Source: Terriglobia bacterium (GTDB taxonomy: Bacteria > Acidobacteriota > Terriglobia > Terriglobales > Acidobacteriaceae). From it: a stretch of 64,000 nucleotides of DNA. How positions within the stretch are numbered: the stretch's first letter is position 1; each line of letters starts with the position of its first letter. The stretch spans positions 124,001 to 188,000 of the forward strand of contig JAIQGK010000010.1 of NCBI GenBank assembly GCA_020072645.1, in the 5' to 3' direction. Shown in pieces: positions 1-64,000 of this stretch. The position numbers and the translations under genes were made by a program. Under the pieces are notes generated by a model that did no database searches, was not told the origin of the DNA, and was given only the letters and a program-made list of their open reading frames with translations.

Positions 1-326
1 TTCTGACGGGTCATCAGGATTTGCTCCGCCAGTTCAGCCGACGCCAGAGGATTTCCATCAGCGTCGCGGCGTATCTCCGTCAAAAACTTGAGGGCGTCGA
101 ATTGATCAATCTTCACGGAAGAGCCGGTCTCGGTGGTTGAACCGCGGGCCAAAACGATTATGTTGTCGTCTGAGCCGCTATGCTGGATTGCGTGGGAGAT
201 TCCTGAGACCATCGCCATGGCCACGACGAAAACCGCCACTACTAGCGCGATACCTCCGCCGGTCATGGCATTCGACACCCGCCGGACCATCAGGCTTCTT
301 CGGTTATATTTCAGGGGAATGGCCAT
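1..326 (-). CDS. ABC transporter permease, FtsX/MacB type (partial, C-terminus outside window)
   Basis: Reading the minus strand from an ATG at 326 gives an open frame that runs off the left edge. It begins MAIPLKYNRRSLMVRRVSNA, followed by a hydrophobic helix (about residues 22-45) and then a periplasmic-looking segment with SDDNIIVLARGS. Basic N-terminus, one membrane helix and an extracytoplasmic core is the N-terminal layout of MacB/LolC/LolE permeases. The ATG lies one base after the stop codon of the preceding permease gene (TGA-A-ATG), so it is the third gene of a tightly packed ATPase-permease-permease operon. Having two different permeases suggests a LolCDE-like heterodimer, but the substrate is unknown. 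The call rests on layout and neighbours, because only about 108 codons are visible. Confidence 0.8.
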   Translation of the reverse strand, partial: MAIPLKYNRRSLMVRRVSNAMTGGGIALVVAVFVVAMAMVSGISHAIQHSGSDDNIIVLARGSTTETGSSVKIDQFDALKFLTEIRRDADGNPLASAELAEQILMTRQ

Positions 327-327
327 T

Positions 328-1476
328 TCAATCCACTATCCTGAGCGCATCGCTAATCTTCCGCCGCAATGCAGATCTTGCCGGCACATATGAACTCAAT
401 AGCCCTATCAGAATCGAGGCGAGGACCGTCTCCAAAAGCACGGCGATGGGGATCTGAATGGCGCCAACGAACGGTCCAAGAACATCCGATGTCACCGAGA
501 AGACCTTCAGCAGACCGAACGCTGCTCCGACGCCCAGAATGCAGGCGGAGAGAGCGGTGACCACCGATTCAGCAATCAGTAAACGCAGAATCCGCGAGGA
601 ACGAAAGCCGATCGAGCGCATGACTGCAATCTCATTCCGCCGCTCCCGAATCGACATAGCAGCAGCATTCGCGGCAACCAATCCAATCGTGAGCACGATG
701 ATCAAGCCAAGCAACCTGGCAAGCGTGAAAAACATTCGAAAGCGGCCGATCACGTTGCCCAGAAACACCGCCTCAGAATCGCACTGCGTCTCCGCCGAGG
801 AATTTGCAAATTGTGAATTCAATGCCTGAATGATTTGAGGAACAGCAGCCGAGCTGTCGGCGCGCACCCAAAAATTATCGACACGGCCAGGACGCCCTTG
901 TAACTCCTCGAGATAGTCCCGGTGAAATATCATGAAGCTCGGCGCTGGTCCCTTCGCAATGGTTCCTACGATAGTTAGCGAGACACTTACCGGGTAATAG
1001 CCTGCCCCCCGTAGCTGGATTTGCTGGCCAACGGCAAGATGGAAGCGCTTCATCGTGCCTTCAGCCACGAGACATGCGGTACGAAGCTTCTTGTATTGCT
1101 CGACGCTGCCAGGAGAAAACCCCCAGTCAGGCCACATCACGTCGATTTGCCCGGGGTCAACGGCAATATTGGGGAATTGATCCGAGACCTCATGATAGAT
1201 GCCGCCAAAGAAGTTTTCCGGTGTAACGGCGACAACGTGGGGAGTAGCGGCAATCTTGCTCTTATAAGCTTCCGGCAACGGATAGGCCAGCCCCATCTTT
1301 GTGCGGCAAGCAAGTCGAACCGAGGAAGCGGAGTCGGCAAGCACGTGATTGGCAACCGTAGGAAGGCTTACCAGGGCGGAAAAGATGAATAGAGACACGG
1401 CGATCGACAGCACGGTCAGAATCGTCCTACGCTTGTTGCGGAACAGATTCTTTAAGACGAGAGTTGCGAACTTCAC
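328..1476 (-). CDS. ABC transporter permease, FtsX/MacB family
   Basis: This 382-residue inner-membrane protein has the MacB/FtsX plan: a basic N-terminus (LFRNKRRT), a first membrane helix at about 16-40, a periplasmic core of roughly 200 residues, and three membrane helices after about residue 250. The loop motif MSIRERRNEIAVMRSIG between the later helices is the typical FtsX-family cytoplasmic coupling segment. Its start overlaps the end of the ATPase gene by four bases (ATGA), and a second permease follows after one base, so the genes are translationally coupled. The family moves lipoproteins, peptides or drugs out of the inner membrane by mechanotransmission. Which of these applies here cannot be read from the sequence. 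Confidence 0.9.
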   Translation of the reverse strand: MKFATLVLKNLFRNKRRTILTVLSIAVSLFIFSALVSLPTVANHVLADSASSVRLACRTKMGLAYPLPEAYKSKIAATPHVVAVTPENFFGGIYHEVSDQFPNIAVDPGQIDVMWPDWGFSPGSVEQYKKLRTACLVAEGTMKRFHLAVGQQIQLRGAGYYPVSVSLTIVGTIAKGPAPSFMIFHRDYLEELQGRPGRVDNFWVRADSSAAVPQIIQALNSQFANSSAETQCDSEAVFLGNVIGRFRMFFTLARLLGLIIVLTIGLVAANAAAMSIRERRNEIAVMRSIGFRSSRILRLLIAESVVTALSACILGVGAAFGLLKVFSVTSDVLGPFVGAIQIPIAVLLETVLASILIGLLSSYVPARSALRRKISDALRIVD

Positions 1477-2231
1477 CGATCTTCTCCCCCGATAAGGACG
1501 CTCTCGGCATGGATAAAGACGCCCTTGTCCAAGCGAAAGATGCTGTCCACATAACGCTCAGCGCGTGAATCGTGGGTCACCATAACAATGGTCTTCTTGA
1601 ACCGCCGATTGAGTTCGGAAAGAAGAGTGAGAATTTCCTCGGCGGACTTCGCATCGAGGTCGCCAGTTGGCTCATCGGCAACGACGATCGTTGGATCAGT
1701 AACGATAGCACGCGCGATCGCCACCCTTTGCTCCTGCCCACCGGAGAGTTGCCGTGGATAATGGTTCATCCGTTCGGCCAATCCCACTGCCTCCAGTGCG
1801 GCCTCGACATGGGTCTTGCGTTCCGCTTTATCGAGGTCAGTGAGCAGGAGCGGCAATTCGACGTTCTCAAATGCTGTTAAGACCGGGATCAAGTTATAGA
1901 ACTGGAATACGAGACCGATATGGCGAGCACGCCAATCTGCGAGATCGTTCTCATTCATTCCAGTGATCTCTTCGCCGCCAACGGAAACATGTCCTGAAGT
2001 CGGGTGGTCTATCCCGGTGATCAAGTTGAGCATGGTTGTCTTACCTGATCCCGACGGCCCCATGATGGCCACAAAACTTCCTTGCGGAATCCTCATGGTC
2101 ACATCATCGAGGGCCCGCACCTCAAAGCCTTCGCGCCGATAGGTCCGGGTCACCTGATTCAGAACGACGGCGTCTCTACTATTCAGAATGACAGCGTCCT
2201 TATGTGACATCTCGTTTTCTTTTTTGGCCAT
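1473..2231 (-). CDS. ABC transporter ATP-binding protein, LolD/MacB type
   Basis: This cytoplasmic ATPase energises the two permeases that follow it. Numbered from the longest frame (2255), Walker A is GPSGSGKT at about 66-73, the signature LSGGQ is at about 170, Walker B with [11 protein letters not shown] is at about 190-201, and the H-loop is MVTHD. LolD/MacB-type ATPases share this short single-domain form. Three in-frame ATGs exist at 2255, 2231 and 2210, none with a strong Shine-Dalgarno. A candidate ECF41 promoter at 2286-2260 would start transcription at about 2252-2255. That makes 2255 possible only as a leaderless start and favours 2231 or 2210. The 3' end overlaps the permease start by four bases. 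Confidence 0.93.
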
Positions 2232-2259
2232 AGTGGAACATCGGCTATGTGACATTAAA

Positions 2260-2286
2260 GACCGGAGATTACATCAGTTCGTGACA
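2260..2286 (-). promoter_or_regulatory. Candidate ECF41 promoter P1 (MacB-type ABC operon)
   Basis: On the minus strand a TGTCACG box (2286-2280) is followed by exactly 16 bases and then GGTC (2263-2260). ECF41 sigma factors recognise TGTCACA-N16-CGTC, so this matches six of seven -35 bases and three of four -10 bases with the correct spacing. It points at the ABC transporter genes, and its predicted start site falls at about 2252-2255. Confidence 0.6.
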
Positions 2287-2614
2287 AACTGCTGGCAAAA
2301 ATCAAACCAGAAGGCAGGCAAGCAGGTTAATCTTTTTGATGTATCTTTTCAAAGATATACGTGAGTCAGTTAATTTGTTTGAATGATCTCCCGCTGGATT
2401 ATCCGCCACACTCTCGACGACGTAGGAACAGGTCGGCAATGTTTCTCGTTATCTGGCAGATCTTTTTGAATAGCATCAACGTGGCAATCTCAGTAAATCA
2501 ATCGCAGCCTTCGTCCTGACGTGGCGCCTTGCCTGTCCGGAACGGAACTATTCGACACGATCCCTATGATCGCGAACCCTTATTTAACGACCCTTATGAA
2601 CGAAAGGAAAAAAC
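2287..2614. other. Intergenic region upstream of the first lactonase-like gene
   Basis: No gene is visible. On the plus strand GGAAC at 2425-2429 followed by CGTT at 2447-2450 (17 bp apart) could be a generic ECF-type promoter for the gene at 2615, but this is weak. No TGTCAC box faces right. A short imperfect dyad (GTATCTTTTCAAAGATATAC, about 2340-2360) is also present. Confidence 0.4.
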
Positions 2615-3865
2615 ATGAAAGCATTTATAGTTTTCCGATCTCCTTTGCTTGCCGTCATTCTGACAATAAGTTTTGCCGTGACAGCGGCGCAGGCGGTTAC
2701 GCCGGATGACGGAGACGACGCCGGTAGAGTCTATGTGATGACCAATAGGCCATCGGGCAATGCAATCATCGTCTATAATCGGGCCGCGGACGGCTCTCTA
2801 ACCAAACTGCAAGAAGTCTCCACTGGCGGCTTGGGCGGTGATGATGCCGTTCTCCCGCCACCATTACCTCCCAATCCAGGTCCCGACCCGCTGCAATCAC
2901 AGGATGCGATCGTCTTGACATCAGATGGCCGTTTCCTGCTGGCAGTCAATGCCGGCAGCAATGAGATCTCAGTATTGCGAGTGACCCGCTCCGGTTTGGA
3001 GCTAGCAAGTAAGCAGTCAAGTGGCGGCGCTTTCCCCGTTAGCATCGCACAACACCGGGACATAGTTTATGTATTGAATGAAGGCGAGAGCCCATTTGAC
3101 GTACTAGGGAAATCCGGCAGCATCACAGGGTTTCAGTTGGGATGGGATGGAAAATTGTCCCCAATTCCGAATTCGACCAGAGATCTTGGGCCAGACACCG
3201 GCGCATCGGACATCATTTTTAGCGGCGATGGAGGCACTCTGGTCGCGACTGAAATGTTCACCAATCTGCTGGATGTCTTCCATGTAAGTTCTGACGGTAC
3301 TCCCGGAAGCAAGACTTCCATTCCTACGAACCAGCCTACTCCTTTCGGAGCCGCATTTCGCGGCGACATCATGACGGTCACCGAACTTCATGTCATCCCT
3401 GTCGATGGGCGGCGTCAAGGGCTGCCTAATGCCTCAACTATATCCAGCTACAGAGTGCAAAGCGATGGTTCGCTTCAAACGATTAGTAATTCGGTGGCTA
3501 TCAATCGAACAGGAAGCTGCTGGGTCCGCTTCAGCCTCGATGGCCGTTTTGCTTATACTGTCGACACGCTGAGCGGCACTATCTCTACCCTTACGGTATC
3601 GAAGCAAGGGGAGCTGGCTCTGCAAGGTATCGTCTCTACCGGAGGGGCCTTCAGCGCTCCTATCGATATGGATATAACAGCCGATGGCAAGTTTCTCTAT
3701 GTAGTCCTCTCTCTGGGACAAATCTCCCATACTCCGCCACTGCTTCCAACACCAGACTCTCCTGCGCGCGTGCAGGGCTATCAGATCCAAAAGGATGGCA
3801 CTCTGATTCCCATAGCGACAGTGGGCGACATCCCAAACAGTGTTCAAGGCCTCGTCGCCCGCTAG
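2615..3865 (+). CDS. Secreted beta-propeller lactonase-like protein 1
   Basis: This 416-residue protein has a signal peptide (basic start, hydrophobic stretch, cleavage near AAQA at about 25) and a body made of repeated blades. The blades share the pattern DGRFLLAVNAGSNEISVLRV, IVYNRAADGSLT and ADGKFLYVV, as in the 6-phosphogluconolactonase-like seven-bladed propellers (PF10282). A proline-rich loop (PPPLPPNPGPDP) lies at about residue 75-85. A purine-rich Shine-Dalgarno (GAAAGGAAAA) precedes the ATG. The next gene, 120 bases on, is a clear paralogue, so these are tandem duplicates. With a signal peptide it acts outside the cytoplasm, so a role in the pentose phosphate pathway is unlikely. 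Its actual substrate is unknown. Confidence 0.88.
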   Translation: MKAFIVFRSPLLAVILTISFAVTAAQAVTPDDGDDAGRVYVMTNRPSGNAIIVYNRAADGSLTKLQEVSTGGLGGDDAVLPPPLPPNPGPDPLQSQDAIVLTSDGRFLLAVNAGSNEISVLRVTRSGLELASKQSSGGAFPVSIAQHRDIVYVLNEGESPFDVLGKSGSITGFQLGWDGKLSPIPNSTRDLGPDTGASDIIFSGDGGTLVATEMFTNLLDVFHVSSDGTPGSKTSIPTNQPTPFGAAFRGDIMTVTELHVIPVDGRRQGLPNASTISSYRVQSDGSLQTISNSVAINRTGSCWVRFSLDGRFAYTVDTLSGTISTLTVSKQGELALQGIVSTGGAFSAPIDMDITADGKFLYVVLSLGQISHTPPLLPTPDSPARVQGYQIQKDGTLIPIATVGDIPNSVQGLVAR

Positions 3866-3985
3866 TTGAAGAGACCTGGCGGGTTTCACGCCTTGCGAAC
3901 GGGGAGAAGTGACTCCTGTTTGATCTATGAATAAATACTTCCTACAGCTGCTGGGATGGTCCCAGTGAGAAAGCAGAGCAAAAAG

Positions 3986-5251
3986 ATGAATTTATTGAAG
4001 GCCTTTCGAGCTAAGTTGGCCCTGGTGAGTGCAACCATTTTGGTCCTTGCATTGTCCCTGAGTGCCAGTGCGGCCGTCCACGACGACGGTGACAACGCAA
4101 AAGTCAACAATAGAGTCTATGTCTTATCGAATGTGGGCACCGGGAATACAATACTCGTATATGATCGCGCCGACGATGGCGTCTTAACCTTCCTTAGCGA
4201 GGTTGCCACTGGCGGCTTCGGAAGCGGACCAGGTGAGTTGCCACCGCCGCTGCCACCCTTTCCCGGACCAATTCCTCTCGATTCACAGGACGCTTTGATC
4301 AAGACTTCCGATGGCCGTTTTCTCATTGCCGTGAACGCCGGTAGTAATGACATCTCGGTATTGAATATCACTCGCGATGGCCTGAAGTTAACGGACAAGG
4401 TCCCATCCCAAGGCATCTTTCCGGTCAGCCTGACTGAGCACCAGCACCTTGTCTACGTCGCGAATGCCGGCCAAACGCCTGATGAACTCCCTGGAGCAAC
4501 ACCATCGATTACGGGATTCCGCCTCAATGAAGATGGCAAACTCCACTTCATACCAGGTTCGAGAAAGATCGTCGGTCCCCCCGATGCCAGCGCCGCTGAC
4601 ATCGTATTTAGTCCGGATGGCAAAGTGCTGGTAATGACGGAGCTCAACGGAAACATGGTGGACGTATTTCGAATGGGAGAGGATGGAAGGACGATTGATG
4701 AAACCAGAACCCCTGCAAACAGCCTCACGCCGTTCGGAGCCCAGTTTACGCGGGGTAACATTTTGGCCGTCGTAGAAACAAATGACACTTCGCGCCGCCT
4801 GGCCGTCAACAATGAAACCAGTGCCTCAACTTATCGCGTTACCAGCGATGGGAATCTCGTTCCTATCAGCAAAGCAGTAAAGAATGGCGAAACTGCAGCT
4901 TGTTGGATTCGCTTTACTCCAGATGGACAATTTGCATTCTCTATAAATGCAGGAAGTGGTTCCATCTCCACCTTCAAACTGTCGCCTGATGGCGAGTTGT
5001 CCCTGGTAAATGGGATCACGGTTGATACCGGTGGCCCATTTAGCTTGCCAATTGATGCGGACATCACAGCTGATGGCAAATTTCTTTATGTCGCGGCTGC
5101 CCTCGATGGGCTCAATGGAAAACCGCAGATTCCATTGCCGCTAAAAGTTGCGACGATCCAAGCCTATCAAATCGGCAGCGACGGATCACTAACCTTGGTT
5201 GGTAAAACAACTGGAGTTCCGTTTACCACCGAGGGAGTTGTTGCCCATTAA
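3986..5251 (+). CDS. Secreted beta-propeller lactonase-like protein 2
   Basis: This paralogue of the preceding gene has about 421 residues from the ATG at 3986. That start gives a clean signal peptide (MNLLKAFRAKLALVSATILV, cleavage near SASA). The frame stays open to an ATG at 3956, which would put ten charged residues before it. It shares the propeller blade motifs and the proline-rich loop (PPPLPPFPGPIPLDSQDA) at the same place as its neighbour, followed by DGRFLIAVNAGSNDISVLNI. No separate promoter is evident in the 120-base gap, so co-transcription with the first copy is likely. The two differ throughout in detail, so the duplication is not recent. Function beyond the PF10282-like fold is not known. 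Confidence 0.88.
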   Translation: MNLLKAFRAKLALVSATILVLALSLSASAAVHDDGDNAKVNNRVYVLSNVGTGNTILVYDRADDGVLTFLSEVATGGFGSGPGELPPPLPPFPGPIPLDSQDALIKTSDGRFLIAVNAGSNDISVLNITRDGLKLTDKVPSQGIFPVSLTEHQHLVYVANAGQTPDELPGATPSITGFRLNEDGKLHFIPGSRKIVGPPDASAADIVFSPDGKVLVMTELNGNMVDVFRMGEDGRTIDETRTPANSLTPFGAQFTRGNILAVVETNDTSRRLAVNNETSASTYRVTSDGNLVPISKAVKNGETAACWIRFTPDGQFAFSINAGSGSISTFKLSPDGELSLVNGITVDTGGPFSLPIDADITADGKFLYVAAALDGLNGKPQIPLPLKVATIQAYQIGSDGSLTLVGKTTGVPFTTEGVVAH

Positions 5252-5261
5252 ACCCACTCTG

Positions 5262-5298
5262 GCAGAGAAGAAGGGGCTTGGGCCCCCTCTCTCCTGCC
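5262..5298 (+). terminator. Putative terminator hairpin after the lactonase pair
   Basis: Just after the stop codon, GGCAGAGAAGAAGGGG pairs imperfectly with CCCCTCTCTCCTGCC across a short loop. There is no strong T-run, so a transcription-ending role is only probable. Confidence 0.45.
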
Positions 5299-5444
5299 AC
5301 GAGGCGGTTTTCAGCCGACCACGCCAACCTTGGGTCGGCAGGTAAGCAATCAATCGTCTGCAAAGTTCCACGTCTGCCAAATGCGATGCCCAAGGGGACG
5401 ACGTGGATTTAGTGGATCAAATGGGTTCGTCTCCAGTCGGATTT

Positions 5445-5580
5445 GATCCTCTTTCATAAGCATGACATTGTGACAAAAGGCACACTGCCCCCGCTTAGCC
5501 TGTTCCCCCAAATCGAGAAGCCAAAGCCGGTTGCGGATGTGCTCCTACGCTTTTTTTTAAGTTTGCCGGTATAGGAAGAG
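5445..5580 (-). repeat. Dispersed repeat copy A (contains a CXXCH-encoding stretch)
   Basis: This block recurs in degraded form at 5699-5860 in the same orientation. Read on the minus strand one frame gives RGQCAFCHNVMLMKEDQ, a haem-binding CXXCH pattern, but a TAG stop lies about 24 codons upstream in that frame and no start codon or ribosome site is in place. The second copy does not keep the frame. It is therefore called a repeat or decayed gene, not a cytochrome. Confidence 0.5.
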
Positions 5581-5698
5581 CCGCTGGCAGGCTCTTAGCT
5601 TCTTAAAGCAGGGCTTCTGGCGGCCAGCTTTTACAGAATTTTGGGAATCTGCCGCTTACCAAGAAAGTAACCTTCGGGGGCGTTGGTTCCTTTGTTTT

Positions 5699-5860
5699 GA
5701 TCCTCCTTCATAAACCGTGACATCGTGACAAGGCGCGTATTTATTGACGAAAATGCATAACTGCCCGCGCTTAAGCCTGTTTCCAGAATCGAGAAGCCAA
5801 AGCCGGTAGCACGATGTGCTCCCACGTTTTTTTGCAAATTTGCCGCTACAGAAAAGAGGT
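5699..5860 (-). repeat. Dispersed repeat copy B
   Basis: This second copy of the block at 5445-5580 shares GATCCTC.TTCATAA, GTGACA, and AATCGAGAAGCCAAAGCCGG, but carries an extra segment of about 25 bases (ATTTATTGACGAAAATGC region). The CXXCH pattern of copy A is lost here. Confidence 0.5.
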
Positions 5861-6359
5861 GCGTCTGAAATGACGCATACGCTGGTTTGAGACTGGCTTA
5901 AGGGCTGAGAACAAAGGGCCAAGCACCTCGGCTGAGATTAAGGAATAAACAATTTTGCGTATGAATCGGAATCAGGGAATCTTAAAGAGTCTTTTTGGAC
6001 ACGGCTCCGCCAACCCTCATAAATTAGCCACGCCAGTTAAGCTCGCGCGAATAACCCGGAAACAAGAGGAGAATATAACACGAAGATGCAGAATGAATGG
6101 CATTTTTCGGCACGATTAAAGAGCTTGCGGAAAAACACTTTTCGAGACTGAAAAGAGAGCAGGGGCCGAAAGCCCGACTGATTTTAAGGGCTCTGCGGCG
6201 CGAGGTAAACTTGTGCCCTGATACCTTCAGAGGCTAAAGCCATCGTATTTCCCGCAAACTCTAAAAGTCGTGCTCTGACACCAGCAGCTAAAGCTCGTTT
6301 TCCGCAAGCTCTAAAAATCAATCCCTGGTACAAGTATCGAAATTAGCTTGTACCCGTTC
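5861..6359. other. Intergenic region without a recognisable gene
   Basis: No supported coding frame is seen. Near its end, two related units beginning GCTAAAGC and ending CTCTAAAA (about 6234-6268 and 6287-6318) form a direct repeat just beyond the 3' end of the gene at 6360. They may be remnants of dispersed elements. Confidence 0.4.
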
Positions 6360-7841
6360 TCAGTGTTGACCTTGCCGCTGGCGCTGGCGCTCGATTATTC
6401 CAACCGCTACCAGGGCTGGATCCAGGTCAACGAAGAGGGCATCATTGCGGTTCACGAGGTAGATGCCGGCGTTTTGGCGCCTGGCCGGGGATTGCAGGAT
6501 GAGCGATCCTCGGCCGGTGGAATCGACTGAATAGCTACCGATAAGCGGAGTTCCGCTGGAAGTTGATCCACCGCCATTGATATCAAGAATCCCGGTTGCA
6601 CCCCCGCGGCCATTGGCCGTCAGCAATGCGACCGCATCTACTTCATCGCGGACGAGAAAATCCGCGCCGGTGTGGTTAAGTCCGTAATTTCCCTTGAAAT
6701 TCGCATCGGTGAGGTCGTCAGCATGTTGCGAAAAGATGGCACCGCTCACAGCTGTGCCAGCGTCCGTCTCCATGACCTGGATGCCATTGACAGTTGGATA
6801 AAGCGTGAGGTTGAGCGTACCGGCCGATGCAGCATTGATGATGCCCACTCCGCGCCCGTTTGCATCCAGCGTATATGTGCCTGACATTCCCATGTTAAGT
6901 GCGATCGAGCCGACTCTATTGAAATCTGCTGTTCCGCTGATAATCGTCCCTTTACCGTCGGAGGAAAATACTCCCCCAGCAACGAAGGGGCCGCCAGCCG
7001 CCAGATTATTTCCAGAAATCGTGAATGCAAATGATCCGATCGGGAAAGAATTACCGATAGGTTCACGCTGGCGGAACGCATCTCCGGCCAAAGCTGGAAG
7101 CGGGTCAGTCTCAACCAGTTTTATCCGATCTGCATCGACAACATAGAAAGCGAAATTGCGAACGCCGGCAGCCGTATTGATCGAAGCTGTACCTCGGCCA
7201 TTGGTTTCCATGCGAATGGATCCACCCTTGATGGCTTCATTCGTGGAGATGGCACCGATATCGGAGCTGTCCTGTATGCCGCCGGTGATAGTTCCTGACG
7301 TATTAGTTTTAAATGAACCTACGGTCTTCATTGGGCCTCCAGAAGGGCCCAGCCCGGTTAAATTGAATACCAAGGTTCCCGCCAGAGCCGAAGTAGAAAA
7401 TGCAGAAGAATCCTGCAAATCCAGAGAGCCGCTGGCGGTGGCGTCCTGGTCAAACCTGATCACGAGAGCGCGGTGGTGGGAAAGCGTTACAAATACGAAG
7501 TTGAAATTACCGGCAGAGCTGGTTAATTCGGCTGCGCCGCGTCCGCCGGCTTCGATGTTGTAAGTGCCGGAAATGGACAAATTTGTGACTGGCGACGGCG
7601 TCTTGTTCACGTCCAGCACGCCCGAAGCAATGCGACCATGGCCATCTGCGATGAATGTGCCGCCAATGGCAAAAAATCCATTCGCATCCTTACCGGAAAG
7701 TGCAATCGCATAAGCGCCATTCAAATCGGCATTGGTGAAGCCTTCTCCAGGTTCGAGACCATCAATAGCATATGATCGGAAGGTGAGCGACACAAAAAGC
7801 ATCGCCGCCAGGAAAAACGAGCGCTTATATCTCATAGTCAT
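6360..7841 (-). CDS. Secreted protein of four tandem repeats, function unknown
   Basis: This 493-residue protein has a signal peptide (MRYKRSFFLAAMLFVSLTF, cleavage near SYA at about 25). The rest is four repeats of roughly 105-115 residues (about 40-152, 153-258, 262-372, 373-488). Each has the same order: a G.(Y/F).F/L opening, a GG.F..DG.G.I.SG..D. segment, a GTY....GRG segment, and a hydrophobic strand ending in a V..D or ETD turn. This suggests a repetitive all-beta extracytoplasmic protein. I know similar proteins only as uncharacterised secreted proteins of Acidobacteriota. The gene starts seven bases after the DoxX-like gene, so both are read from the candidate ECF41 promoter at 8380-8354. 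Confidence 0.8.
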   Translation of the reverse strand: MTMRYKRSFFLAAMLFVSLTFRSYAIDGLEPGEGFTNADLNGAYAIALSGKDANGFFAIGGTFIADGHGRIASGVLDVNKTPSPVTNLSISGTYNIEAGGRGAAELTSSAGNFNFVFVTLSHHRALVIRFDQDATASGSLDLQDSSAFSTSALAGTLVFNLTGLGPSGGPMKTVGSFKTNTSGTITGGIQDSSDIGAISTNEAIKGGSIRMETNGRGTASINTAAGVRNFAFYVVDADRIKLVETDPLPALAGDAFRQREPIGNSFPIGSFAFTISGNNLAAGGPFVAGGVFSSDGKGTIISGTADFNRVGSIALNMGMSGTYTLDANGRGVGIINAASAGTLNLTLYPTVNGIQVMETDAGTAVSGAIFSQHADDLTDANFKGNYGLNHTGADFLVRDEVDAVALLTANGRGGATGILDINGGGSTSSGTPLIGSYSVDSTGRGSLILQSPARRQNAGIYLVNRNDALFVDLDPALVAVGIIERQRQRQGQH

Positions 7842-7848
7842 TACCTGA

Positions 7849-8307
7849 TCAAATATTTGGACGTTTGGAAACGTCGGCCTCGACTAATGCCGGGTTTTTA
7901 ACCTTAGCGTAACCAAAATAAGAAATTGCAATCAGAACCAAGATCACGATTGGTCCGGCTATATCTTTCGCAGTATCATGCGAGGAAATATGAGAAAACA
8001 ATGCAGCGCCTACGTCGAACGTCATCCCGGCATATCCCCATTCCTTGAGCGTAGCGGACCAGGGCTGCAAAATTGCTACGATGCCCAGTATCTTGGCAAC
8101 GCCGAGTAAAACGGGAAAGTACTCAGGGTATCCCAGATGGCGCACCAAGGCCGTGATCATGGGCACCCGGAGAATGAGAGTAATAGCTGTGAGGGAAAAA
8201 TGCGCTACCAGCAGCAGGGTAAAAATCCAATATAGAACTACGATGCCCCGGCCGGCTTCACGGCTCTTCCTGGACGCCATCACCATCCTTCCAGCGTCAG
8301 TAGCCAT
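7849..8307 (-). CDS. DoxX-like integral membrane protein
   Basis: This 152-residue protein has four predicted membrane helices (about 22-46, 62-82, 88-108, 118-136) and the DoxX_2 signature regions (LGYPEYFPVLLGVAKILGIVAIL and the Y/F..A..SH.S motif). The start at 8307 is supported by GGAGG eight bases upstream. DoxX-family proteins are small inner-membrane proteins linked to redox or respiratory stress in some bacteria; the role here is unknown. DoxX and similar small redox proteins are plausible ECF41 targets. A matching promoter ends about 47 bases before this start, giving a leader of roughly 40 bases. The four-repeat secreted protein follows in the same transcript. Confidence 0.85.
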   Translation of the reverse strand: MATDAGRMVMASRKSREAGRGIVVLYWIFTLLLVAHFSLTAITLILRVPMITALVRHLGYPEYFPVLLGVAKILGIVAILQPWSATLKEWGYAGMTFDVGAALFSHISSHDTAKDIAGPIVILVLIAISYFGYAKVKNPALVEADVSKRPNI

Positions 8308-8353
8308 TCCAGAAACCTCCAGATCGAGTTGCTGTACACCAATACTGATCTAT

Positions 8354-8380
8354 GACATGCGGAGCACCATTCTTGTGACA
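8354..8380 (-). promoter_or_regulatory. Candidate ECF41 promoter P2 (DoxX operon)
   Basis: On the minus strand TGTCACA (8380-8374), 16 bases, then TGTC (8357-8354). The -35 box is a perfect ECF41 match, and the -10 matches three of four bases of CGTC. It drives leftward into the DoxX-like gene and lies back to back with P3, which starts 43 bases to the right. Confidence 0.68.
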
Positions 8381-8422
8381 ACCAAGCCTGACAATTATTT
8401 TCAACGAATTTATTCCACTTTT

Positions 8423-8449
8423 TGTCACGAAAATGTCGGTCCACAGGTC
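8423..8449 (+). promoter_or_regulatory. Candidate ECF41 promoter P3 (lactonase-like protein 3)
   Basis: On the plus strand TGTCACG (8423-8429), 16 bases, then GGTC (8446-8449), the same box pair as P1. The predicted start of transcription is about 8455, which rules out translation from an ATG at 8422 and supports the signal-peptide start at 8572. Confidence 0.6.
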
Positions 8450-8472
8450 ATGAAAATGTCCGTCTACAGGTC
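8429..8472. repeat. Tandem 21-base repeat overlapping promoter P3
   Basis: GAAAATGTC(G/C)GTC(C/T)ACAGGTC occurs at 8429-8449 and again at 8452-8472, a 23-base period with two mismatches. The first unit holds the P3 spacer and GGTC box, and the second unit carries another GGTC. Confidence 0.75.
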
Positions 8473-8571
8473 TTTAGGTCTTTGACTCGGCATTCGCAGC
8501 AGCAAATATCGAGAGCATGCGACCTGGGCTGTTCATATGCCAAATCTAACGAAACCCTGAGGTCTTCTTGT

Positions 8572-9720
8572 ATGCTTAAGAGCATCAGATTTTGCTGCGT
8601 GATTGCTGGGGTGATACTGTCATGCCTTTCGTTTGCTTTTGCGTCCGACGTTATATATGTGATTGCCAACCCGACCGGGCCCAACTATGTAACGGCGTAT
8701 ACCCGAAACCAGCAGTCTGGAGCACTGACTCTTCTGGGCTCTTATCCCACTGGCGGCGCCGGACTAGTGAGTACTGAATTTGTAGGAGCGCAGGCGAACT
8801 CCCTGGTTTTTAGTAAGGGCCGTCTTTATGCCATCAATCCTGGCAGCAATGACATCTCTATCTTTTCGGTACAGGAGGATGGAACTTTGCGGCTGGCCCA
8901 TGCTCCAATCCCTTCCGGTGGTATCGGTCCAGAAACCATTGCGATCCATGACCATCTTTTATATGTAGGCAATGATGGCAATGCCAGCACGCCGCCCAAT
9001 ATGACTGGCTTCTTGATAGACAACGGTAGTCTCCGCCCTATTCATGGCTCCGCCGTGACATTGAATATAGGGGACCATCCTGCCGACCTAAAATTTAGCA
9101 AAAACGGTCACTTTCTGGTGGGATCGCTTGCTGATTCTGGAATCATCGATGTGTTCCGCGTGAAGGACGATGGAACGCTGCTCCAGACTGCTGAACTGCA
9201 CGACCAGCCGGGAATTGTGGAGTTGGCCTTCAACCCGGTTCATCAGAATAAGCTGATTGGAACACTCGCCAATTTCCCTGGGGTCAAGTCCTATGTCATC
9301 TCAGCCGAAGGTGAAATCACGATATTGAGTTCTATCCAGGATACCGCCACGATAGATTCGTGCTGGATAGTAACCGACAAGGCGGGGACAAAGGCTTGGG
9401 TAACCGCGCCACTCTCTTCTTCGATTATACTTTATACTATTGATCCTCAAACTAGACTTACGCGCGTCAGTTCGCACGATACGTCGTCTTTTGGGTTTAC
9501 CCTGACTGACTTAGTAATGGACGAATCGGGAAGTTTCATCTATGCGATGAAGCCCCTGAGTGGCAGCGTTCACATTTTTCGCCTAACGGGATCCGAATTG
9601 GAGGCAGGCGTCGCAGATGCCGGCGACGTCATTGTTCCTGCGCCTCCGGGAGGCGTCCCATATGCGCCGCTCGGCATCGTTCTGGTGCAGACAGGTAATG
9701 ATTCTCATGGCGACGATTAA
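8572..9720 (+). CDS. Secreted beta-propeller lactonase-like protein 3
   Basis: This 382-residue protein starts at 8572, where a typical signal peptide begins (MLKSIRFCCVIAGVILSCLS, cleavage near FAFA). The frame extends upstream to 8422, but that part lies inside and before a candidate promoter. The body has propeller-blade motifs shared with the two proteins at 2615 and 3986: VTAYTRNQQSGALTLLGSYPTGG, LYAINPGSNDISIFSV, and FSKNGHFLVGSL. It is shorter than the tandem pair and lacks their proline-rich loop, so it is a more distant paralogue. A candidate ECF41 promoter (8423-8449) leaves a leader of about 115 bases. The PF10282-like fold is well supported; its substrate is unknown. Confidence 0.88.
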   Translation: MLKSIRFCCVIAGVILSCLSFAFASDVIYVIANPTGPNYVTAYTRNQQSGALTLLGSYPTGGAGLVSTEFVGAQANSLVFSKGRLYAINPGSNDISIFSVQEDGTLRLAHAPIPSGGIGPETIAIHDHLLYVGNDGNASTPPNMTGFLIDNGSLRPIHGSAVTLNIGDHPADLKFSKNGHFLVGSLADSGIIDVFRVKDDGTLLQTAELHDQPGIVELAFNPVHQNKLIGTLANFPGVKSYVISAEGEITILSSIQDTATIDSCWIVTDKAGTKAWVTAPLSSSIILYTIDPQTRLTRVSSHDTSSFGFTLTDLVMDESGSFIYAMKPLSGSVHIFRLTGSELEAGVADAGDVIVPAPPGGVPYAPLGIVLVQTGNDSHGDD

Positions 9721-9768
9721 ATTTGCGGCCATTCTCTTGTCCTTGCTGTGATGAGAAGTTTGCCCTGA

Positions 9769-9796
9769 GCAGGAGCCGATAATGCTCGGCTCCTGC
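9769..9796. terminator. Hairpin between convergent genes
   Basis: GCAGGAGCCGA (9769-9779) and TCGGCTCCTGC (9786-9796) form a perfect 11-bp stem with a six-base loop between the lactonase and TolC genes. There is no T-run on either side, so it may end transcription or protect the 3' ends of both messages. Confidence 0.55.
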
Positions 9797-9828
9797 CCTG
9801 ATTTCCCTCAAATCATTTGAGCTTTCCG

Positions 9829-11409
9829 TTAATGGAACTCTATAAATTGCTGCAGGTTGTCGCCGGCTCTTCCCAGCGAACGCGCCAAGCTTAGTTTGGC
9901 CAGATTGTGCGCGAATACGCTATTGATGTAGTCCAGTTCAGCGGAGGCCACTCCGTCTTGAGCTTGCACGATTTCGACCGCAGCCGCGACGCCGACTTGA
10001 AGGCGCTGGCGAGACAATTCAAGAGTTTGCTTGCCGGTTTCCAGGTTCTTGGCTGCAACTTCAACCTGACTTGCCGACGCCAACAGATCAAGGTAGTCAT
10101 TGCGGACTTCGGCTTCGATCTGGCTTTTGAGATCTTCCAATTCGGCTTGCCGCTCCGCCAGTGCGGCGCCGGCCTGTTCGATGTCGCCCTCGGTCCTGCC
10201 TCCCTGCCACAGGGGAATCCGCAATGTTCCAGTGACTGAGAACGTTCCGTGCGATTGTGACGGCGTCGTGCCAATTACGCCGTAATCAGCGTTCACGGCC
10301 ACCGAAGGCAATCGTTCGCCACGCGCTGCCGCGCGCGCCTTCTCGGCAGCACGGACCTGGGCCTGGGCCGCCTTCAAATCGGAACGCTGCTGAAAAGCCT
10401 GCTTCAATGCATCTTCCAGAGTCAGTTCCGGCGCAGGCGAGAAAGGAACGTCATCGGTGATGTCGTATTGGTCCGTGGGTGGAAGTCCTATGGACCTTGC
10501 CAATCCTATCTTCAGCTTTGCCAGATTGTTTTGCAGGGAAGTAAGGCGCTGCTTTTGGGTGAGAGCTTGAACCTGGCTGCGATTGACATCGATCTGCGCA
10601 ACCACACCCGCAAACTTCATTTGGGAAGTTTGTTCATAGAGAGCATTGGCCGTCTCAAGCTGCGCCTGTGCCGACCTCACCCGGGCCTGGGCCGCGATAA
10701 TTTCGAGATATTGCCCGGCGACTGCGAGAACTACAAGATCTCGGGCGTCTTTGGCCAGATAGTCACTGGAACGAATGATTTCCCTAGCGGAGCGATAATT
10801 ATTCAATGCGGTTGAGTCGGCTATGGTTTGGGATAAATGGGCGCGAAAATCAATAAAGTTAAAAGGTCCAACCACGGAAGGGATTGTGAACCCTGGAACC
10901 GGCGTATTGATCCGGATACCCAGAGCCTGGAGGTCGATTTGCTCGACGGTTTCATTGATAGCCCCGTTCAAATTGGGAAGCAATGCGCTGCGGATGCTCC
11001 TGCTTTGCCCTTGCGCCTGGCGGACTGCCTGCGATACATTCACGGCTCCCAAGTTATAGCCCAGTCCGCGTTGAATAGCTTCCATCAGGGAAAGTTTGCC
11101 GGAAAACGGCTTCTTTACAATGCTCAACGCGCTACCTGCAAATGGTCCCTGCACCTGGATAGCAGAATTGATGGTGTTGACACTGGTCGTCGTTCCCGAG
11201 ATGGGTGTTTGAATTGTGGTTACCGATCCACTCTGACCTGTTCTTCCGGACAACGGCAGGGTGTTCGCCTGCGTTCCCGGTGATGGACTGGCCGTCTGTC
11301 CAGTTTGAGCACAAACATAGTTTCCGGGAATCAGCAACGGGAGTAGCATCAAGATTCCCAAGCAGACCTGCCTCTGTTTCAATGGTTTCAATCGCATCAT
11401 AAATTTCAT
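9829..11409 (-). CDS. TolC-family outer-membrane efflux protein
   Basis: This is the outer-membrane channel of the exporter encoded just upstream. It has about 526 residues from the ATG at 11409, chosen because a signal peptide follows (basic RLKPLKQRQ, hydrophobic core, cleavage near VCAQ). The frame stays open to 11529. A low-complexity Thr/Ser/Gly linker precedes two OEP repeats with long alpha-helical Ala/Gln-rich stretches: SAQAQLETANALYEQTSQMKF, AAQAQVRAAEKARAAARGE and LEDLKSQIEAEVRNDYLDLL. The motif GLPPTDQYDI is typical of TolC-type channels. The gap to the permease gene holds a small hairpin but no ECF41 box, so read-through from the exporter operon is likely. Confidence 0.9.
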   Translation of the reverse strand: MKFMMRLKPLKQRQVCLGILMLLPLLIPGNYVCAQTGQTASPSPGTQANTLPLSGRTGQSGSVTTIQTPISGTTTSVNTINSAIQVQGPFAGSALSIVKKPFSGKLSLMEAIQRGLGYNLGAVNVSQAVRQAQGQSRSIRSALLPNLNGAINETVEQIDLQALGIRINTPVPGFTIPSVVGPFNFIDFRAHLSQTIADSTALNNYRSAREIIRSSDYLAKDARDLVVLAVAGQYLEIIAAQARVRSAQAQLETANALYEQTSQMKFAGVVAQIDVNRSQVQALTQKQRLTSLQNNLAKLKIGLARSIGLPPTDQYDITDDVPFSPAPELTLEDALKQAFQQRSDLKAAQAQVRAAEKARAAARGERLPSVAVNADYGVIGTTPSQSHGTFSVTGTLRIPLWQGGRTEGDIEQAGAALAERQAELEDLKSQIEAEVRNDYLDLLASASQVEVAAKNLETGKQTLELSRQRLQVGVAAAVEIVQAQDGVASAELDYINSVFAHNLAKLSLARSLGRAGDNLQQFIEFH

Positions 11410-11542
11410 CAGTTCACAACCAACGATATGGCTAAGCCGCACAAACTCACGAGGGCTACAACCAGCTTCTTCTAGACCCATCTCGTAAATGCTCCTGGGA
11501 TTGCCACCAGGCCTAAAAGCCCATTTCACCTAGGCTTGGAAC

Positions 11543-11560
11543 GCGGGCCTGAAGGCCCGC
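11543..11560 (-). promoter_or_regulatory. Intercistronic hairpin between ABC-2 permease and TolC genes
   Basis: GCGGGCC (11543-11549) and GGCCCGC (11554-11560) form a perfect 7-bp stem with a TGAA loop. It has no T-run. It may modulate the relative amount of TolC message or stabilise processed ends. Confidence 0.4.
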
Positions 11561-11676
11561 ACTTCCACCAACTGCGCTAAAGCGTATTTAGGAGATGGTT
11601 TCCAATCCTTAACGACCCCGAGGGGCTGCTCTTCCGCCCATCTGCCGGGTCTGAGATATAGCAACTCAGGGCAGCT

Positions 11677-12852
11677 TCAACTGATCTGTTTACGAAACCG
11701 CCAGACGCTCAATGAGATCAAGATCACCGTCAAGAGTGACAGGCCAAGGAAGCGGGCCCACAAATCTGCAAATCCACTGCCTTTCAACAGGCTCCCGCGA
11801 GCGATCTCTACGAAGTGCGTTAGCGGATTGAGAGCGGTGAAAGGTCGCAACCATCTCGGCATCGCCTCGACCGGAGTCAAAACCCCGGAGAGCGTAACCA
11901 AGACTGGGTTTATAAAGAAACTGGTGAGCAACGCCTGCTTGGCTGTTTTGCTGAATGTAGCAGTTACCGTTCCGATGCCAATCCCCACAAGCGAGCAAAA
12001 CGAGGCGCCCACCAGCACGAGAATCATGCTGCCCTGAAACGGCACATGGAAAACAAGCTTCAGCATGGTCAGCACGAGCAATACCATCAGGCACATTAGA
12101 AAGAAGATGGGCATGATCTTGGAAATGATGATCTCCGAAGTGCTGGCCGGTAACATGAGCAGCTGCTCGATGGTGCCACTCTCGCGTTCTTTGATCATCA
12201 TGGTGGAAGCTACCAATGAACCATCGAGCACCAGCAAGAGGCCCAAGACGCCGGTAACGATGAACCAGGAACCATCGAGGCCGGGATTGTAGAGGAAGGC
12301 GGGCTGAAGAGTTACGACGCCACGGCGAGCAATATCGTGAACTGCGACTTTCTCAAACCGGACGTGAAGCCCTTCATGAGCCAGGTCGCGATTATAGAAC
12401 TGCATTACGTTTTCCACGTATCCCTGGCTAATGGCTGCGGTATTGGCGTTGGTTGCATTCAGGAGAAATTGGACATCGGTCGAGTGTCCACGCTGCAATT
12501 CACGAGCGTATTCATACAGAATAACCACACCCGCATCGACGTCGCCGCGGCCGAGCGCCTCTCCCAGTTGTTCGACCGAAAAATAGGACCCCTGCAGTTT
12601 AAAGCTCCTGCTCTCTGTAAGCGCTGCGATCAAAGCACGGCTTTCAGGAGTCCTGCTCTGGTCGACTACGCCGAGCTTTACATCAGTCACATTGGCGCTA
12701 AGAGCAAAGCCCAAGAGCAGGACTTGCAAGATAGGCTGCATGGTCAGCGACCCGACCATCCGCTTGTCACGTCCAATCTGAATCAACTCCTTGCGCACCA
12801 GGGCGGCGAGCCGGTAATTGAAGACTTTGCGAAAGAATTCTCCCATGGTCAC
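11677..12852 (-). CDS. ABC-2 type transporter permease (YbhR-like)
   Basis: This 391-residue inner-membrane protein has the ABC-2 permease layout: one N-terminal helix (SLTMQPILQVLLLGFALSA) preceded by KELIQIGRDKR, a large extracytoplasmic domain to about residue 175, then five helices. The motif IKERESGTIEQLLMLPASTSEIIISK between helices is the classic ABC-2 ER.SGT.E.L..TP signature. The start is GTG at 12852, overlapping the preceding stop by four bases (GTGA), or an ATG six bases further in. It pairs with the neighbouring permease as the E. coli YbhR/YbhS pair does. Confidence 0.92.
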   Translation of the reverse strand: MTMGEFFRKVFNYRLAALVRKELIQIGRDKRMVGSLTMQPILQVLLLGFALSANVTDVKLGVVDQSRTPESRALIAALTESRSFKLQGSYFSVEQLGEALGRGDVDAGVVILYEYARELQRGHSTDVQFLLNATNANTAAISQGYVENVMQFYNRDLAHEGLHVRFEKVAVHDIARRGVVTLQPAFLYNPGLDGSWFIVTGVLGLLLVLDGSLVASTMMIKERESGTIEQLLMLPASTSEIIISKIMPIFFLMCLMVLLVLTMLKLVFHVPFQGSMILVLVGASFCSLVGIGIGTVTATFSKTAKQALLTSFFINPVLVTLSGVLTPVEAMPRWLRPFTALNPLTHFVEIARGSLLKGSGFADLWARFLGLSLLTVILISLSVWRFRKQIS

Positions 12853-13955
12853 GCCTCGAGTTGCATGCGCCGCATCTTACGCCATGCGACCAGATAAAAG
12901 ATCATTCCGAACAAGGCGATCGCCAAAACCTTAAACCATGCCGCGGACCAGCCACCGCCCTGCAAAAAGGCATCGCGAACGACTTCAATGTAATATCGGC
13001 CCCAAACAAGATTCGAGATCCAGCGCAAGACGGCAGGAATGTTCTCAATCGGAAAGATGAGCCCGCCCAGAAGAAACACAAGCAGGTAGCTGAAAACTCC
13101 AACTGCCTGCACGGCCGCCGCCTGGTCGGGAATAGCTGCTCCCAGCAGGGTGCCGAATGCCGGCACGCAAAATGCGTAGAGAAGTGTAGCGACCACAAAC
13201 GGAGTTGGATCGCCGGCAAAGCTCGTGCCGAAATAGGTGAACAGCAATATCAGGCAGAGCAGCGCTTCGCTCAAAGAAATGGCCGCAAATGCCAGAATCT
13301 TTCCCAACAGGAATTCATGGGCCGAGATGCTCGATACAAAGACCTGAAGGATGGTCTTCTGCTCTCCTTCTTTGGACATTGCCAAAGAAGCTAGAAGCGA
13401 CGGGAAGATGGTAAGGACAAGAACGAAAATGCCGGGGCCGTAAAATTTTTTCGAGGACCGCTCCGGATTGTACCAAAGTCTGATGTCCGCTCTTACCGGC
13501 TCGGGATGAGCAGCTTCGCCGTTGTCTTGATTGAAGGCCGTGGTGATCTGGCGGGCATAACCGGCAAGGAGACGGGCGGTGTTGGAATCGGAAGCATCGA
13601 CCAGGAGTTGCACTGGCGAAGTGGTTCCGCGCGCAATATCTCTACCGAAGTGCTCCGGTATGATCAATGTCGCCCGTGCCGTATGGGATGTAAAGGCCTG
13701 CTCCGGCTGCTTCTGCACAGGCCAGGAAACAACATGAAAGCTGATGGATGCGCGGAACTTATCGACAAATTTTTGCGAGGCCGGCGAGTTGTCGAAGTCC
13801 TGCACCACCACCGGAAGCTCGTCCACGTCGAGCGAAATACCGGCACCCATCAGCACAAGTTGGACCAACGGAAATATCAGCGCCAATCCCAGCGCTCGCC
13901 GGTCGCGCAATATTTGGACCAATTCCTTCCGCGCCTGGGCCAATATGCGTCTCAT
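12849..13955 (-). CDS. ABC-2 type transporter permease (YbhS-like)
   Basis: This is the second membrane subunit of the exporter, 368 residues. An N-terminal QARKELVQILRDRRALGLALIF segment precedes the first helix. An extracytoplasmic domain follows with DASDSNTARLLAGYA, a feature shared with YbhS/YhhJ-type permeases, and then five to six helices with the ABC-2 motif SKEGEQKTILQVFVSSISAHEFLLGK. It starts nine bases after the fused ATPase and ends in a four-base overlap with the partner permease. Together they would form the heterodimeric membrane channel that hands substrate to the HlyD-TolC conduit. Homologues export drugs or cations; specificity here is unknown. Confidence 0.92.
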   Translation of the reverse strand: MRRILAQARKELVQILRDRRALGLALIFPLVQLVLMGAGISLDVDELPVVVQDFDNSPASQKFVDKFRASISFHVVSWPVQKQPEQAFTSHTARATLIIPEHFGRDIARGTTSPVQLLVDASDSNTARLLAGYARQITTAFNQDNGEAAHPEPVRADIRLWYNPERSSKKFYGPGIFVLVLTIFPSLLASLAMSKEGEQKTILQVFVSSISAHEFLLGKILAFAAISLSEALLCLILLFTYFGTSFAGDPTPFVVATLLYAFCVPAFGTLLGAAIPDQAAAVQAVGVFSYLLVFLLGGLIFPIENIPAVLRWISNLVWGRYYIEVVRDAFLQGGGWSAAWFKVLAIALFGMIFYLVAWRKMRRMQLEA

Positions 13956-13964
13956 GGCCGCTCC

Positions 13965-15947
13965 TTATGCTTCCCCGGCAACGGCCCCGTGAGGCCGTGA
14001 TTGTTGGACTACACTGATGAATACGTCTTCGAGCGAGAAGCGCCCCTCGCGCACATCGACGACATGAACCCCGACTGTATTCAATTTGTCCACGGCCAGC
14101 CGTTTCTCCAGATCAAAGTCATCATCGGTAATCACGTGAAGCCGGTCTCCGAACAGTGAAACGCGCCAGGGTTCGGCGGCATTCTTCAACAGGTCAGCCG
14201 CACGTTGAGGCTGGTCCACAATGATTTCCAGCAAATGACCTTTCTGTTGGGCCTTGATCGCTCCCGGATTCCCTTCCGCCACAATCTCGCCGGCCACCAT
14301 AAGCCCGAGACGATTGCATTGCTCGGCTTCTTCCAGGTAATGGGTGGTAACTAGGATGGCGGCACCCGCATCTGCCAGGCGATTGATCATCTTCCAAAAA
14401 GCCCGACGGGCAAGAGGATCAACTCCGGATGTCGGCTCATCCAAAAAAAGCACCGAGGGCTCGTGCATGATCGCCGCCCCGAACGCTACGCGCTGCTTCC
14501 ACCCGCCCGGAAGACTGCCAGTAATCTGGTCCTGCCTCCCTTCCAGCCCCGAAAAGGCAAGCACCCATTCAATTTTTTCTGCGCGCTCCAGTTGGGGCAC
14601 GCCATAGACTCCAGCAAAAAACTCCAGGTTTTCCCGGATCGTAAGATCGTCATAGAGAGAAAATTTCTGCGACATATACCCGATCTTGTTGCGCACGCGT
14701 TGCGAACGCAGGCTGCCGCGCTCCCCGGCCAGAGTCATTTCTCCGCTTGTCGGACTCACGAGACCGCAAAGCATCTTGATGGTGGTGGTCTTGCCGGCGC
14801 CATTCGCACCCAGCAATCCATAGATTTCTCCATAGCGGACTTGTACATTGACGTTCTTGACGGCCAAGAAGTCTCCGAACCTCCTCGTCAGGCTGGTGGC
14901 GGCGATGGCAAAGTTGCTGGACTGCCGTTTGCGGCTATGGCGCGCGGGAAACGGCTTGTCGTGCATTTGATGCCCAAGGCCCCGCAGTTTGGCGACGAAG
15001 GTGTTTTCCAAAGTAGGACGATCGACGCGCAACTCCTCTACGGAAAGATTGGAGGAGGCCAAGGCTTGAACCGCGATCCGCTCGGCAATTTGGACATTCG
15101 GCGCCAGCAGATCAAGCCGATCGCCGAACCGCTGCACATCAAGAATCTCGCGTTCAGCTCCGCTGACTCTTGAAAGCACGCGCTCAGCCTCGCCCAGATT
15201 TGCCGTCCGAAGCTCCAACCGGCTGGCGTTCAAACTGTTGCGTATCTCGTCAGGTGTTCCAATTTGTTGGATTTCTCCCAAATGCAGGAGAGCGACGCGG
15301 TGACACCTTTCGGCTTCATCTAGATAAGGAGTGGCAACGAGGATCGTAAGACCGATCCCAGAGAGATGGGCCAGGGTATCCCAGAACTCCCGGCGCGAGA
15401 CCGGATCGACCCCGGTGGTCGGTTCATCCAGGACAAGAACACGAGGTTGCGCCACCAACGCGCATATCAGCGCCAATTTCTGCTTCATGCCACCACTTAG
15501 CTGCCCGGCAAGACGCCCAGCAAAGCGGTCCATGTCAAACGCTTTAAGGTACTGGCTCCCCCGGTCAATAATCTCGTTTACGGGAACGCGACGCAGATCA
15601 CCTATATAGCGAATGTTTTCCATTACGGTCAGATCGGGATAGAGACTAAACGCCTGCGTCAGGTAACCAGTCTGAGCACGCATATCGCGGGCAGGATGCC
15701 CAAAGACTTCAGCCTGACCCGAAGAGGCCTCCATCACGCCCGCTAAAATCTGGAAGGTTGACGTTTTACCGGCTCCGTCAGGTCCTATCAAGCCGAATAT
15801 CTCGCCTGGTTTCACCTCGAAATTAATTCCGCGGATCGCTTCAATATCTCCGTATTGCTTCTTTAAGTCTCGTATACATATGGCAATGGGAACTTTTCCC
15901 TTCGCCAAATTCCCATTCCGAGACTGATCCCGGACCAAGGTCGTCAT
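13965..15947 (-). CDS. Fused dual ABC-2 transporter ATPase (YbhF-like)
   Basis: This 660-residue protein has two ATPase domains in one chain. Domain 1 has Walker A GPDGAGKTS at about 54-62, signature LSGGMKQKLAL and Walker B LVLDEPTTGVDP. Domain 2 (from about 345) has GANGAGKTT, an altered signature LPGGWKQRVAFG, and LFLDEPTSGVDP. The loss of the Ser in the second LSGG may make the two ATP sites unequal, as in many heterodimeric exporters. The gene overlaps the HlyD gene by four bases (ATGA). The order HlyD, dual ATPase, two ABC-2 permeases, TolC matches E. coli ybhGFSR plus its own outer-membrane channel. Confidence 0.94.
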   Translation of the reverse strand: MTTLVRDQSRNGNLAKGKVPIAICIRDLKKQYGDIEAIRGINFEVKPGEIFGLIGPDGAGKTSTFQILAGVMEASSGQAEVFGHPARDMRAQTGYLTQAFSLYPDLTVMENIRYIGDLRRVPVNEIIDRGSQYLKAFDMDRFAGRLAGQLSGGMKQKLALICALVAQPRVLVLDEPTTGVDPVSRREFWDTLAHLSGIGLTILVATPYLDEAERCHRVALLHLGEIQQIGTPDEIRNSLNASRLELRTANLGEAERVLSRVSGAEREILDVQRFGDRLDLLAPNVQIAERIAVQALASSNLSVEELRVDRPTLENTFVAKLRGLGHQMHDKPFPARHSRKRQSSNFAIAATSLTRRFGDFLAVKNVNVQVRYGEIYGLLGANGAGKTTTIKMLCGLVSPTSGEMTLAGERGSLRSQRVRNKIGYMSQKFSLYDDLTIRENLEFFAGVYGVPQLERAEKIEWVLAFSGLEGRQDQITGSLPGGWKQRVAFGAAIMHEPSVLFLDEPTSGVDPLARRAFWKMINRLADAGAAILVTTHYLEEAEQCNRLGLMVAGEIVAEGNPGAIKAQQKGHLLEIIVDQPQRAADLLKNAAEPWRVSLFGDRLHVITDDDFDLEKRLAVDKLNTVGVHVVDVREGRFSLEDVFISVVQQSRPHGAVAGEA

Positions 15948-17209
15948 TTTCCGTGCCTACCTTTGGGCCAACGATCGCCTTGCACTAAAATCTCGCCATC
16001 GGCAGGCATTCCCGGTTTGGCAAATCCGATGGCCCCTTTTAATTGCAGCTTGATGCCCACAACCTGCTTCACCCGATCATCACGGAAATATGTATTTTCG
16101 GGAGTGAAGATGGCTTGCGGATCAATTCGTGAAACTTCAGCATCAACGGGCTGGTCAGGCTTGGAATCGAGATAGACATGGGCTCCCTGACCGATCTTGA
16201 CTTTTCCAATCTGGCCTTCCGGTACAAAGCCACGCAAATAGACTCTATCCAAGTCGAGCAGCGTAATAATCGCTGTTCCCGCTTGCACCACTTCGCCCGG
16301 CTCAGCGGCGCGCGTGATGACCGTGCCGGAAAAAGGTGCCACCACGTTTAAATCCTGGAGGTTCGCCTGAGCCTCGTCCAACTGGGCATGGGCCTGCGCC
16401 GCATTCGCAGTTGCGCTTACAACTTCGGCCTGCTGCTGAGCGATCTGCCTTCGCACGGCGGCCATTTGTGTACCCCGGATCCCGACGTTGGACAGGTTTG
16501 CCTTGGCCGTTGCGAGACCACCGCGCGCTGCCTCTACTCGCCGCTTCGCGGCCGCGACAGCTCCTCCCTGCTGGTCGGCAGTGGCTACCGCCTGCCTTCC
16601 CTGCCTCTCGGAAACTGCACCTGTGCGCGCCAGCTGCATATAGGCTTCTCGGTCAAACGAAGCTAATTGAAACGCCGCTTCCTGTTGCGTAAGATCGGCC
16701 TCCGCCGCCGCCAAGTCAGCCTCTGCTTGTTGCACTCGCCCATGCGCATCCAGCCCTGCCTGTTCCATTTGCAAGCGGGCTTGCTGCAATTGCTCTTGCA
16801 GCACCGCGATCTGGGCTTTGGCGGCGTTGGCCCTGGCTTCGGCGCCCATGACTGCAACCCGGGCTTGCTCCAAACGGTCTTTGATCTGCTCATCGTCAAG
16901 ATGCGCAATTACGTCACCCTCACGAACCACATCACCCTCACGCACTCTAACCTCGAGAATTCGCCCGGTCACCTTGGACGCCACCGCAGAATCGTCGCCC
17001 TCAACCCTTCCACTCAAGACGACGATGTTGTCAGGAATGGCAGCCGAAAAAAACAGTCTCCAGATCAATACCGCACCCGCTATAAGTACGATCGGGATCG
17101 CTATCAGCGCGATCTTGCGCTGCGGCTTTGCCACGTGCGCGGCTTTCGATTCCGGCTCTGGAGATTCCAACTCACGCGCCGGAATTTCTTCAATAGTTGA
17201 TTGCGACAT
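15944..17209 (-). CDS. HlyD-family periplasmic adaptor (YbhG-like membrane fusion protein)
   Basis: This 421-residue adaptor links the inner-membrane ABC-2 permeases to TolC. It has a short cytoplasmic N-terminus, one membrane helix at about 32-54, the first half of a lipoyl domain (VASKVTGRILEVRVREGDVVREGDVIAHLDD), a long Ala/Gln-rich coiled-coil hairpin at about 105-285, and then the second lipoyl half and beta-barrel (APFSGTVITRAAEPGEVVQAGT). AGGAG seven bases before the ATG supports the start. It is the first gene of the exporter operon. A TGTCACA-N16-TGTC candidate ECF41 promoter (17328-17302) precedes it, giving a leader of about 87 bases. Confidence 0.93.
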   Translation of the reverse strand: MSQSTIEEIPARELESPEPESKAAHVAKPQRKIALIAIPIVLIAGAVLIWRLFFSAAIPDNIVVLSGRVEGDDSAVASKVTGRILEVRVREGDVVREGDVIAHLDDEQIKDRLEQARVAVMGAEARANAAKAQIAVLQEQLQQARLQMEQAGLDAHGRVQQAEADLAAAEADLTQQEAAFQLASFDREAYMQLARTGAVSERQGRQAVATADQQGGAVAAAKRRVEAARGGLATAKANLSNVGIRGTQMAAVRRQIAQQQAEVVSATANAAQAHAQLDEAQANLQDLNVVAPFSGTVITRAAEPGEVVQAGTAIITLLDLDRVYLRGFVPEGQIGKVKIGQGAHVYLDSKPDQPVDAEVSRIDPQAIFTPENTYFRDDRVKQVVGIKLQLKGAIGFAKPGMPADGEILVQGDRWPKGRHGK

Positions 17210-17493
17210 GGGCTCTCCTATGAGACACGGGGAAGCTGACGTTGCCTATCGATGAGAGATATAAGAACAACGCTACATCGTGCTCGCGGTAATATTTCAA
17301 AGACAAAGAATGAACTGGCTTTGTGACACTTAGAGGCGCATCAAGGCCGGCGCATCTTGCCCATGGAGGAAACGGCTCTTCAGCGCGGGCCGTGTTTGGG
17401 GCTAGATAAGAACTTCGGCGCGAGTACGGATGAGGATTTAGCTAACGCAGGTCACCTCAGCTATTTCTTTGAGGCAATGAGACCGATTCAAGG
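17210..17493. other. Exporter operon upstream region
   Basis: This region contains the candidate ECF41 promoter P4 and otherwise no gene. The truncated sigma gene ends at its right edge. Confidence 0.5.
17302..17328 (-). promoter_or_regulatory. Candidate ECF41 promoter P4 (YbhGFSR-TolC-like exporter operon)
   Basis: On the minus strand TGTCACA (17328-17322), 16 bases, then TGTC (17305-17302). This is a perfect -35 and three of four -10 bases. It is identical in both boxes to P2 and to the site in front of the sigma gene (P5). Confidence 0.7.
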
Positions 17494-17913
17494 CTAGAGC
17501 GATTTTGGATCATATATCTCTTGACTTGTTTGTACGATACGCCGGCACTCGATTTCGTCCTCGCCGGTTGTTTGGGCAATTCGGCGGTATTCGCAATCAA
17601 AAATGGTGCGCAGAAGAAAAACCACGCGCTCTACCGGAGCAAGGCGATCCAAAATCCTGAGACATGCGTTGGGAATAGACTTTTTTGAGCGTACACCCTT
17701 TGAAGATTGAAACCCTGGCGCCCGCGGCCACGGAGGCATGCGTGATTCCACAAACCCTTCGATGTGCTGCAGGCGATCAAGACTGAGCATCGCCACGGTA
17801 GAGACTAGGAAAGCCCTGGCATTCTCGGTTCCCAAATTTGAGACTTGCGACCAGCGACGCAAGGTCGCCTCTACCCAAGCGGTTTCCTCACAATGCCAGA
17901 TGCGATGCGACAC
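17494..17913 (-). pseudogene. Truncated ECF41-like sigma factor paralogue
   Basis: This 139-codon frame with a GTG start aligns with the full ECF41 gene next door. Its VEATLRRWSQVSN...ARAFLVSTVAML matches the end of region 2 (LQDAFLRWQQASS...PKAFLVTVVTRL). Its LRILDRLAPVERVVFLLRTIFDCEYRRIAQ matches region 4 (LLERLTPVERAVFLLREVFDYEYSEVAK). The first part of region 2 (core-binding helices) is missing, as is the whole C-terminal SnoaL-like domain with DGGGK and NPDKL. The WLPEP linker is also not recognisable. It most likely is a decayed duplicate. A regulatory remnant that still binds DNA through region 4 cannot be excluded, because the frame is still open. Confidence 0.7.
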
Positions 17914-18033
17914 AATGCAGACTTATGTAGTTGAAAATATTTGTCGCGACGCGATCGGTTTGGCGGGGCCTAAGGACAGTCGCGATATATTTCCTTTTCT
18001 AGCGTTTCTATGCCCGAAGGTAAAACATTGAAC

Positions 18034-18060
18034 ATAACCGATGGAACCAGTTTTGTGACA
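18034..18060 (-). promoter_or_regulatory. Degenerate ECF41-type promoter P6 before the truncated sigma gene
   Basis: A perfect TGTCACA (18060-18054) on the minus strand is followed at 16 bases by TTAT instead of (C/T/G)GTC. The -35 half is kept and the -10 half is lost, which fits decay of a duplicated autoregulated sigma gene together with its promoter. Confidence 0.45.
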
Positions 18061-18084
18061 CTCACCTTTTTTAGTTGAAAAGAA

Positions 18085-19026
18085 TCAGCATGCCAATGGC
18101 GCGACATGGTGCAACTTATCCGGGTTTCGCAAAATATAGATACGACAGATCTGTCCATCGACAACATCCATCGTAATCACAGTTCTGACCTGCCCGTTTA
18201 CGCAAGTGATGAAACCTGGCTGGCCATTGACTTGCCTGAGTTGCAGGATCGCACCTTCAGGCCTGAACTTCCTGGCCGCTCCAGCCATTAACCGGGCTGC
18301 ACGTTCGCGGCCAAACACTGGGTTCATCAATGCGGAAGCCTTACCACCACCATCGGTATGCACCGCGATATCGCTGGAAAAAAGCTGCAAAAGTCCTTCT
18401 ATGTCACCGCGAGAAGAAGCATCGATAAATTGCCGTAGCAATTTCTCCTTCGCTATTGGAGAAGCATCAAATCTCGGCCGCATGTTCTTGATATGCAATC
18501 TAGCCCGGCGGAAGATCTGGCGGCAATTGACTTCACTCTGTCCGGCAATTTTTGCAACCTCCGAATATTCATAGTCGAACACTTCTCGAAGCAAAAAGAC
18601 AGCCCTCTCAACCGGCGTCAAACGTTCTAGGAGGAATAGAAATGCCAAAGAGAGGGATTCATCCATCTGGGGGGGAAGCGATGGATCGTTCCCAGCAGAA
18701 GTCACCACAGGCTCCGGGAGCCATTCCCCAACATATTGCTCCCGTTGCACGCGCGCAGATTGCAAATGGTTGATGCATAAACGCGTGACTACTGTGACTA
18801 AGAACGCTTTAGGAGAGCGTATTTCGCCGGAAGAGGCTTGCTGCCAACGGAGAAATGCGTCCTGCAGGATGTCTTCAGCGTCAGCCAAACTCCCCAACAT
18901 TCGGTACGCTATTGAAAGCAGCAAAGGCCGCCACTTCAGGAAATCATCCAGGCTGAACTCCACAGCAATGCTGGCTGGCGTAATACTCGGGATAGACCTT
19001 CCAGATGCCACGCTTCGCACGTTCAT
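18085..19026 (-). CDS. ECF41-family RNA polymerase sigma factor with C-terminal SnoaL-like domain
   Basis: This 313-residue sigma factor has region 2 at about 28-95 (LLLSIAYRMLGSLADAEDILQDAFLRW), the linker with WLPEP at about 107-111, region 4 at about 140-190 (RLTPVERAVFLLREVFDYEYSEVAKI...NCRQIFRRAR), and a SnoaL/NTF2-like C-terminal domain with DGGGK and the terminal NPDKL. Those three short motifs define the ECF41 group. In that group the C-terminal domain replaces an anti-sigma factor and tunes activity. No anti-sigma gene is present nearby, as expected. The start at 19026 is ATG with no clear Shine-Dalgarno. A TGTCACA-N16-TGTC promoter (19179-19153) predicts autoregulation with a leader of about 120 bases. 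Confidence 0.93.
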   Translation of the reverse strand: MNVRSVASGRSIPSITPASIAVEFSLDDFLKWRPLLLSIAYRMLGSLADAEDILQDAFLRWQQASSGEIRSPKAFLVTVVTRLCINHLQSARVQREQYVGEWLPEPVVTSAGNDPSLPPQMDESLSLAFLFLLERLTPVERAVFLLREVFDYEYSEVAKIAGQSEVNCRQIFRRARLHIKNMRPRFDASPIAKEKLLRQFIDASSRGDIEGLLQLFSSDIAVHTDGGGKASALMNPVFGRERAARLMAGAARKFRPEGAILQLRQVNGQPGFITCVNGQVRTVITMDVVDGQICRIYILRNPDKLHHVAPLAC

Positions 19027-19103
19027 AAATTATATTATGGATCCAGCTTCGTAATGTGTTTTGAAAATCTTTTTTCCCAAAAAGAGAAACACCTTTCCGC
19101 TGC

Positions 19104-19136
19104 ATTTCTCCCATCGGGCCTGTAATTTCTCCCATC
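19104..19136. repeat. Direct 12-base repeat in the sigma gene leader
   Basis: ATTTCTCCCATC occurs exactly at 19104-19115 and 19125-19136 (21-base period). On the transcribed strand each copy reads GATGGGAGAAAT. It lies between promoter P5 and the sigma start, inside the predicted untranslated leader. Confidence 0.7.
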
Positions 19137-19152
19137 AGACCCTTGATAAAGA

Positions 19153-19179
19153 GACAGGCTAGGAATCCGATTTGTGACA
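19153..19179 (-). promoter_or_regulatory. Candidate autoregulatory ECF41 promoter P5
   Basis: On the minus strand TGTCACA (19179-19173), 16 bases, then TGTC (19156-19153), 127 bases before the sigma gene start. Autoregulation through this motif is typical of ECF41 genes. Confidence 0.72.
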
Positions 19180-19542
19180 CTCAGAAAGCAAAAATTTCAA
19201 ATTCAAGCACTCCGCCGCAGAGTTCCAGGGTGGCTTCCCGCGACTTATCACATCGTGACGGAATGGCGGGCAGTCGAGGCGTCCGAGGCCGTCCATTACA
19301 TCGAGTCCATGCGGACTCATTTTCACAAGACCAAATCATCCTTGAGCGTATCGAGCGGAGGGGACCGGCTCAAAGATGAAACCAAAGTTGAGTTTGTTGA
19401 CGATCTTATCTGTGCGCGTGCAAGGCCGGTAATGACGGGTGTAAACAGAGAGAATTTTCGATCATCACTGCCGGGTCGGTTGTACGATTTTTGTACGATT
19501 CGAGCAAATGCTCTGGAAGCGATTGATTCTAGGTGGGTAAAA

Positions 19543-19592
19543 TGGTGGACCTGGTCGGGATCGAACCGACGACCTCTTCCATGCCATGGAAG
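19543..19592 (-). tRNA. tRNA-Ala (GGC) 3' fragment (partial, non-functional)
   Basis: On the minus strand this gives an anticodon stem-loop (stem CTTCC/GGAAG, loop ATGGCAT, anticodon GGC), a T arm with GGTTCGATCCC and a 3' ACCA end. The acceptor 5' strand and D arm are absent, because the sequence stops resembling a tRNA at the anticodon stem. Such 3' ends are left when integrative elements use a tRNA gene as attachment site. In that geometry the element would lie to the right (above 19592). No intact tRNA-Ala or integrase is seen in the window. Confidence 0.7.
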
Positions 19593-20228
19593 CTGAAAAG
19601 CAGCCGGGGATTTGTTTTCATGCTGGTGTTAGCAACCGAAACAAACCGGCAAAAACGGCGTATTCGGTGCTATTTCCGGCCAAATCTTCAACTCTGAACT
19701 GGGGTTGCTGTGGGCGGGGTTCATGGTACTCCAACCAAGTTGGGGCCTCTGCTGAGACAGGGTGACGATACTAGGTTTTACAAGGACGCGGGGACTGCCA
19801 AAGTACGCGTAAGTCGCACAAGACCACGAATGCTGTGGGTTGGGCTGTGGGTCGGGATTTCTAGCCGGAGCGCAACTGATCCTCCCTAACGATGGTCTTC
19901 GCGAGAATCTGGATTTATTCGGTCATCATTGGTTTTGAAATAATACCCATCATCGTCATAAATGATTTTCAGAGATTTGCAAAAATGTGGGTAGGTCGAA
20001 TCCCCCCTCTCCGCCAGATGGTCCTCGCCTGCAAATTCACAAGATTAGCACTACACCCCTTGTTACCGCCGCTAAGCGAGATCAAATTTGGAATCCTTGC
20101 GAACCGATCCCCGATGCATAGTTAGATCTCGCAGCCTGATTTTGAACTCTGATCCGACACGAAGGATAAGTCTGGAGTACCAGCTAAAATCAATGATGAT
20201 CTCTTCGTCGTCAGACTGCTCCCATTGT
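19593..20228. other. Gene-poor region next to the tRNA-Ala remnant
   Basis: I see no convincing gene. Short frames in all directions lack ribosome sites and family resemblance. The stretch immediately beyond the tRNA fragment could be residue of an integrated element. Confidence 0.4.
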
Positions 20229-20669
20229 TCACCCAGTGTTTGCAATTTGAAGATGGTCACCTTTGGCGCTCGGAGGAATTTCTTTTGGAGTAGCGACAAG
20301 TGACTCAGTTCCAGTCGTAGCGACACCACCCGAGAAATAGTAAGTTCGCTGCGAATATAGACCAAATCCAAACCAACTGCTCGATAAAGCTCCCACCGCG
20401 CTCGGTTTAGTGAAAGGACAAGTGACTTGCCACGCAGATCCAGCCGTCGATTCGAAATGTAGCATCGTGGATATAGTTACTAACGTAAATGACATCATGC
20501 CTACGATTAGGCGGATATCGTGTCTCGTAACGAATCGGGCACGATTATCCGTGTGGAAACCAGCTCCAAAGTCTATCTGTTCAGGCAGGCGCCGCTTTTT
20601 CGCAACCGAACGCAGTGGTCTTTCCTCGGAAACCTCATGTTTGTTTAAACCATTCGATTTTGTTTTCAT
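20229..20669 (-). CDS. Hypothetical protein
   Basis: This 146-codon frame begins MKTKSNGLNKHEVSEERPLR, with AGGA about 12 bases upstream. It has a basic N-terminal third, one weakly hydrophobic helix (about 52-70) and no family I recognise. The end of the frame overlaps another open frame on the same strand (20371-20072) rich in charged residues, so the true gene could be longer with a frameshift, or the frame may not be used. Its isolation in a gene-poor segment near a tRNA remnant fits an accessory gene. Confidence 0.35.
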   Translation of the reverse strand: MKTKSNGLNKHEVSEERPLRSVAKKRRLPEQIDFGAGFHTDNRARFVTRHDIRLIVGMMSFTLVTISTMLHFESTAGSAWQVTCPFTKPSAVGALSSSWFGFGLYSQRTYYFSGGVATTGTESLVATPKEIPPSAKGDHLQIANTG

Positions 20670-20919
20670 CGGTTGGAATTTCCTTTCTGGCGCCGTGTAC
20701 GAGTTTACGGGACGTCCCTAGAGGATTCTAAATCCGCGATTGATATCCCTCGGAGACCAGGGGCAATGACTCATTTAACGTCCCGCCGGTTCGCCGGTAC
20801 GTGAGCCCGCGATTTTATAAAAATCTCGCGACAAGATAAGCTATCTCGTCCATAAAGTTTCGATCTCAGGTAATTGACCGTTCTTTGCATGTAGGACCTA
20901 TCGTGGAGGATCTTTCAGA

Positions 20920-23388
20920 ATGCAGCGCGTTCTCGCCGCTTTGGCCGCAGTCATTACATTTGCTTCTCTTTTATCCGCGCAAAACCCGGCGCACAAAGAC
21001 CCGTCAAAACCGCTTCCGACCATCGCCGAGAAGACCGCCGGCATGCAGAGTAATCCCGGATTCTTTACCGACTACTGGGACGCGCGCGAAGGCACGCTCT
21101 GGTTGCGAATTGACAAAGACAAGTGGGAGACGCCATTCATTTTGTATGAGTCGCTTCCCAGCGGCGTGGGCTCCAACGATATTGGCCTGGACCGGGGTGA
21201 GCCGGGGGAAAGTTACGTCGTCCACTTTGAGCGCAGCGGCAAACAGGTGCTGCTGGTGGCGGAAAATGAAAATTATCGCGCCGTTACGGACGACGCGGAT
21301 CAGCGCAGCGCTGTGCGGGCGGCCTTTCCGCAGTCCGTGCTCTGGGGTTTTGAGGTTGCAGCGGAAGAAGGCGATGCTGTCCTGGTGGACGCCACCAAAT
21401 TCTTTTTGAGCGATGTTCACGGGGTGGCCGCCAGAATCGCCGCTGCCAAGCAGGGCAAATACAAAGTAGAGCCAACGCGCTCCGCCATTTATCTGCCGCG
21501 CACAAAAAACTTTCCTGAGAACACCGATATCGAATCAACCCTTACTTTTGTGGGTGAAGAGCCCGGCAATTTCGTCAGGCAGGTCACGCCTGAACCGCAC
21601 GCCATTACTGTTCGCGAGCATATTTCTTTTATTCAGTCGCCCGCTGCAGGATTTCACACCCGCGCTTACGATCCGCGTTCAGGATATTTCGGCATCCGCT
21701 ATATGGATTTTGCCGCGCCAGTCGATGAGCCAATCGTCAAGCGCGAAATCGCGCGGCATCGGCTGGCAAAAAAAGATCCTTCCGCCGCAGTGAGCGAGCC
21801 GGTGAAGCCGATCGTTTACTACGTGGACCGTGCCATCCCAGAGCCGATTCGCTCTGCCGTGGTTGAAGGCGTTAGCTGGTGGAACCAGGCTTTTACCGCC
21901 GCGGGCTACAAGGACGCTTTCCAGGTCAAGCTGCTGCCTGAAGGCATTGATCCCATGGACGTACGTTACAACGTGGTCGAATGGGTGCCACGCTCCACGC
22001 GAGGATGGTCCATTGGCAACGCCGTGATCGATCCGCGAACAGGAGAAATCATCAATGGTCATGTGCGTCTTGATGCGCTGCGCATCCGGCAGGTATTTCT
22101 TATTGCGCAGGGACTTCTTGATCCGTTCGGCAAAGATCCTTCGCTGCTGGCCAAAGCCAATGCCATGGCGCTGGCGCGCATTCGCCAGCTCGCAGCGCAT
22201 GAAACGGGACACACGTTGGGCTTGATGCACAACTATGCCGCCAGCATCGTGAACCGGGCGTCTGTGATGGACTATCCGCCACCGACAGTCAGCGTGGGCG
22301 CCGATGGCGTGCCCGATGTTTCAAATGCCTATGCCGTCGGCATTGGCGCATGGGACAAGACGGCCATCACTTACGGATACCGTGATTTCCCTGCAGGAAC
22401 CAATGAAACGCAGGCGCTGGATAAAATTCTGGATGACTCATTTGCAAGCGGCCAGCTTTATCTCACTGATCAGGATGCACGTCCGCTCGGCTCAGCCAGC
22501 CCGATTTCGCATCTGTGGGACACCGGCAGCAATGACCTTGATGGGTTGCAGCAGGTGATGGCTGTGCGGCAGGCCGCGCTAAAAAATCTCTCAGAAAATG
22601 CCATCCGTGAACACACGCCCATGGCCACTTTGGAAGACGTCCTGGCGCCCATCTATCTTTATCATCGCTACCAAGTCACGGCCGTGGCAAAATCCATTGG
22701 CGGACTGAATTACACTTTTGACCTTCGCGGGCCAAACCGCAAAGACCCTGTAATTGTTCCCGCTGCCCAGCAGCGCCAGGCCCTTCGTGCGATCCTGAAA
22801 ACACTTTCACCGCAGGCGCTCGCCGTCCCCCAACCGCTGCTGAATATCATTCCTCCCCGGCCTCCGGAGTATCCCAGCTCCAAGGAAAACTTTGCGCGCC
22901 GGACTTCACCGGCATTTGATTCTCTGGCGCCCGCAGAGGCAGCGGCGGAAATCGTCGTGCAGCTTTTGTTTCAGCCTGAGCGCGCCCAACGCATGCTTGA
23001 GTACCACGCCCGTGATGCCAGCAATCCCGGCTTTGACGAACTGCTGGATGAGGTGCTGGCTGCAACATGGAAAGCTCCAGCCGCGGCGGGATACAGCGGC
23101 GCGATTCAACGCACAGTCAACGCGGTTGTGCTTAGCCACCTGATGACACTTGCCGCAGATGAACACGCGTCCAGCCAGGTCCGCGCTGTGGCGTCGCTCA
23201 AGCTTGATGAATTGAAGAAGTGGCTTGCATCGCAGGAGAGCCTGCTAAAGGATGTGCCAACCCGAGCCGAATTTTTCTTCGCGAAAAATCAAATCGATCA
23301 TTTTGAGAAAAACCCTGCCGAAGTCCATGTGACGGCCCCGGCCACACCTCCTGCCGGCGATCCCATTGGGTCAGACGGTTGGGAATAG
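20920..23388 (+). CDS. Secreted zinc-dependent metalloprotease (DUF5117/DUF4953 type)
   Basis: This 822-residue extracellular or periplasmic protease has a signal peptide (MQRVLAALAAVITFASLLSA). The metzincin motif HETGHTLGLMH at about residue 427-437 supplies the three zinc-binding His and the catalytic Glu. The N-terminal half carries the conserved LWLRIDKDKWETPFILYES and GLDRGEPGESYVVHFER blocks of the DUF5117 region. After the active site lie the MDYPPP methionine turn and the DUF4953-like C-terminal half (LEDVLAPIYLYHRYQVTAVAKSIGG). GGAGG ten bases before the ATG supports the start. It appears to be a single-gene unit, and the substrate is unknown. Confidence 0.92.
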   Translation: MQRVLAALAAVITFASLLSAQNPAHKDPSKPLPTIAEKTAGMQSNPGFFTDYWDAREGTLWLRIDKDKWETPFILYESLPSGVGSNDIGLDRGEPGESYVVHFERSGKQVLLVAENENYRAVTDDADQRSAVRAAFPQSVLWGFEVAAEEGDAVLVDATKFFLSDVHGVAARIAAAKQGKYKVEPTRSAIYLPRTKNFPENTDIESTLTFVGEEPGNFVRQVTPEPHAITVREHISFIQSPAAGFHTRAYDPRSGYFGIRYMDFAAPVDEPIVKREIARHRLAKKDPSAAVSEPVKPIVYYVDRAIPEPIRSAVVEGVSWWNQAFTAAGYKDAFQVKLLPEGIDPMDVRYNVVEWVPRSTRGWSIGNAVIDPRTGEIINGHVRLDALRIRQVFLIAQGLLDPFGKDPSLLAKANAMALARIRQLAAHETGHTLGLMHNYAASIVNRASVMDYPPPTVSVGADGVPDVSNAYAVGIGAWDKTAITYGYRDFPAGTNETQALDKILDDSFASGQLYLTDQDARPLGSASPISHLWDTGSNDLDGLQQVMAVRQAALKNLSENAIREHTPMATLEDVLAPIYLYHRYQVTAVAKSIGGLNYTFDLRGPNRKDPVIVPAAQQRQALRAILKTLSPQALAVPQPLLNIIPPRPPEYPSSKENFARRTSPAFDSLAPAEAAAEIVVQLLFQPERAQRMLEYHARDASNPGFDELLDEVLAATWKAPAAAGYSGAIQRTVNAVVLSHLMTLAADEHASSQVRAVASLKLDELKKWLASQESLLKDVPTRAEFFFAKNQIDHFEKNPAEVHVTAPATPPAGDPIGSDGWE

Positions 23389-23412
23389 TCAATTTTCGGG
23401 GGACGGCGTTCT

Positions 23413-23628
23413 TTATTTCTTGTAGAGGTCGAACAAATCGCGGGGATTTATTTTGAGAGCGCGGGCAAGCTGAATGATATTGTCGAGACAGATGTTTTGT
23501 TTTCCGCGTTCCACTTCGCCCACAAAATTACGGTTGACCTTGATCATCTTTCCAAGCTGTTCCTGGGACAGCTCTCGTTCCGTGCGGATGGCACGCAGGC
23601 GTGCGCCGAAAGGTGAGCGGGAATCCAC
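23413..23628 (-). CDS. Small XRE-family DNA-binding regulator
   Basis: This 71-residue protein starts with GTG and is almost entirely one Cro/C1-type helix-turn-helix: FGARLRAIRTERELSQEQLGKMIKV followed by the recognition segment NRNFVGEVERGKQN, and then LDNIIQLARALKINPRDLFDL. There is no sensor domain, so regulation would depend on levels or partners. It is divergent from the small protein at 23714, with 85 bases between. That gap contains AT-rich promoter-like sequence and a near-palindrome (ACATGGTATACATGT) that could be its operator, though this is a guess. Confidence 0.88.
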   Translation of the reverse strand: MDSRSPFGARLRAIRTERELSQEQLGKMIKVNRNFVGEVERGKQNICLDNIIQLARALKINPRDLFDLYKK

Positions 23629-23713
23629 GAATTAAGAATCTTGCGGCTTGCCATAAAAACTTTCTACACCGATATATAATGACATGGTATACATGTGATA
23701 AGCTCTGCGTCCA

Positions 23714-23977
23714 ATGATCTTTTACGTGGCTTGTTGGACCGAGGACGACGGCGTTTATTCTTGCGGGCATTCCCACCAAAGTGTTCGCGATGCGATGAAC
23801 TGCCTCGTTCCGGATGGCGGGAGTTTTATTCGCGCTCATGACGACGGGCTCTTACGGTCGCTCAATAACAGGGAGTTTATCGACTTCCTTGAGTCATTGA
23901 AAGAAATGCCCTGGAGTTGGCGCAATAAAGCTCAGGCATGCGAATTCATCGTACCGCTAACGGTGGACGCCGAGTAA
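23714..23977 (+). CDS. Small hypothetical protein
   Basis: This 87-residue acidic protein begins MIFYVACWTEDDGVYSCGHSH and has two Cys and two His close together, so metal binding is possible. It also has a helical C-terminal half (NREFIDFLESLKEMPW). There is no signal peptide or membrane helix, and I do not recognise the family. It is divergent from an XRE regulator and is followed by a good terminator hairpin, which supports it being a real transcription unit. Confidence 0.6.
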   Translation: MIFYVACWTEDDGVYSCGHSHQSVRDAMNCLVPDGGSFIRAHDDGLLRSLNNREFIDFLESLKEMPWSWRNKAQACEFIVPLTVDAE

Positions 23978-23989
23978 GAGCCGCCATAA

Positions 23990-24024
23990 AGCGCGGGGAG
24001 TGATGAGGCTCTCCGTGCTTTTTT
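23990..24024 (+). terminator. Rho-independent terminator
   Basis: AGCGCGGGGAG (23990-24000) pairs with CTCTCCGTGCT (24009-24019) and is followed by TTTTTT, 13 bases after the stop of the small gene. Confidence 0.75.
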
Positions 24025-24059
24025 GCTATGGCCCTGACGGACCACGCTGCTCTGCCCAA

Positions 24060-24767
24060 TTAACCTGCAATCTGTGAGGACACGGTGACGGCAGGCAAAA
24101 CGTCGCAGAACCAAAAGCCGTCGCGCTCAACTTTTTCGCCAGTTACGATCGGGATCTCCCGGCTGAATGTTCCTTGATTAAACATTGGCCCAGCATAGAC
24201 AAAGGAATGGAACTCGCCGTTTTCGCCGCATGGATCGGCGCCTGCGGGAAGATCATGCAGTAGCGCCTGGTCAAAGTCGCGGCCAATAAAGGTTGAAGAT
24301 ATTTGTTTGGGATCCACGCAGACAAGTTTTGCCCGCAGGCCGGCGCTGATCATTTCCTGTGCAAGCTGCGGTGTGGGAATGCCCCAGATAGGAAACAGCG
24401 GTTCCAGGCCGGTGTCTTTCAACTGACGTTCACGATAGGCGCGAACGTCAGTAAGAAAAAGATCGCCAAAGGCAATAGCGGATATACCTTGCGCCAGCGC
24501 CTGATCGCAAACGAGCTTCATGGCAGCTTCGTATTCGGCATTGGAGCAGGGCCATGGAATGGGCGCAACAATCAGTGGAAGTCCAGCGGCTTCAGCCTGC
24601 AGTTCCACCAGCGCCCGACGAGTGCTATGCATGGCAACACGATCAAACGCGGCATTCAACGTTGTCATGAGGCCGGCGATTTCATACTGGTTTTGTTGAC
24701 GCAGAACGTGCAAGGCCCATGCGCTGTCTTTGCCGCTGCTCCACGCCAGCAGGATCTTCTTTTTCAT
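24060..24767 (-). CDS. Dph6-like ATP pyrophosphatase (diphthine-ammonia ligase family)
   Basis: This protein of about 235 residues starts at the ATG at 24767, just ahead of the PP-loop MKKKILLAWSSGKDSAWALH. The frame extends 14 codons further, without support. The SSGKDS loop binds ATP. Also present are TTLNAAFDRVAMHS, the AIAFGDLFLTDVRAYRERQL segment and the C-terminal ADPCGENGEFHSFVYAGP, all diagnostic of the PF01902 family. Bacteria lack diphthamide, so bacterial members probably amidate or adenylate another substrate. The gene ends convergently with the small gene at 23714. Confidence 0.88.
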   Translation of the reverse strand: MKKKILLAWSSGKDSAWALHVLRQQNQYEIAGLMTTLNAAFDRVAMHSTRRALVELQAEAAGLPLIVAPIPWPCSNAEYEAAMKLVCDQALAQGISAIAFGDLFLTDVRAYRERQLKDTGLEPLFPIWGIPTPQLAQEMISAGLRAKLVCVDPKQISSTFIGRDFDQALLHDLPAGADPCGENGEFHSFVYAGPMFNQGTFSREIPIVTGEKVERDGFWFCDVLPAVTVSSQIAG

Positions 24768-24997
24768 GCAGAATAAAGCTACCACGGATGAACATTCTTG
24801 AAATCCCAAATCCCGCTAAGACGGCGGGGAAATCGTTCCATTTTAGAATGCAATGACGGACGAGCTTGCTTATGCAGCAGATAGAAAGTTGAGGATGGAA
24901 CGGTCCAGGAAAAAGCGCGGCAGGGGCAACCAAGCCGCATTATTACTACGCGCTGCGCTTCAGGGTTATAGAAAGCCGTGATAGATTTAAAAGAACA

Positions 24998-26053
24998 ATG
25001 TCCGCTCCCAACTCACGATTTGTCCGTGCCTGCCGCTGTGAACCTGTCGATGTGACCCCGATCTGGCTGATGCGACAGGCGGGCCGGTACATGGCCGAAT
25101 ATCGCGCGGTACGCAAAAAACATTCCATCCTGGAGATCTGCAAGACTCCGGAAATCGCGGCTGATGTGACAATCACCGCCGCGGAAAAACTGGACGTGGA
25201 CGCAGCCATCATCTTTGCGGATCTGCTTCTGCCGCTGGAAGTGATGGGCATGCCGTTCCGTTTTGAAGCCGGTGAAGGGCCGGTCATTGAGCGACCGTTG
25301 CGCGCGCCGAAGGATATCGACGCGCTGGTCACTAATCGCGCTTCCGAACTTGGCTATGTTGCCGAGTCAGTCAACCGCGTGGTGAAACATTTTGGCAGCA
25401 AGCTGCCGGTCATAGGATTTTGCGGCGCGCCTTTCACGCTGGCCAGCTACATGATTGAAGGCGGCGGCTCGCGCAATTACATCCATACTAAAAAGATGAT
25501 GTATATGGAGAGCGTTGCGTGGCGGATGCTGATGCGCAAGCTGGTTGACGTGCTGGCCGCGTATGCCGCGGAGCAGGTCACTGCCGGCGCTGATGCGCTG
25601 CAGATTTTTGATAGCTGGGTGGGCTGCCTGAGCGTGGAGGATTATCGCCAGTACGTGCTACCTTTTTCGACTGACTTGGTGCAGCGGCTCAAGAAGACCG
25701 GTGTGCCTATCATTTATTTTGGGACTGACACGGCAACGCTTCTACCCTCGATGAAGGAAACCGGCGCTGACGTGATGGGCGTGGACTGGCGCTTCCCGCT
25801 CGATCAGGCGTGGAGCAGTTTGAACTTCAAGGGCGCGGTGCAGGGGAATCTTGATCCTGTGCTGCTGTTTGCCGGGCAGAAAGAACTGCGCGCGCGGACG
25901 GATGCTATTCTGCGGCAGGCCGGCGGGCGTCCCGGGCATATCTTTAATCTAGGGCATGGAATTTTGCCGGAAACGCCGGTGGAAAATGTTCGCGCGCTGG
26001 TGGATTTTGTTAGAGAATTGAGCGCAGCCTATTCCGCTGGAGCCGCCCCGTGA
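24998..26053 (+). CDS. hemE: Uroporphyrinogen decarboxylase
   Basis: HemE converts uroporphyrinogen III to coproporphyrinogen III in the cytoplasm. The 351-residue length is normal. The N-terminal signature PIWLMRQAGRYMAEYR, with the substrate-binding Arg pair, is present. So are the FADLLLPLEVMGMPF segment with the catalytic Asp, GFCGAPFTLASYMIEGGGSRN, and the C-terminal FNLGHGILPETPVENVRALV. It is the first gene of a compact haem cluster, with ferrochelatase ten bases later and protoporphyrinogen oxidase overlapping that. The Shine-Dalgarno is weak. Confidence 0.97.
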   Translation: MSAPNSRFVRACRCEPVDVTPIWLMRQAGRYMAEYRAVRKKHSILEICKTPEIAADVTITAAEKLDVDAAIIFADLLLPLEVMGMPFRFEAGEGPVIERPLRAPKDIDALVTNRASELGYVAESVNRVVKHFGSKLPVIGFCGAPFTLASYMIEGGGSRNYIHTKKMMYMESVAWRMLMRKLVDVLAAYAAEQVTAGADALQIFDSWVGCLSVEDYRQYVLPFSTDLVQRLKKTGVPIIYFGTDTATLLPSMKETGADVMGVDWRFPLDQAWSSLNFKGAVQGNLDPVLLFAGQKELRARTDAILRQAGGRPGHIFNLGHGILPETPVENVRALVDFVRELSAAYSAGAAP

Positions 26054-26063
26054 GTTCTACGCA

Positions 26064-26996
26064 ATGAGCGCTTCAAAATCAGCCATCCTGCTGCTTGCCC
26101 ATGGCAGCCCCGATTCGCCTGCCGATATTCCGGAATTCATGAAATACATTACCGGCGGCCGTCCGGTGCCAGACGCGGTGATGCAGGAAGTTACGCACCG
26201 TTATTCGCTCATCGGCAAATCACCTTTGACGGAAATTACCATGCAGCAGGCAGAAGCACTGCAATCCAGCTTGGGCCTTCCCGTCTATGTGGGCATGCGC
26301 AATTGGCGGCCATTTATCAGCGACGCGGTGCAGCAGATTACTGCCAGCGGCATTGAGAAAGTGGTGGCAATCTGCCTGGCGCCGCAGAATTCTTCTACCA
26401 GCGTTGGTCTTTACAGCAAGGTGCTGGCAGACGAGCGCAAGCCCGGCATGGCGGTGCAATTTGTGGAGTCGTGGCATGACCAGCCCTTGCTGATCCAGGC
26501 TTTTGCGGAGCGGCTAGAGCCAACGTGGCGGCAAGCGAGCGCGGAGATGGGAAGCGCGCTGCCCGTAGTCTTTACCGCGCACAGCGTGCCCATGCGAACG
26601 ATTCACGCGGGCGATCCGTATGAGAAGCAGGCCAAGGAAACCGCGCAACTGGTGGGGCAAAGGATTGCCGGTCTTACGCCGGAGCTGCAGCACTTTGCTT
26701 TTCAGAGCCAGGGTATGACCGGCGGCCCGTGGCTGGGGCCGACAGTGGAAACTGTGATGCTCGAACAAAAAAGACGAGGGCACAAAGGCGTGGTGATCGC
26801 GCCGATAGGATTTGTCTGCGATCACGTTGAGGTGCTCTACGATATTGATATTAACTTTCGCCAGTTTGCCAATGAGCAGCAGCTCAAGCTGTGGCGGCCT
26901 GAGTCGCTGAATACTTCGCCTACGTTCATTGCGGCGCTGGCCAAGCTGGCTTCGACGCGCATGGCGCTGGCCTCGGGGATTGTGTCGCTGGCATGA
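26064..26996 (+). CDS. hemH: Ferrochelatase
   Basis: HemH inserts iron into the porphyrin ring. The 310-residue protein carries the conserved His in FTAHSVPMRTIHAGDPY and the conserved Glu in FVCDHVEVLYDIDI. These are the two metal-handling residues of the family. The N-terminal LLAHGSPDSPADIPEFM block and YVGMRNWRPFI are also present. It lies ten bases after hemE and its last four bases overlap hemY. No HemQ-type decarboxylase is in the window, so whether the substrate is protoporphyrin or coproporphyrin cannot be decided here. Confidence 0.95.
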   Translation: MSASKSAILLLAHGSPDSPADIPEFMKYITGGRPVPDAVMQEVTHRYSLIGKSPLTEITMQQAEALQSSLGLPVYVGMRNWRPFISDAVQQITASGIEKVVAICLAPQNSSTSVGLYSKVLADERKPGMAVQFVESWHDQPLLIQAFAERLEPTWRQASAEMGSALPVVFTAHSVPMRTIHAGDPYEKQAKETAQLVGQRIAGLTPELQHFAFQSQGMTGGPWLGPTVETVMLEQKRRGHKGVVIAPIGFVCDHVEVLYDIDINFRQFANEQQLKLWRPESLNTSPTFIAALAKLASTRMALASGIVSLA

Positions 26997-28402
26997 AGCG
27001 CATAGCCATCATCGGCGGCGGCATTGCAGGACTGAGCGCGGCTTTCTATCTGGAAAGAGCGCGGCGAGCAGGCGCGGACCTGCAATGGACGTTGTTTGAA
27101 AAATCTGACCGCCTTGGCGGCGTGATACAGACGGAGCGCCGCGACGGCTTTGTGATTGAAGCCGGTCCTGATTCGTTTCTGAGCATCAAGCCAGACGCTG
27201 CACGACTGTGCCAGGAACTGGGCCTTGGCGATCAACTGATTCCCTCGAATGACGCCAGCCGCAAAACTTATATTCTGGTGAAGGGCTCGCTGGTTCCGAT
27301 TCCGCAAGGATTGGAATTTATGGTGCCGACGCGCATATGGCCAATGGCGACCACGCCGCTGTTTTCTTTCTCGACAAAATTGCGCATGGCGGCGGAATTG
27401 TTTTCGTCGGCGCGCAAAGATGCGACTGACGAATCTGTGGGCGACTTTGTGCGCCGCCATTTTGGGCAGGAGATGGTAGATCGCGTAGCCGAGCCGCTGC
27501 TGGCGGGCGTTTACGGCGGGAACGCGGAGCGGCTGAGCATTCGCGCGGTGCTGCCGCGCTTTGCCGAGATGGAACGCCAGCACGGCAGCCTGGTACGTGC
27601 GACGTTGAAAGCCAAAGCGCAGTTCAAGTCCAAAGCTCCTACAGGCTCCAAACCGCAGCCATTGTTTACGTCTTTAAGAAACGGCATGCAGCAGATGGTG
27701 GAAGCACTAGTGGCCGCATTGCCGCAGGCTTCGATTCGCATGCGGCAGCAAAGTATTTCTCTGCGTCCGGTGAATGATGACTGGCAGATTGAGAGCGGCG
27801 GCATCAGTGAAAAGTTTCAGGAGGTTGTGCTGGCTGTTCCCGCACCCGCGGCGGCGGGATTGCTGCGGCAGTTTCATCCGGCGTTGATCGAAGGCTTGGC
27901 CCGGATAGAGTACACATCCACGGCGGCTGTGGCGCTGGCTTATGATCAGGCCGAGCTTCCCGCGGGACACGGGTTCCTGGTGCCGCGATCAGAAGGCCGC
28001 AAGATGATGGCCTGCACCTTCGTCCACAAAAAGTTTCCTTATCGCGCGCCGGATGATAAGAAGCTGTTACGTTGCTTCTTTTCCAGCTCGCGCATGCCTG
28101 ACCTGCTCACACACAGCGATGAAGCCTTGCAGCAGTTTGCCCGCCAGGAACTTAAGGAAATTTTAGGTTTGACGGGCGAACCAAAATTTGCGCGCACGTT
28201 TCGCTGGGAACGCGCCATGGCGCAATATGAAACCGGGCATCTGGACCGCGTGGCGGAAATGGAAAAGATCATCGCGGCTATGCCGGGCTTCCATATTGTC
28301 GGCAATTCATTTCACGGGATAGGCGTGCCGGACTGCATCAAGTCCGCGCGGCTGGCGGTGGAGCAGATTACTGCCGGCGTTTCACAGCCCGCGACGGTTT
28401 AG
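26993..28402 (+). CDS. hemY: Protoporphyrinogen/coproporphyrinogen oxidase, FAD-dependent
   Basis: This 469-residue flavoenzyme oxidises the porphyrinogen to porphyrin just before or after the decarboxylation step. The N-terminal dinucleotide-binding motif GGGIAGLSAAFYLE at about 8-21 is followed by LFEKSDRLGGVIQTERRDGFVIEAGPDSF. The C-terminal GFHIVGNSFHGIGVPDCIKS closes the FAD site, as in HemY. Its start overlaps the hemH stop by four bases, so the two are translationally coupled. Completing the gene set hemE-hemH-hemY suggests coordinated control of late haem synthesis. Confidence 0.95.
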   Translation: MKRIAIIGGGIAGLSAAFYLERARRAGADLQWTLFEKSDRLGGVIQTERRDGFVIEAGPDSFLSIKPDAARLCQELGLGDQLIPSNDASRKTYILVKGSLVPIPQGLEFMVPTRIWPMATTPLFSFSTKLRMAAELFSSARKDATDESVGDFVRRHFGQEMVDRVAEPLLAGVYGGNAERLSIRAVLPRFAEMERQHGSLVRATLKAKAQFKSKAPTGSKPQPLFTSLRNGMQQMVEALVAALPQASIRMRQQSISLRPVNDDWQIESGGISEKFQEVVLAVPAPAAAGLLRQFHPALIEGLARIEYTSTAAVALAYDQAELPAGHGFLVPRSEGRKMMACTFVHKKFPYRAPDDKKLLRCFFSSSRMPDLLTHSDEALQQFARQELKEILGLTGEPKFARTFRWERAMAQYETGHLDRVAEMEKIIAAMPGFHIVGNSFHGIGVPDCIKSARLAVEQITAGVSQPATV

Positions 28403-28529
28403 ACTTTTTAGGTTGTATTCACGTGCAATGTACCTCAGCGGCTAAAGCCGCGAGACTAATCGGCTTTACCGCAGGTCTAAAGACCTGCTCCACCCCGCCG
28501 TGGGACACAGTAAAGCCCAGAACGAAAAG

Positions 28530-28967
28530 CTAAGAACGGTTAGCTTTTGCAGCCTTTACAGAACGTCTGGGCGACGACGGTTTAGATTTGGCTGCTTTCG
28601 CAACGGGCTTTACCTGCAAACCAGCCTGCGTCTTTTTGGGCAGTTTTTCCAGAATCATCTGATAAGACTCTTGAATTAATTCTTTGATTTCCGGCTGGCG
28701 CAGGGAGTTTATCTCGATCATCGCGATCCAGTGATTGCGCGCCATGTAGGGAGCGGGAATGATTCCTTCCACTTCCACCAGTTCGGCAAACTTTTCCGGC
28801 GTGCACTTGAAGCAAATCTTCGTGGGACTGACGGCGGGTTCAAGATTTGCGATGCAGAACATTTTTCCGGCGATGCGAAAGAGCAGATTGTGCTCCCACT
28901 GAACGTCTTCTGTGGCGTGGGGAAGTGAAAGACAAAAGGGGCGCACCCAGTCGAGATAAGCAGGCAT
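28530..28967 (-). CDS. MmcQ/YjbR-family protein
   Basis: This protein of about 145 residues starts at MPAYLDWVRPFCLSLPHATE. It has the YjbR fold motifs W.HNLLFRIAGKMFCI, ICFKCTPEKFAELVE, MARNHWIAMIEIN and the helix ELIQESYQMILEKLP. A Lys/Ala/Ser/Arg-rich tail of about 35 residues is added at the C-terminus and could bind nucleic acid. The frame is open upstream to 29117, but that part comes from the dispersed repeat at 29090-29165, so the later start is chosen. YjbR proteins are of poorly defined function, often annotated as DNA-binding. It is convergent with hemY. Confidence 0.82.
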   Translation of the reverse strand: MPAYLDWVRPFCLSLPHATEDVQWEHNLLFRIAGKMFCIANLEPAVSPTKICFKCTPEKFAELVEVEGIIPAPYMARNHWIAMIEINSLRQPEIKELIQESYQMILEKLPKKTQAGLQVKPVAKAAKSKPSSPRRSVKAAKANRS

Positions 28968-29089
28968 AGTGGAAATATAGCGTTCGCAGAAAGACGAGTA
29001 AATACTTGGGACGAAAGGCGCGCCGTATTTGGTTTCTGAGTCAACGGAAAGTTTGTTGAAAGCCAGGTAAGGAGTCGGTCTGGGCAGAA

Positions 29090-29165
29090 TGTGGCACAGA
29101 CACTCCTGTCTGTGCATGCCTCCTTATAGATTCCAACACGCACAGGCAAGAGTGCCTGTGCCACA
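29090..29165. repeat. Inverted pair of the GTGGCACAGGCACTCC repeat
   Basis: GTGGCACAGACACTCCTGTC at about 29091-29110 is mirrored by GCACAGGCAAGAGTGCCTGTGCCAC at 29141-29165, so the transcript could fold into a long hairpin. Related single units occur near 40034, 40409 and 44287. Confidence 0.7.
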
Positions 29166-29177
29166 AAATTCAATGGT

Positions 29178-30596
29178 TTAAGGCGCTACGCCAAGTAGCG
29201 CACGCACAATGTGCGCTTCTTCCGACGGATTCAAGACAGTGCGCAGATCCAGAAGCACGCGGCCGTCTTCCACGCGCGTAATAATCGGCGGATTGTTGTG
29301 GCGGAGGCGCGCGGCCAGTTCGTCCGCGCTGAGAGATTCAGCGGTAACAGCCAGCAGAAAAGTCGGCAGGGAAGAAGTGGGCGCGGAACCGCCGCCTACG
29401 AGCGATTCACCGGAGATGATCGTGGTCTTCAAATGGGCCGCGCCACTGAGCTGGTTCTTCATGGCTTCCGCGCGAGCGCGAATCTCTTCGGCGGGCAAGC
29501 GCATCATGCGGGCAAAGGGAATCGCATCGTGGTTCTGGCGGATGTATTCCATTAAGGTGCCTTCGAGCGCCGCGTAGGTGAGCTTGTCCACGCGAAGGGC
29601 GCGGAAGAGAGGATTGGAGCGCACGCGCTTGATCAGCGCTTCACGTCCGCTGAGCAGGCCGGCCTGCGGGCCACCCAACATCTTGTCGCCGCTGTAAGTA
29701 ATGATATCGGCCCCGGCGCGGAGGCTATCCATTACGCCACTTTCATTCACGCCCAGCGCGCGCAGGGGAATCATTGCGCCGCCGCCCAGGTCTTCCATTA
29801 CAGGAATATTGTGCTTGCGCCCAAGGGCAGCCAGTTCTTCCAGTGACGGCTGCTCGGTAAAGCCGATGATGGCGAAGTTGGAGCGATGCACGCGCAGCAG
29901 CAGCCGGGTTTTGTCGGTGATGGCGTTTTCATAGTCGGCCAGGCGCGTGCGGTTGGTGGTGCCTACCTCGCGCAGCACCGCGCCGGATTTGGCCATCACG
30001 TCCGGCACGCGGAATGAGCCGCCGATTTCTACCAGCTCTCCGCGGGAAACGATCACCTCGCCGCCTTCAGCCAGCGTGTTCAGGGCCAGCATGACCGCCG
30101 CCGCGCAATTATTGACGACAACCGTGCGAATGCCGCTGACGCCCTCCTGATTGAGCAGCCGCGAGAACAGGCGCTCTACGTGGACGTCGCGCTTGCCGCG
30201 CTCGCCGGCGGCAATATCAAATTCAAGATTGGAATAACCGCCCGCAACTTCCGCGATGCGTTTGATGGCCGATTCAGCCAACGGTGCACGTCCAAGATTC
30301 GTATGCAGGATTACGCCAGTGGCGTTGATAACCGGCTTGAGTGAAAATTCCATCGCGCGGTTGAGGTGCTGTTCGACGGCTTCCGGGAGGTGCTTAACCG
30401 CAAGTTCCACGGCTTGCTGCGTGCCGAGCGTGCCTGAGTTGATCTCATTGCGCAGGCTTGCCAGCACGGCGCGGACAGATTCGGTGACTGCCGGCTGGCC
30501 TTCACGCGCCAGCAGCTCAGCAAGATCGGAGCTTTTCAGCAGCTCATCTACTGAGGGGAGCAGGCGGTAGAGATCGGATTTGGGGGTGGTCGCCAT
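29178..30596 (-). CDS. selA: L-seryl-tRNA(Sec) selenium transferase
   Basis: SelA converts seryl-tRNA(Sec) to selenocysteyl-tRNA(Sec) with selenophosphate. The protein has about 472 residues from the ATG at 30596; a TTG two codons earlier is possible. PLP fold-type I features are clear: the N-terminal LPSVDELL domain, NATGVILHTNLGRAPL, NNCAAAVMLALNTLAEGGEV, and the PLP Lys in ITYSGDKMLGGPQAGLLSG at about residue 305. The bacterial decamer-forming length is kept. No selB, selD or selC is in the window. recG lies upstream on the same strand, 357 bases away. Confidence 0.96.
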   Translation of the reverse strand: MATTPKSDLYRLLPSVDELLKSSDLAELLAREGQPAVTESVRAVLASLRNEINSGTLGTQQAVELAVKHLPEAVEQHLNRAMEFSLKPVINATGVILHTNLGRAPLAESAIKRIAEVAGGYSNLEFDIAAGERGKRDVHVERLFSRLLNQEGVSGIRTVVVNNCAAAVMLALNTLAEGGEVIVSRGELVEIGGSFRVPDVMAKSGAVLREVGTTNRTRLADYENAITDKTRLLLRVHRSNFAIIGFTEQPSLEELAALGRKHNIPVMEDLGGGAMIPLRALGVNESGVMDSLRAGADIITYSGDKMLGGPQAGLLSGREALIKRVRSNPLFRALRVDKLTYAALEGTLMEYIRQNHDAIPFARMMRLPAEEIRARAEAMKNQLSGAAHLKTTIISGESLVGGGSAPTSSLPTFLLAVTAESLSADELAARLRHNNPPIITRVEDGRVLLDLRTVLNPSEEAHIVRALLGVAP

Positions 30597-30602
30597 CGAC
30601 AA

Positions 30603-30953
30603 TATTATTCCACAAGAACCTCGCCGCAGATTTTCGCTGATAGCCGCAGATCAAAAAAGACGTTAGCCGCGAATTTCGCGAATGAACACGAATTAAATGA
30701 ATCAGTGGCAGGTTCAGGCTCCCAGGAAGAAAACTACCTAAAAACATTCACCGCAAAGGACGCTAAGGGCGCGAAGGAGTTAGGAGTTCTGGTCGCGAGG
30801 TCAGCTTGAATTTAGATCCGTAGTTATGGTCAGTACATTGAAAGCCGACTTGCACTTCCCCTAAGGATCCACGTCTCTCCATGATTCGTTCATCCTTTGC
30901 GTCCTTCGCGTCCGTTGCGGTAAGGAAGTTTTGGCTGACGGCTGAGTGCTCGC
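30603..30953. other. Intergenic region between recG and selA with dispersed repeats
   Basis: It contains a copy of the ACCGCAAAGGACGC repeat at about 30750-30778 and an opposite-facing copy at about 30893-30922. No gene is seen. Confidence 0.5.
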
Positions 30954-33152
<2,199 letters not shown>

Positions 33153-33408
33153 TTCTGTCGCTTCGCTCCAAACCGCTTACGAAGCATATTTTCCCTTGAA
33201 GAGTTACGAGCCCTTACTGCAAGCCGCTCGGCGCGCAAGCCGGCCTTGCGGCGAATAGCCACCGGCACTGAAATGATGATACTTGAGGTGGGAATTTACC
33301 GCAGAGGACGCAAAGGTCGCAAAGTGGTGTCCGCCGTTTTTGTCCATTGCTGGTTGTTGGAACAATGCAACTCATCCTACACTGGTAAAGAAACTACCGG
33401 CATCCGTG
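33153..33408. other. Divergent intergenic region with a dispersed repeat
   Basis: The TTACCGCAGAGGACGCAAAG unit at about 33295-33327 belongs to the dispersed ACCGCAAAGGACGC family. The frame of the next gene runs through it but is not thought to be translated. Confidence 0.5.
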
Positions 33409-34431
33409 ATGAAAAAATGGTTGATAGAGGTTGGCTGCTGCGCTGTGATGGCGCTTTCGGTCCCAATAGCGTGTGCTCAACAGGAGGCTCCGTCTTCAGG
33501 CGCGCCCGCAGCTTTGGCCCAAAATTCGCCGACGCCTGCAGCCCAGACATTGCCAACGCCCGCGGCTACGCCCACTGCAAATACTCATAAGCCAAGCCCG
33601 GCGGAAATGGCTGTGGCGCGGTTTACGCCGACCAACGATCCGAAAGAGATTGTGCGCAGGTCCATGGAAATCGACAGACAGACGCTGGACCTGGCGAGAA
33701 ATTACACGTGCCAGCAGCGCGAGGTCATCAAGCACCTGGACAAGAACGGAAACGTGAAGTCGACCGAGGTAAAGACCTTCGATATTGGTTTTTATTACGG
33801 AGAGGAATATTCCCGGCTCATCATGGTGAACGATAAGCCGCTCGACGATAAGGAAAAGAAGAAAGAAGACGAGAAGCTGGAAAAATTCCTGGCCAAATAC
33901 CGCAATGAGAGCCCTGAAGCGCGAGAGAAACGCGCGGAGAAAGAGAAAAAAGAACGCCAGGAAAACCGCGCATACCGGCTGGACGTGGCGAATGCCTATG
34001 ACTTCAGTATTGTGGGAGAAGAAGAGCTGGAAGGCGTGAATACGTGGGTGATAGAAGCTACGCCGCGCAAAGACTTTAAGCCGACGCAACCACACGCCGA
34101 AATCCTGAAGAAGATCAAAGGCAAGATGTGGATCGACAAGAAAGAGTACAACTGGATTCGCGTTGAGGCTGAGGCCACCGACACGATCTCATTCGGGCTG
34201 TTCCTGTTCCGCATACATCCGGGCTCGCGCTTCAACTTCCAGCAGATGCATTTAAACGATGAAGTGTGGCTGCTGCGTCGGCTTTATATCAACGGGGGAG
34301 CGCGGATCGCGCTATTCAAGAATGAAGCGATTGAGCAGGAAGATACTTTCTCCAACTATAAGAAATTCAGTTCAACGTTTACCATCCTGCCGGGCGTGAA
34401 AGAAGTGCCACCGGAGGAGAAGCAAAAATAG
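33409..34431 (+). CDS. Secreted protein of unknown function
   Basis: This protein of about 340 residues starts at the ATG at 33409, where a signal peptide begins (MKKWLIEVGCCAVMALSVPI, cleavage near ACAQ). A Pro/Ala/Thr-rich linker follows. Next comes a domain with DPKEIVRRSMEIDRQTLDLA.NYTC, a very charged Lys/Glu segment (KEKKKEDEKLEKF, about 150-190), and a beta-rich part (DFSIVGEEELEGVNTWVIEA, GKMWIDKKEYNWIRVEAEA). The last resembles LolA/outer-membrane lipoprotein-sorting folds. Upstream codons to 33283 lie in a dispersed repeat and are excluded. It is common in Acidobacteriota as a hypothetical protein. Confidence 0.75.
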   Translation: MKKWLIEVGCCAVMALSVPIACAQQEAPSSGAPAALAQNSPTPAAQTLPTPAATPTANTHKPSPAEMAVARFTPTNDPKEIVRRSMEIDRQTLDLARNYTCQQREVIKHLDKNGNVKSTEVKTFDIGFYYGEEYSRLIMVNDKPLDDKEKKKEDEKLEKFLAKYRNESPEAREKRAEKEKKERQENRAYRLDVANAYDFSIVGEEELEGVNTWVIEATPRKDFKPTQPHAEILKKIKGKMWIDKKEYNWIRVEAEATDTISFGLFLFRIHPGSRFNFQQMHLNDEVWLLRRLYINGGARIALFKNEAIEQEDTFSNYKKFSSTFTILPGVKEVPPEEKQK

Positions 34432-34666
34432 CACGCGTTGTGTGCACTATAGCGTCCAAAAATCGGCTGGATATTGTCTAATGGCCATTGCCGATGCTGA
34501 TTCGCCCACCTAATATCATGCGCCCTTTAGTTCGGTATAGAACATACAGCCTACTCCCCCCGCGCATATGATCAGAGTACAACTTCATACGCATGCAAGC
34601 GAAAAGATCCTTGCGCGTTGAGGTGCTGGTCTTAAAAAGACCACGCGATCAGTGCGAAGGAGAACC

Positions 34667-35383
34667 ATGCCTGCAGCGATTGAATCCCGGAGCATGTATA
34701 AAAATCGAATCCTCGCTTCATTGCAGAGGGCGGAAATAATGCGTTTGGCTCCGCATTTGTTGCCGCTGGACCTTCCGGCAGGAAAGACACTGCTGGATCC
34801 TGGACAAGAAATCACCCACGCATACTTTTTGGAGACAGGCCTTGCCTCAGTGGTAGTGGCGATGTCCAATGGAAACATGGTGGAAACGGGAATTACCGGG
34901 AATGACGGGTTGGTAGGATTCCCCGTGTTGCTGGGCACCAAAACCATGCCGACGCGGACATTCATGCAGATCCCCGGCAAGGGTTTCAAAATCAAGGCGC
35001 ATCACCTTGTGGACGAATTTGAGAGGGCTGGAACGCTACAGAAAAGAATTAACCGGTATTTTCAGGCGAACCTGGTACTGACGGGGCAAACCGCGGCCTG
35101 CAATCGGCTGCATGACATTGCAGAACGACTGGCGCGCTGGCTGCTGATGTGCCATGACCGCATGGACTCTGACACGTTTTCTATCACTCACGAATTCCTT
35201 GGCCACATGCTGGGAACGCCACGATCCACTGTGACGCTGGCAGCGGGAATTCTGCATCAGTCCGGACTGATTGATTACTCGCGCGGAAAAGTTACTATCC
35301 AGGACAGGAAAGGCCTGGAAAAAGCAGCTTGCGAGTGTTACCAGACGATTCGAAAAGAGTTTGACCGGCTGGGAATCTCTTGA
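34667..35383 (+). CDS. Crp/Fnr-family transcriptional regulator
   Basis: This 238-residue regulator starts at 34667, with AAGGAG five bases upstream. The N-terminal half is a cyclic-nucleotide-binding-type beta roll (LPAGKTLLDPGQEITHAYFLETGLASVVV, GLVGFPVLLG). A long dimer helix follows, and then a winged helix (ITHEFLGHMLGTPRSTVTLAAGILHQSGLIDYSRGKVTI). No N-terminal Cys cluster is present, so it is not an Fnr-type iron-sulphur sensor. The key Arg/Glu residues for cAMP are not evident in the roll, so the ligand is unknown. A stand-alone receiver gene follows on the same strand. Confidence 0.9.
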   Translation: MPAAIESRSMYKNRILASLQRAEIMRLAPHLLPLDLPAGKTLLDPGQEITHAYFLETGLASVVVAMSNGNMVETGITGNDGLVGFPVLLGTKTMPTRTFMQIPGKGFKIKAHHLVDEFERAGTLQKRINRYFQANLVLTGQTAACNRLHDIAERLARWLLMCHDRMDSDTFSITHEFLGHMLGTPRSTVTLAAGILHQSGLIDYSRGKVTIQDRKGLEKAACECYQTIRKEFDRLGIS

Positions 35384-35874
35384 CTCTAAATCAATAAAAA
35401 TTGGGATGAGTGAAATTGCATGCACAATTCCATTAAAAAATTTTAACAAGAAGCAGCTGTTCCTGCACGGAATCAATTTTTTTAGTTATGATGTATGCAT
35501 CTGTTGTATACCGAACAGACGGATTCAAATGCGCTGTTCTATTTTGAACATATCGAACGGATGCTCGGCCTTTTCGTGGTTTCCCGCGATCCATTCCTGA
35601 TCGAGACAGGGCGCGCGCATCCTGAAAATCCGGCGGATACACCGCGACACCTCACTTCGTTCACAGCTGTGTATTGGCAATTATGCGGGAAGAGATTTTG
35701 ATCTCATCAATCCTGCTGGCCGCCGCCGCTGGAAACAACATGAGGTTGCTGAAATGATTGGACGATACGCAATTTTCACCCCTGTGTCGTGCCTGTTGTC
35801 AAATGCCAGCGCGCCTGGCGCAGTGCCGGTTCTGATGTGCGCGATTCGCGCGGCGGCAAGCAACGGAGGCAGCC
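35384..35874. other. Intergenic region with possible small frames
   Basis: No well-supported gene is seen. A 68-codon frame at 35495-35701 lacks a ribosome site. A 42-codon frame from an ATG at 35755 ends inside the first codons of the receiver gene (ATGAGTAG overlap), so it could be a coupled leader peptide, but its codons show no family resemblance. Confidence 0.4.
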
Positions 35875-36270
35875 ATGAGTAGCTGCCATGCAAATTCGGC
35901 AGGACGGCAGAAAACCATCCTGTGCGTGGATGATGATCCCCTAATATTAGATTCGTGGTCGGACCTGATCAGTAGCGCGGGATACCATGTGTTAACCGCG
36001 TGCGGCGGCGCAGAAGCGATCCAAAAGTTTTCCGCTCACGTTGTCCATGCCGTGGTGCTGGATTACGAAATGCCAGGACTCAACGGCAGCACCGTAGCCA
36101 TGCAGTTGCGGCGAATCAATAAGCAAGTGCCGATCATTCTCCATACTGGCGGAGCGGCACCTTGCGCGGAAGAATTAGCGCTGTTCAACAGCTTTGTATC
36201 CAAGGGCGCAAGGCTTTCCGCCATGCTGGCAGCCATTGAAGGAGCGCTGCTCCAGCGTGCTAGCGGATAA
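35875..36270 (+). CDS. Stand-alone response-regulator receiver protein
   Basis: This 131-residue single-domain CheY-like protein has the acidic pair in ILCVDDDPLILDSW, the phospho-accepting Asp63 in VVLDYEMPGLNG, and the switch Thr in ILHTGGAA. The conserved Lys lies in FVSKGARLSAM. There is no output domain, so it probably acts by protein-protein contact. GGAGG five bases before the ATG supports the start. The histidine kinase and NarL regulator that follow on the other strand are possible partners. Confidence 0.9.
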   Translation: MSSCHANSAGRQKTILCVDDDPLILDSWSDLISSAGYHVLTACGGAEAIQKFSAHVVHAVVLDYEMPGLNGSTVAMQLRRINKQVPIILHTGGAAPCAEELALFNSFVSKGARLSAMLAAIEGALLQRASG

Positions 36271-36290
36271 AGCAAAACTGTATATATGAA

Positions 36291-36316
36291 AACGGCGCTC
36301 TTGCGAGCGCCGTCTT
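36291..36316. terminator. Bidirectional terminator
   Basis: ACGGCGCTC (36292-36300) and GAGCGCCGT (36305-36313) form a perfect 9-bp stem with a TTGC loop between two convergent genes. CTTT follows on the right, and TTTTC follows on the opposite strand. Confidence 0.75.
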
Positions 36317-36335
36317 TGGGGGGAGGGTACAACAA

Positions 36336-37001
36336 CTATTGGTTTACTGGAATCTTGATGATCTTTTTCTGAATTGCATATGTAACTAACTGAGCTTTGT
36401 TGTGAATATCGAGCTTGCGCATCAGGTTGAATTTGTGAGCTTCCACGGTTTTCACACTCAGTCCCAGGATCACTGCGATTTCCTTCACGGAATTTCCTTC
36501 CGCCAGCAGCTTCAGGATCTCCCTCTCGCGCGGCGTTAGCGTAGATATCCGTGGCCGCATCCTGGTGTCCCGCACGCGCGACCGGAAATCTTCCACGAGC
36601 TTGCCGAGCACCTGGGAGCTCAAATATTTTCCGCCTTTATAGACGTCCTTCACCGCAGTCAGCAACTGCGGCGCAGGCGTATCCTTCAGCACATAGCCCG
36701 ACGCGCCAACCTCCAGGCACTGCACCAAATAATCTTCGTCTTCATACATAGTCAGGAAGAGGATCTTCGTTTCCATGCGGTTTTTCTTGATCTGCCGCGC
36801 GGATTCAAAGCTCGACAGTCCCGGCATCCCGATATCCATGAGTACGATGTCCGGCCGCAGTTCGCGAGCTTTTTCCACGGCTTCTCCGCCGTCGGCCGCT
36901 TCGCCCACGACTTCAAAATCGCTTTCGCTTTCCAGCAACCGGCGTACGCCCTGGCGAAACAGCGTGTGATCATCTACGAGTAAGCATTTTATTTTCGGCA
37001 T
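36336..37001 (-). CDS. NarL/FixJ-family response regulator
   Basis: This 221-residue DNA-binding response regulator has an N-terminal receiver with DD at 10-11, phospho-acceptor Asp56 (VLMDIGMPGL) and Lys in YVLKDTP. Its C-terminal LuxR-type helix-turn-helix (about 152-212) has LTPREREILKLLAEGNSVKEIA and SVKTVEAHKFNLMRKLDIH. It starts 18 bases after the histidine kinase gene, which is its evident partner. This pairing of GAF-HisKA_3 kinase with a NarL regulator usually senses small molecules or redox state. Confidence 0.95.
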   Translation of the reverse strand: MPKIKCLLVDDHTLFRQGVRRLLESESDFEVVGEAADGGEAVEKARELRPDIVLMDIGMPGLSSFESARQIKKNRMETKILFLTMYEDEDYLVQCLEVGASGYVLKDTPAPQLLTAVKDVYKGGKYLSSQVLGKLVEDFRSRVRDTRMRPRISTLTPREREILKLLAEGNSVKEIAVILGLSVKTVEAHKFNLMRKLDIHNKAQLVTYAIQKKIIKIPVNQ

Positions 37002-37019
37002 GGGGGAGTGTCCTTTTCT

Positions 37020-38699
37020 TTAATTCGGCCTCTGCACTGCGTGTGCCGCGTGCGCCAGCGGACGGTCCACAACTTGCGTTTCATCGCCCGCGGGTACACT
37101 TATTTCGATTCGCGTGCCTTTCCCTTTGGTCGAGATCACGCGTGAGGTCCCGCCCAACATTGCTATTCTTTCTTTGATTCCTGCCAGCCCAAAAGAGTTA
37201 TCGCGAGAGTTGCTGCTGCGCGCCTGTATTCCAACGCCATCGTCTTCCACTATCACCTGCACCAACTTGTCCGCGCGCTCCACCTGGACTGTGACGTTCT
37301 TTGCCTGCGCGTGCTTGGCAACGTTGTGCAGCGCTTCCTGCACCACTCGATAAATCGCCTGCTCGGCGCCTGACGCCAGCCGGCCAACGTCTTCGGCAAT
37401 CAGCACGCGCGCTTTCACGCCCGTATTGCGGGCAAAATCTTTCGCTTCTTTGCGGATCGCCGCCACCAATCCCAGCTCTTGCAGCACCAGCGGAGAAAGC
37501 TTGCCAATAATTCTGCGGATGCCCTCAATCGTTCTGTCCACCACTTCCACTGTCTCGCGAATTTTTCCGCGAACGTTCTTAGCGGTGCTTCCGGTTTCCA
37601 TCATTCCCAGGTAGAGCCGGATCACCATCAGCGCCTGGCCGGTTTCGTCGTGCAGCTCGCGGCTAATGCGTTTGCGCTCTTCTTCCTGCACCCGCAAAAG
37701 ATGTCCTGAAAGTTCCGCGATTCTCTGTTCGCGCTCGCGCAACGCGTCCGTCATGCGCGCGCGTTCAATCGCCAGCGCTGTGCGATCGCCAATGGCGCGC
37801 ATCAATTCGCGTTCTGTCGGCAGCCATTCATAAGGTTTGGGAAAGCCAATCACCATCACGCCAATCGTCTCGCCATCCGCTTTCAGCGGCACGCCCCACA
37901 GAGACTTGGCTTTAATGCGGATCATCGGCCGCAACACGCCAGTATCCACGCTGGTATCCAGGATCATGTTCGGCTCGCCGCTCTGCGCGATCTTCCCGGA
38001 AAAACCAATTCCTGGTTCGATCTTAAAATCTTCCGGCACCTCTGCGTCCATACCCACTGAAGCGGAAATCCGCAAGCCGCCAATCTCAGCGTCGCTCAGA
38101 AGGATGATGCCCAGCGACGCCTGGAATGTCTGAGTCGTGATGTCCAGGACTTTATTCAGCAGCGCGCTCAAGTCGGCGGAAGCCAACTCGGCATCCAGCA
38201 AATGCAGCAGAGCGGAAGACTCCAGCGTCTTGGAATCAAAATACGCGCCTGAAATAATTACGAAAGAAACCGAAGACAGCATTTCCAACGCTGCTTTGGC
38301 TTCCGCTTCGCGCTCCGGGAACAGTCCGGCAATATAAGGTTCACAGCAGGATTGGTACAGCTCCAGCGCTCGCGCCACCGCGCGCGTGTCCACCTGCAGC
38401 TTTGAAAGCCTTGTGCCAAAGTACTGCAAATTTTCCTGGAAACCGGGGTAATCGTTGTGGCAGAAATAAGAGCATCCGGCGGCCAGGGTCAGGCGTTCCA
38501 CTGCGGCTAAGGTCCGGCCATCAAAGCCAAATTCTCTTGTGAGCTGGTCACGCCACTTGTTTGTAATGTCTGGGAAATAAGGTTCTAGCGCTCGCGCAAC
38601 TTCGGCGATCAACTCTCGAGACGATTCCTTGAACGGCGGTACAGCGGTCACTGGCACTTCCTGAACTTTGATTGACGAGAGCGGCCGTTCCCCGGTCAT
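37020..38699 (-). CDS. GAF-domain sensor histidine kinase (NarX-type, HisKA_3)
   Basis: This 559-residue soluble kinase has an N-terminal helical region at about 25-160 that may be a globin-like or four-helix sensor. A GAF domain follows at about 180-315 (GLRISASVGMDAEVPEDFKIEPGIGFSGKIA). The HisKA_3 dimerisation helix carries the phospho-acceptor His350 in RISRELHDETGQAL. The HATPase domain is at about 440-545 (EQAIYRVVQEALHNVAKHAQAKNV, VEDDGVGI, GLAGIKERIAMLGG). There are no membrane helices, so the signal is cytoplasmic. The response regulator gene follows after 18 bases. Confidence 0.93.
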   Translation of the reverse strand: MTGERPLSSIKVQEVPVTAVPPFKESSRELIAEVARALEPYFPDITNKWRDQLTREFGFDGRTLAAVERLTLAAGCSYFCHNDYPGFQENLQYFGTRLSKLQVDTRAVARALELYQSCCEPYIAGLFPEREAEAKAALEMLSSVSFVIISGAYFDSKTLESSALLHLLDAELASADLSALLNKVLDITTQTFQASLGIILLSDAEIGGLRISASVGMDAEVPEDFKIEPGIGFSGKIAQSGEPNMILDTSVDTGVLRPMIRIKAKSLWGVPLKADGETIGVMVIGFPKPYEWLPTERELMRAIGDRTALAIERARMTDALREREQRIAELSGHLLRVQEEERKRISRELHDETGQALMVIRLYLGMMETGSTAKNVRGKIRETVEVVDRTIEGIRRIIGKLSPLVLQELGLVAAIRKEAKDFARNTGVKARVLIAEDVGRLASGAEQAIYRVVQEALHNVAKHAQAKNVTVQVERADKLVQVIVEDDGVGIQARSSNSRDNSFGLAGIKERIAMLGGTSRVISTKGKGTRIEISVPAGDETQVVDRPLAHAAHAVQRPN

Positions 38700-39059
38700 T
38701 TTACTCTTCAGGTAACCGGAAAATACCCTAATCTCTAAGGTATTTTACAGCGCTTGGAAGCTGTTGTGAACTAAATAGTTAGTATTTCTCTTGCCAGCAG
38801 TGAAACACCTTATTCGTCTAGGAGTTACGCCTTAGGCGCGATGTACCCCAAAATGGCCAATTTTGAGAGCTGCAGGGCGCAAGCTCATCTGCCCCTAAGC
38901 CGGAATCTTCTATCCGAGCCCATTTTCTACCCCAAGCTCATCTGCCATCCAGGCATCGTCATCCCGACGACCGTTAAGCGACCGGGCGTACTCCTCAGCC
39001 CGGGAGTAGGGAGGCAAAGAGATGGACCGATCCCTTGGAAGCCGGTGTAAGCTTGTTCC
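38700..39059. other. Divergent intergenic region
   Basis: It should hold the promoters of the kinase operon (left) and the membrane protein (right). I see no recognisable operator or RNA gene. Confidence 0.4.
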
Positions 39060-39632
39060 GTGTTCTCGCGCCGGCCCATCCCGTTCCGCTGGATATTTCC
39101 GCTTGGCGAACTCACGCTCTGCTGGCTCATGACCGCTCTGGTCCATACTCTTCCTGTTAACTGTAGCTTCTACAGTCAAACTTTGAGGATCATCCGCGTC
39201 CTGAATCTTCCCGGCGATCTGCTGCAGGTTCCCGTCAATCTCCTTCGCGCTGATAAATTTGACTGGCATCCCTCATTCATCAGCGGGCTTGTTTGGAGCG
39301 CTCTCTCGTGGCCCGTGCTTGCCCTGGGTTTCTGGTGGTTCGCTGGTCGCGCGGTCGACGCTCTTCTTGCCCTTGGTGACCGCCAGCTTGGCCTGCGGAT
39401 TACCCTGATGGAGGCCACCATAGGGGGCCTGCTGATGCTGGGTGGCGTTGCGGTGGTTCTCGGCTACGCCCTCAGTCATCCGGCGCAAATTTATACCAAC
39501 ACCACCACGGGATTTGCTATTGCCTCCGGAGGCCTTTGGGCTGTGCTCGGCGGACTGTCAGTAGTGGCTCGCTTCCGCCAATTGCGCCTGCGCCGCCGAA
39601 TGGCATCATCTGCCGTTGCTGTGACCTCATGA
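39060..39632 (+). CDS. Hypothetical integral membrane protein
   Basis: This 190-residue protein has about four membrane helices (roughly 13-32, 73-97, 112-135, 150-170) and a basic tail (RFRQLRLRRRM). No catalytic motif or known family is recognised. It stands alone on the plus strand just before a long repeat-rich stretch. Base composition and codon choice look native. No convincing Shine-Dalgarno is present, so the start could be a few codons later. Confidence 0.7.
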   Translation: MFSRRPIPFRWIFPLGELTLCWLMTALVHTLPVNCSFYSQTLRIIRVLNLPGDLLQVPVNLLRADKFDWHPSFISGLVWSALSWPVLALGFWWFAGRAVDALLALGDRQLGLRITLMEATIGGLLMLGGVAVVLGYALSHPAQIYTNTTTGFAIASGGLWAVLGGLSVVARFRQLRLRRRMASSAVAVTS

Positions 39633-41766
39633 AGAGATCATCGGGGGTTAATATCGCAACAAACCGGAACAGGTCTCGATACTCAAGCGCCGTAGGCGCG
39701 AAATTATTGAGCCCAGCGTACGAGCGCTGGGTTAGCGTGCAAAAACAAGTTGAGCCCCGGAGGGGCGGCACAAAATAGGTTCGTATCGGGGACCGGGCTT
39801 AAGCCGGGCCGCAACAGCGACTCCTTTAACCTCTGTCATCTTGAGCGACGCAAAGGAGCGAACGCGACCTAAGGCGGAGTCGAAAGATCCCGAGAATGTG
39901 TCCTCTGCCATGTTGACGCAAGGCGTTCTCTTAAAAAATGTCTCACGGGCTCAGCCAATGCGAGCCCCAATGACCAAAATGATTTGTGGACCGCAGGCGC
40001 CCCCGCCTGCGAAGAACGGTGTTGAAAGGATTTTGTGGCACAGGCACTCCTGCCTGTGCAGGTGTATCCGTCAAAAGGCTCTTTAGGTTTGACCGAATAC
40101 TTGCGTCTGGCCTACCTCAGCACCATAGGAGCAGTGCAAATAGGTTCGTATCAAGGCCCCGGGCTTCAGCCGGGCCTGCGGCAGCGACTCCTCTCATTCC
40201 TCTATCATCTTTGAGCGAGCCCGCGGGAGCCAGAACCGCACTTGCGAGGGTAGGCGAGCCAAGGGCGAGTCGAAAAGATGATAGAGCCGCTCCCCTCGCA
40301 TGAGGATTCAGGAATTCTCACCAAGACATGGCCGGCCATCATGAAGCCGAACACTCCAATCATCCTCTGGACCGCAGAGCCGTCGCCTGCGAGCGAACTC
40401 CATTAGGACATTTGCAGCACAGGCACTCTCGCCTGTGCGGAATGAAGGTTCTCGACGATCCAGCGCCGTGAGCGCATCGCGAAGTTAGTCCCGGGCGTGA
40501 GCCCGGGGTAAGCGCCCAGCACGAGTCAAGCGCCGGAGGCGCGGCACAAAATGGTTTCGTATCAGGGCCCGGGCTTTAGCCGGGCCGCAACAGCGACTCC
40601 TTTAACCTCTGTCATCTTGAGCGACGCCAAAGGAGCGAACGCGACCTGATGCGGAGTCGAAAGATCCGGAGAATGTTGTCCTCTGCCATGTTGACCCAAG
40701 GCGTTCTCTTAAAAAATATCTCACGGGCTCAGCCGCGCCATAAGCATTTCGAATCATCTTTAGTCGCCCGCGCCGGGGCTAAATGGCCAGCGTTGCAGAA
40801 TCGTTGTATCCATCCAGAGGGCGGAGCAGGCCTTTTAGGCCCGCGACAGCGATCCCTCCATCCTTCTATCATCTTTGAGCAAGCCCGCGGGAGCCGCATC
40901 CGAGCTTGCGAGGGAAGGCGAGCCAAGGGCGAGTCGAAAAGATGATAGAGCGGGTCTCCGCCGACCAATGCCGCCAAACGAAATGAATCTTGGAAGAATC
41001 CAGCGCCGTAGGCGCGGCACAAAATTGGGTTCGTATCAGGGCCCGGGCTTTAGCCGGGCCACAACAGCCACTCCTTTAACCTCTGTCATCTTGAGCGACG
41101 CCAAAGGGGCGAACGCGACCTGAGGCGGAGTCGAAAGATCCCGAGAATGTATCCTCTGCCATGTTGACGCAAGGCGTTCTCTTAAAAACGTCTCGCTCCC
41201 ACAACTTATCAACATTGAAACTCTGTCTCCCGCCGCGACGTGTCATCCTGAGGCCCGAGCACCGCGTGTTGTCGAAGCCTGCAACACAGCTTGCACGCGA
41301 GGGCCGAAGCATCTGCTCCGCTGCTCTTAAGGGACTACCACCGCAAACAGAATCCACACTCAAGATCCTCCATGTCATCGCGAATATTCAAGGCATCAAG
41401 ATGTCAAAGCTCTTTCTGTTTGGCAGAGTAGAGACATGATTGCCGCCGATAACGCCCAGCGGGGTGGAGAAACAAATCCTTGAAACGCTGTATCCATTCA
41501 GAGGGTGGAGCAGGCCTTTCAGGCATGCGGCAGCGTCTCCTTACTCTCCTCGCTCATCTTGAGTGAGCCCGCGGGACCCGGGGTCCCCGGACCGCGCCGT
41601 TTTTGCGCGGGCTGGGGTGGGGGAGCCGGATCCGAGCTTTGCGAGGGCAGGCGAACCAAGGGCGACTCGAAAGATGAGCGAGACCGGTCCCCTTCGCATG
41701 CTGATTCAGGAGTTTACATACGCATCAGACTGCGCCGCAAGGAGCTTAGTAACGCGGGTCGACCTG
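39633..41766. repeat. 2.1 kb gene-free region built from dispersed repeats
   Basis: Two repeat types alternate. Type 1 (about 180 bases) occurs at about 39778-39960, 40553-40736 and 41031-41195. It opens with GGTTTCGTATC...CCCGGGCTT.AGCCGGGCC, passes through TGTCATCTTGAGCGACGC and GGAGTCGAAAGATCC, and ends in GACGCAAGGCGTTCTCTTAA. Type 2 (about 90-150 bases) occurs at about 40200-40290, 40865-40950 and 41545-41690. It runs from ATCATCTTTGAGC through CCGCGGGA to GAGTCGAAAAGATGAT, with ends that pair with each other. Open frames through the region do not keep their sequence between copies, so none is called. Confidence 0.8.
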
Positions 41767-42588
41767 TTATTTCGGAGATAAGGCTTCCGGACTCAGTGTG
41801 AAATATAGGAACAGCCGGTATAAGATTTGTGGTGTGTATAAAGCCAGCAAAATACCTGGTAGGCAATAAAATGTGCAGATAAACCAGCGCTTGACATCAG
41901 TTCGTCGATCGGCGGCCCTGAAACGATCCTGCAACACTTGACATACGCGCCCAACCGCGCTCTCTGGCATGTCTTTTGGGAAAGCGATCACTGCTACCTT
42001 ATCTACGGTCCGTACGTTCCAGTTTTCAGGGCAACACGGTCTGAATGTTGACATATCCAACGTCGGTTTCTCCTGCGGTGCCAAAAGTTCATCAAAGATA
42101 TCGACAACTTGGTACCCAGCGTCTTGTGCAGCGCCTATCTTTTTAGCGGATACCCATCCTGGTTTTCCGGCCGGGGAAAGCGTTTTGAATGCCCTCGTCC
42201 AGCCCCGTCGCTTGGCGTCCTCTACTTGCTCGCGAGGCACCATCTTGGTGGACTTCTCATCCGGCGACATCATCGGAACAGATGCGTCTCTACCCGCTTG
42301 GACACGCCTAAGAAATTCGTCGTCCCCATAGTAAAAGTCCACTCTGTATTCGTTGATCGGCTCAAACACATTTTTGGGAAATAAATCCTTCGCCAACTTG
42401 CGGACATCAACAACGTCCACGAGAGTGAAGCGGTTTACATACGTAGCAAAGCAAATGATAACGGTATAGCCTGCAAGTCCCAATGAGAACAACAGCACAA
42501 AGAGACGATGCCACCAGTGCTGTTTCAGGTTCAATCGTTGAAATAGAGAACTGAACGGAAACAAAATGCGCTTTATGCGTGCGGCCAT
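41767..42588 (-). CDS. Hypothetical membrane-anchored protein
   Basis: This protein of about 273 residues starts at 42588, where GAGGTGGGAA precedes the ATG; the frame stays open to 42645. One membrane helix at about 27-48 and another near the C-terminus (about 235-260) flank an extracytoplasmic domain. That domain has two related units of about 28 residues, MMSPDEKSTKMVPREQVEDAKRRG and TLSPAGKPGWVSAKKIGAAQDAG, of the form (M/L)SP..K...V....(A)...G. I do not recognise the family as a whole. It is divergent from the homing-endonuclease-repeat gene, with 99 bases between. Confidence 0.65.
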   Translation of the reverse strand: MAARIKRILFPFSSLFQRLNLKQHWWHRLFVLLFSLGLAGYTVIICFATYVNRFTLVDVVDVRKLAKDLFPKNVFEPINEYRVDFYYGDDEFLRRVQAGRDASVPMMSPDEKSTKMVPREQVEDAKRRGWTRAFKTLSPAGKPGWVSAKKIGAAQDAGYQVVDIFDELLAPQEKPTLDMSTFRPCCPENWNVRTVDKVAVIAFPKDMPESAVGRVCQVLQDRFRAADRRTDVKRWFICTFYCLPGILLALYTPQILYRLFLYFTLSPEALSPK

Positions 42589-42687
42589 TTCCCACCTCGC
42601 CGGACGGATTATATCCCGTTCGCCCAGATTCGCCGCGGGGGCCATATACCCGATTGCTTTCTCCTTTTATTCGTGCTACTCTTTCCC

Positions 42688-43758
42688 ATGCTTACCCGCT
42701 CCCAAATCCTCCGCGCTCTCCGTTCTGCTGCCCGCCAGCTTGGCCGCGCTCCAACACGCGCCGAGTTCTTGCGACTCACTGGCATTCATCATTGCAAGCT
42801 CATCCCGCACTTCCCCGGTGGATATCGCTCAGCCATCCGCGCCGCCGGACTATCGCCTGACCCCGGCGGTCTTCGCATCGGCACGGCTGACCTGCTGACC
42901 GACTGGGCACGCCTGGCCCGCAAGAAAGGCCGTGTTCCCACCCGCGACGAATACGAGCGCGAAGGCCGCTACGCCTCCGCCAGTCTGGAAACCCGCTTCC
43001 ATCGTTGGACGCAGGTGCCTGCCGCTTTCCTGAAATTTGCCGAATCGATGGGTCTTTCCGAAGAATGGTCTGATGTCGTCGGAATCATCCATAACGGCCC
43101 CATGCCCAAACGCGGCGGCGGACGTCGCTGGCTTAAAGGTTGGAAGAAAAACGACGGGCACAAAGCACGGCGGAAGAATGACTCGCAAAAAATCACCGCG
43201 CAGCAGAATCAAGACTCAGTCGTTCCTGCCGTTGCCCCGGCTTCCGTACCCTCTGCCCCTCAGGCTGGCGTCTCCGTTCTTCCTCCGCCGCTCCACGGGA
43301 TGAAGTGCGTCACGGTCTCCATGCTCGCGATACTCTTCTCCATGTCCTCTCTTCGCACGCTTGTTCCCCGCAGCGTCTATCCTGACCGCCCGCTGCTCGG
43401 CGCGCCTATGGACCTGCCCGGCTTCCTGTTTGAACCCACCAATGAAATGGGAGTGGTGCTTCTGTTTGGCATGCTTTTCTGGCGCCTGGGTTTCATCATT
43501 GAGTCGGCGCAGATCGGCTACCCGGATTGCCGGGCAAAATTGGAAGTGGAACCCGGGCGCTGGCAGGATGTGGGCATTGAATTTGAGCTTCACAGCCGTC
43601 ACTTCCTCGCCCATCGTCATGATCCTAACCGCTGTGACTTCATCGTCTGCTGGATACACAACTGGAAAGGCTGTCCGCCCAATTTGCGGGTCATAGAGCT
43701 GCGGGAAGTAGTCCGCAGGCTGTCTCAGTTGCCGCGTGCCCAACGGCTCAGCTTCTGA
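42688..43758 (+). CDS. Protein with homing-endonuclease-associated repeats and a nuclease-like C-terminal domain
   Basis: This protein of about 356 residues starts at MLTRSQILRALRSAARQLGR. Two N-terminal helical repeats (about 3-55 and 63-125) share the pattern LL.....A...GR.PTR.E(F/Y) ... FPGGYRSAIRAAGL and W.Q....FLKFAESMGL, as in the homing-endonuclease-associated repeat family. A basic low-complexity linker with many Lys, Ala and Pro follows. The C-terminal domain has RAKLEVEPGRWQDVGIEFEL, HDPNRCDFIVCWIHNW and a final IELREVV, a possible nuclease fold with E...D/E.K-like acidic residues. DNA binding is likely; cleavage is inferred only. No HNH or LAGLIDADG motif is seen. Confidence 0.75.
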   Translation: MLTRSQILRALRSAARQLGRAPTRAEFLRLTGIHHCKLIPHFPGGYRSAIRAAGLSPDPGGLRIGTADLLTDWARLARKKGRVPTRDEYEREGRYASASLETRFHRWTQVPAAFLKFAESMGLSEEWSDVVGIIHNGPMPKRGGGRRWLKGWKKNDGHKARRKNDSQKITAQQNQDSVVPAVAPASVPSAPQAGVSVLPPPLHGMKCVTVSMLAILFSMSSLRTLVPRSVYPDRPLLGAPMDLPGFLFEPTNEMGVVLLFGMLFWRLGFIIESAQIGYPDCRAKLEVEPGRWQDVGIEFELHSRHFLAHRHDPNRCDFIVCWIHNWKGCPPNLRVIELREVVRRLSQLPRAQRLSF

Positions 43759-43912
43759 TCGATGGGTTCGAAGATGACTTGCTTTTCCGATCACCGGATC
43801 ACCGGATCACCCGATCACGGCGATCACCCGATTCCGCGCTCAGCCTAATCCAATTCTGATCCGCGCTCATCCGTGTTGATCCGCGGTAAGGTTTTGCCTT
43901 TCCGATCTCCCG
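43759..43912. repeat. GATCACC-type short repeats
   Basis: GATCACCGGATCACC-type units repeat several times at about 43791-43830 and are followed by GCGCTCATCCGTGTTGATCC and GCGGTAAGGTTTTGC. The same pair of elements recurs at about 44423-44535. Confidence 0.7.
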
Positions 43913-44188
43913 TCAAGAAGCGCGGGGTAGGTCTTTTTTGAGCAGAGCCAGCTTGGATGCTGCATGGCGTTTGCGGCCCCCTGAAACTTTGTATCCCATT
44001 ACCGGCTGCATGTCGCACGCCTCCATGTAATGTGCCGCGCACAAGGGAACCTCGCGGCGAACGCCTCTGATCAGAACGATCATTACCCGATACGCCGGCT
44101 CAGAGCAGTCCGTACAAGCATTGCCGTAATGATTCGGAATCGTGTCCTGAATGACTCCTGCGCGTATATGAATCATAACCACCACCAA
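43913..44188 (-). CDS. Small protein with a possible zinc finger
   Basis: This frame of up to 91 residues holds NACTDCSEPAYRVMIVLI followed 17 residues later by VPLCAAHYMEAC. The C-X2-C and C-X2-H pair is consistent with one zinc site. A basic tail (SGGRKRHAASKLALLKKDLP) follows. A second in-frame Met at residue 5 is an alternative start. No ribosome site is clear and no known family is recognised. It sits between two repeat clusters. Confidence 0.5.
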   Translation of the reverse strand: MVVVMIHIRAGVIQDTIPNHYGNACTDCSEPAYRVMIVLIRGVRREVPLCAAHYMEACDMQPVMGYKVSGGRKRHAASKLALLKKDLPRAS

Positions 44189-44535
44189 TACATCATTAAT
44201 TGGATTGGGAACAGTTTAAGGCGTCCGAGAGAAGTAAAGGCGTGATCTCAATCACGCTCTGCAGCTTAATACTGGGATTAGGGAGATGGCACTCCTGCCT
44301 GCGGAGGATTAATTAAGAACATGAGCGGCAGACCGGGCAGCTTGGTGTTGGCTCGATGGGTAGAGAAGTCCTCGCCTGCGCAGAAGAATCCTGTGGGCTG
44401 TGTGGTGCAGGCCATTTGCTTTTCCGATCACCGGATCACCCGATCACGGCGATCACTCGATCTTTACACCGCGCTCATCCGCGTTGATCCGCGGTAAGGT
44501 TTTGCTTTTTCCCGATCACGGCGATCACCCGATCT
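44189..44535. repeat. Gene-free stretch with short repeats
   Basis: It holds a GGCACTCCTGCCTG remnant at about 44287-44303 and a second cluster of GATCACC-type units with GCGCTCATCCGCGTTGATCC at about 44423-44535, matching 43791-43895. No gene is seen. Confidence 0.6.
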
Positions 44536-45501
44536 TCACACCACCACTGCCTGCTTTTTCTCTGACTGCTCCAGTTCGATCGCCTGCTTGAAATAGTCCA
44601 TTGAAAGTTTCAGTCCGGCTTCCAGGTCGATCTTCGGCTCCCAGCCCAGCAGCCGCTTTGCCTTGCTGATGTCCGGACGGCGCTGTTTAGGATCGTCCTG
44701 CGGCAACGGCTCATTGACGATTGGACTCTTCGACCCAGTGACCTTCAGGACAAGCCGCGCGCATTCCAGAATCGTGAACTCCACCGGGTTCCCGATGTTT
44801 ACCGGATCGTGCTCGTCCGATTTCGACAGGCGCACAATGCCGTCCACTTCATCGCTCACGTAGCAGAAGCTGCGTGTCTGGCTGCCGTCGCCATAAACGG
44901 TGAGCGGCTCTCCGCGCAGGGCCTGTTTCATAAAGTTGGAAATCACTCGGCCATCGTTCAGTTGCAGCCGCGGCCCGTAGGTATTAAAGATGCGCAGAAT
45001 GCGCGTATCCACCTTGTGGTAGCGATGGTAGGCCATGGTCGCGGCCTCAGCAAAGCGCTTGGATTCGTCATACACAGAGCGCGGGCCGATTGAATTCACG
45101 TGCCCCCAGTACGTCTCTTTCTGCGGATGCTCCAGCGGATCGCCATAGCACTCTGAAGTCGAAGCGACCATATACTTCGCGCCATATTTCTTGGCTACGT
45201 CCAGCGAATGAAACGATCCCAGAGAACCAACTTTCAGCGTCTCAATGCCGTGTTCCATGTAGTCCACCGGGCTGGCCGGCGACGCGAAGTGAAAAACGAA
45301 ATCCACGGGACCCACGTCAAAAGGTTCATTCACGTCCTTTTGCACAAACTCAAAGCGCGGCTCATTTTTCAGGTGGGCAATATTGCGCAGGCTGCCGGTC
45401 AGCAGATTGTCCACGCCCACAACGTGGTTGCCCTCCGCCAGCAGCGCATCGCAAAGATGCGATCCCACAAATCCCGCTCCGCCTGTCACCAATACCCGCA
45501 T
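44536..45501 (-). CDS. UDP-glucuronate decarboxylase-like NAD-dependent epimerase
   Basis: This SDR enzyme of about 321 residues is of the UXS group, which makes UDP-xylose from UDP-glucuronate for surface polysaccharides. The start at 45501 gives [20 protein letters not shown], with GAGG nine bases upstream. The frame runs open to 45537. The NAD site is GGAGFVG at 7-13. The catalytic Ser is in [10 protein letters not shown] and the Tyr-Lys pair is in [20 protein letters not shown] and the end motif [16 protein letters not shown] are typical of UXS. A GH99-like lipoprotein lies upstream on the same strand. Confidence 0.93.
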
Positions 45502-45576
45502 AAAAGTTTTCCCTCGCAACTCGACTACCTGGCCCATCTCTCTTGCCCCCTTCGATCACGCGGGCACAGCTTCATT

Positions 45577-46710
45577 CTACTGCTGTCCCGCTCCAATACT
45601 GCTTATTCCGCTGTTGCCGCCGCAGTGACCTATGCTGCGCTCCACGTCGGTGCCTTCTTCATAGTCATTCCAGGTTTCCACCAGCAGATACGGCGCGGCG
45701 TTCTGCGATCCGTAATATTTGCGAAACACCCGCAACACGTCTTCAAACGTCTTGCCGCACCGATAAGCAATGTGCCGGTTCCGGCTCCATGAAGCCTTGC
45801 TGTCGTCAAAGCCCGGCCACACCGCGCCCACGGCAATCTTGTCCGGATGGTGCTCCTGCATGTTGCGATAAAAATAATTCAGGTAGTCTTCGCCGTAGTT
45901 GCTGCCGTCGTGCGCCCATCCGTCTTTGCCCGGCTGCACCCATGCGTAGTAGCCGTCAAATGCGTCCGGATATTTGTCACTCATGTCCTTGTAGATCAAC
46001 AGCGGAGGATCGGGCCATGACCTGGTGACCTGCCTAATGCGGTTCCAGTCTGTATTGGATTCTTTGGGAAAAATAAAGATCACTGGCCGCCCGTTGTAGC
46101 GCAGGTAAGCAGAGCGTGAAGGCCCTGCTTCCGGCCCGATGTAGCGATCGTAAAGATATTGCAGGTCCACGATCACCGCGTCCGTGTCATAGCCAGGATG
46201 ATCGACCGCCTCGTCATACTGCGCCGCAACTTTAAAGCTGGGATCGGCGCTGGCTGCCTGCTGCATCAGCCCGTAAGCTGTGTCTTCAAACTCCTTGCGC
46301 GGGCCGTACCAGTTCACCACAAATCCGCTGATGTTCAGCTCTTTGGCCTTGGCAATCTGCTGCCGCAGAACGTTGGGATCATGGCAGGAATAGCCCACAT
46401 CAATGTGCGCTTTCTGCCCGAACCACGGCTGGTAGATGGCCAGCAGCCGCGGGCTGCCTTCCGGCGCGCGTCCCTGCGCCGCCAGCGACTCGCGCGGATT
46501 CACCTTGGCCGCGCAGCCTGTTGCGCCCGCCATCATTAGTAGAGAGAGCATCGCGAGTCCCAGCAACGCGATCGCCCTGAAATCTGCCGTCCGCCGCAGG
46601 CGCGAAAGCCTTTGCCGCCCAAAGCTGGCCCGACCCAACCTTCGCCGATCCAGGAGAGGATTCAGCTTGAAGAAAATTGCCTTGGAGATAGAGATAAGAG
46701 TGCCCTTCAT
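45577..46710 (-). CDS. GH99-like (endo-mannosidase-type) lipoprotein
   Basis: This 377-residue protein has a long basic N-terminus, a hydrophobic stretch at about 46-62 and a lipobox (GATGC, Cys66), so it is probably an outer-membrane or inner-membrane lipoprotein. The body has the GH99/GH71-like pattern: LLAIYQPWFGQ near the start, INISGFVVNWYGP-type strand, FKVAAQYDE, GRPVIFIF, and the C-terminal YLLVETWNDYEEGTD with paired acidic residues. Members of this clan cut alpha-mannosides or act on surface glycans; the substrate here is not known. The UXS-like epimerase starts 75 bases downstream, suggesting polysaccharide metabolism. Confidence 0.75.
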   Translation of the reverse strand: MKGTLISISKAIFFKLNPLLDRRRLGRASFGRQRLSRLRRTADFRAIALLGLAMLSLLMMAGATGCAAKVNPRESLAAQGRAPEGSPRLLAIYQPWFGQKAHIDVGYSCHDPNVLRQQIAKAKELNISGFVVNWYGPRKEFEDTAYGLMQQAASADPSFKVAAQYDEAVDHPGYDTDAVIVDLQYLYDRYIGPEAGPSRSAYLRYNGRPVIFIFPKESNTDWNRIRQVTRSWPDPPLLIYKDMSDKYPDAFDGYYAWVQPGKDGWAHDGSNYGEDYLNYFYRNMQEHHPDKIAVGAVWPGFDDSKASWSRNRHIAYRCGKTFEDVLRVFRKYYGSQNAAPYLLVETWNDYEEGTDVERSIGHCGGNSGISSIGAGQQ

Positions 46711-46895
46711 GACCTGCCAACTGCCATATGACTTGTTATTACTTCCAGTTGGATGAAGCAGCAGCAGTTTTGGATGGATAGGACGGTGCCAAGCCTTAAC
46801 ATTCCCGGGGTCGGTCTCTTTGCGTTCTTCGCGCCCTTTGCGGTGATAACCCTACCGTTACACATCCGCCCCGTATTCTGTTAGCTTGAAATTGG

Positions 46896-48533
46896 ATGAT
46901 CTCTTTTTCCAATATCAATAAGCAGTACGGCAAACAGCTTGTGTTTGTCGACGCATCGTTCCAGCTCAATCCCGGCGAAAAGGTCGGCCTCGTCGGCCCC
47001 AACGGAGCAGGCAAGACCACGCTCTTTCGCATGGTCGTGGGTGAAGAAGAGCCCGACGAAGGTGAAGTCTCTGTCCCCAAGCGGCTCACCATCGGCTATT
47101 TCCGCCAGGATGTTGAAGAAATGTCGGGGCGCTCAGTGCTCGACGAAGCCATCGCCGGCAGCGGACGCGTCGGCGATCTACATCATGAGCTTGAAGCCTT
47201 GCAGCATGAAATGTCCGATCCCGCCAAGGCCAACGAGATGGACCGCGTGCTGGCCCGCTTTGGTGAAGTCCAGGAAGAGTATGAGCATCTTGGCGGATAC
47301 GCCCTTGAGGCGCAGGCGCGCGAGGTGCTTCACGGTCTAGGGTTCAAGGATGATCAAATCGATGGCGACGTAGGCGCGCTTTCCGGTGGATGGAAGATGC
47401 GCGTCGCGCTGGCCCGCGTTCTCCTCGGCCGTCCCGATGTTCTGCTGATGGACGAACCCACCAACCACCTTGATCTTGAATCCATCATCTGGCTGGAGCA
47501 GTTTCTCAAGTCGTATCAGGGCGCGCTGCTCATGACCTCGCACGACCGCGAATTCATGAACCGCCTTGTCTCCAAAATCGCAGAGATCGAGTCTGGCGAA
47601 ATCATCACCTACTCCGGCAACTATGATTTCTATGAGCGTGAGCGAAACATCCGCGCCGCGAACCAGCAGGCGGCTTTTGCGCGGCAGCAATCCATGCTGG
47701 CCAAGGAGCAGCGCTTTATTGACCGCTTTCGCACGCATGCCGCCAAGGCCGCGCAGGTGCAGAGCCGCATCAAGGCCCTAGATAAGATTGAAAAAATCGA
47801 GCTGCCCAAAAAGCGCCAGATCGTAAAGTTTGAGTTCCGTCCGCCGCCGCGTTCCGGCGAGCAGGTTGCCGTGATTGAAGACCTGCACAAGAGCTACGGG
47901 CCGCGCGTGATCTATGACGGCTTCAATCTCACCATTCGTCGCGGTGAGCGATGGGCCGTGATGGGCAGAAACGGCGCGGGTAAAACCACGCTGCTCAAGA
48001 TGATTGCCGGCGCTTCGCAGCCCGACTCAGGCAGCGTGCGCCTGGGCGCGAGCCTTTACATGGGCTATTTCGCGCAGCAATCTCTTGATGTTCTTGATCC
48101 CGATCTCACCATCATCGAGCAGTTGCAGCGTGACTTTCCGCATGACAGCCTTGGCTCATTGCGCAACCTTGCCGGCGCATTCCAGTTTTCCGGTGACGAT
48201 GTGGATAAAAAAATCCGCGCGCTTTCCGGTGGAGAAAAGTCCCGCCTGGTGATGGCCTTGATGCTCTATAACCCGCCCAACTTTCTCGTCCTGGACGAGC
48301 CCACTAACCATCTCGACTTGGCGACCAAAGAAATGCTGGTGGAAGCCCTCAAAGATTTTGAAGGCACCATGATTTTCGTCTCGCATGATCGCATGTTCCT
48401 GCGCGGCCTGGGCTCGCGCGTGCTGGAGCTCGGTGGCGAAAGCGGCACCGAGCGCACTCCGCAGGTCTATCCCGGATCGTATGTTGAGTACGTGCAGAAG
48501 ATCGGCCATGAAGCGCCGGGAATTTACACTTAG
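46896..48533 (+). CDS. ABC-F family ATPase (EttA/Uup-like)
   Basis: This 545-residue soluble protein with two ABC domains and no membrane helices acts on ribosomes in this family. Domain 1 has GPNGAGKTTLF at about 35-45, LSGGWKMRVALARVLL and LLMDEPTNHLDLES. A linker with many Arg/Gln follows (RERNIRAANQQAAFARQQSM), the P-site tRNA interaction motif region of ABC-F. Domain 2 has GRNGAGKTTLL, LSGGEKSRLVMALML and LVLDEPTNHLDLAT. It is divergent from the GH99-like gene and convergent with the HTTM gene. Confidence 0.95.
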   Translation: MISFSNINKQYGKQLVFVDASFQLNPGEKVGLVGPNGAGKTTLFRMVVGEEEPDEGEVSVPKRLTIGYFRQDVEEMSGRSVLDEAIAGSGRVGDLHHELEALQHEMSDPAKANEMDRVLARFGEVQEEYEHLGGYALEAQAREVLHGLGFKDDQIDGDVGALSGGWKMRVALARVLLGRPDVLLMDEPTNHLDLESIIWLEQFLKSYQGALLMTSHDREFMNRLVSKIAEIESGEIITYSGNYDFYERERNIRAANQQAAFARQQSMLAKEQRFIDRFRTHAAKAAQVQSRIKALDKIEKIELPKKRQIVKFEFRPPPRSGEQVAVIEDLHKSYGPRVIYDGFNLTIRRGERWAVMGRNGAGKTTLLKMIAGASQPDSGSVRLGASLYMGYFAQQSLDVLDPDLTIIEQLQRDFPHDSLGSLRNLAGAFQFSGDDVDKKIRALSGGEKSRLVMALMLYNPPNFLVLDEPTNHLDLATKEMLVEALKDFEGTMIFVSHDRMFLRGLGSRVLELGGESGTERTPQVYPGSYVEYVQKIGHEAPGIYT

Positions 48534-48596
48534 ATGTGAAGTGTGAACTTAAGCTACTCGAGCCCTTCCGCACCTTCCCACTTGCTCCCGCTTTTT

Positions 48597-49835
48597 TTAC
48601 TGCAGAAAGCGAGCACGCCAAGGCTCCCCAACGATTGGACATATGCCCTTACTGGTCCCAAAAATCCTTTTGCGCAAGGATGCGACAGCGATGTAGCCGG
48701 CGTCACGCAAAGCCGGGGGCATAAGGCTGAGGAACATTGCGACGATAAACCAAAGGCCTCCCAGCCGCTTCATGACATAAATGACCGCGCTTGAACGGAC
48801 CAGGATGGACTTCTTGTCGTCGATCACCACTACGCTATCCGGAAGGTTGACGAGGACATGCTCCGGAAGAGCGTTGCGCAGGGATTCTCCCTGAAGCGGG
48901 GCGAAGGAAAAAGGCTGAGCCGACTGGTCCTCTTTCAATACGAAGCGCACAAAGCCATGGCATAAACCGCAAGTACCGTCAAAGAAGATGGTTTGACTCT
49001 GAGCGCGCGGGCTGGGAATCCACGCCGGATCGAACGTGAAGAAATGCAGGATCAGCATTCCTGCCGTGAGATCGGAGAAGTTCACCAGAACCAACAGGCC
49101 AAGGTGCATGCAAACCATGGCCAGCCACAATAGGGGCCGCACTTTTCGGAACAGCGCCAGCGGGGAGAAACTCAGCTCCAGCGTGAGTCCTGACCATGTT
49201 GCAGTTTTCAAAATCCAGGGAGGCAGCCCCACCAAGAACGTGCGCAGGAACGTGTCGCGGGCCAGCGGGTTGGAGAGCACGCGGCTCAGTGCGCTGCCGT
49301 CAAGCCATGAAGGACTGATCAGCTTGGTATAGCCGCTGTAAGTGTAGGCCAGAGACATCAATATCCAGGCGGCAACGTAAATGTCTGCGGGAGGTTTCGC
49401 GGCTCCGATGTCGTACTTTTTCTCAATTGCGCGACCACGGGACTGAAGGGGTATCAAGGCGTGAGCAAGCAACAGCCATCCTATGAATGGCAATGAAGGA
49501 TTGCCGATCAGCGGATTTCTTCCGTAGAGGCAAGCCAGCAGATACCAGATCAGCACTGCAGCCATGCGGTCGAATTTGGCAAAGATGAAAAACAAGCTGA
49601 GAACTGCTCCAACGCCCAAGCAAGACTCAACAAACAGTGGGGAGTCCCAAAGCGCAAAAATGTTCGGAAAGAGATGTATGAGAGGACTGAATGAGCCGTC
49701 TGGCAGAACGCCACCCGAAGAAAATAACTCGCCACCCCACGGCAGCAGCCCAAGAAAATGTTGAAGCAGATACAGCCCGAAAGTCACGCGATATATGGCG
49801 TACTGCCCATTCGTCCAGCCGTTTTTCATTTGCAT
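48597..49835 (-). CDS. HTTM-domain membrane protein fused to a DCC1-like thiol oxidoreductase
   Basis: This 412-residue fusion has an N-terminal half (1-275) with about seven hydrophobic helices in the HTTM pattern of vitamin K-dependent gamma-carboxylase-like proteins (FGLYLLQHFLGLLPWGGELF, SLAYTYSGYTKLISPSWLDGSAL). The C-terminal third is a DCC1/DUF393 domain with IFFDGTCGLCHGFVRFVLKED (active Cys at 289 and 292) and the family's end motif near RLRKRIFG...CP. Both parts face redox chemistry at the membrane. The gene overlaps the preceding secreted-protein gene by ten bases, at the end of the TetR-led operon. The fusion is known in other bacteria but is uncommon. Confidence 0.88.
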   Translation of the reverse strand: MQMKNGWTNGQYAIYRVTFGLYLLQHFLGLLPWGGELFSSGGVLPDGSFSPLIHLFPNIFALWDSPLFVESCLGVGAVLSLFFIFAKFDRMAAVLIWYLLACLYGRNPLIGNPSLPFIGWLLLAHALIPLQSRGRAIEKKYDIGAAKPPADIYVAAWILMSLAYTYSGYTKLISPSWLDGSALSRVLSNPLARDTFLRTFLVGLPPWILKTATWSGLTLELSFSPLALFRKVRPLLWLAMVCMHLGLLVLVNFSDLTAGMLILHFFTFDPAWIPSPRAQSQTIFFDGTCGLCHGFVRFVLKEDQSAQPFSFAPLQGESLRNALPEHVLVNLPDSVVVIDDKKSILVRSSAVIYVMKRLGGLWFIVAMFLSLMPPALRDAGYIAVASLRKRIFGTSKGICPIVGEPWRARFLQ

Positions 49836-50314
49836 GGCGCCTCAAATGTCAGCGGCAGCCCGCCGGTTTGAGAGCCCGTGCGTGTCTCCAGGCGCACGCG
49901 CGACGCGCCTTGCATATCTGCCGTATCGATCCCGAGCTCGTGCAATAACGGAGCATTACCGCATAGCGCATAGTGCGATACCGAGTTGAACATAGGGCGC
50001 AACGTATTGTCGGACTGCATGATTGGGCCATATGCAAGCACAGCTCCATAAACATTGCGGCGATTGTAAGGACCGCGCAATCCACGTGCACGCTCAGGGG
50101 TGATTTCCAGGGACTGGAAGTGGCCCGTCTTATCCGTCCACTCAAGGAAAAAGCGAGTGGAGTAAGTTTCCAGTCCGCGCACTGCGGAGAAGACTTTGGG
50201 CGCTGGAGAAGCAGCAGTTGCGGCCGCTAGACCTTTGATGGCGGGCATGCGCAGCACGTCTCCGGCCATCTGCAGTAGTCCCAGAGCCAGGAGAAAGACA
50301 ACCGATTTCCTCAT
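49826..50314 (-). CDS. Secreted hypothetical protein of the TetR-led operon
   Basis: This 162-residue protein has an N-terminal signal peptide (MRKSVVFLLALGLLQMAGDV). The rest is a small domain with TRFFLEWTDKTGHFQSLEITPERARGL and GPYNRRNVYGAVLAYGP. I know no named family. Its start overlaps the hydroxylase stop by four bases and its end overlaps the HTTM-DCC1 gene by ten, so translation is coupled. That places it in the same function as the fatty-acid hydroxylase and the HTTM protein. Confidence 0.8.
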   Translation of the reverse strand: MRKSVVFLLALGLLQMAGDVLRMPAIKGLAAATAASPAPKVFSAVRGLETYSTRFFLEWTDKTGHFQSLEITPERARGLRGPYNRRNVYGAVLAYGPIMQSDNTLRPMFNSVSHYALCGNAPLLHELGIDTADMQGASRVRLETRTGSQTGGLPLTFEAPCK

Positions 50315-51081
50315 GATTGCTGACTCTCGGTCTTTAAGGCGTTTACATCGCGTCCGAGCAGCATCTCGCGAAAACGGTTTTCCTGTGCCGGCTCAAATCC
50401 ACACTCGCTGTTCCATTCTCGCGGGTTCCTGAATGTGCCAAAAAGCATGTCCCACAATGGCAAGTCAGAGTAATTGAAGGAGTGAACACCCTTCTCATGA
50501 TGAACACAATGGCTCTCTGGCCGTTGAAACAAAAAGCCCAGCCAGTAAGGCGTGCGCACGTTCCAGTGATATACAAGCTCGGCGAGCCCGCTCAACAGCA
50601 CGGCTCCAGTGGCTGCTGCCGGCCCCACGCCAACCACAAGATAGAGAATCGCGCTCGATAGCACGCTGTTGATGAGAATTTCAAACGGATGTTTGTAGAA
50701 GCTGGTAATTACCTCAATCCGCTGAGGACTGTGATGGACCTGGTGGAACCAGCGCCAAAGGAAGTTGCTCTGGTGACGCCAACGGTGCCACCAATAATAA
50801 AAGAAGGTGATTGTGACGTAGCCAAGGATGGCTCCGCCATTTACGCCCAGCACATCGGCGTTCCAAGGACGATGTTGCAACATCCACCCGTTCCATCCCG
50901 CGCCGGCGATCCACACCGAGCCCACCTGGACGCCATTCAGCAGCAGCGCTCTCAACCACCATCCGCGCACCTGCGGCCAATTTCTTCCAGAGTGGCGAGA
51001 CTCTACAACCATCATCATCAGCGCAACCGCCAGCACAATTCCAGGAATTATCAAGTTCTTAAGAAGCCCAGGCGTATTCAT
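50311..51081 (-). CDS. Sterol desaturase/fatty acid hydroxylase family protein
   Basis: This integral-membrane di-iron enzyme of about 256 residues starts at 51081, with AAGGAGA nine bases upstream. The three histidine clusters are complete: WWHRWRH, HQVHHSP and HCVHHEKGVHSFNYSDLPLWD. Four or more hydrophobic helices surround them. The family hydroxylates or desaturates lipids at the membrane using oxygen. The gene follows a TetR regulator on the same strand after 39 bases, with two further genes behind. Which lipid it acts on is unknown. Confidence 0.93.
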   Translation of the reverse strand: MNTPGLLKNLIIPGIVLAVALMMMVVESRHSGRNWPQVRGWWLRALLLNGVQVGSVWIAGAGWNGWMLQHRPWNADVLGVNGGAILGYVTITFFYYWWHRWRHQSNFLWRWFHQVHHSPQRIEVITSFYKHPFEILINSVLSSAILYLVVGVGPAAATGAVLLSGLAELVYHWNVRTPYWLGFLFQRPESHCVHHEKGVHSFNYSDLPLWDMLFGTFRNPREWNSECGFEPAQENRFREMLLGRDVNALKTESQQS

Positions 51082-51120
51082 GGCAATTTGTCTCCTTGGC
51101 AAATAGTTCTTGCAGCTTGG

Positions 51121-51699
51121 TTACGCCTTTGTCAGCAGCAACGCGTCGAAGCTGTTCGCAAACTGATCGAGCGCATCGGATGTTCGTCTTTTGTCGCCGC
51201 TGGCAAGGTAATCCATCAAGAGCCCAACAACCGTACTGACAGCAAGGGTGGCCAGCGCCCGGCGCGTGGTTGGCGGAAGTTTTGACGGCAAGACAGAGGC
51301 CATCATCTCTACCCAGCTGGTAACCGCTCCCTCCAGGTAACGGCCGTATCGCTTCGGCTTTTGAAGGGCCAGCCCATGTACTTCAAAGAAAAGTCGCAGG
51401 TATCGCTCGTGCTCTTTGGAAATGGCCCAGTTCCAAAAAGCCCGCATCATTTGCGAGGGCTTTCGCCCCTGATCATTTTTCACCAGGGCCGCAAAGTTTT
51501 GTTGAACGCGATCTCTCACCACGATCATCGCGTCAGTAACCAGTGCCTCCTTGGAGCCGAAATGGTAGACCAGAAGCCTGGCCTTGCTGCCAACTTTGGC
51601 GGCAAGGGGCCGGAGGGACAGGTCCGCAACGCCGTGTTCCAGCAGGTACTCGATCGAAGCATCAAGCAGATCTTCCCGGCGCTCGGATTTACGTTTCAT
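51121..51699 (-). CDS. TetR/AcrR-family transcriptional regulator
   Basis: This regulator of about 192 residues starts at the ATG at 51699; the frame stays open to a TTG at 51735. The N-terminal helix-turn-helix is RREDLLDASIEYLLEHGVADLSLRPLAAKVG followed by the recognition part KARLLVYHFGSKEAL. A helical ligand-binding C-terminal domain follows. Two tandem perfect palindromes TGTAAC-N4-GTTACA lie over and just before the start codon (51699-51730), fitting strong autorepression. It is the first gene of an operon with the fatty-acid hydroxylase, a secreted protein and the HTTM-DCC1 fusion, which it probably controls. Confidence 0.92.
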   Translation of the reverse strand: MKRKSERREDLLDASIEYLLEHGVADLSLRPLAAKVGSKARLLVYHFGSKEALVTDAMIVVRDRVQQNFAALVKNDQGRKPSQMMRAFWNWAISKEHERYLRLFFEVHGLALQKPKRYGRYLEGAVTSWVEMMASVLPSKLPPTTRRALATLAVSTVVGLLMDYLASGDKRRTSDALDQFANSFDALLLTKA

Positions 51700-51730
51700 G
51701 TAACACACGTTACATGTAACAGTCGTTACA
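51699..51730. promoter_or_regulatory. Two tandem TetR-type operators
   Basis: TGTAAC-ACAC-GTTACA at 51699-51714 and TGTAAC-AGTC-GTTACA at 51715-51730 are perfect dyads, directly abutting. The first overlaps the TetR start codon. Such an arrangement usually binds two dimers cooperatively and blocks the promoter. Confidence 0.8.
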
Positions 51731-51843
51731 GTCAAGTAAAAAGTCAGGCGGTCAAGCTATCCTCGGTTCTGGCAGGCTATCTTGTTGAAGCCAACGGAAC
51801 CTTCCCGGCTAAGAGGGGTTTCGGAAAGAATGTGATGTCTGGT

Positions 51844-51905
51844 TGGTGCCGGGAGGGGGAGTCGAACCCCAAGGGCCGGAGCCCGGCGGATTTTGAGTCC
51901 GCTGC
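51844..51905 (-). tRNA. tRNA-Leu 3' fragment (partial, non-functional)
   Basis: This fragment matches the 3' part of the intact tRNA-Leu at 55860-55946 over about 62 bases: the ACCA end, T arm, variable arm and anticodon stem. There is one missing C and one changed base. The match ends at the anticodon stem. It is a plausible attachment-site remnant left by integration at the 3' end of the tRNA-Leu gene. Confidence 0.75.
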
Positions 51906-51986
51906 TCCTGTTAGGAGCTTACAGGCAGGTCATCGAGCTCTGAAAGACTGTCTCTTGTTGGGCAAGTCATCGTTTCTCGTGCCACA

Positions 51987-52991
51987 ATGATCGCTCAGCC
52001 GTTCGCAATCGATGGAGGACAACGAACAACGCTTATGTCAAAAGAGCTGCTATCAGTCGGAAAGCTTTCAGCTCCACACGGGGAAAAGCGGTATGGTGTA
52101 AATGAATTTCTGGTCCAAGGCCAGCCTTACCGTCTCCCGATGTGGCTCATCAATGGAGTCAGCGAAGGGCCGACGCTCGTCGTGACAGCCGGCGTGCATG
52201 CGGCTGAGTATGCCAGCATCGCGGCTGCGCTTGAACTCGGGCGCTCTCTTCATCCGGGAAGCCTATCCGGGCGCATGATCGTGGTGCCGGTTCTGGATAT
52301 GCCGGCGTTCACCGCGCGTTCTATTTACGTCTGTCCTCTCGACGGCAAGAACCCGAATCGCGTATTTCCCGGTAATCCGCAGGGGAGCGCCTCTGAACAG
52401 ATCGCCGATTGGGTGTTTCGCAACGTAATGTCGCAGGCAACTCATTACGTAGATTTACATGGCGGAGATTTGATCGAAGCATTGGTTCCGTTCACGATTT
52501 TCTTTCGCACTGGCGACAAGCGCATTGACGAAGCATCGCTGGAAATGGCCAGGGTCTTCGGTATTCATTTTCTGGTGTGCAGTGAGACGCCTGGGTCAAC
52601 GTTCTGCGCGGCATCGCGCGCGGGCATTCCGTCCATCCTGACTGAAGCCGGCGGACAGGGAATCTGGACGGCCGAGGATGTCCGCTGCCATACCAATGGC
52701 CTTGATCGCCTGATGCGCCACCTGAAAATGATTCCGGGGAATGCTCCGGAGACCGTTCCGTTCACGCTTCTCGATCGGTTCCTTTGGCTTCGTAGCGAAC
52801 ACGAAAGTTTCTGGTATCCAGCGGTCGCTGTCAACGATCGAGTAAAGGCTGGGCAAAACCTGGGCGTCATTAAGGATTACGAAGGGCACGTGCTGCAAAC
52901 GGCGATCAGCCCAGCCGATGGCATCGTTCTTTTCATCGTCTCGTCGTTAGCAATCAACCGTGGCGATCCTTTGTTGGCAGTCGGTGCTTGA
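51987..52991 (+). CDS. Succinylglutamate desuccinylase/aspartoacylase-family zinc deacylase
   Basis: This M14-like zinc enzyme has up to 334 residues. The zinc ligands sit in TAGVHAAEYAS (His and Glu) and DLHGGD (His). An Arg-Asn-like NPNRVFPGN segment, typical for substrate carboxylate binding, lies between them. The C-terminal half carries the beta-barrel domain with SPADGIVLF. The start is uncertain: an ATG at 51987 has no ribosome site, while another at 52035 gives MSKELLSVGKLSAPHG. Members remove acyl groups from amino acids. It is the left gene of the tRNA-Leu islet, with the transketolase-like gene about 200 bases downstream on the same strand. Confidence 0.88.
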   Translation: MIAQPFAIDGGQRTTLMSKELLSVGKLSAPHGEKRYGVNEFLVQGQPYRLPMWLINGVSEGPTLVVTAGVHAAEYASIAAALELGRSLHPGSLSGRMIVVPVLDMPAFTARSIYVCPLDGKNPNRVFPGNPQGSASEQIADWVFRNVMSQATHYVDLHGGDLIEALVPFTIFFRTGDKRIDEASLEMARVFGIHFLVCSETPGSTFCAASRAGIPSILTEAGGQGIWTAEDVRCHTNGLDRLMRHLKMIPGNAPETVPFTLLDRFLWLRSEHESFWYPAVAVNDRVKAGQNLGVIKDYEGHVLQTAISPADGIVLFIVSSLAINRGDPLLAVGA

Positions 52992-53205
52992 TCACATAGC
53001 CGATCCCATCGTAGTAGTGCTCTGGTGCACTGCGTTAGTGGCTGTTGCCAGCTACGCAGATGTCGCTGTATGTTAGATAAAAGGGTTAGTGACCAAACGT
53101 CCGCTGAAAATGCAGCCCACGTACAGCGACGTTAACGAACAATATCGCCTCGTTTGGCGGGACTGCGGTCCTGCAACCGCTACACCATCGCTACGGAGAC
53201 CGTTA

Positions 53206-55719
53206 ATGACATCGTGCACCGCCGTATTTCCTTCCCCCACCCAGCAACAACCTGCGTACGATCCGCTGCTCGACGACATTGGATACATGACCTGCATGAC
53301 CCTGGTGCTGCTCGGAAATTACGCGCAAACCGGGCACCTCGGCGGTCCGCTGGCATACACACCGTACAACGTTGCCGCGCACCTGGCCGGTCCGGAAAAT
53401 GGCGGACTCCGTTATGATTACCGCCGGCCCAAGCATCCTTACTCCGACAAATTCATGATGGCAGCGGGTCACTCTGTCCCAACGTGCTACGCGCTGTGGA
53501 TGATCATGGGCGAAGCCCTGCGTCGCAAGTATCAGGAGACCGGTGATCCGCGTTACCACGTTGATCCGCACGTTGCGATGCTTCCGGTCGACGCCCTGGG
53601 ATTCCGTCGCGGCGCGGGCGCGTTGAAGACGCTGCTGCAGGAAACGAACCTGGTTGACCATCCACTGTTTGCCACCGCGAAGGGCCGCGGCATTCGTGCG
53701 CTCTCAGGACATGCCGAGAGCATCGACTGCACCAACGACGTAAACGGCGGACCTTCTGGCGTCGGCATCGCGACCGCCGCGGGCAAGGCGATGTTCTGGG
53801 ATGTGGCGGGCGCGCCTGATTCGCCGAAAGTGATCGCCTTGGAAGGCGAGTTCGCGCTCACTGAAGGTCATGCGCAGGAGTTGAAGACGCAGGCGCTCGC
53901 CTTACAAGTGGGAAAGCGTTTACGGGTCATGCTTTCCAACAACAACGCGGGTATCGACGACTGTCTGCTCGGCGGCGTGATCGCTGCGAAGTACGAGGGC
54001 GACTACGATCTCGTAAACCAATGGACGTCTTATGGATGGAACGTTTTCACCCTGTCAAACGGTAACGACTATAACGAAGTAACCGCGGCCCTGAAGGCAA
54101 TGGACGCAGTGGATCCGAACGACCGCCGCCCCATCATCGCGATCGGCAGGACCATCAAGGGCTATTGGCCCGCAGCCGCTGACGGGAAACTCCCCGGCTA
54201 CGGCGCGCAGTTGGTGAGTTACGCAAGCCATCCTTACGCGCTGAAGATGAACTCGGAGTATTTTCTCGCGCTGGCGCAGTCGTTCGAGAAGCATTACGGC
54301 GTGGAGTTCGAAGGCATTCGCAAAGGCCCAGTCACCGACAATCGCGAGCGTTTGATTCAGTTCAAGACGAACATCGACGTGGTGATGTCACTGCTCGACC
54401 GCAACGGATTGGGTGATCGCCTGGCGGATCGTTTGGTGACAATCGGCGACACCGTGCGCGACGATGTGAAGTTGCGTATCTCAGCCACCGCTGATCCATT
54501 CCTTGACGATCGCCTGCGTGTCGCGGCGCTCCCGGAAGCCCCGCAGAAGCTTTCAATTCGTAATGCGGTTTCCGGCGCGCAGAAAGAAGTCAGCATTTCG
54601 CTCTTCAAGAAACCCGGCGAGATAGCCGGAGCCAGGCGAGCGATTTCGGAAATCGTCAAGTGGATGAACTATGTCACGGACGGGCGCTTCTTCACCCTGG
54701 CCGCCGACCTTTCAGAGTCCATCAACGTTGAGCACGGCAGTTTGTGGGGTCACTATAGTCCCACGGACAACCCGCTGGGAACGCGGTGTAAAGCGCCCAT
54801 TCAGGAAGCGGGCAACGTTTCTACCGCCATCGGTCTGGTGAGTCAAAGCGCTTCCGTCGATCCCGAAAAATTTGCCGGCGTTTGGGCCCTGAGTGGTACC
54901 TATGGAGCGTTTACGCCGCTCATGTACACCCCGGCGCGTGTCTGGAGTCAACAAAATCAGGACAGCAAGTTCCGCGTCGGTGTGCTGCATATTCTCACCG
55001 CGCACTCCGGACCTGAAACCGCGGCCGACGCGCGCACACACTTCGGCATCTTTGCTCCGCAAGTGTGGAAGCTGTTCCCGCGAGGTCAGGTGATCAATCT
55101 GAGTTTTTGGGATTACAACGACGTCGCGCCCGGCTATTTCGCGGCGGCGGAAATCGCGGCCCGCGATCCGCGCGTGGGCATCATCACGCTGGAAGTTGCG
55201 CGACCCGATTTCGCGGTCGCGGACCGAAGCCATTTCGCCGACTCCGATCTGCGCGCCGCCGCCAAGGGCCTTTACGTGATCCGCGATTTCGCGCCCAACC
55301 AGCCGCGCCACGGTTACGTGATTGCGCAGGGATCCAGTTCAACCGTGAATCTGGTGAAAGTGCTGCCGAGACTCGAAGCAGCCGGTGTAAACGTAAAAGT
55401 GATCGCTGCCATCAGCGAGGAGTTGTTCGACCGTCAGCCGCAGGCATATCGCGATTCCGTGCTGCCCCCCGAAGCCCGCTACGACCTGATGGTGGTCTCG
55501 ACAGGCACACGGCGCATGTGGCCGCTGCGCAACCTGGGTCCTTTGACCGATGAGTATTCACTCACGTCCGACTTTGATAATTGCTGGAGGACCGGCGGAC
55601 TGGAACCGGATGTGATTGCGGAAGCGCATCTCGATCCTGATTCGATCTTCTCAGGCGTGAAGCGGTTCGCAGACGAGCACGAGAGGCGCGTCAGCGATCA
55701 ACGCAAAATGATTGGTTAG
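53206..55719 (+). CDS. Transketolase-family, thiamine-diphosphate-dependent enzyme
   Basis: This protein of about 837 residues starts at 53206, where GGAG lies seven bases upstream; the frame runs open to 53089. The N-terminal half binds thiamine diphosphate (GHLGGPLAYTPYNVAAHLAG, then EGEFALTEGHAQELKTQALAL...NNNAGIDD, the GD-G...N motif in variant form). The middle has the pyrimidine-binding domain (EHGSLWGHYSPTDNPLGTR, LSGTYGAFTPLMYTP, LTAHSGPETAADARTHFGIFAP). A C-terminal regulatory-type domain follows (VIAQGSSSTVNLVKVLPRLEAAGVNVKVI). It resembles transketolase and pyruvate dehydrogenase E1 in layout but is longer than transketolase (about 660). The reaction is unknown. Confidence 0.88.
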   Translation: MTSCTAVFPSPTQQQPAYDPLLDDIGYMTCMTLVLLGNYAQTGHLGGPLAYTPYNVAAHLAGPENGGLRYDYRRPKHPYSDKFMMAAGHSVPTCYALWMIMGEALRRKYQETGDPRYHVDPHVAMLPVDALGFRRGAGALKTLLQETNLVDHPLFATAKGRGIRALSGHAESIDCTNDVNGGPSGVGIATAAGKAMFWDVAGAPDSPKVIALEGEFALTEGHAQELKTQALALQVGKRLRVMLSNNNAGIDDCLLGGVIAAKYEGDYDLVNQWTSYGWNVFTLSNGNDYNEVTAALKAMDAVDPNDRRPIIAIGRTIKGYWPAAADGKLPGYGAQLVSYASHPYALKMNSEYFLALAQSFEKHYGVEFEGIRKGPVTDNRERLIQFKTNIDVVMSLLDRNGLGDRLADRLVTIGDTVRDDVKLRISATADPFLDDRLRVAALPEAPQKLSIRNAVSGAQKEVSISLFKKPGEIAGARRAISEIVKWMNYVTDGRFFTLAADLSESINVEHGSLWGHYSPTDNPLGTRCKAPIQEAGNVSTAIGLVSQSASVDPEKFAGVWALSGTYGAFTPLMYTPARVWSQQNQDSKFRVGVLHILTAHSGPETAADARTHFGIFAPQVWKLFPRGQVINLSFWDYNDVAPGYFAAAEIAARDPRVGIITLEVARPDFAVADRSHFADSDLRAAAKGLYVIRDFAPNQPRHGYVIAQGSSSTVNLVKVLPRLEAAGVNVKVIAAISEELFDRQPQAYRDSVLPPEARYDLMVVSTGTRRMWPLRNLGPLTDEYSLTSDFDNCWRTGGLEPDVIAEAHLDPDSIFSGVKRFADEHERRVSDQRKMIG

Positions 55720-55859
55720 CCAAGGAATTGGCACAAGACCTTCAATTGGTCGACACTCTCTTCGTAGCTGTCGATTTGCACTCAGAGGAACGCGGACCGA
55801 TGCCGCGGCAGGTGGAGTCCTGACTCACGCCCGAGTCAACTTTAGCATCATTGATTGGC

Positions 55860-55946
55860 TGGTGCCGGGAGGGGGAGTCGAACCCCCAAGGGCCGAAGCC
55901 CGGCGGATTTTGAGTCCGCTGCGTCTGCCAGTTCCGCCATCCCGGC
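55860..55946 (-). tRNA. tRNA-Leu (CAA)
   Basis: On the minus strand a complete class II tRNA runs from GCCGGGA at 55946 to the encoded CCA at 55860. It has a 7-bp acceptor stem, D arm, anticodon loop CTCAAAA (anticodon CAA, codon TTG), a long variable arm and the T arm GGGGGTTCGACTCCCC. It serves as the likely attachment site of the islet to its left. Confidence 0.93.
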
Positions 55947-56206
55947 TTAGGGTTGGAGAACATTGATAGAGTAGCACAAATGCCCGTAATGATTGATCTT
56001 ACGGGCGTTTTTCATTCCTGCTTTCATTACCTGAACTTATTCATGGATAACACCCATTATCACGGTTACTGCACGCGCATTTTGGCCTTCTGGGATCTCT
56101 GAGTGACTAGTAGCTGGTGGTGCCAATGCGCGGTGCTATGATTTTGCACTGTCGGCAAGTGTTTTCAAACTTGCTCAGGTTTCTCGCATCTCCGGATGGA
56201 GGATCA
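55947..56206. other. Intergenic region upstream of a hypothetical gene
   Basis: It holds the tRNA-Leu promoter region on the minus strand. CCCGTAATGATTGATCTTACGGG at about 55982-56004 forms a hairpin. No other gene is seen. Confidence 0.4.
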
Positions 56207-56833
56207 ATGCTTACAGAATCGGAAAGCGGCCATTCCCACCACCACAGTACCGGCATCCGTTGGGTCGATTTGATCGTAGCGTCGAGTGCCATTTTCATCT
56301 CAATCGTATCGCTTGTTGTCTCCATAGGTCATGGACGAACAATGGAGCAGTTGGTCAAGGAAAATCGAAAGATGGTAGCAGGCAGCACAATGCCTTTTCT
56401 GACCGTTGGCGGTAGCCAATTCGACTCCAAAGATCGACGCAGACTCGTGCTGATCTTGAAGAATGGGGGAGTTGGGCCGGCGAGGATCGAGTGGTTTGAA
56501 GTCCGTTATAAAGGGGTGCCGTACAGTTCTGAAGACGCGCTATTACATGCTTGCTGTCTCTCGGCATTGCCGAAAGGAAGCGTTCCCTCAGGTGCATTTT
56601 ATGCCAACGTTTCGGGAACCATGCTCCCGCAACGGGAGAGTATTGAATTCATTAATTTCCAGCCTGAGGTTAATAAGGATCTGATAGATGCCTTGGATGC
56701 GGCGAGGCGCGATATCACGTTTAATGCCTGTTACTGTTCGGTCCTGGATGAATGCTGGCAGACCGATTTCTCTTCAAGCCACCCCAAGCGGGTGGGAGAA
56801 TGTCACGCGCCGCCCGATAACACACTGTGGTAA
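56207..56833 (+). CDS. Hypothetical membrane-anchored protein
   Basis: This protein of about 208 residues starts at 56207, with GGAGG four bases before the ATG. The frame runs open to 56117. A His-rich start (SGHSHHHS) precedes one membrane helix at about 22-43 (IVASSAIFISIVSLVVSI). A short heptad segment (EQLVKENRKMVAGS) and a soluble beta-rich domain follow (PFLTVGGSQFDSKDRRRLVLIL). Cys-rich ACCLSAL and NACYCSVLDECW are noted. No family is recognised. Confidence 0.7.
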   Translation: MLTESESGHSHHHSTGIRWVDLIVASSAIFISIVSLVVSIGHGRTMEQLVKENRKMVAGSTMPFLTVGGSQFDSKDRRRLVLILKNGGVGPARIEWFEVRYKGVPYSSEDALLHACCLSALPKGSVPSGAFYANVSGTMLPQRESIEFINFQPEVNKDLIDALDAARRDITFNACYCSVLDECWQTDFSSSHPKRVGECHAPPDNTLW

Positions 56834-56991
56834 GCAGGGCCAGTGGGGAAAAAATTTGAACGCAAAATGTGCCATGTCAGCAAGTTTCCTGATGTCGGTG
56901 CTTCATATTTGGGCGACCGTGTTCTAATAGACATTCCGGGTTTGCTGGAAGACCGCAGTTACATCGCGTTCACAGCACAAGCAGGGAAACT

Positions 56992-57321
56992 ATGGGATGG
57001 TTAGGCTCAATATTGCGCATGCTGGCGCCAATCGCGGTGGAGCACGGCGGAAATGTGTTGCGCGACTCGCTCAGGTCTCGCGCCGCTCAGGGGCAGGCGC
57101 AAGCGGGCACGCCTCTGGGGCCTGATCCTGTACAACTGCTCGCCGCCGATGTAGACCAGATCAAAGGCTACGTGCTGCAGTTGAAGTCTGATCTTGAAAT
57201 GCTCAACAATGTGGCTGCCGAACGTGAAGAGCGCCTGCGCCGCTGGCTGCTGGCGCTGCTGGTCTGGAACGCCGTAATGACGGTGGGCCTGGTCGTACTG
57301 GCCTTTGTCCTTCGCCGCTAA
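56992..57321 (+). CDS. Small tail-anchored membrane protein
   Basis: This 109-residue protein has an amphipathic N-terminus (MGWLGSILRMLAPIAVEHGG), a Gln/Ala-rich linker, a coiled-coil segment (VDQIKGYVLQLKSDLEMLNNVAAEREERLRR), and one C-terminal membrane helix (LLALLVWNAVMTVGLVVLAF) ending in LRR. AGGGAAACT before the ATG supports the start. I recognise no family; the layout suggests a scaffolding or regulatory role at the membrane. Confidence 0.75.
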   Translation: MGWLGSILRMLAPIAVEHGGNVLRDSLRSRAAQGQAQAGTPLGPDPVQLLAADVDQIKGYVLQLKSDLEMLNNVAAEREERLRRWLLALLVWNAVMTVGLVVLAFVLRR

Positions 57322-57424
57322 GCGCGGCTATATTTTTCAGCGATTGGGCGAAGATGATCACCAGTGCATCAAAACCGCGCTCTCATAGCCTTAACGGGGT
57401 ACGGATTGCAACGCAGGTTCTCCG

Positions 57425-57458
57425 CTTGCGTTGCGTCCTTTGCGCCCTTTGCGGTAAA
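57425..57458. repeat. Dispersed ACCGCAAAGGGCGC repeat unit
   Basis: This is a reverse-oriented copy of the repeat also present at about 30750, 30893, 33298 and 46817. It lies between two genes. Confidence 0.7.
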
Positions 57459-57479
57459 AGCTTTTCCTAGCCACTCCTT

Positions 57480-58643
57480 ATGCAAAGTTTCGATGTGATC
57501 ATTCTCGGCGCTGGAGCTGCCGGCCTTATGTGCGCCATTGAAGCCGGTAAGCGTGGCCGCCGCGTGGCCGTGCTGGAGCGCGCCGAGCGCATCGGCAAAA
57601 AGATCCTGATCTCCGGAGGCGGGCGCTGCAACTTTACCAACCTGCATTGCCGTCCGGAAAACTTTATCTCAGCCAATCCGCACTTTGCCAAGTCCGCTCT
57701 GGCGCGCTATACGCCTGCCGATTTCATTGCGCTGGTGGAAAAGCACGGCATTGCCTACCACGAGAAGACTCTGGGCCAGCTTTTCTGTGACGGATCGGCC
57801 CAGCACATTCTGACCATGCTGGAAACCGAGTGTCGCACTGCGGGTGTGCGCATTCAGACCAATGTGAACGTCGAGCACGTATCGAAAGAAGATGGTTTTC
57901 TGGTGCGCGCCGGTGACGATAAGTTTCAAGCGGAGTCGCTGGTCGTGGCGACCGGCGGCCTCTCGATCCCCAAGATGGGTGCAACAGGTTTTGGTTACGA
58001 TCTGGCGCGGCAGTTTGGGCTGAAGATCGTGGAGCCCCGGCCCGCGCTTGTGCCGTTTACACTCAATCAAGATGACGCGGCACACTTTTGCGATCTTGCC
58101 GGGGTTTCGGCTGAGGTGATTGCGTCAATCGGTGCTCAGCATTTTCGCGAAAAGATGCTGATCACGCATCGCGGAATGAGCGGCCCGGCAATCCTGCAAG
58201 TATCTTCTTACTGGAAGCCGGGGCAGTCCGTGTCGCTCGATCTTGCCCCTGAACGCGAACTGACCGCTGCGTTGCGTGATCCTAAAAAACCGCGCGACAT
58301 CAACTCGGCCAAATTGGCGTTCAAAGCTGCTTTGCCCAATCGCTTTGCCGAGCGTTGGCTTGAGGTGTATCCGCCGCACGGCTGGAGCAATCATGCGCTC
58401 GACGAACTGGAACGGCTTGCGCACAACTGGCAGATCACACCAGCAGGCACCGAGGGCTACGCGAAAGCTGAAGTCACCGCAGGCGGCGTGGACACGAATG
58501 AACTCTCGGCCAAGACCATGGAAAGCCGCAAAGTTCCGGGGCTGTATTTTATCGGTGAGGTAGTGGACGTCACCGGCCATCTTGGCGGGTTCAACTTCCA
58601 GTGGGCCTGGGCATCAGGATTCAGTGCAGGCCACTCGGCGTAG
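57480..58643 (+). CDS. HI0933/BaiN-like FAD-dependent oxidoreductase
   Basis: This 387-residue flavoprotein has the N-terminal FAD motif ILGAGAAGLMCAIEAG at about 8-23 and the family signature GKKILISGGGRCNFTNL at about 41-57. ATGGLSIPKMGATGFGYDLA and the C-terminal AEVTAGGVDTNELSAKTMES plus GLYFIGEVVDVTGHLGGFNF close the FAD site. The family includes BaiN and aminoacetone oxidase; the substrate of most members is not known. Length is slightly short but within the family. The ATG follows 22 bases after the dispersed repeat. Confidence 0.93.
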   Translation: MQSFDVIILGAGAAGLMCAIEAGKRGRRVAVLERAERIGKKILISGGGRCNFTNLHCRPENFISANPHFAKSALARYTPADFIALVEKHGIAYHEKTLGQLFCDGSAQHILTMLETECRTAGVRIQTNVNVEHVSKEDGFLVRAGDDKFQAESLVVATGGLSIPKMGATGFGYDLARQFGLKIVEPRPALVPFTLNQDDAAHFCDLAGVSAEVIASIGAQHFREKMLITHRGMSGPAILQVSSYWKPGQSVSLDLAPERELTAALRDPKKPRDINSAKLAFKAALPNRFAERWLEVYPPHGWSNHALDELERLAHNWQITPAGTEGYAKAEVTAGGVDTNELSAKTMESRKVPGLYFIGEVVDVTGHLGGFNFQWAWASGFSAGHSA

Positions 58644-59136
58644 ATCCAAATCTCATCACTGATCAACAGTGATGATACTGATCGGAAATGGCAAGTCGCC
58701 CGCCAAAATACATTGGTTAAATAATTGGCGGTGATTTGTTCTCTAAGGATTGCGATCAACCAGATCAGCAGAAGTCTATCGGAGCGATAGATTCTCACCT
58801 TCTGCTGCTGGAAGAATTGATAACTTGAGTGATCTGTTTAACTTCCGGAACCGCCCCTAACGTTCCGGTCATTCAATTACACCTGCGCAGCTCTTTTTCC
58901 CCACATGGTTAAAGCCAAGTTGTCGGCGATTATACGCATCCTCGCGACATTGCCAAGAAAAAATTCAAGAAGCGCAAAGTCGTCCGCTGAGGGAACACGA
59001 AACAGCGGCACAACAACAATATTTTGAGTGATTTACCAAGAACCGATCTGTCAGATTGTGCAGTTTAGAACATATATAATTTCTGCTTTAATAGTGGGGT
59101 ATTAGAAGAAGCAAGGATTTTTTCACGGAGCATGGC
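58644..59136. other. Intergenic region with a hairpin after the flavoprotein gene
   Basis: TCATCACTG (58655-58663) and CAGTGATGA (58669-58677) form a perfect 9-bp stem 12 bases after the stop codon, without a T-run. Nothing else is recognised before the next gene. Confidence 0.45.
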
Positions 59137-59778
59137 ATGAAGATCGGAATCCTGGGAGCAGGCAACATTGGCGCCACTGCTGCGCGGCTTTTCGTGGCCG
59201 CCGGACATGACGTGGCTGTCAGCAACTCGCGCGGACCGGATTCTTTACGCGATCTGATCGTCGAGCTTGGTCCGCAGGCAAATGCCATGACGATTCGCGA
59301 CGCGGCCCGCTTTGGCGAAGTAATATTGCTCGCCGTTCCGTGGCGCTCGCCAGAGGCTCTGCCCGAACCGGAGCTGCTGCGCAACAAAATTGTGATTGAC
59401 GCCATGAATCCCTACCGGCCCGACGGCGGGTTTTACGATCTGGGCGGATCCACCTCATCGGAGGAAGTCCTGAAGCGGATGCCCGGATCGCGACTGGTAA
59501 AAGCCTTCAACACCATTTATTACGTCCATCTGGCGGGCCGTGGCCGCAAAGACCTGCCCATAGACGAGCGTCATACCATTTATCTCGCGGGTGATGATGT
59601 TGAGGCGAAAAAGATCGTCGCAGAGTTGATTGAGGAAATCGGCTTTGCGGCGGTCGATACCGGATCGCTGCGCGAAGGGGGACGCCTGCAAGAACCGGAC
59701 TCACCTATCTACAACAAAACCTATAATGCCCGTGAAGCCCGGCAGTTTCTCTCCACGCTCGAAGAAAAAAAAGCATGA
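59137..59778 (+). CDS. F420-type NADP oxidoreductase (NADPH-dependent F420 reductase family)
   Basis: This 213-residue protein is a single Rossmann domain with a short tail. The motif KIGILGAGNIGATAARLFVAAG at 2-23 binds NADP. SNSRGPDSL follows the second strand, with Ser and Arg placed to bind the 2' phosphate. VILLAVPW, DAMNPY and LVKAFNTIYY complete the PF03807 pattern. F420 itself is not shown to be present in this organism, so the partner may be another cofactor. The TonB-like gene overlaps its end by four bases. Confidence 0.9.
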   Translation: MKIGILGAGNIGATAARLFVAAGHDVAVSNSRGPDSLRDLIVELGPQANAMTIRDAARFGEVILLAVPWRSPEALPEPELLRNKIVIDAMNPYRPDGGFYDLGGSTSSEEVLKRMPGSRLVKAFNTIYYVHLAGRGRKDLPIDERHTIYLAGDDVEAKKIVAELIEEIGFAAVDTGSLREGGRLQEPDSPIYNKTYNAREARQFLSTLEEKKA

Positions 59779-61085
59779 GAATCTGGCGGCTTTTGTGTCT
59801 TGTGCTTCTGTCTCTGCTGGTCCTGCCTTTGATGGCGCAGGAAGCCGGGGACAAAGTTGTTTCCATCGCTCAGGCTGTGGAGAACGCGGTGCAGCAGAGC
59901 AAGCTCACGCTGGCGGGCGGTGCTCCATTCCATTTGAAAGCGCACATCACGAACTCCGGTGCGCCCAAACCGGAGTACACGGCTGACGTGGAAGAGTATT
60001 GGGTGTCGCCGGAAAAATGGCAGCGCACGGTGCAATCCCCCGGCTTTTCGCAGACGTTAATCGTCAATGGCGACAAGGTCTCTGAAAAACTCACGGGCGA
60101 CTATTACCCTTTCTGGCTGCACGATCTGGTTACCGCGCTGTTTGATCCGCTGCCAATGGCGGACCAACTCAAAGCTATGCAGGGACAACTGGAGATCCCG
60201 GAAGATTCAACCAAATCAAACTCCTGTTTGAACATGCAAACTAAAGTGGGAATCGCCCCGGCGCAAAACAGCCTGGGCATGGGTTTTTGTTTTGGCGGCA
60301 GGGGCGGACTGCTTCAGGCGGCGGTCACTCCCGGTTACAAGGCGCAATTTGATAGCTATCTGCCGTTCAAGAAGAAGATGATTGCGCGAACCATCAAGGC
60401 TGAATTTGCGCCAGACCTTGTACTTACCGCAAAAATCACCCAGCTTGACGAACTCCCCAGCCCCGACGAAAAGCTATTCGCCATCGATGCCCCAACGCCT
60501 GCTGCAGACCAAATGAAGACCTTCCAGGTGACGGAAGGTTCAGCGCGGGCTTTGGCTGTGAACACTCCGGCCATCGTGTGGCCAACGGTGCGCGAAGGGA
60601 AGACTGAAGGAGTAATGAGCGTCTATGTCTCAGTCGATCGCTCAGGGCAGGTCCGCGAAGTTTGGCCTCTGGCGACCAATAACCCGGAGCTAAACCAGGC
60701 AGCTCGCGAACAGCTTCTGCGCTGGCAATATAAGCCATATAACAATGGTGGGCCATCACAGATGGAAGCGGTGCTGACGTTCGCATTTGCCACCCGCATT
60801 GAAAATCCCGTACCGGTTTTGAGTGATGCGCAAGCGCGCAAGCTGGCTACCCGCGTAGTTGAAGCCGTGGTCCCGCCGGGTAAAGCCAGTAAGGGAACGA
60901 AATTTACATTGCGAGTTTCAGTGGACGAAGCCGGCAAAGCGCAGACGGTCCAGAACCAGAACAAAGTGGCGCCCGCGCTTTATACGGCCGGGGTCGCCGC
61001 GCTGAAGCAGTGGCGTTTTCGTCCATACATGAATCAGGGCAAACCAGACAGGTTTTACGCTGACATTACCTTCCAGGTGCGCTGA
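59775..61085 (+). CDS. Secreted protein with two TonB-C-like domains
   Basis: This 436-residue protein has a signal peptide (MRIWRLLCLVLLSLLVLPLM, cleavage near AQ). An N-terminal domain of about 230 residues is of unknown type. Two TonB C-terminal-like domains follow: SVYVSVDRSGQVREVWPLA...LLRWQYKPYNNGG at about 278-335, and FTLRVSVDEAGKAQTVQNQN...LKQWRFRPYMNQG at about 375-430. TonB proper has one such domain and a membrane anchor, so this is a periplasmic relative, not an energy transducer in the usual sense. Its start overlaps the preceding gene by four bases. Confidence 0.85.
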   Translation: MRIWRLLCLVLLSLLVLPLMAQEAGDKVVSIAQAVENAVQQSKLTLAGGAPFHLKAHITNSGAPKPEYTADVEEYWVSPEKWQRTVQSPGFSQTLIVNGDKVSEKLTGDYYPFWLHDLVTALFDPLPMADQLKAMQGQLEIPEDSTKSNSCLNMQTKVGIAPAQNSLGMGFCFGGRGGLLQAAVTPGYKAQFDSYLPFKKKMIARTIKAEFAPDLVLTAKITQLDELPSPDEKLFAIDAPTPAADQMKTFQVTEGSARALAVNTPAIVWPTVREGKTEGVMSVYVSVDRSGQVREVWPLATNNPELNQAAREQLLRWQYKPYNNGGPSQMEAVLTFAFATRIENPVPVLSDAQARKLATRVVEAVVPPGKASKGTKFTLRVSVDEAGKAQTVQNQNKVAPALYTAGVAALKQWRFRPYMNQGKPDRFYADITFQVR

Positions 61086-61205
61086 CTTTCAGGCCGTCTA
61101 TAATGTCGTTTACCTTGCTGTCCTTAAAAGTTGCATTGGATAACGCTGGGACGGACTGCCTCATCTATATATCCGCATGAAATTCATTTCAGCAGGAACT
61201 TGCGC

Positions 61206-63146
61206 ATGAAAACGAACTTCGTTCTTTCTCTGGCTCTCTCCGCTTTTGCATTTCTGCCACTCACCGCCCAGCAAGGCGCCGCGCCCGCCACGCCGGACAA
61301 TCAGAATCCACCTCAGTCAACCCAGAGTTCCCCGGAAAACAATTCACCACAGGACGCGCAAAAACCAGATGCTCAGTCCAACGCCGATGATAGGCAGAAT
61401 GATGATCAGCAAAACGCAAAAGTCCCTGTTTACCGCGTGACGGTAGTGGAGCGCACCACGCAAGCGGTGGATTACCGCGATCGTGGCGGCACCACGCAGG
61501 TGGATTTCAAGGGGACGTCGCTCATGCCTGCGGTGGACGGAAACGCCAAGGTCACCGGGCACACGGGCCGGTTGGCGATTGATGCTTCGCTGCATCATCT
61601 GGCGCCGCCGCGCAGCTTTGGTCCGGAATACCTGACGTATGTTCTGTGGGCCATCACGCCGGAAGGCCGTCCGCTCAACATGGGTGAAATCAGGCCCAAT
61701 GACGACGGCAACTCACGCCTGCAAGTCACCAGCGGATTGCAGGAGTTCGGAATGATTGTGACGGCGGAGCCATACTTCGCGGTCACGCGTCCCAGTAATC
61801 TGGTGGTCGCGGAAAACATTGTGCGGCAGGATACAGCGGGCGGAATTCATCCCATTTCAGCCAAGTTCGATCTGCTGCAAAAAGGCCAGTACACCGTGAA
61901 TATTCCGGCAGACCAGTTGCCCGCCACCACCGCAGACAGAAGGACGCCGCTGGAGTTGCTGGAAGCACAAAATGCCATCGCTATTGCGCAGGCCGCTGGA
62001 GCCGACCAATACGCGGCTGACACGCTGGGGAAAGCCAAGGCGTATTTGGCGCAAGGCCAGAATTATCTCAAGCAAAAGCAGAACATTACGCCCATCGGGG
62101 CGGTGGCGCGCGCGGCCACACAAGCGGCTGAAGACGCCCGGCTGTTGACGCTCCAGAAAAAGCAGGAAGAGCAAACCGCGGCGGAAAAACAACGCGCCCT
62201 GGACCGCATACAGCAGGCGCAATCGCAGGCTGAATCTGAAGCGGCCCGTGCTGAAGCAGCCCGCCTGGACGCGCAACACCAGAAAGAGCAACGCGAATTG
62301 GCAGAGCAGGAACGCCAGGCCGCGGAACAAGCGCGGTTAGAAGCGGAACAGGCTGCGCAACAGGCGGCACAGGATCGGGCCGCTGCCCAACAACAACTAC
62401 AGGCATCCGAACAGGCTCGCCAAACTGCGGCACAACAGGCCGAGCAAGCCCGCTTGCAGGCGCAGCAAGCTGATCAGGCCCGGGCGCAGGCGATACAACA
62501 GGCAGAAGAGCAACGCCAGCGTTTGCTCAAGCAACTCAACCAGGTCCTGCAAACGCGTGACAGCGCCCGCGGACTGATCGTAAGCATGTCCGACGTGCTT
62601 TTCGACTTCAATCGAGCCACGCTGAAGCCAGGGGCCCAACTGCGTCTGGCAAAAGTCTCAGGCATCATCATGGCTTATCCAGACCTCAAGCTGGAAATTG
62701 ACGGCTTTACTGACAACAAGGGAACGCCGCAGTACAACATGACTCTTTCCGACAAACGGGCCAAGGCCGTGCGCGATTTTCTGGTTTCTCAAGGCGTAGG
62801 CACTGACGCTGTCACAACCAAGGGATTCGGAGAATCAAATCCTGTAGCCACTAATGCCACAGCCGCCGGACGCCAGCAGAATCGCAGAGTGGAACTGGTC
62901 GTAAGCGGCAGCTCGATTGGCAGCAACGGCGCGCCCGGATCGATGGTTGGCACAAGTCCCGGTTCTGCCGGCGGAGTTTCTGGAGCCACGCAGACCAACC
63001 CGAGTTCTCCGCAGCCTGTTACCTCTGCTCCGGGCAGCGTTGCCAGTCCGGCAGGGACATCGGGAACACAAACCATTCCATCGAACGGCTCGCAACCTCC
63101 GGTATCGAATCCTCCTCCAGCGGACAACAAGCCGCCGAATCTTTAA
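61206..63146 (+). CDS. OmpA-family outer-membrane protein with a long coiled coil
   Basis: This protein of about 646 residues starts at 61206, where a signal peptide begins (MKTNFVLSLALSAFAFLPLT, cleavage near AQQ), with AGGA about nine bases upstream. A Pro/Gln/Asp/Asn-rich linker follows, then a beta domain at about 70-240. Next is an Ala/Gln/Glu/Arg-rich coiled coil of about 150 residues (about 300-450), and then an OmpA domain at about 455-565: SDVLFDFNRATLKPGAQ, LEIDGFTDNKGTPQYNMTLSDKRAKAV and TKGFGESNPVATN..GRQQNRRVELVVSG. The Gly/Ser/Pro tail is low complexity. The OmpA domain binds peptidoglycan. Confidence 0.92.
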   Translation: MKTNFVLSLALSAFAFLPLTAQQGAAPATPDNQNPPQSTQSSPENNSPQDAQKPDAQSNADDRQNDDQQNAKVPVYRVTVVERTTQAVDYRDRGGTTQVDFKGTSLMPAVDGNAKVTGHTGRLAIDASLHHLAPPRSFGPEYLTYVLWAITPEGRPLNMGEIRPNDDGNSRLQVTSGLQEFGMIVTAEPYFAVTRPSNLVVAENIVRQDTAGGIHPISAKFDLLQKGQYTVNIPADQLPATTADRRTPLELLEAQNAIAIAQAAGADQYAADTLGKAKAYLAQGQNYLKQKQNITPIGAVARAATQAAEDARLLTLQKKQEEQTAAEKQRALDRIQQAQSQAESEAARAEAARLDAQHQKEQRELAEQERQAAEQARLEAEQAAQQAAQDRAAAQQQLQASEQARQTAAQQAEQARLQAQQADQARAQAIQQAEEQRQRLLKQLNQVLQTRDSARGLIVSMSDVLFDFNRATLKPGAQLRLAKVSGIIMAYPDLKLEIDGFTDNKGTPQYNMTLSDKRAKAVRDFLVSQGVGTDAVTTKGFGESNPVATNATAAGRQQNRRVELVVSGSSIGSNGAPGSMVGTSPGSAGGVSGATQTNPSSPQPVTSAPGSVASPAGTSGTQTIPSNGSQPPVSNPPPADNKPPNL

Positions 63147-63163
63147 GTTTCAACTTTGTTTTG

Positions 63164-63198
63164 AAAATAGATGCTGCGAAAAGTAGCATCTATTTTTT
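63164..63198 (+). terminator. Rho-independent terminator after the OmpA-family gene
   Basis: AAAATAGATGCT (63164-63175) and AGCATCTATTTT (63185-63196) form a perfect 12-bp stem with a nine-base loop. The stem ends in TTTTTT. Confidence 0.85.
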
Positions 63199-63304
63199 GC
63201 AGCTTATTGTTTTTAATCGGGTAGAAGGATATTAAAGAAGTAACCTGTGAACCTCGATCACAAATCGGCTCTATCTTTATATTATGAGGTGGAACAAGTT
63301 TGTG

Positions 63305-63547
63305 CTATTCGCCTTCCTCATCGAGCACAGGCAGGCTGTAAAGCGACACATGGCCGCGCCGTTCGCGCTCCAATTCCGGCAATTCACGGACCAGTTCAAA
63401 CCGCACTTCCTCATGGCATTTACCGCAAGGCGGGAAGGTTTGTCCCCCAATCAAGGTTACCTCATGGGGCAGCCGATGTTGGGAGTGAATCACGCGATAA
63501 ATCCCGCTTTCAGGAATGATGGACGAGCTTTTGTAAAGCAAAGCCAT
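63305..63547 (-). CDS. Small conserved protein with a C-X2-C motif
   Basis: This protein of about 80 residues is taken from the ATG at 63547. It begins ALLYKSSSIIPESGIYRVIH and holds HRLPHEVTLIGGQTFPPCGKCH, where two Cys two residues apart precede a His, followed by EEVRFELVREL. Small proteins with SGIYRV.H..HRLPHEVTL and a C..C pair are common in Acidobacteriota and lack a known role. The CGKCH could in principle bind haem. With no signal peptide and the usual variation of the His in relatives, a zinc ribbon is more likely. Confidence 0.7.
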   Translation of the reverse strand: MALLYKSSSIIPESGIYRVIHSQHRLPHEVTLIGGQTFPPCGKCHEEVRFELVRELPELERERRGHVSLYSLPVLDEEGE

Positions 63548-63559
63548 AATGGTGTGCAC

Positions 63560-63918
63560 TTTTGAACAAGAGCTCGCAAGATTGCCGCTAACTGCTAATC
63601 GATGCAGTTACCCGTTCGCAAGTTGGTACGATTTTTCGGTTACCTAGCGTTTGCAGGAATTTGGTCTCCGCAATCCGCTTTCTATGCCTAAAGTGACAAT
63701 TTTCGTCTGATCGTAGTATCCAGGAACTCTCTTGGCCCATTTCCAGACGGCAAAAAAAGCAAGTTCCTTCTGGATTTGGAAAATTCGGGTCTTGTGGGAT
63801 TTTTTTCTCGCTAAGCTTTCTCTTTTCAACTCTTCTCTCTAAATGATGGATAACTGCGGCACTATTTGGCTTGAATGTTGACTTAATTGGCTTTTACCTG
63901 CGCTGAAAATCGGATAAT
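63560..63918. other. Intergenic region near the right edge
   Basis: No gene is called. A 61-codon minus-strand frame at 63644-63829 lacks a ribosome site and a recognisable family. Confidence 0.4.
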
Positions 63919-64000
63919 ATGGCTAACGTGTCCACTTCCCTCAAGTGCGTCATCACTCTGGCTGTCGTGCTTGGGATTCTTTATGTCCTGATCTCTCCTC
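63919..64000 (+). CDS. Start of a membrane-anchored or secreted protein (partial)
   Basis: The frame from the ATG at 63919 begins MANVSTSLKCVITLAVVLGI and continues hydrophobic to the window edge, as in a signal peptide or N-terminal membrane anchor. Only 27 codons are visible, so the product cannot be named, and no clear ribosome site is seen. Confidence 0.5.
   Translation, partial: MANVSTSLKCVITLAVVLGILYVLISP

Follow-up and report, generated by a model that had tools for sequence, protein, structure and literature searches.

An ECF41 sigma factor encoded by a soil-dwelling member of the Terriglobia probably commands a regulon that has grown by promoter addition on a genomic island. In the window (the whole 64,000-nucleotide stretch of DNA analysed), a pattern scan found five sites of the form TGTCACR-N16-KGTC, each correctly oriented and each with a spacer of exactly 16 bp, in front of an ABC operon, a doxX gene, a beta-propeller gene, a Ybh-type exporter operon and the sigma factor gene. 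All five are as the preliminary description gave them and lie far above chance expectation, and we infer that this sigma factor controls them. ECF41 factors form a widespread group, and the joining of old targets to two exporters, together with a twin sigma factor beside a polyketide cluster, would point to a purpose in efflux and detoxification. The five promoters also offer a concrete set for seeking the ECF41 signal.

The sigma factor and its predicted promoter boxes

The sigma gene (18085..19026, minus strand) encodes 313 aa with sigma2, sigma4, a WLPEP linker (here GEWLPEP) and a SnoaL-like C-terminal domain. It scored 361.6 bits against a cut-off of 323.25 in a search with TIGR02957, which we take to be the ECF41 family; PF04542 and PF08281 were above cut-off with no further sigma region reported, an ECF architecture. 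The SnoaL_2 match (20.5 bits) fell under the Pfam cut-off of 27, and the alignment to SigJ extends through the C-terminal domain, with DGGGK and NPDKL conserved; SigJ (5xe7) is also the nearest solved structure (E 1.9e-46). Family profile, structural neighbour and the WLPEP, DGGGK and NPDKL motifs bear out the earlier assignment of this gene to ECF41. Among its annotated neighbours, with short membrane proteins covered in part, no anti-sigma gene was seen.

The predicted promoters of doxX (8380-8354), the HlyD/Ybh-type exporter operon (17328-17302) and the sigma gene (19179-19153) read TGTCACA-N16-TGTC on the minus strand, the last of these predicting autoregulation. Those of the ABC operon (2286-2260, minus strand) and the propeller gene (8423-8449, plus strand) read TGTCACG-N16-GGTC. 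With just four bases between the end of the ABC box and the ATG (2255) of the longest open reading frame (ORF), the ABC ATPase must start further inside, at ATG 2231 or 2210. The propeller promoter is followed by a degenerate tandem copy (8446-8472). A broken sixth copy, part of direct repeat D2 (18043..18064, minus strand), retains TGTCACA at 18060 and has lost its -10 box. It precedes a remnant (17494..17913, minus strand; TIGR02957 71.2 bits over residues 15-130 only) of a second sigma gene, a short one now truncated. The remnant is 43% identical to residues 50-165 of an intact 187-aa relative on another contig, C7.

That the boxes look like ECF41 promoters is supported by the protein family, by a cross-phylum footprint and by a match between one sigma residue and the first -10 base. 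Among ECF41 loci of several phyla, 79 of 96 have a site within 2.5 kb. At the nearest site, Asp in region 2.4 goes with C (38 of 38 loci) and other residues with G or T (40 of 41), the exception among the 79 being one locus with Ser and C (L091); Fisher's test gave p 7.6e-22 with loci treated as independent and kinship ignored. On a quick tree the residue and base switch about 12 times, and among six independent pairs on well-supported branches an average of 5.9 show the base shifting along with the residue and none the reverse (median p 0.031). The window sigma has Asn in region 2.4 where others have Asp, which would account for KGTC in place of CGTC, the first -10 base at the window sites being G or T rather than C; one site on contig C7 (L023:12049) has A. 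This rule resembles the ECF specificity code of Todor et al. 2020 (PNAS), which links sigma residues to promoter bases position by position, as cited in PMC8103513 and PMC11588781. Recurrent across phyla, the Asp-C and Asn-G/T pairing should allow a less noisy prediction of ECF41 regulons and, involving one residue and one base, can be tested by a single substitution.

The window sigma shares its sigma2/sigma4 regions, WLPEP linker and C-terminal extension with the ECF41 factors of Bacillus licheniformis and Rhodobacter sphaeroides, as well as the -35 TGTCACA, the spacer of 16 +/- 1 bp and an oxidoreductase-type target (PMC3426412). Set against the target promoter TGTCACA-N16+/-1-CGTC, the window sites agree in the -35 box (with A or G as its last base) and the spacer; the -10 is KGTC in the window and CGTC in those two species, with TGTT also in B. 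licheniformis (PMC3426412). Mycobacterium tuberculosis likewise carries two ECF41 factors, SigJ (5xe7) and SigI, with SnoaL-like domains, and the available text of PMC8999054 describes no exporter cluster with them. When the two are aligned, SigJ (5xe7) carries Asp in region 2.4 where the window sigma carries Asn.

Probable inherited and added targets

Two of the four targets other than the sigma gene have comparative support, DoxX and, through its SDR, the ABC operon. The doxX gene (7849..8307, minus strand) encodes a DoxX_2 membrane protein (PF13564, E 9e-18) that is 53.8% identical over 119 residues to the DoxX of a site-led operon at another acidobacterial locus (L047). Site-led units with DoxX occur at 8 of the 15 nearest acidobacterial ECF41 loci mapped (L047, L049, L050, L052, L211, L212, L216 and L217), where its partners are a 157-aa membrane protein, an alpha/beta-hydrolase, an epimerase-like protein or an SDR; the other seven lack a site-led DoxX. 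Identity between the SDR of the ABC operon and its counterparts is 64.5% at L052, 61.5% at L217 and 62.5% at L216. DoxX and SDR would be shared acidobacterial ECF41 targets on this sequence evidence, making the setting partly ancestral. Immediately downstream of doxX lies a 493-aa protein gene (6360..7841, minus strand) whose translation appears to begin with a signal-peptide-like stretch and to hold four repeats that resemble one another; searches of Pfam and NCBIfam gave no match.

The predicted ABC operon starts in the window (1..2255, minus strand) and would have six genes in the order ABC ATPase (1473-2255), two FtsX-type permeases (FtsX/MacB_PCD at 328-1476, the second from 326 leftward), HlyD adaptor, SDR and DoxX_2, the last three beyond the left edge of the window (L024:16353-19159). 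The two gaps preceding SDR and DoxX hold no terminator-like site. The operon has the LolD/DevA-type ATPase, FtsX/MacB_PCD permeases and HlyD adaptor of MacAB, DevBCA and LolCDE-type systems and differs in its terminal SDR and DoxX; because the ATPase and the two permeases are separate genes, where MacB joins ATPase and permease in one chain, it is not MacB proper. By homology, other ECF41 loci offered no match for the two permeases, one weak match for the adaptor (28%, L213) and several distant ABC proteins for the ATPase. A motif filter found site-led ABC exporters in the window only, among 98 stretches, but it is a weak one, having failed to pick up the ABC ATPase of the window itself. One other genome (G181) has a C39-type ABC exporter after a site-bearing ferritin-like gene, near a distant ECF41-like gene, which argues against a strictly unique exporter setting.

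The predicted Ybh-type operon (9829..17209, minus strand; Pfam and NCBIfam) holds a complete YbhGFSR-type gene set, with an HlyD adaptor (15944-17209), a fused double ATPase (13965-15947), two ABC-2 permeases (12849-13955 and 11677-12852) and a TolC-type channel (9829-11529); it shares this set with known YbhGFSR-type ABC exporters and here stands behind an ECF41-type promoter. Its HlyD protein is present in 30 of 398 other genomes of the class at 1e-50. None of 11 homologous exporter loci has an ECF41-type box in the 700 bases read upstream of the alignment start (residue 50 in 10 of the 11). Sigma control of the exporters, as proposed at the outset, gains from the likeness of the SDR for the ABC operon and loses from these 11 loci for the Ybh-type operon.

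For the Ybh-type exporter and the propeller, candidate targets both, the evidence is the motif. The lactonase-type propeller (8572..9720, plus strand; PF10282, E 4.5e-14; longest ORF from 8422) is probably secreted, apparently starting at ATG 8572 with a signal-peptide-like N terminus. Close to the two ECF41 genes lie six propeller units, of which only two have a site, in one case about 630 bases upstream.

The whole block belongs to a stretch of about 37.5 kb (contig C10:107.24-144.79 kb, its right part being window positions 1..20790) that is absent at the same junction in the one congener covering it, G006. A likely integration scar lies at 19545..19595 (minus strand), where the sequence resembles a tRNA-Ala gene reduced to its 3' half; ARAGORN reported no complete tRNA there. 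The exporters would be add-ons carried on this mobile-looking island.

In the proposed mechanism, the SnoaL-like domain would hold the sigma factor inactive until a small-molecule or stress signal alters its shape, a model put forward for other ECF41 factors. The active factor would bring RNA polymerase to TGTCACR (-35) and KGTC (-10), turning on its own gene, the DoxX gene, the ABC and Ybh-type (HlyD/ABC/TolC) operons and the propeller. DoxX and SDR would be inherited targets and the export genes additions, which in the ABC case would have come to separate the promoter from its original SDR target. The regulon probably serves to detoxify and export a lipophilic or redox-active compound. Five local promoters, joined by roughly five at the locus of a paralogous sigma, and the exporters and propeller among the predicted targets, set it apart from the ECF41 systems of Wecke et al., where the COE gene was the sole target detected (PMC3426412); a single target was reported for two species and not as a defining ECF41 trait (Wecke et al. 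2012, PMC3426412). Of the new setting seen in the preliminary description, two exporters and a propeller with predicted boxes stand; the usual oxidoreductase-type target is nonetheless present, as the SDR, which comes fifth in the ABC operon and lies some 20 kb away from the sigma gene, not adjacent to it.

A second ECF41 locus and competing readings

A paralog of the window sigma (ECF41b, 64%) lies on contig C7 beside a type II polyketide cluster. Their 13-residue sigma4 stretches are identical and an 11-residue stretch of region 2.4 differs at one position, and three strict-pattern matches occur at the ECF41b locus; ECF41b should read the same promoters, so that local control is indistinguishable from control by the paralog. 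The regulon would overlap that of ECF41b, and the idea that it is self-contained was not borne out. The strongest competitor, less probable than our reading yet a serious one, holds that the boxes are read mainly by ECF41b or by both factors, the block being the export arm of a polyketide-centred, genome-wide regulon in which the local sigma is redundant. It would fit the near-identical recognition stretches and the like boxes, and also a pair of lactonase-type propellers with no site in front (2615-3865 and 3956-5251, plus strand), each with a counterpart next to ECF41b (60.5% and 76.2% identity). The 40 kb surrounding ECF41b showed no ABC ATPase motif and, by a crude hydropathy count, no ORF of 130 aa or longer in which over four membrane helices were predicted. 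Against it, the local sigma differs from the adjoining short remnant in being intact: it keeps the conserved motifs and has a promoter of its own. A KS-beta query matched 238 of 399 genomes at 1e-60 (its own included), with at most 41% identity outside its own genome among the matches listed; these we take to be mostly FabF-like, and co-conservation of polyketide synthase and ECF41 cannot be read from them.

Somewhat less probable again is that some boxes, chiefly those of the Ybh-type exporter and the propeller, survive as relics of promoter duplication without effect on expression. The two broken copies (18060, minus strand, and 8446-8472) and the box missing from all 11 homologous exporter loci are consistent with this. 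In B. licheniformis there are 15 putative ECF41 promoters, some before ABC transporter genes, and the COE gene was the sole detected target (PMC3426412), so the motif alone can mislead. In the Ybh and propeller boxes, however, the conserved bases and the 16-bp spacer are intact, and around the exporter box the sequence has drifted away from that of the other promoters compared. The idea that promoters spread through recent duplication of long DNA was considered and found unsupported: when the promoters of the sigma gene, the remnant, HlyD and C7 were compared, their flanks were alike over no more than about 15-34 bases at the -35 box.

SnoaL, namesake of the SnoaL-like domain, is a polyketide cyclase. 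A single circuit, in which the SnoaL-like domains sense an aromatic product of the C7 cluster and switch on the island exporters and envelope-protection genes, seems to us improbable; if true, a product-sensing sigma factor would link synthesis to export across two loci.

TGTCAC resembles a Crp half-site, and it is very unlikely that the boxes bind a Crp/FNR-like regulator instead of serving as -35 elements. Two Crp-like genes lie near ECF41b and TGTCAC occurs in the window with no -10 partner at 2254, 2209, 5475, 5722 and 5730, all on the minus strand, but such a regulator would leave unexplained the strict spacing to xGTC, the cross-phylum association with ECF41 and the residue/base covariation. 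In intergenic 5250-6360, where TGTCAC is repeated, repeat copies at 5484 and 5760 are 78% alike; small exported precursor peptides were considered there and rejected, with no convincing ORF.

Motif counts in window, genome and relatives

Chance, five matches picked by a pattern-seeking reader, is scarcely credible: although the strict pattern was built from the sites themselves, the literature pattern is older than they are (PMC3426412), and shuffles, the reversed control and congeners give fewer than 0.1 strict match per 64 kb. In 100 shuffles of the window the strict pattern averaged 0.08 matches (largest 1) against 5 observed, a test that flatters because the pattern derives from these sites. 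A looser pattern (TGTCAC, 16-19 bases, GTC) gave 6 matches against a mean of 1.32 (largest 5), the sixth, at 25171-25144 within the hemE frame and with a longer spacer, being chance; with two mismatches allowed the excess in the window is gone (30 observed, 41 control). Genome-wide, the strict pattern matched 12 times and its reversed control 3 times, so that in neither window nor genome does the motif sit at the background density that the preliminary description had weighed. The 12 comprise the 5 in the window, the 3 near the second ECF41 gene and 4 elsewhere, which fall inside program-made ORFs of 134, 142, 253 and 262 aa; location in an ORF is a weak argument, as two of the five sites in the window themselves lie inside a 146-aa program-made ORF (8045-8485).

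In seven congeners that gave no ECF41 match the pattern is at chance level (27 matches, 26 reversed controls), and six ECF41-bearing relatives show a modest genome-wide excess (49 against 30), with two of the six, G331 (6 against 8) and G334 (2 against 4), below control. TGTCACA with a spacer of 15-17 matches 26 times in the genome against 11 controls. Three matches, L037 (C7:120062), L042 and L045, lie outside any ORF of at least 90 aa and could be additional sites.

Putative promoter boxes and the ECF41 factor

The five boxes of the form TGTCACR (-35)-N16-KGTC (-10) claimed in the preliminary description, each with a 16-bp spacer, were all found as described in a pattern search of the window (G000:C10:124001-188000; genome of 6.4 Mb in 42 contigs). 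They precede the MacB-like ABC operon (1..2255, minus strand, continuing left outside the window), DoxX, a lactonase-type beta-propeller gene, the Ybh-type exporter operon (9829..17209, minus strand), and the ECF41 sigma factor gene itself (18085..19026, minus strand). The strict pattern, built from the very matches it scores, matched 5 times versus a shuffle mean of 0.08 and a largest shuffle count of 1 (100 shuffles), and a looser pattern matched 6 times (shuffle mean, 1.32; largest, 5); with two mismatches allowed, the excess in the window was gone (30 matches versus 41). A genome-wide scan gave 12 strict matches versus 3 for the reversed pattern, comprising the 5 in the window, 3 near a second ECF41 gene, and 4 inside mechanical open reading frames (ORFs) of 134 to 262 aa. 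Location within an ORF is a weak argument against these last four, since mechanical ORF 8045-8485 likewise spans two window sites.

Strict matches were at chance level in seven same-genus genomes without an ECF41 match (G001 to G004 and G006 to G008: 2, 5, 3, 6, 3, 4, and 4; reversed controls: 8, 1, 2, 5, 5, 1, and 4; the eighth congener, G005, was left out). Six ECF41-bearing relatives (G023, G331, G241, G181, G416, and G334) had 8, 6, 10, 14, 9, and 2 matches versus 2, 8, 6, 4, 6, and 4 for the reversed pattern, a modest excess, absent from two of them, that is expected if most own just a few true sites. The window also holds a degenerate tandem copy after the propeller promoter (8423-8472, step of 23 bases) and an intergenic repeat in two copies (5484-5534 and 5760-5810, 78% alike) with TGTCAC boxes adjoining.

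The sigma factor (313 aa) scored above the TIGR02957 cutoff (361.6 versus 323.25 bits), aligned over residues 25 to 305 with Mycobacterium tuberculosis SigJ (5xe7), and contains the WLPEP, DGGGK, and NPDKL motifs. Its nearest named relatives, at no more than 58% identity, come from metagenome-derived genomes, those of Terriglobia and of other Acidobacteriota. According to excerpts of Wecke et al. (2012, PMC3426412), ECF41 promoters have the form TGTCACA, 16 ± 1 bp, CGTC, and the sole detectable target is an adjacent gene for a carboxymuconolactone decarboxylase, an oxidoreductase, or an epimerase. For B. licheniformis, 15 putative promoters are listed there despite the single detectable target, and the ECF41 sigma is reported to become hyperactive when its extension is shortened and inactive when the extension is removed.

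Region 2.4 and the first -10 base

A site lay within 2.5 kb of the gene in 79 of 96 ECF41 loci. With the nearest site taken, one per locus, the first -10 base could be predicted in 78 of these 79 loci from the residue at the N/D position of RLCI[N/D]xL in region 2.4: Asp was paired with C in 38 of 38, and 40 of the 41 loci with a different residue had G or T. L091 (Ser with C) is the lone exception. The Fisher value for this association (p = 7.6e-22) is overstated because the 79 loci are related. On a quick tree made without the compared columns, the residue changed some 12 times and the base some 13; in six independent pairs on well-supported branches, the base followed in the same direction in 5.9 of 6 on average and never in the opposite one (median p, 0.031; range, 0.031 to 0.063). 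Todor et al. (2020) have already described a code linking ECF residues and promoter bases, as related in excerpts of PMC8103513, and no novelty is claimed for the rule.

The window sigma has Asn at this position, and each of the five boxes carries G or T, a match that supports reading them as ECF41-type promoters; one further-off site at the second ECF41 locus, on contig C7 (L023:12049), has A. We infer binding of the sigma to the boxes, as we do its signal and the exporter cargo. The best reading is an autoregulated sigma, gated by a ligand or by stress, that would activate its own gene together with genes for detoxification and export.

Putative inherited targets and added exporters

Among 15 distinct acidobacterial ECF41 loci mapped, 8 (L047, L049, L050, L052, L211, L212, L216, and L217) have a site-led unit in which DoxX is accompanied by at least one of four proteins: a 157-aa product predicted to have four membrane helices, an alpha/beta-hydrolase, an epimerase-like protein of the NAD(P)-binding type, and an SDR; site-led DoxX was not seen in the other 7. 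In the window, DoxX has a site of its own. Traced leftward beyond the window, the ABC operon encodes, in order, an ATPase, two permeases, an HlyD adaptor, an SDR, and DoxX_2, and neither the 119-base gap before the SDR nor the 81-base gap before DoxX_2 contains a terminator-like site. The SDR is 64.5, 61.5, and 62.5% identical to those of L052, L217, and L216, and in L216 and L217 the homologous gene immediately follows a site; thus, an old ECF41 target appears to lie under the ABC promoter, with export genes inserted between the two. This arrangement is the strongest comparative evidence tying export to ECF41.

The proposal that both exporters and the secreted propeller belong to the regulon gains from the SDR comparison for the ABC operon; the Ybh-type exporter and the propeller (8572-9720) have their boxes, and comparison lent them no support. 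The Ybh-type HlyD protein was matched at an E value of 1e-50 or better in 31 of 399 class genomes, its own included, and in 0 of 60 nearer relatives at 1e-60; in 11 homologous loci from other genomes, the 700 bases preceding the HlyD alignment start contained no box. Around the two ECF41 genes there are six propeller units, two of which have a site. Lactonase-propeller (PF10282) matches (not genes) number 28 in this genome versus 6 to 14 in eight congeners, a possible expansion.

ECF41 was matched at 1e-50 in 41 of 399 genomes of the class sample and at 1e-40 in 0 of 8 same-genus genomes. In the congener G006, 780 bases separate the left flank (L024:1461-3242, in the stretch left of the window) from the right flank (window from 20791), and about 37.5 kb occupies this place in G000. 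Inside the left edge of this island are a tRNA-Ser gene and a phage-type integrase, and window 19545-19595 carries a tRNA-like 3' half, which we take to resemble that of tRNA-Ala. The tRNA-Ser segment also occurs in G006, elsewhere and inverted, so more than one rearrangement must have taken place here.

It had been suggested that the setting would be new. In number of sites, the window ranks first among 98 scanned stretches (no site in 15, one in 57, two in 17, three in 7, four in L023, and six in the window, taking in a chance match at 25171), a rough ranking because stretch lengths differ. SDR and DoxX, however, appear to be inherited targets, and in one other genome, G181, sites cluster in two more spots, one of them adjacent to a distant ECF41-like gene. 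Literature searches joining ECF, SnoaL, and DoxX, or Acidobacteria, ECF sigma, and exporter, found no such paper in the collection searched; ECF41 regulons of wider reach have a precedent, since a title cited in PMC8999054 attributes control of motility in Azospirillum brasilense to an ECF41 factor. One G181 stretch (L233, G181:C1:4989000-5008999) has KGTC-type sites at three positions, with two in divergent orientation, around Rieske, TMEM175-like, ferritin-like, and C39-type ABC genes, with a fourth match inside the distant ECF41-like gene itself.

A second ECF41 locus on contig C7

The regulon had also been described as self-contained, which was not borne out. A paralog on C7, ECF41b (64%), shares its locus with DoxX, propellers, and an intact short sigma of 187 aa, and similar promoters occur there; the two ECF41 factors are identical across NCRQIFRRARLHI of sigma4, so cross-reading is expected. 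The C7 sites lie before ECF41b (spacer of 15), the short sigma, a putative VOC/glyoxalase-like gene (L023:7107-7400), and the 157-aa gene, with another about 630 bases upstream of a propeller pair. By our reading, the VOC/glyoxalase-like gene looks frameshifted, possibly through an assembly error.

The short sigma (L023:6444-7007) follows an ECF41-type promoter and is related to ECF41, without the SnoaL-like domain and with a sigma4 helix unlike that of ECF41; it may serve as a decoy, belong to a cascade, or be a copy that has escaped regulation. Its window counterpart is a truncated remnant (17494..17913, minus strand). Among the short sigma's matches listed outside G000 in 399 class genomes, with at most 8 candidates scored per genome, open frames were at least 262 aa, except for one of 181 aa (G338).

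Adjoining ECF41b are a ketosynthase with its active-site Cys, a Cys-less partner, cyclases, a ketoreductase-like SDR, a biotin carboxylase, and BCCP, which we read as a probable type II polyketide cluster. Within 40 kb around it, no ABC ATPase motif was found and no ORF of at least 130 aa had more than 4 predicted membrane helices (crude hydropathy count). These two features, the similar promoters, and the shared propeller pair make a circumstantial case that the cluster may be linked to the window regulon. A search on ECF sigma factor, SnoaL, and polyketide turned up Streptomyces papers. The same region (L022/L023, G000:C7:15000-54999) also encodes two further ECF sigmas, two Crp-like regulators, one MarR regulator, and several lactonase-type propellers.
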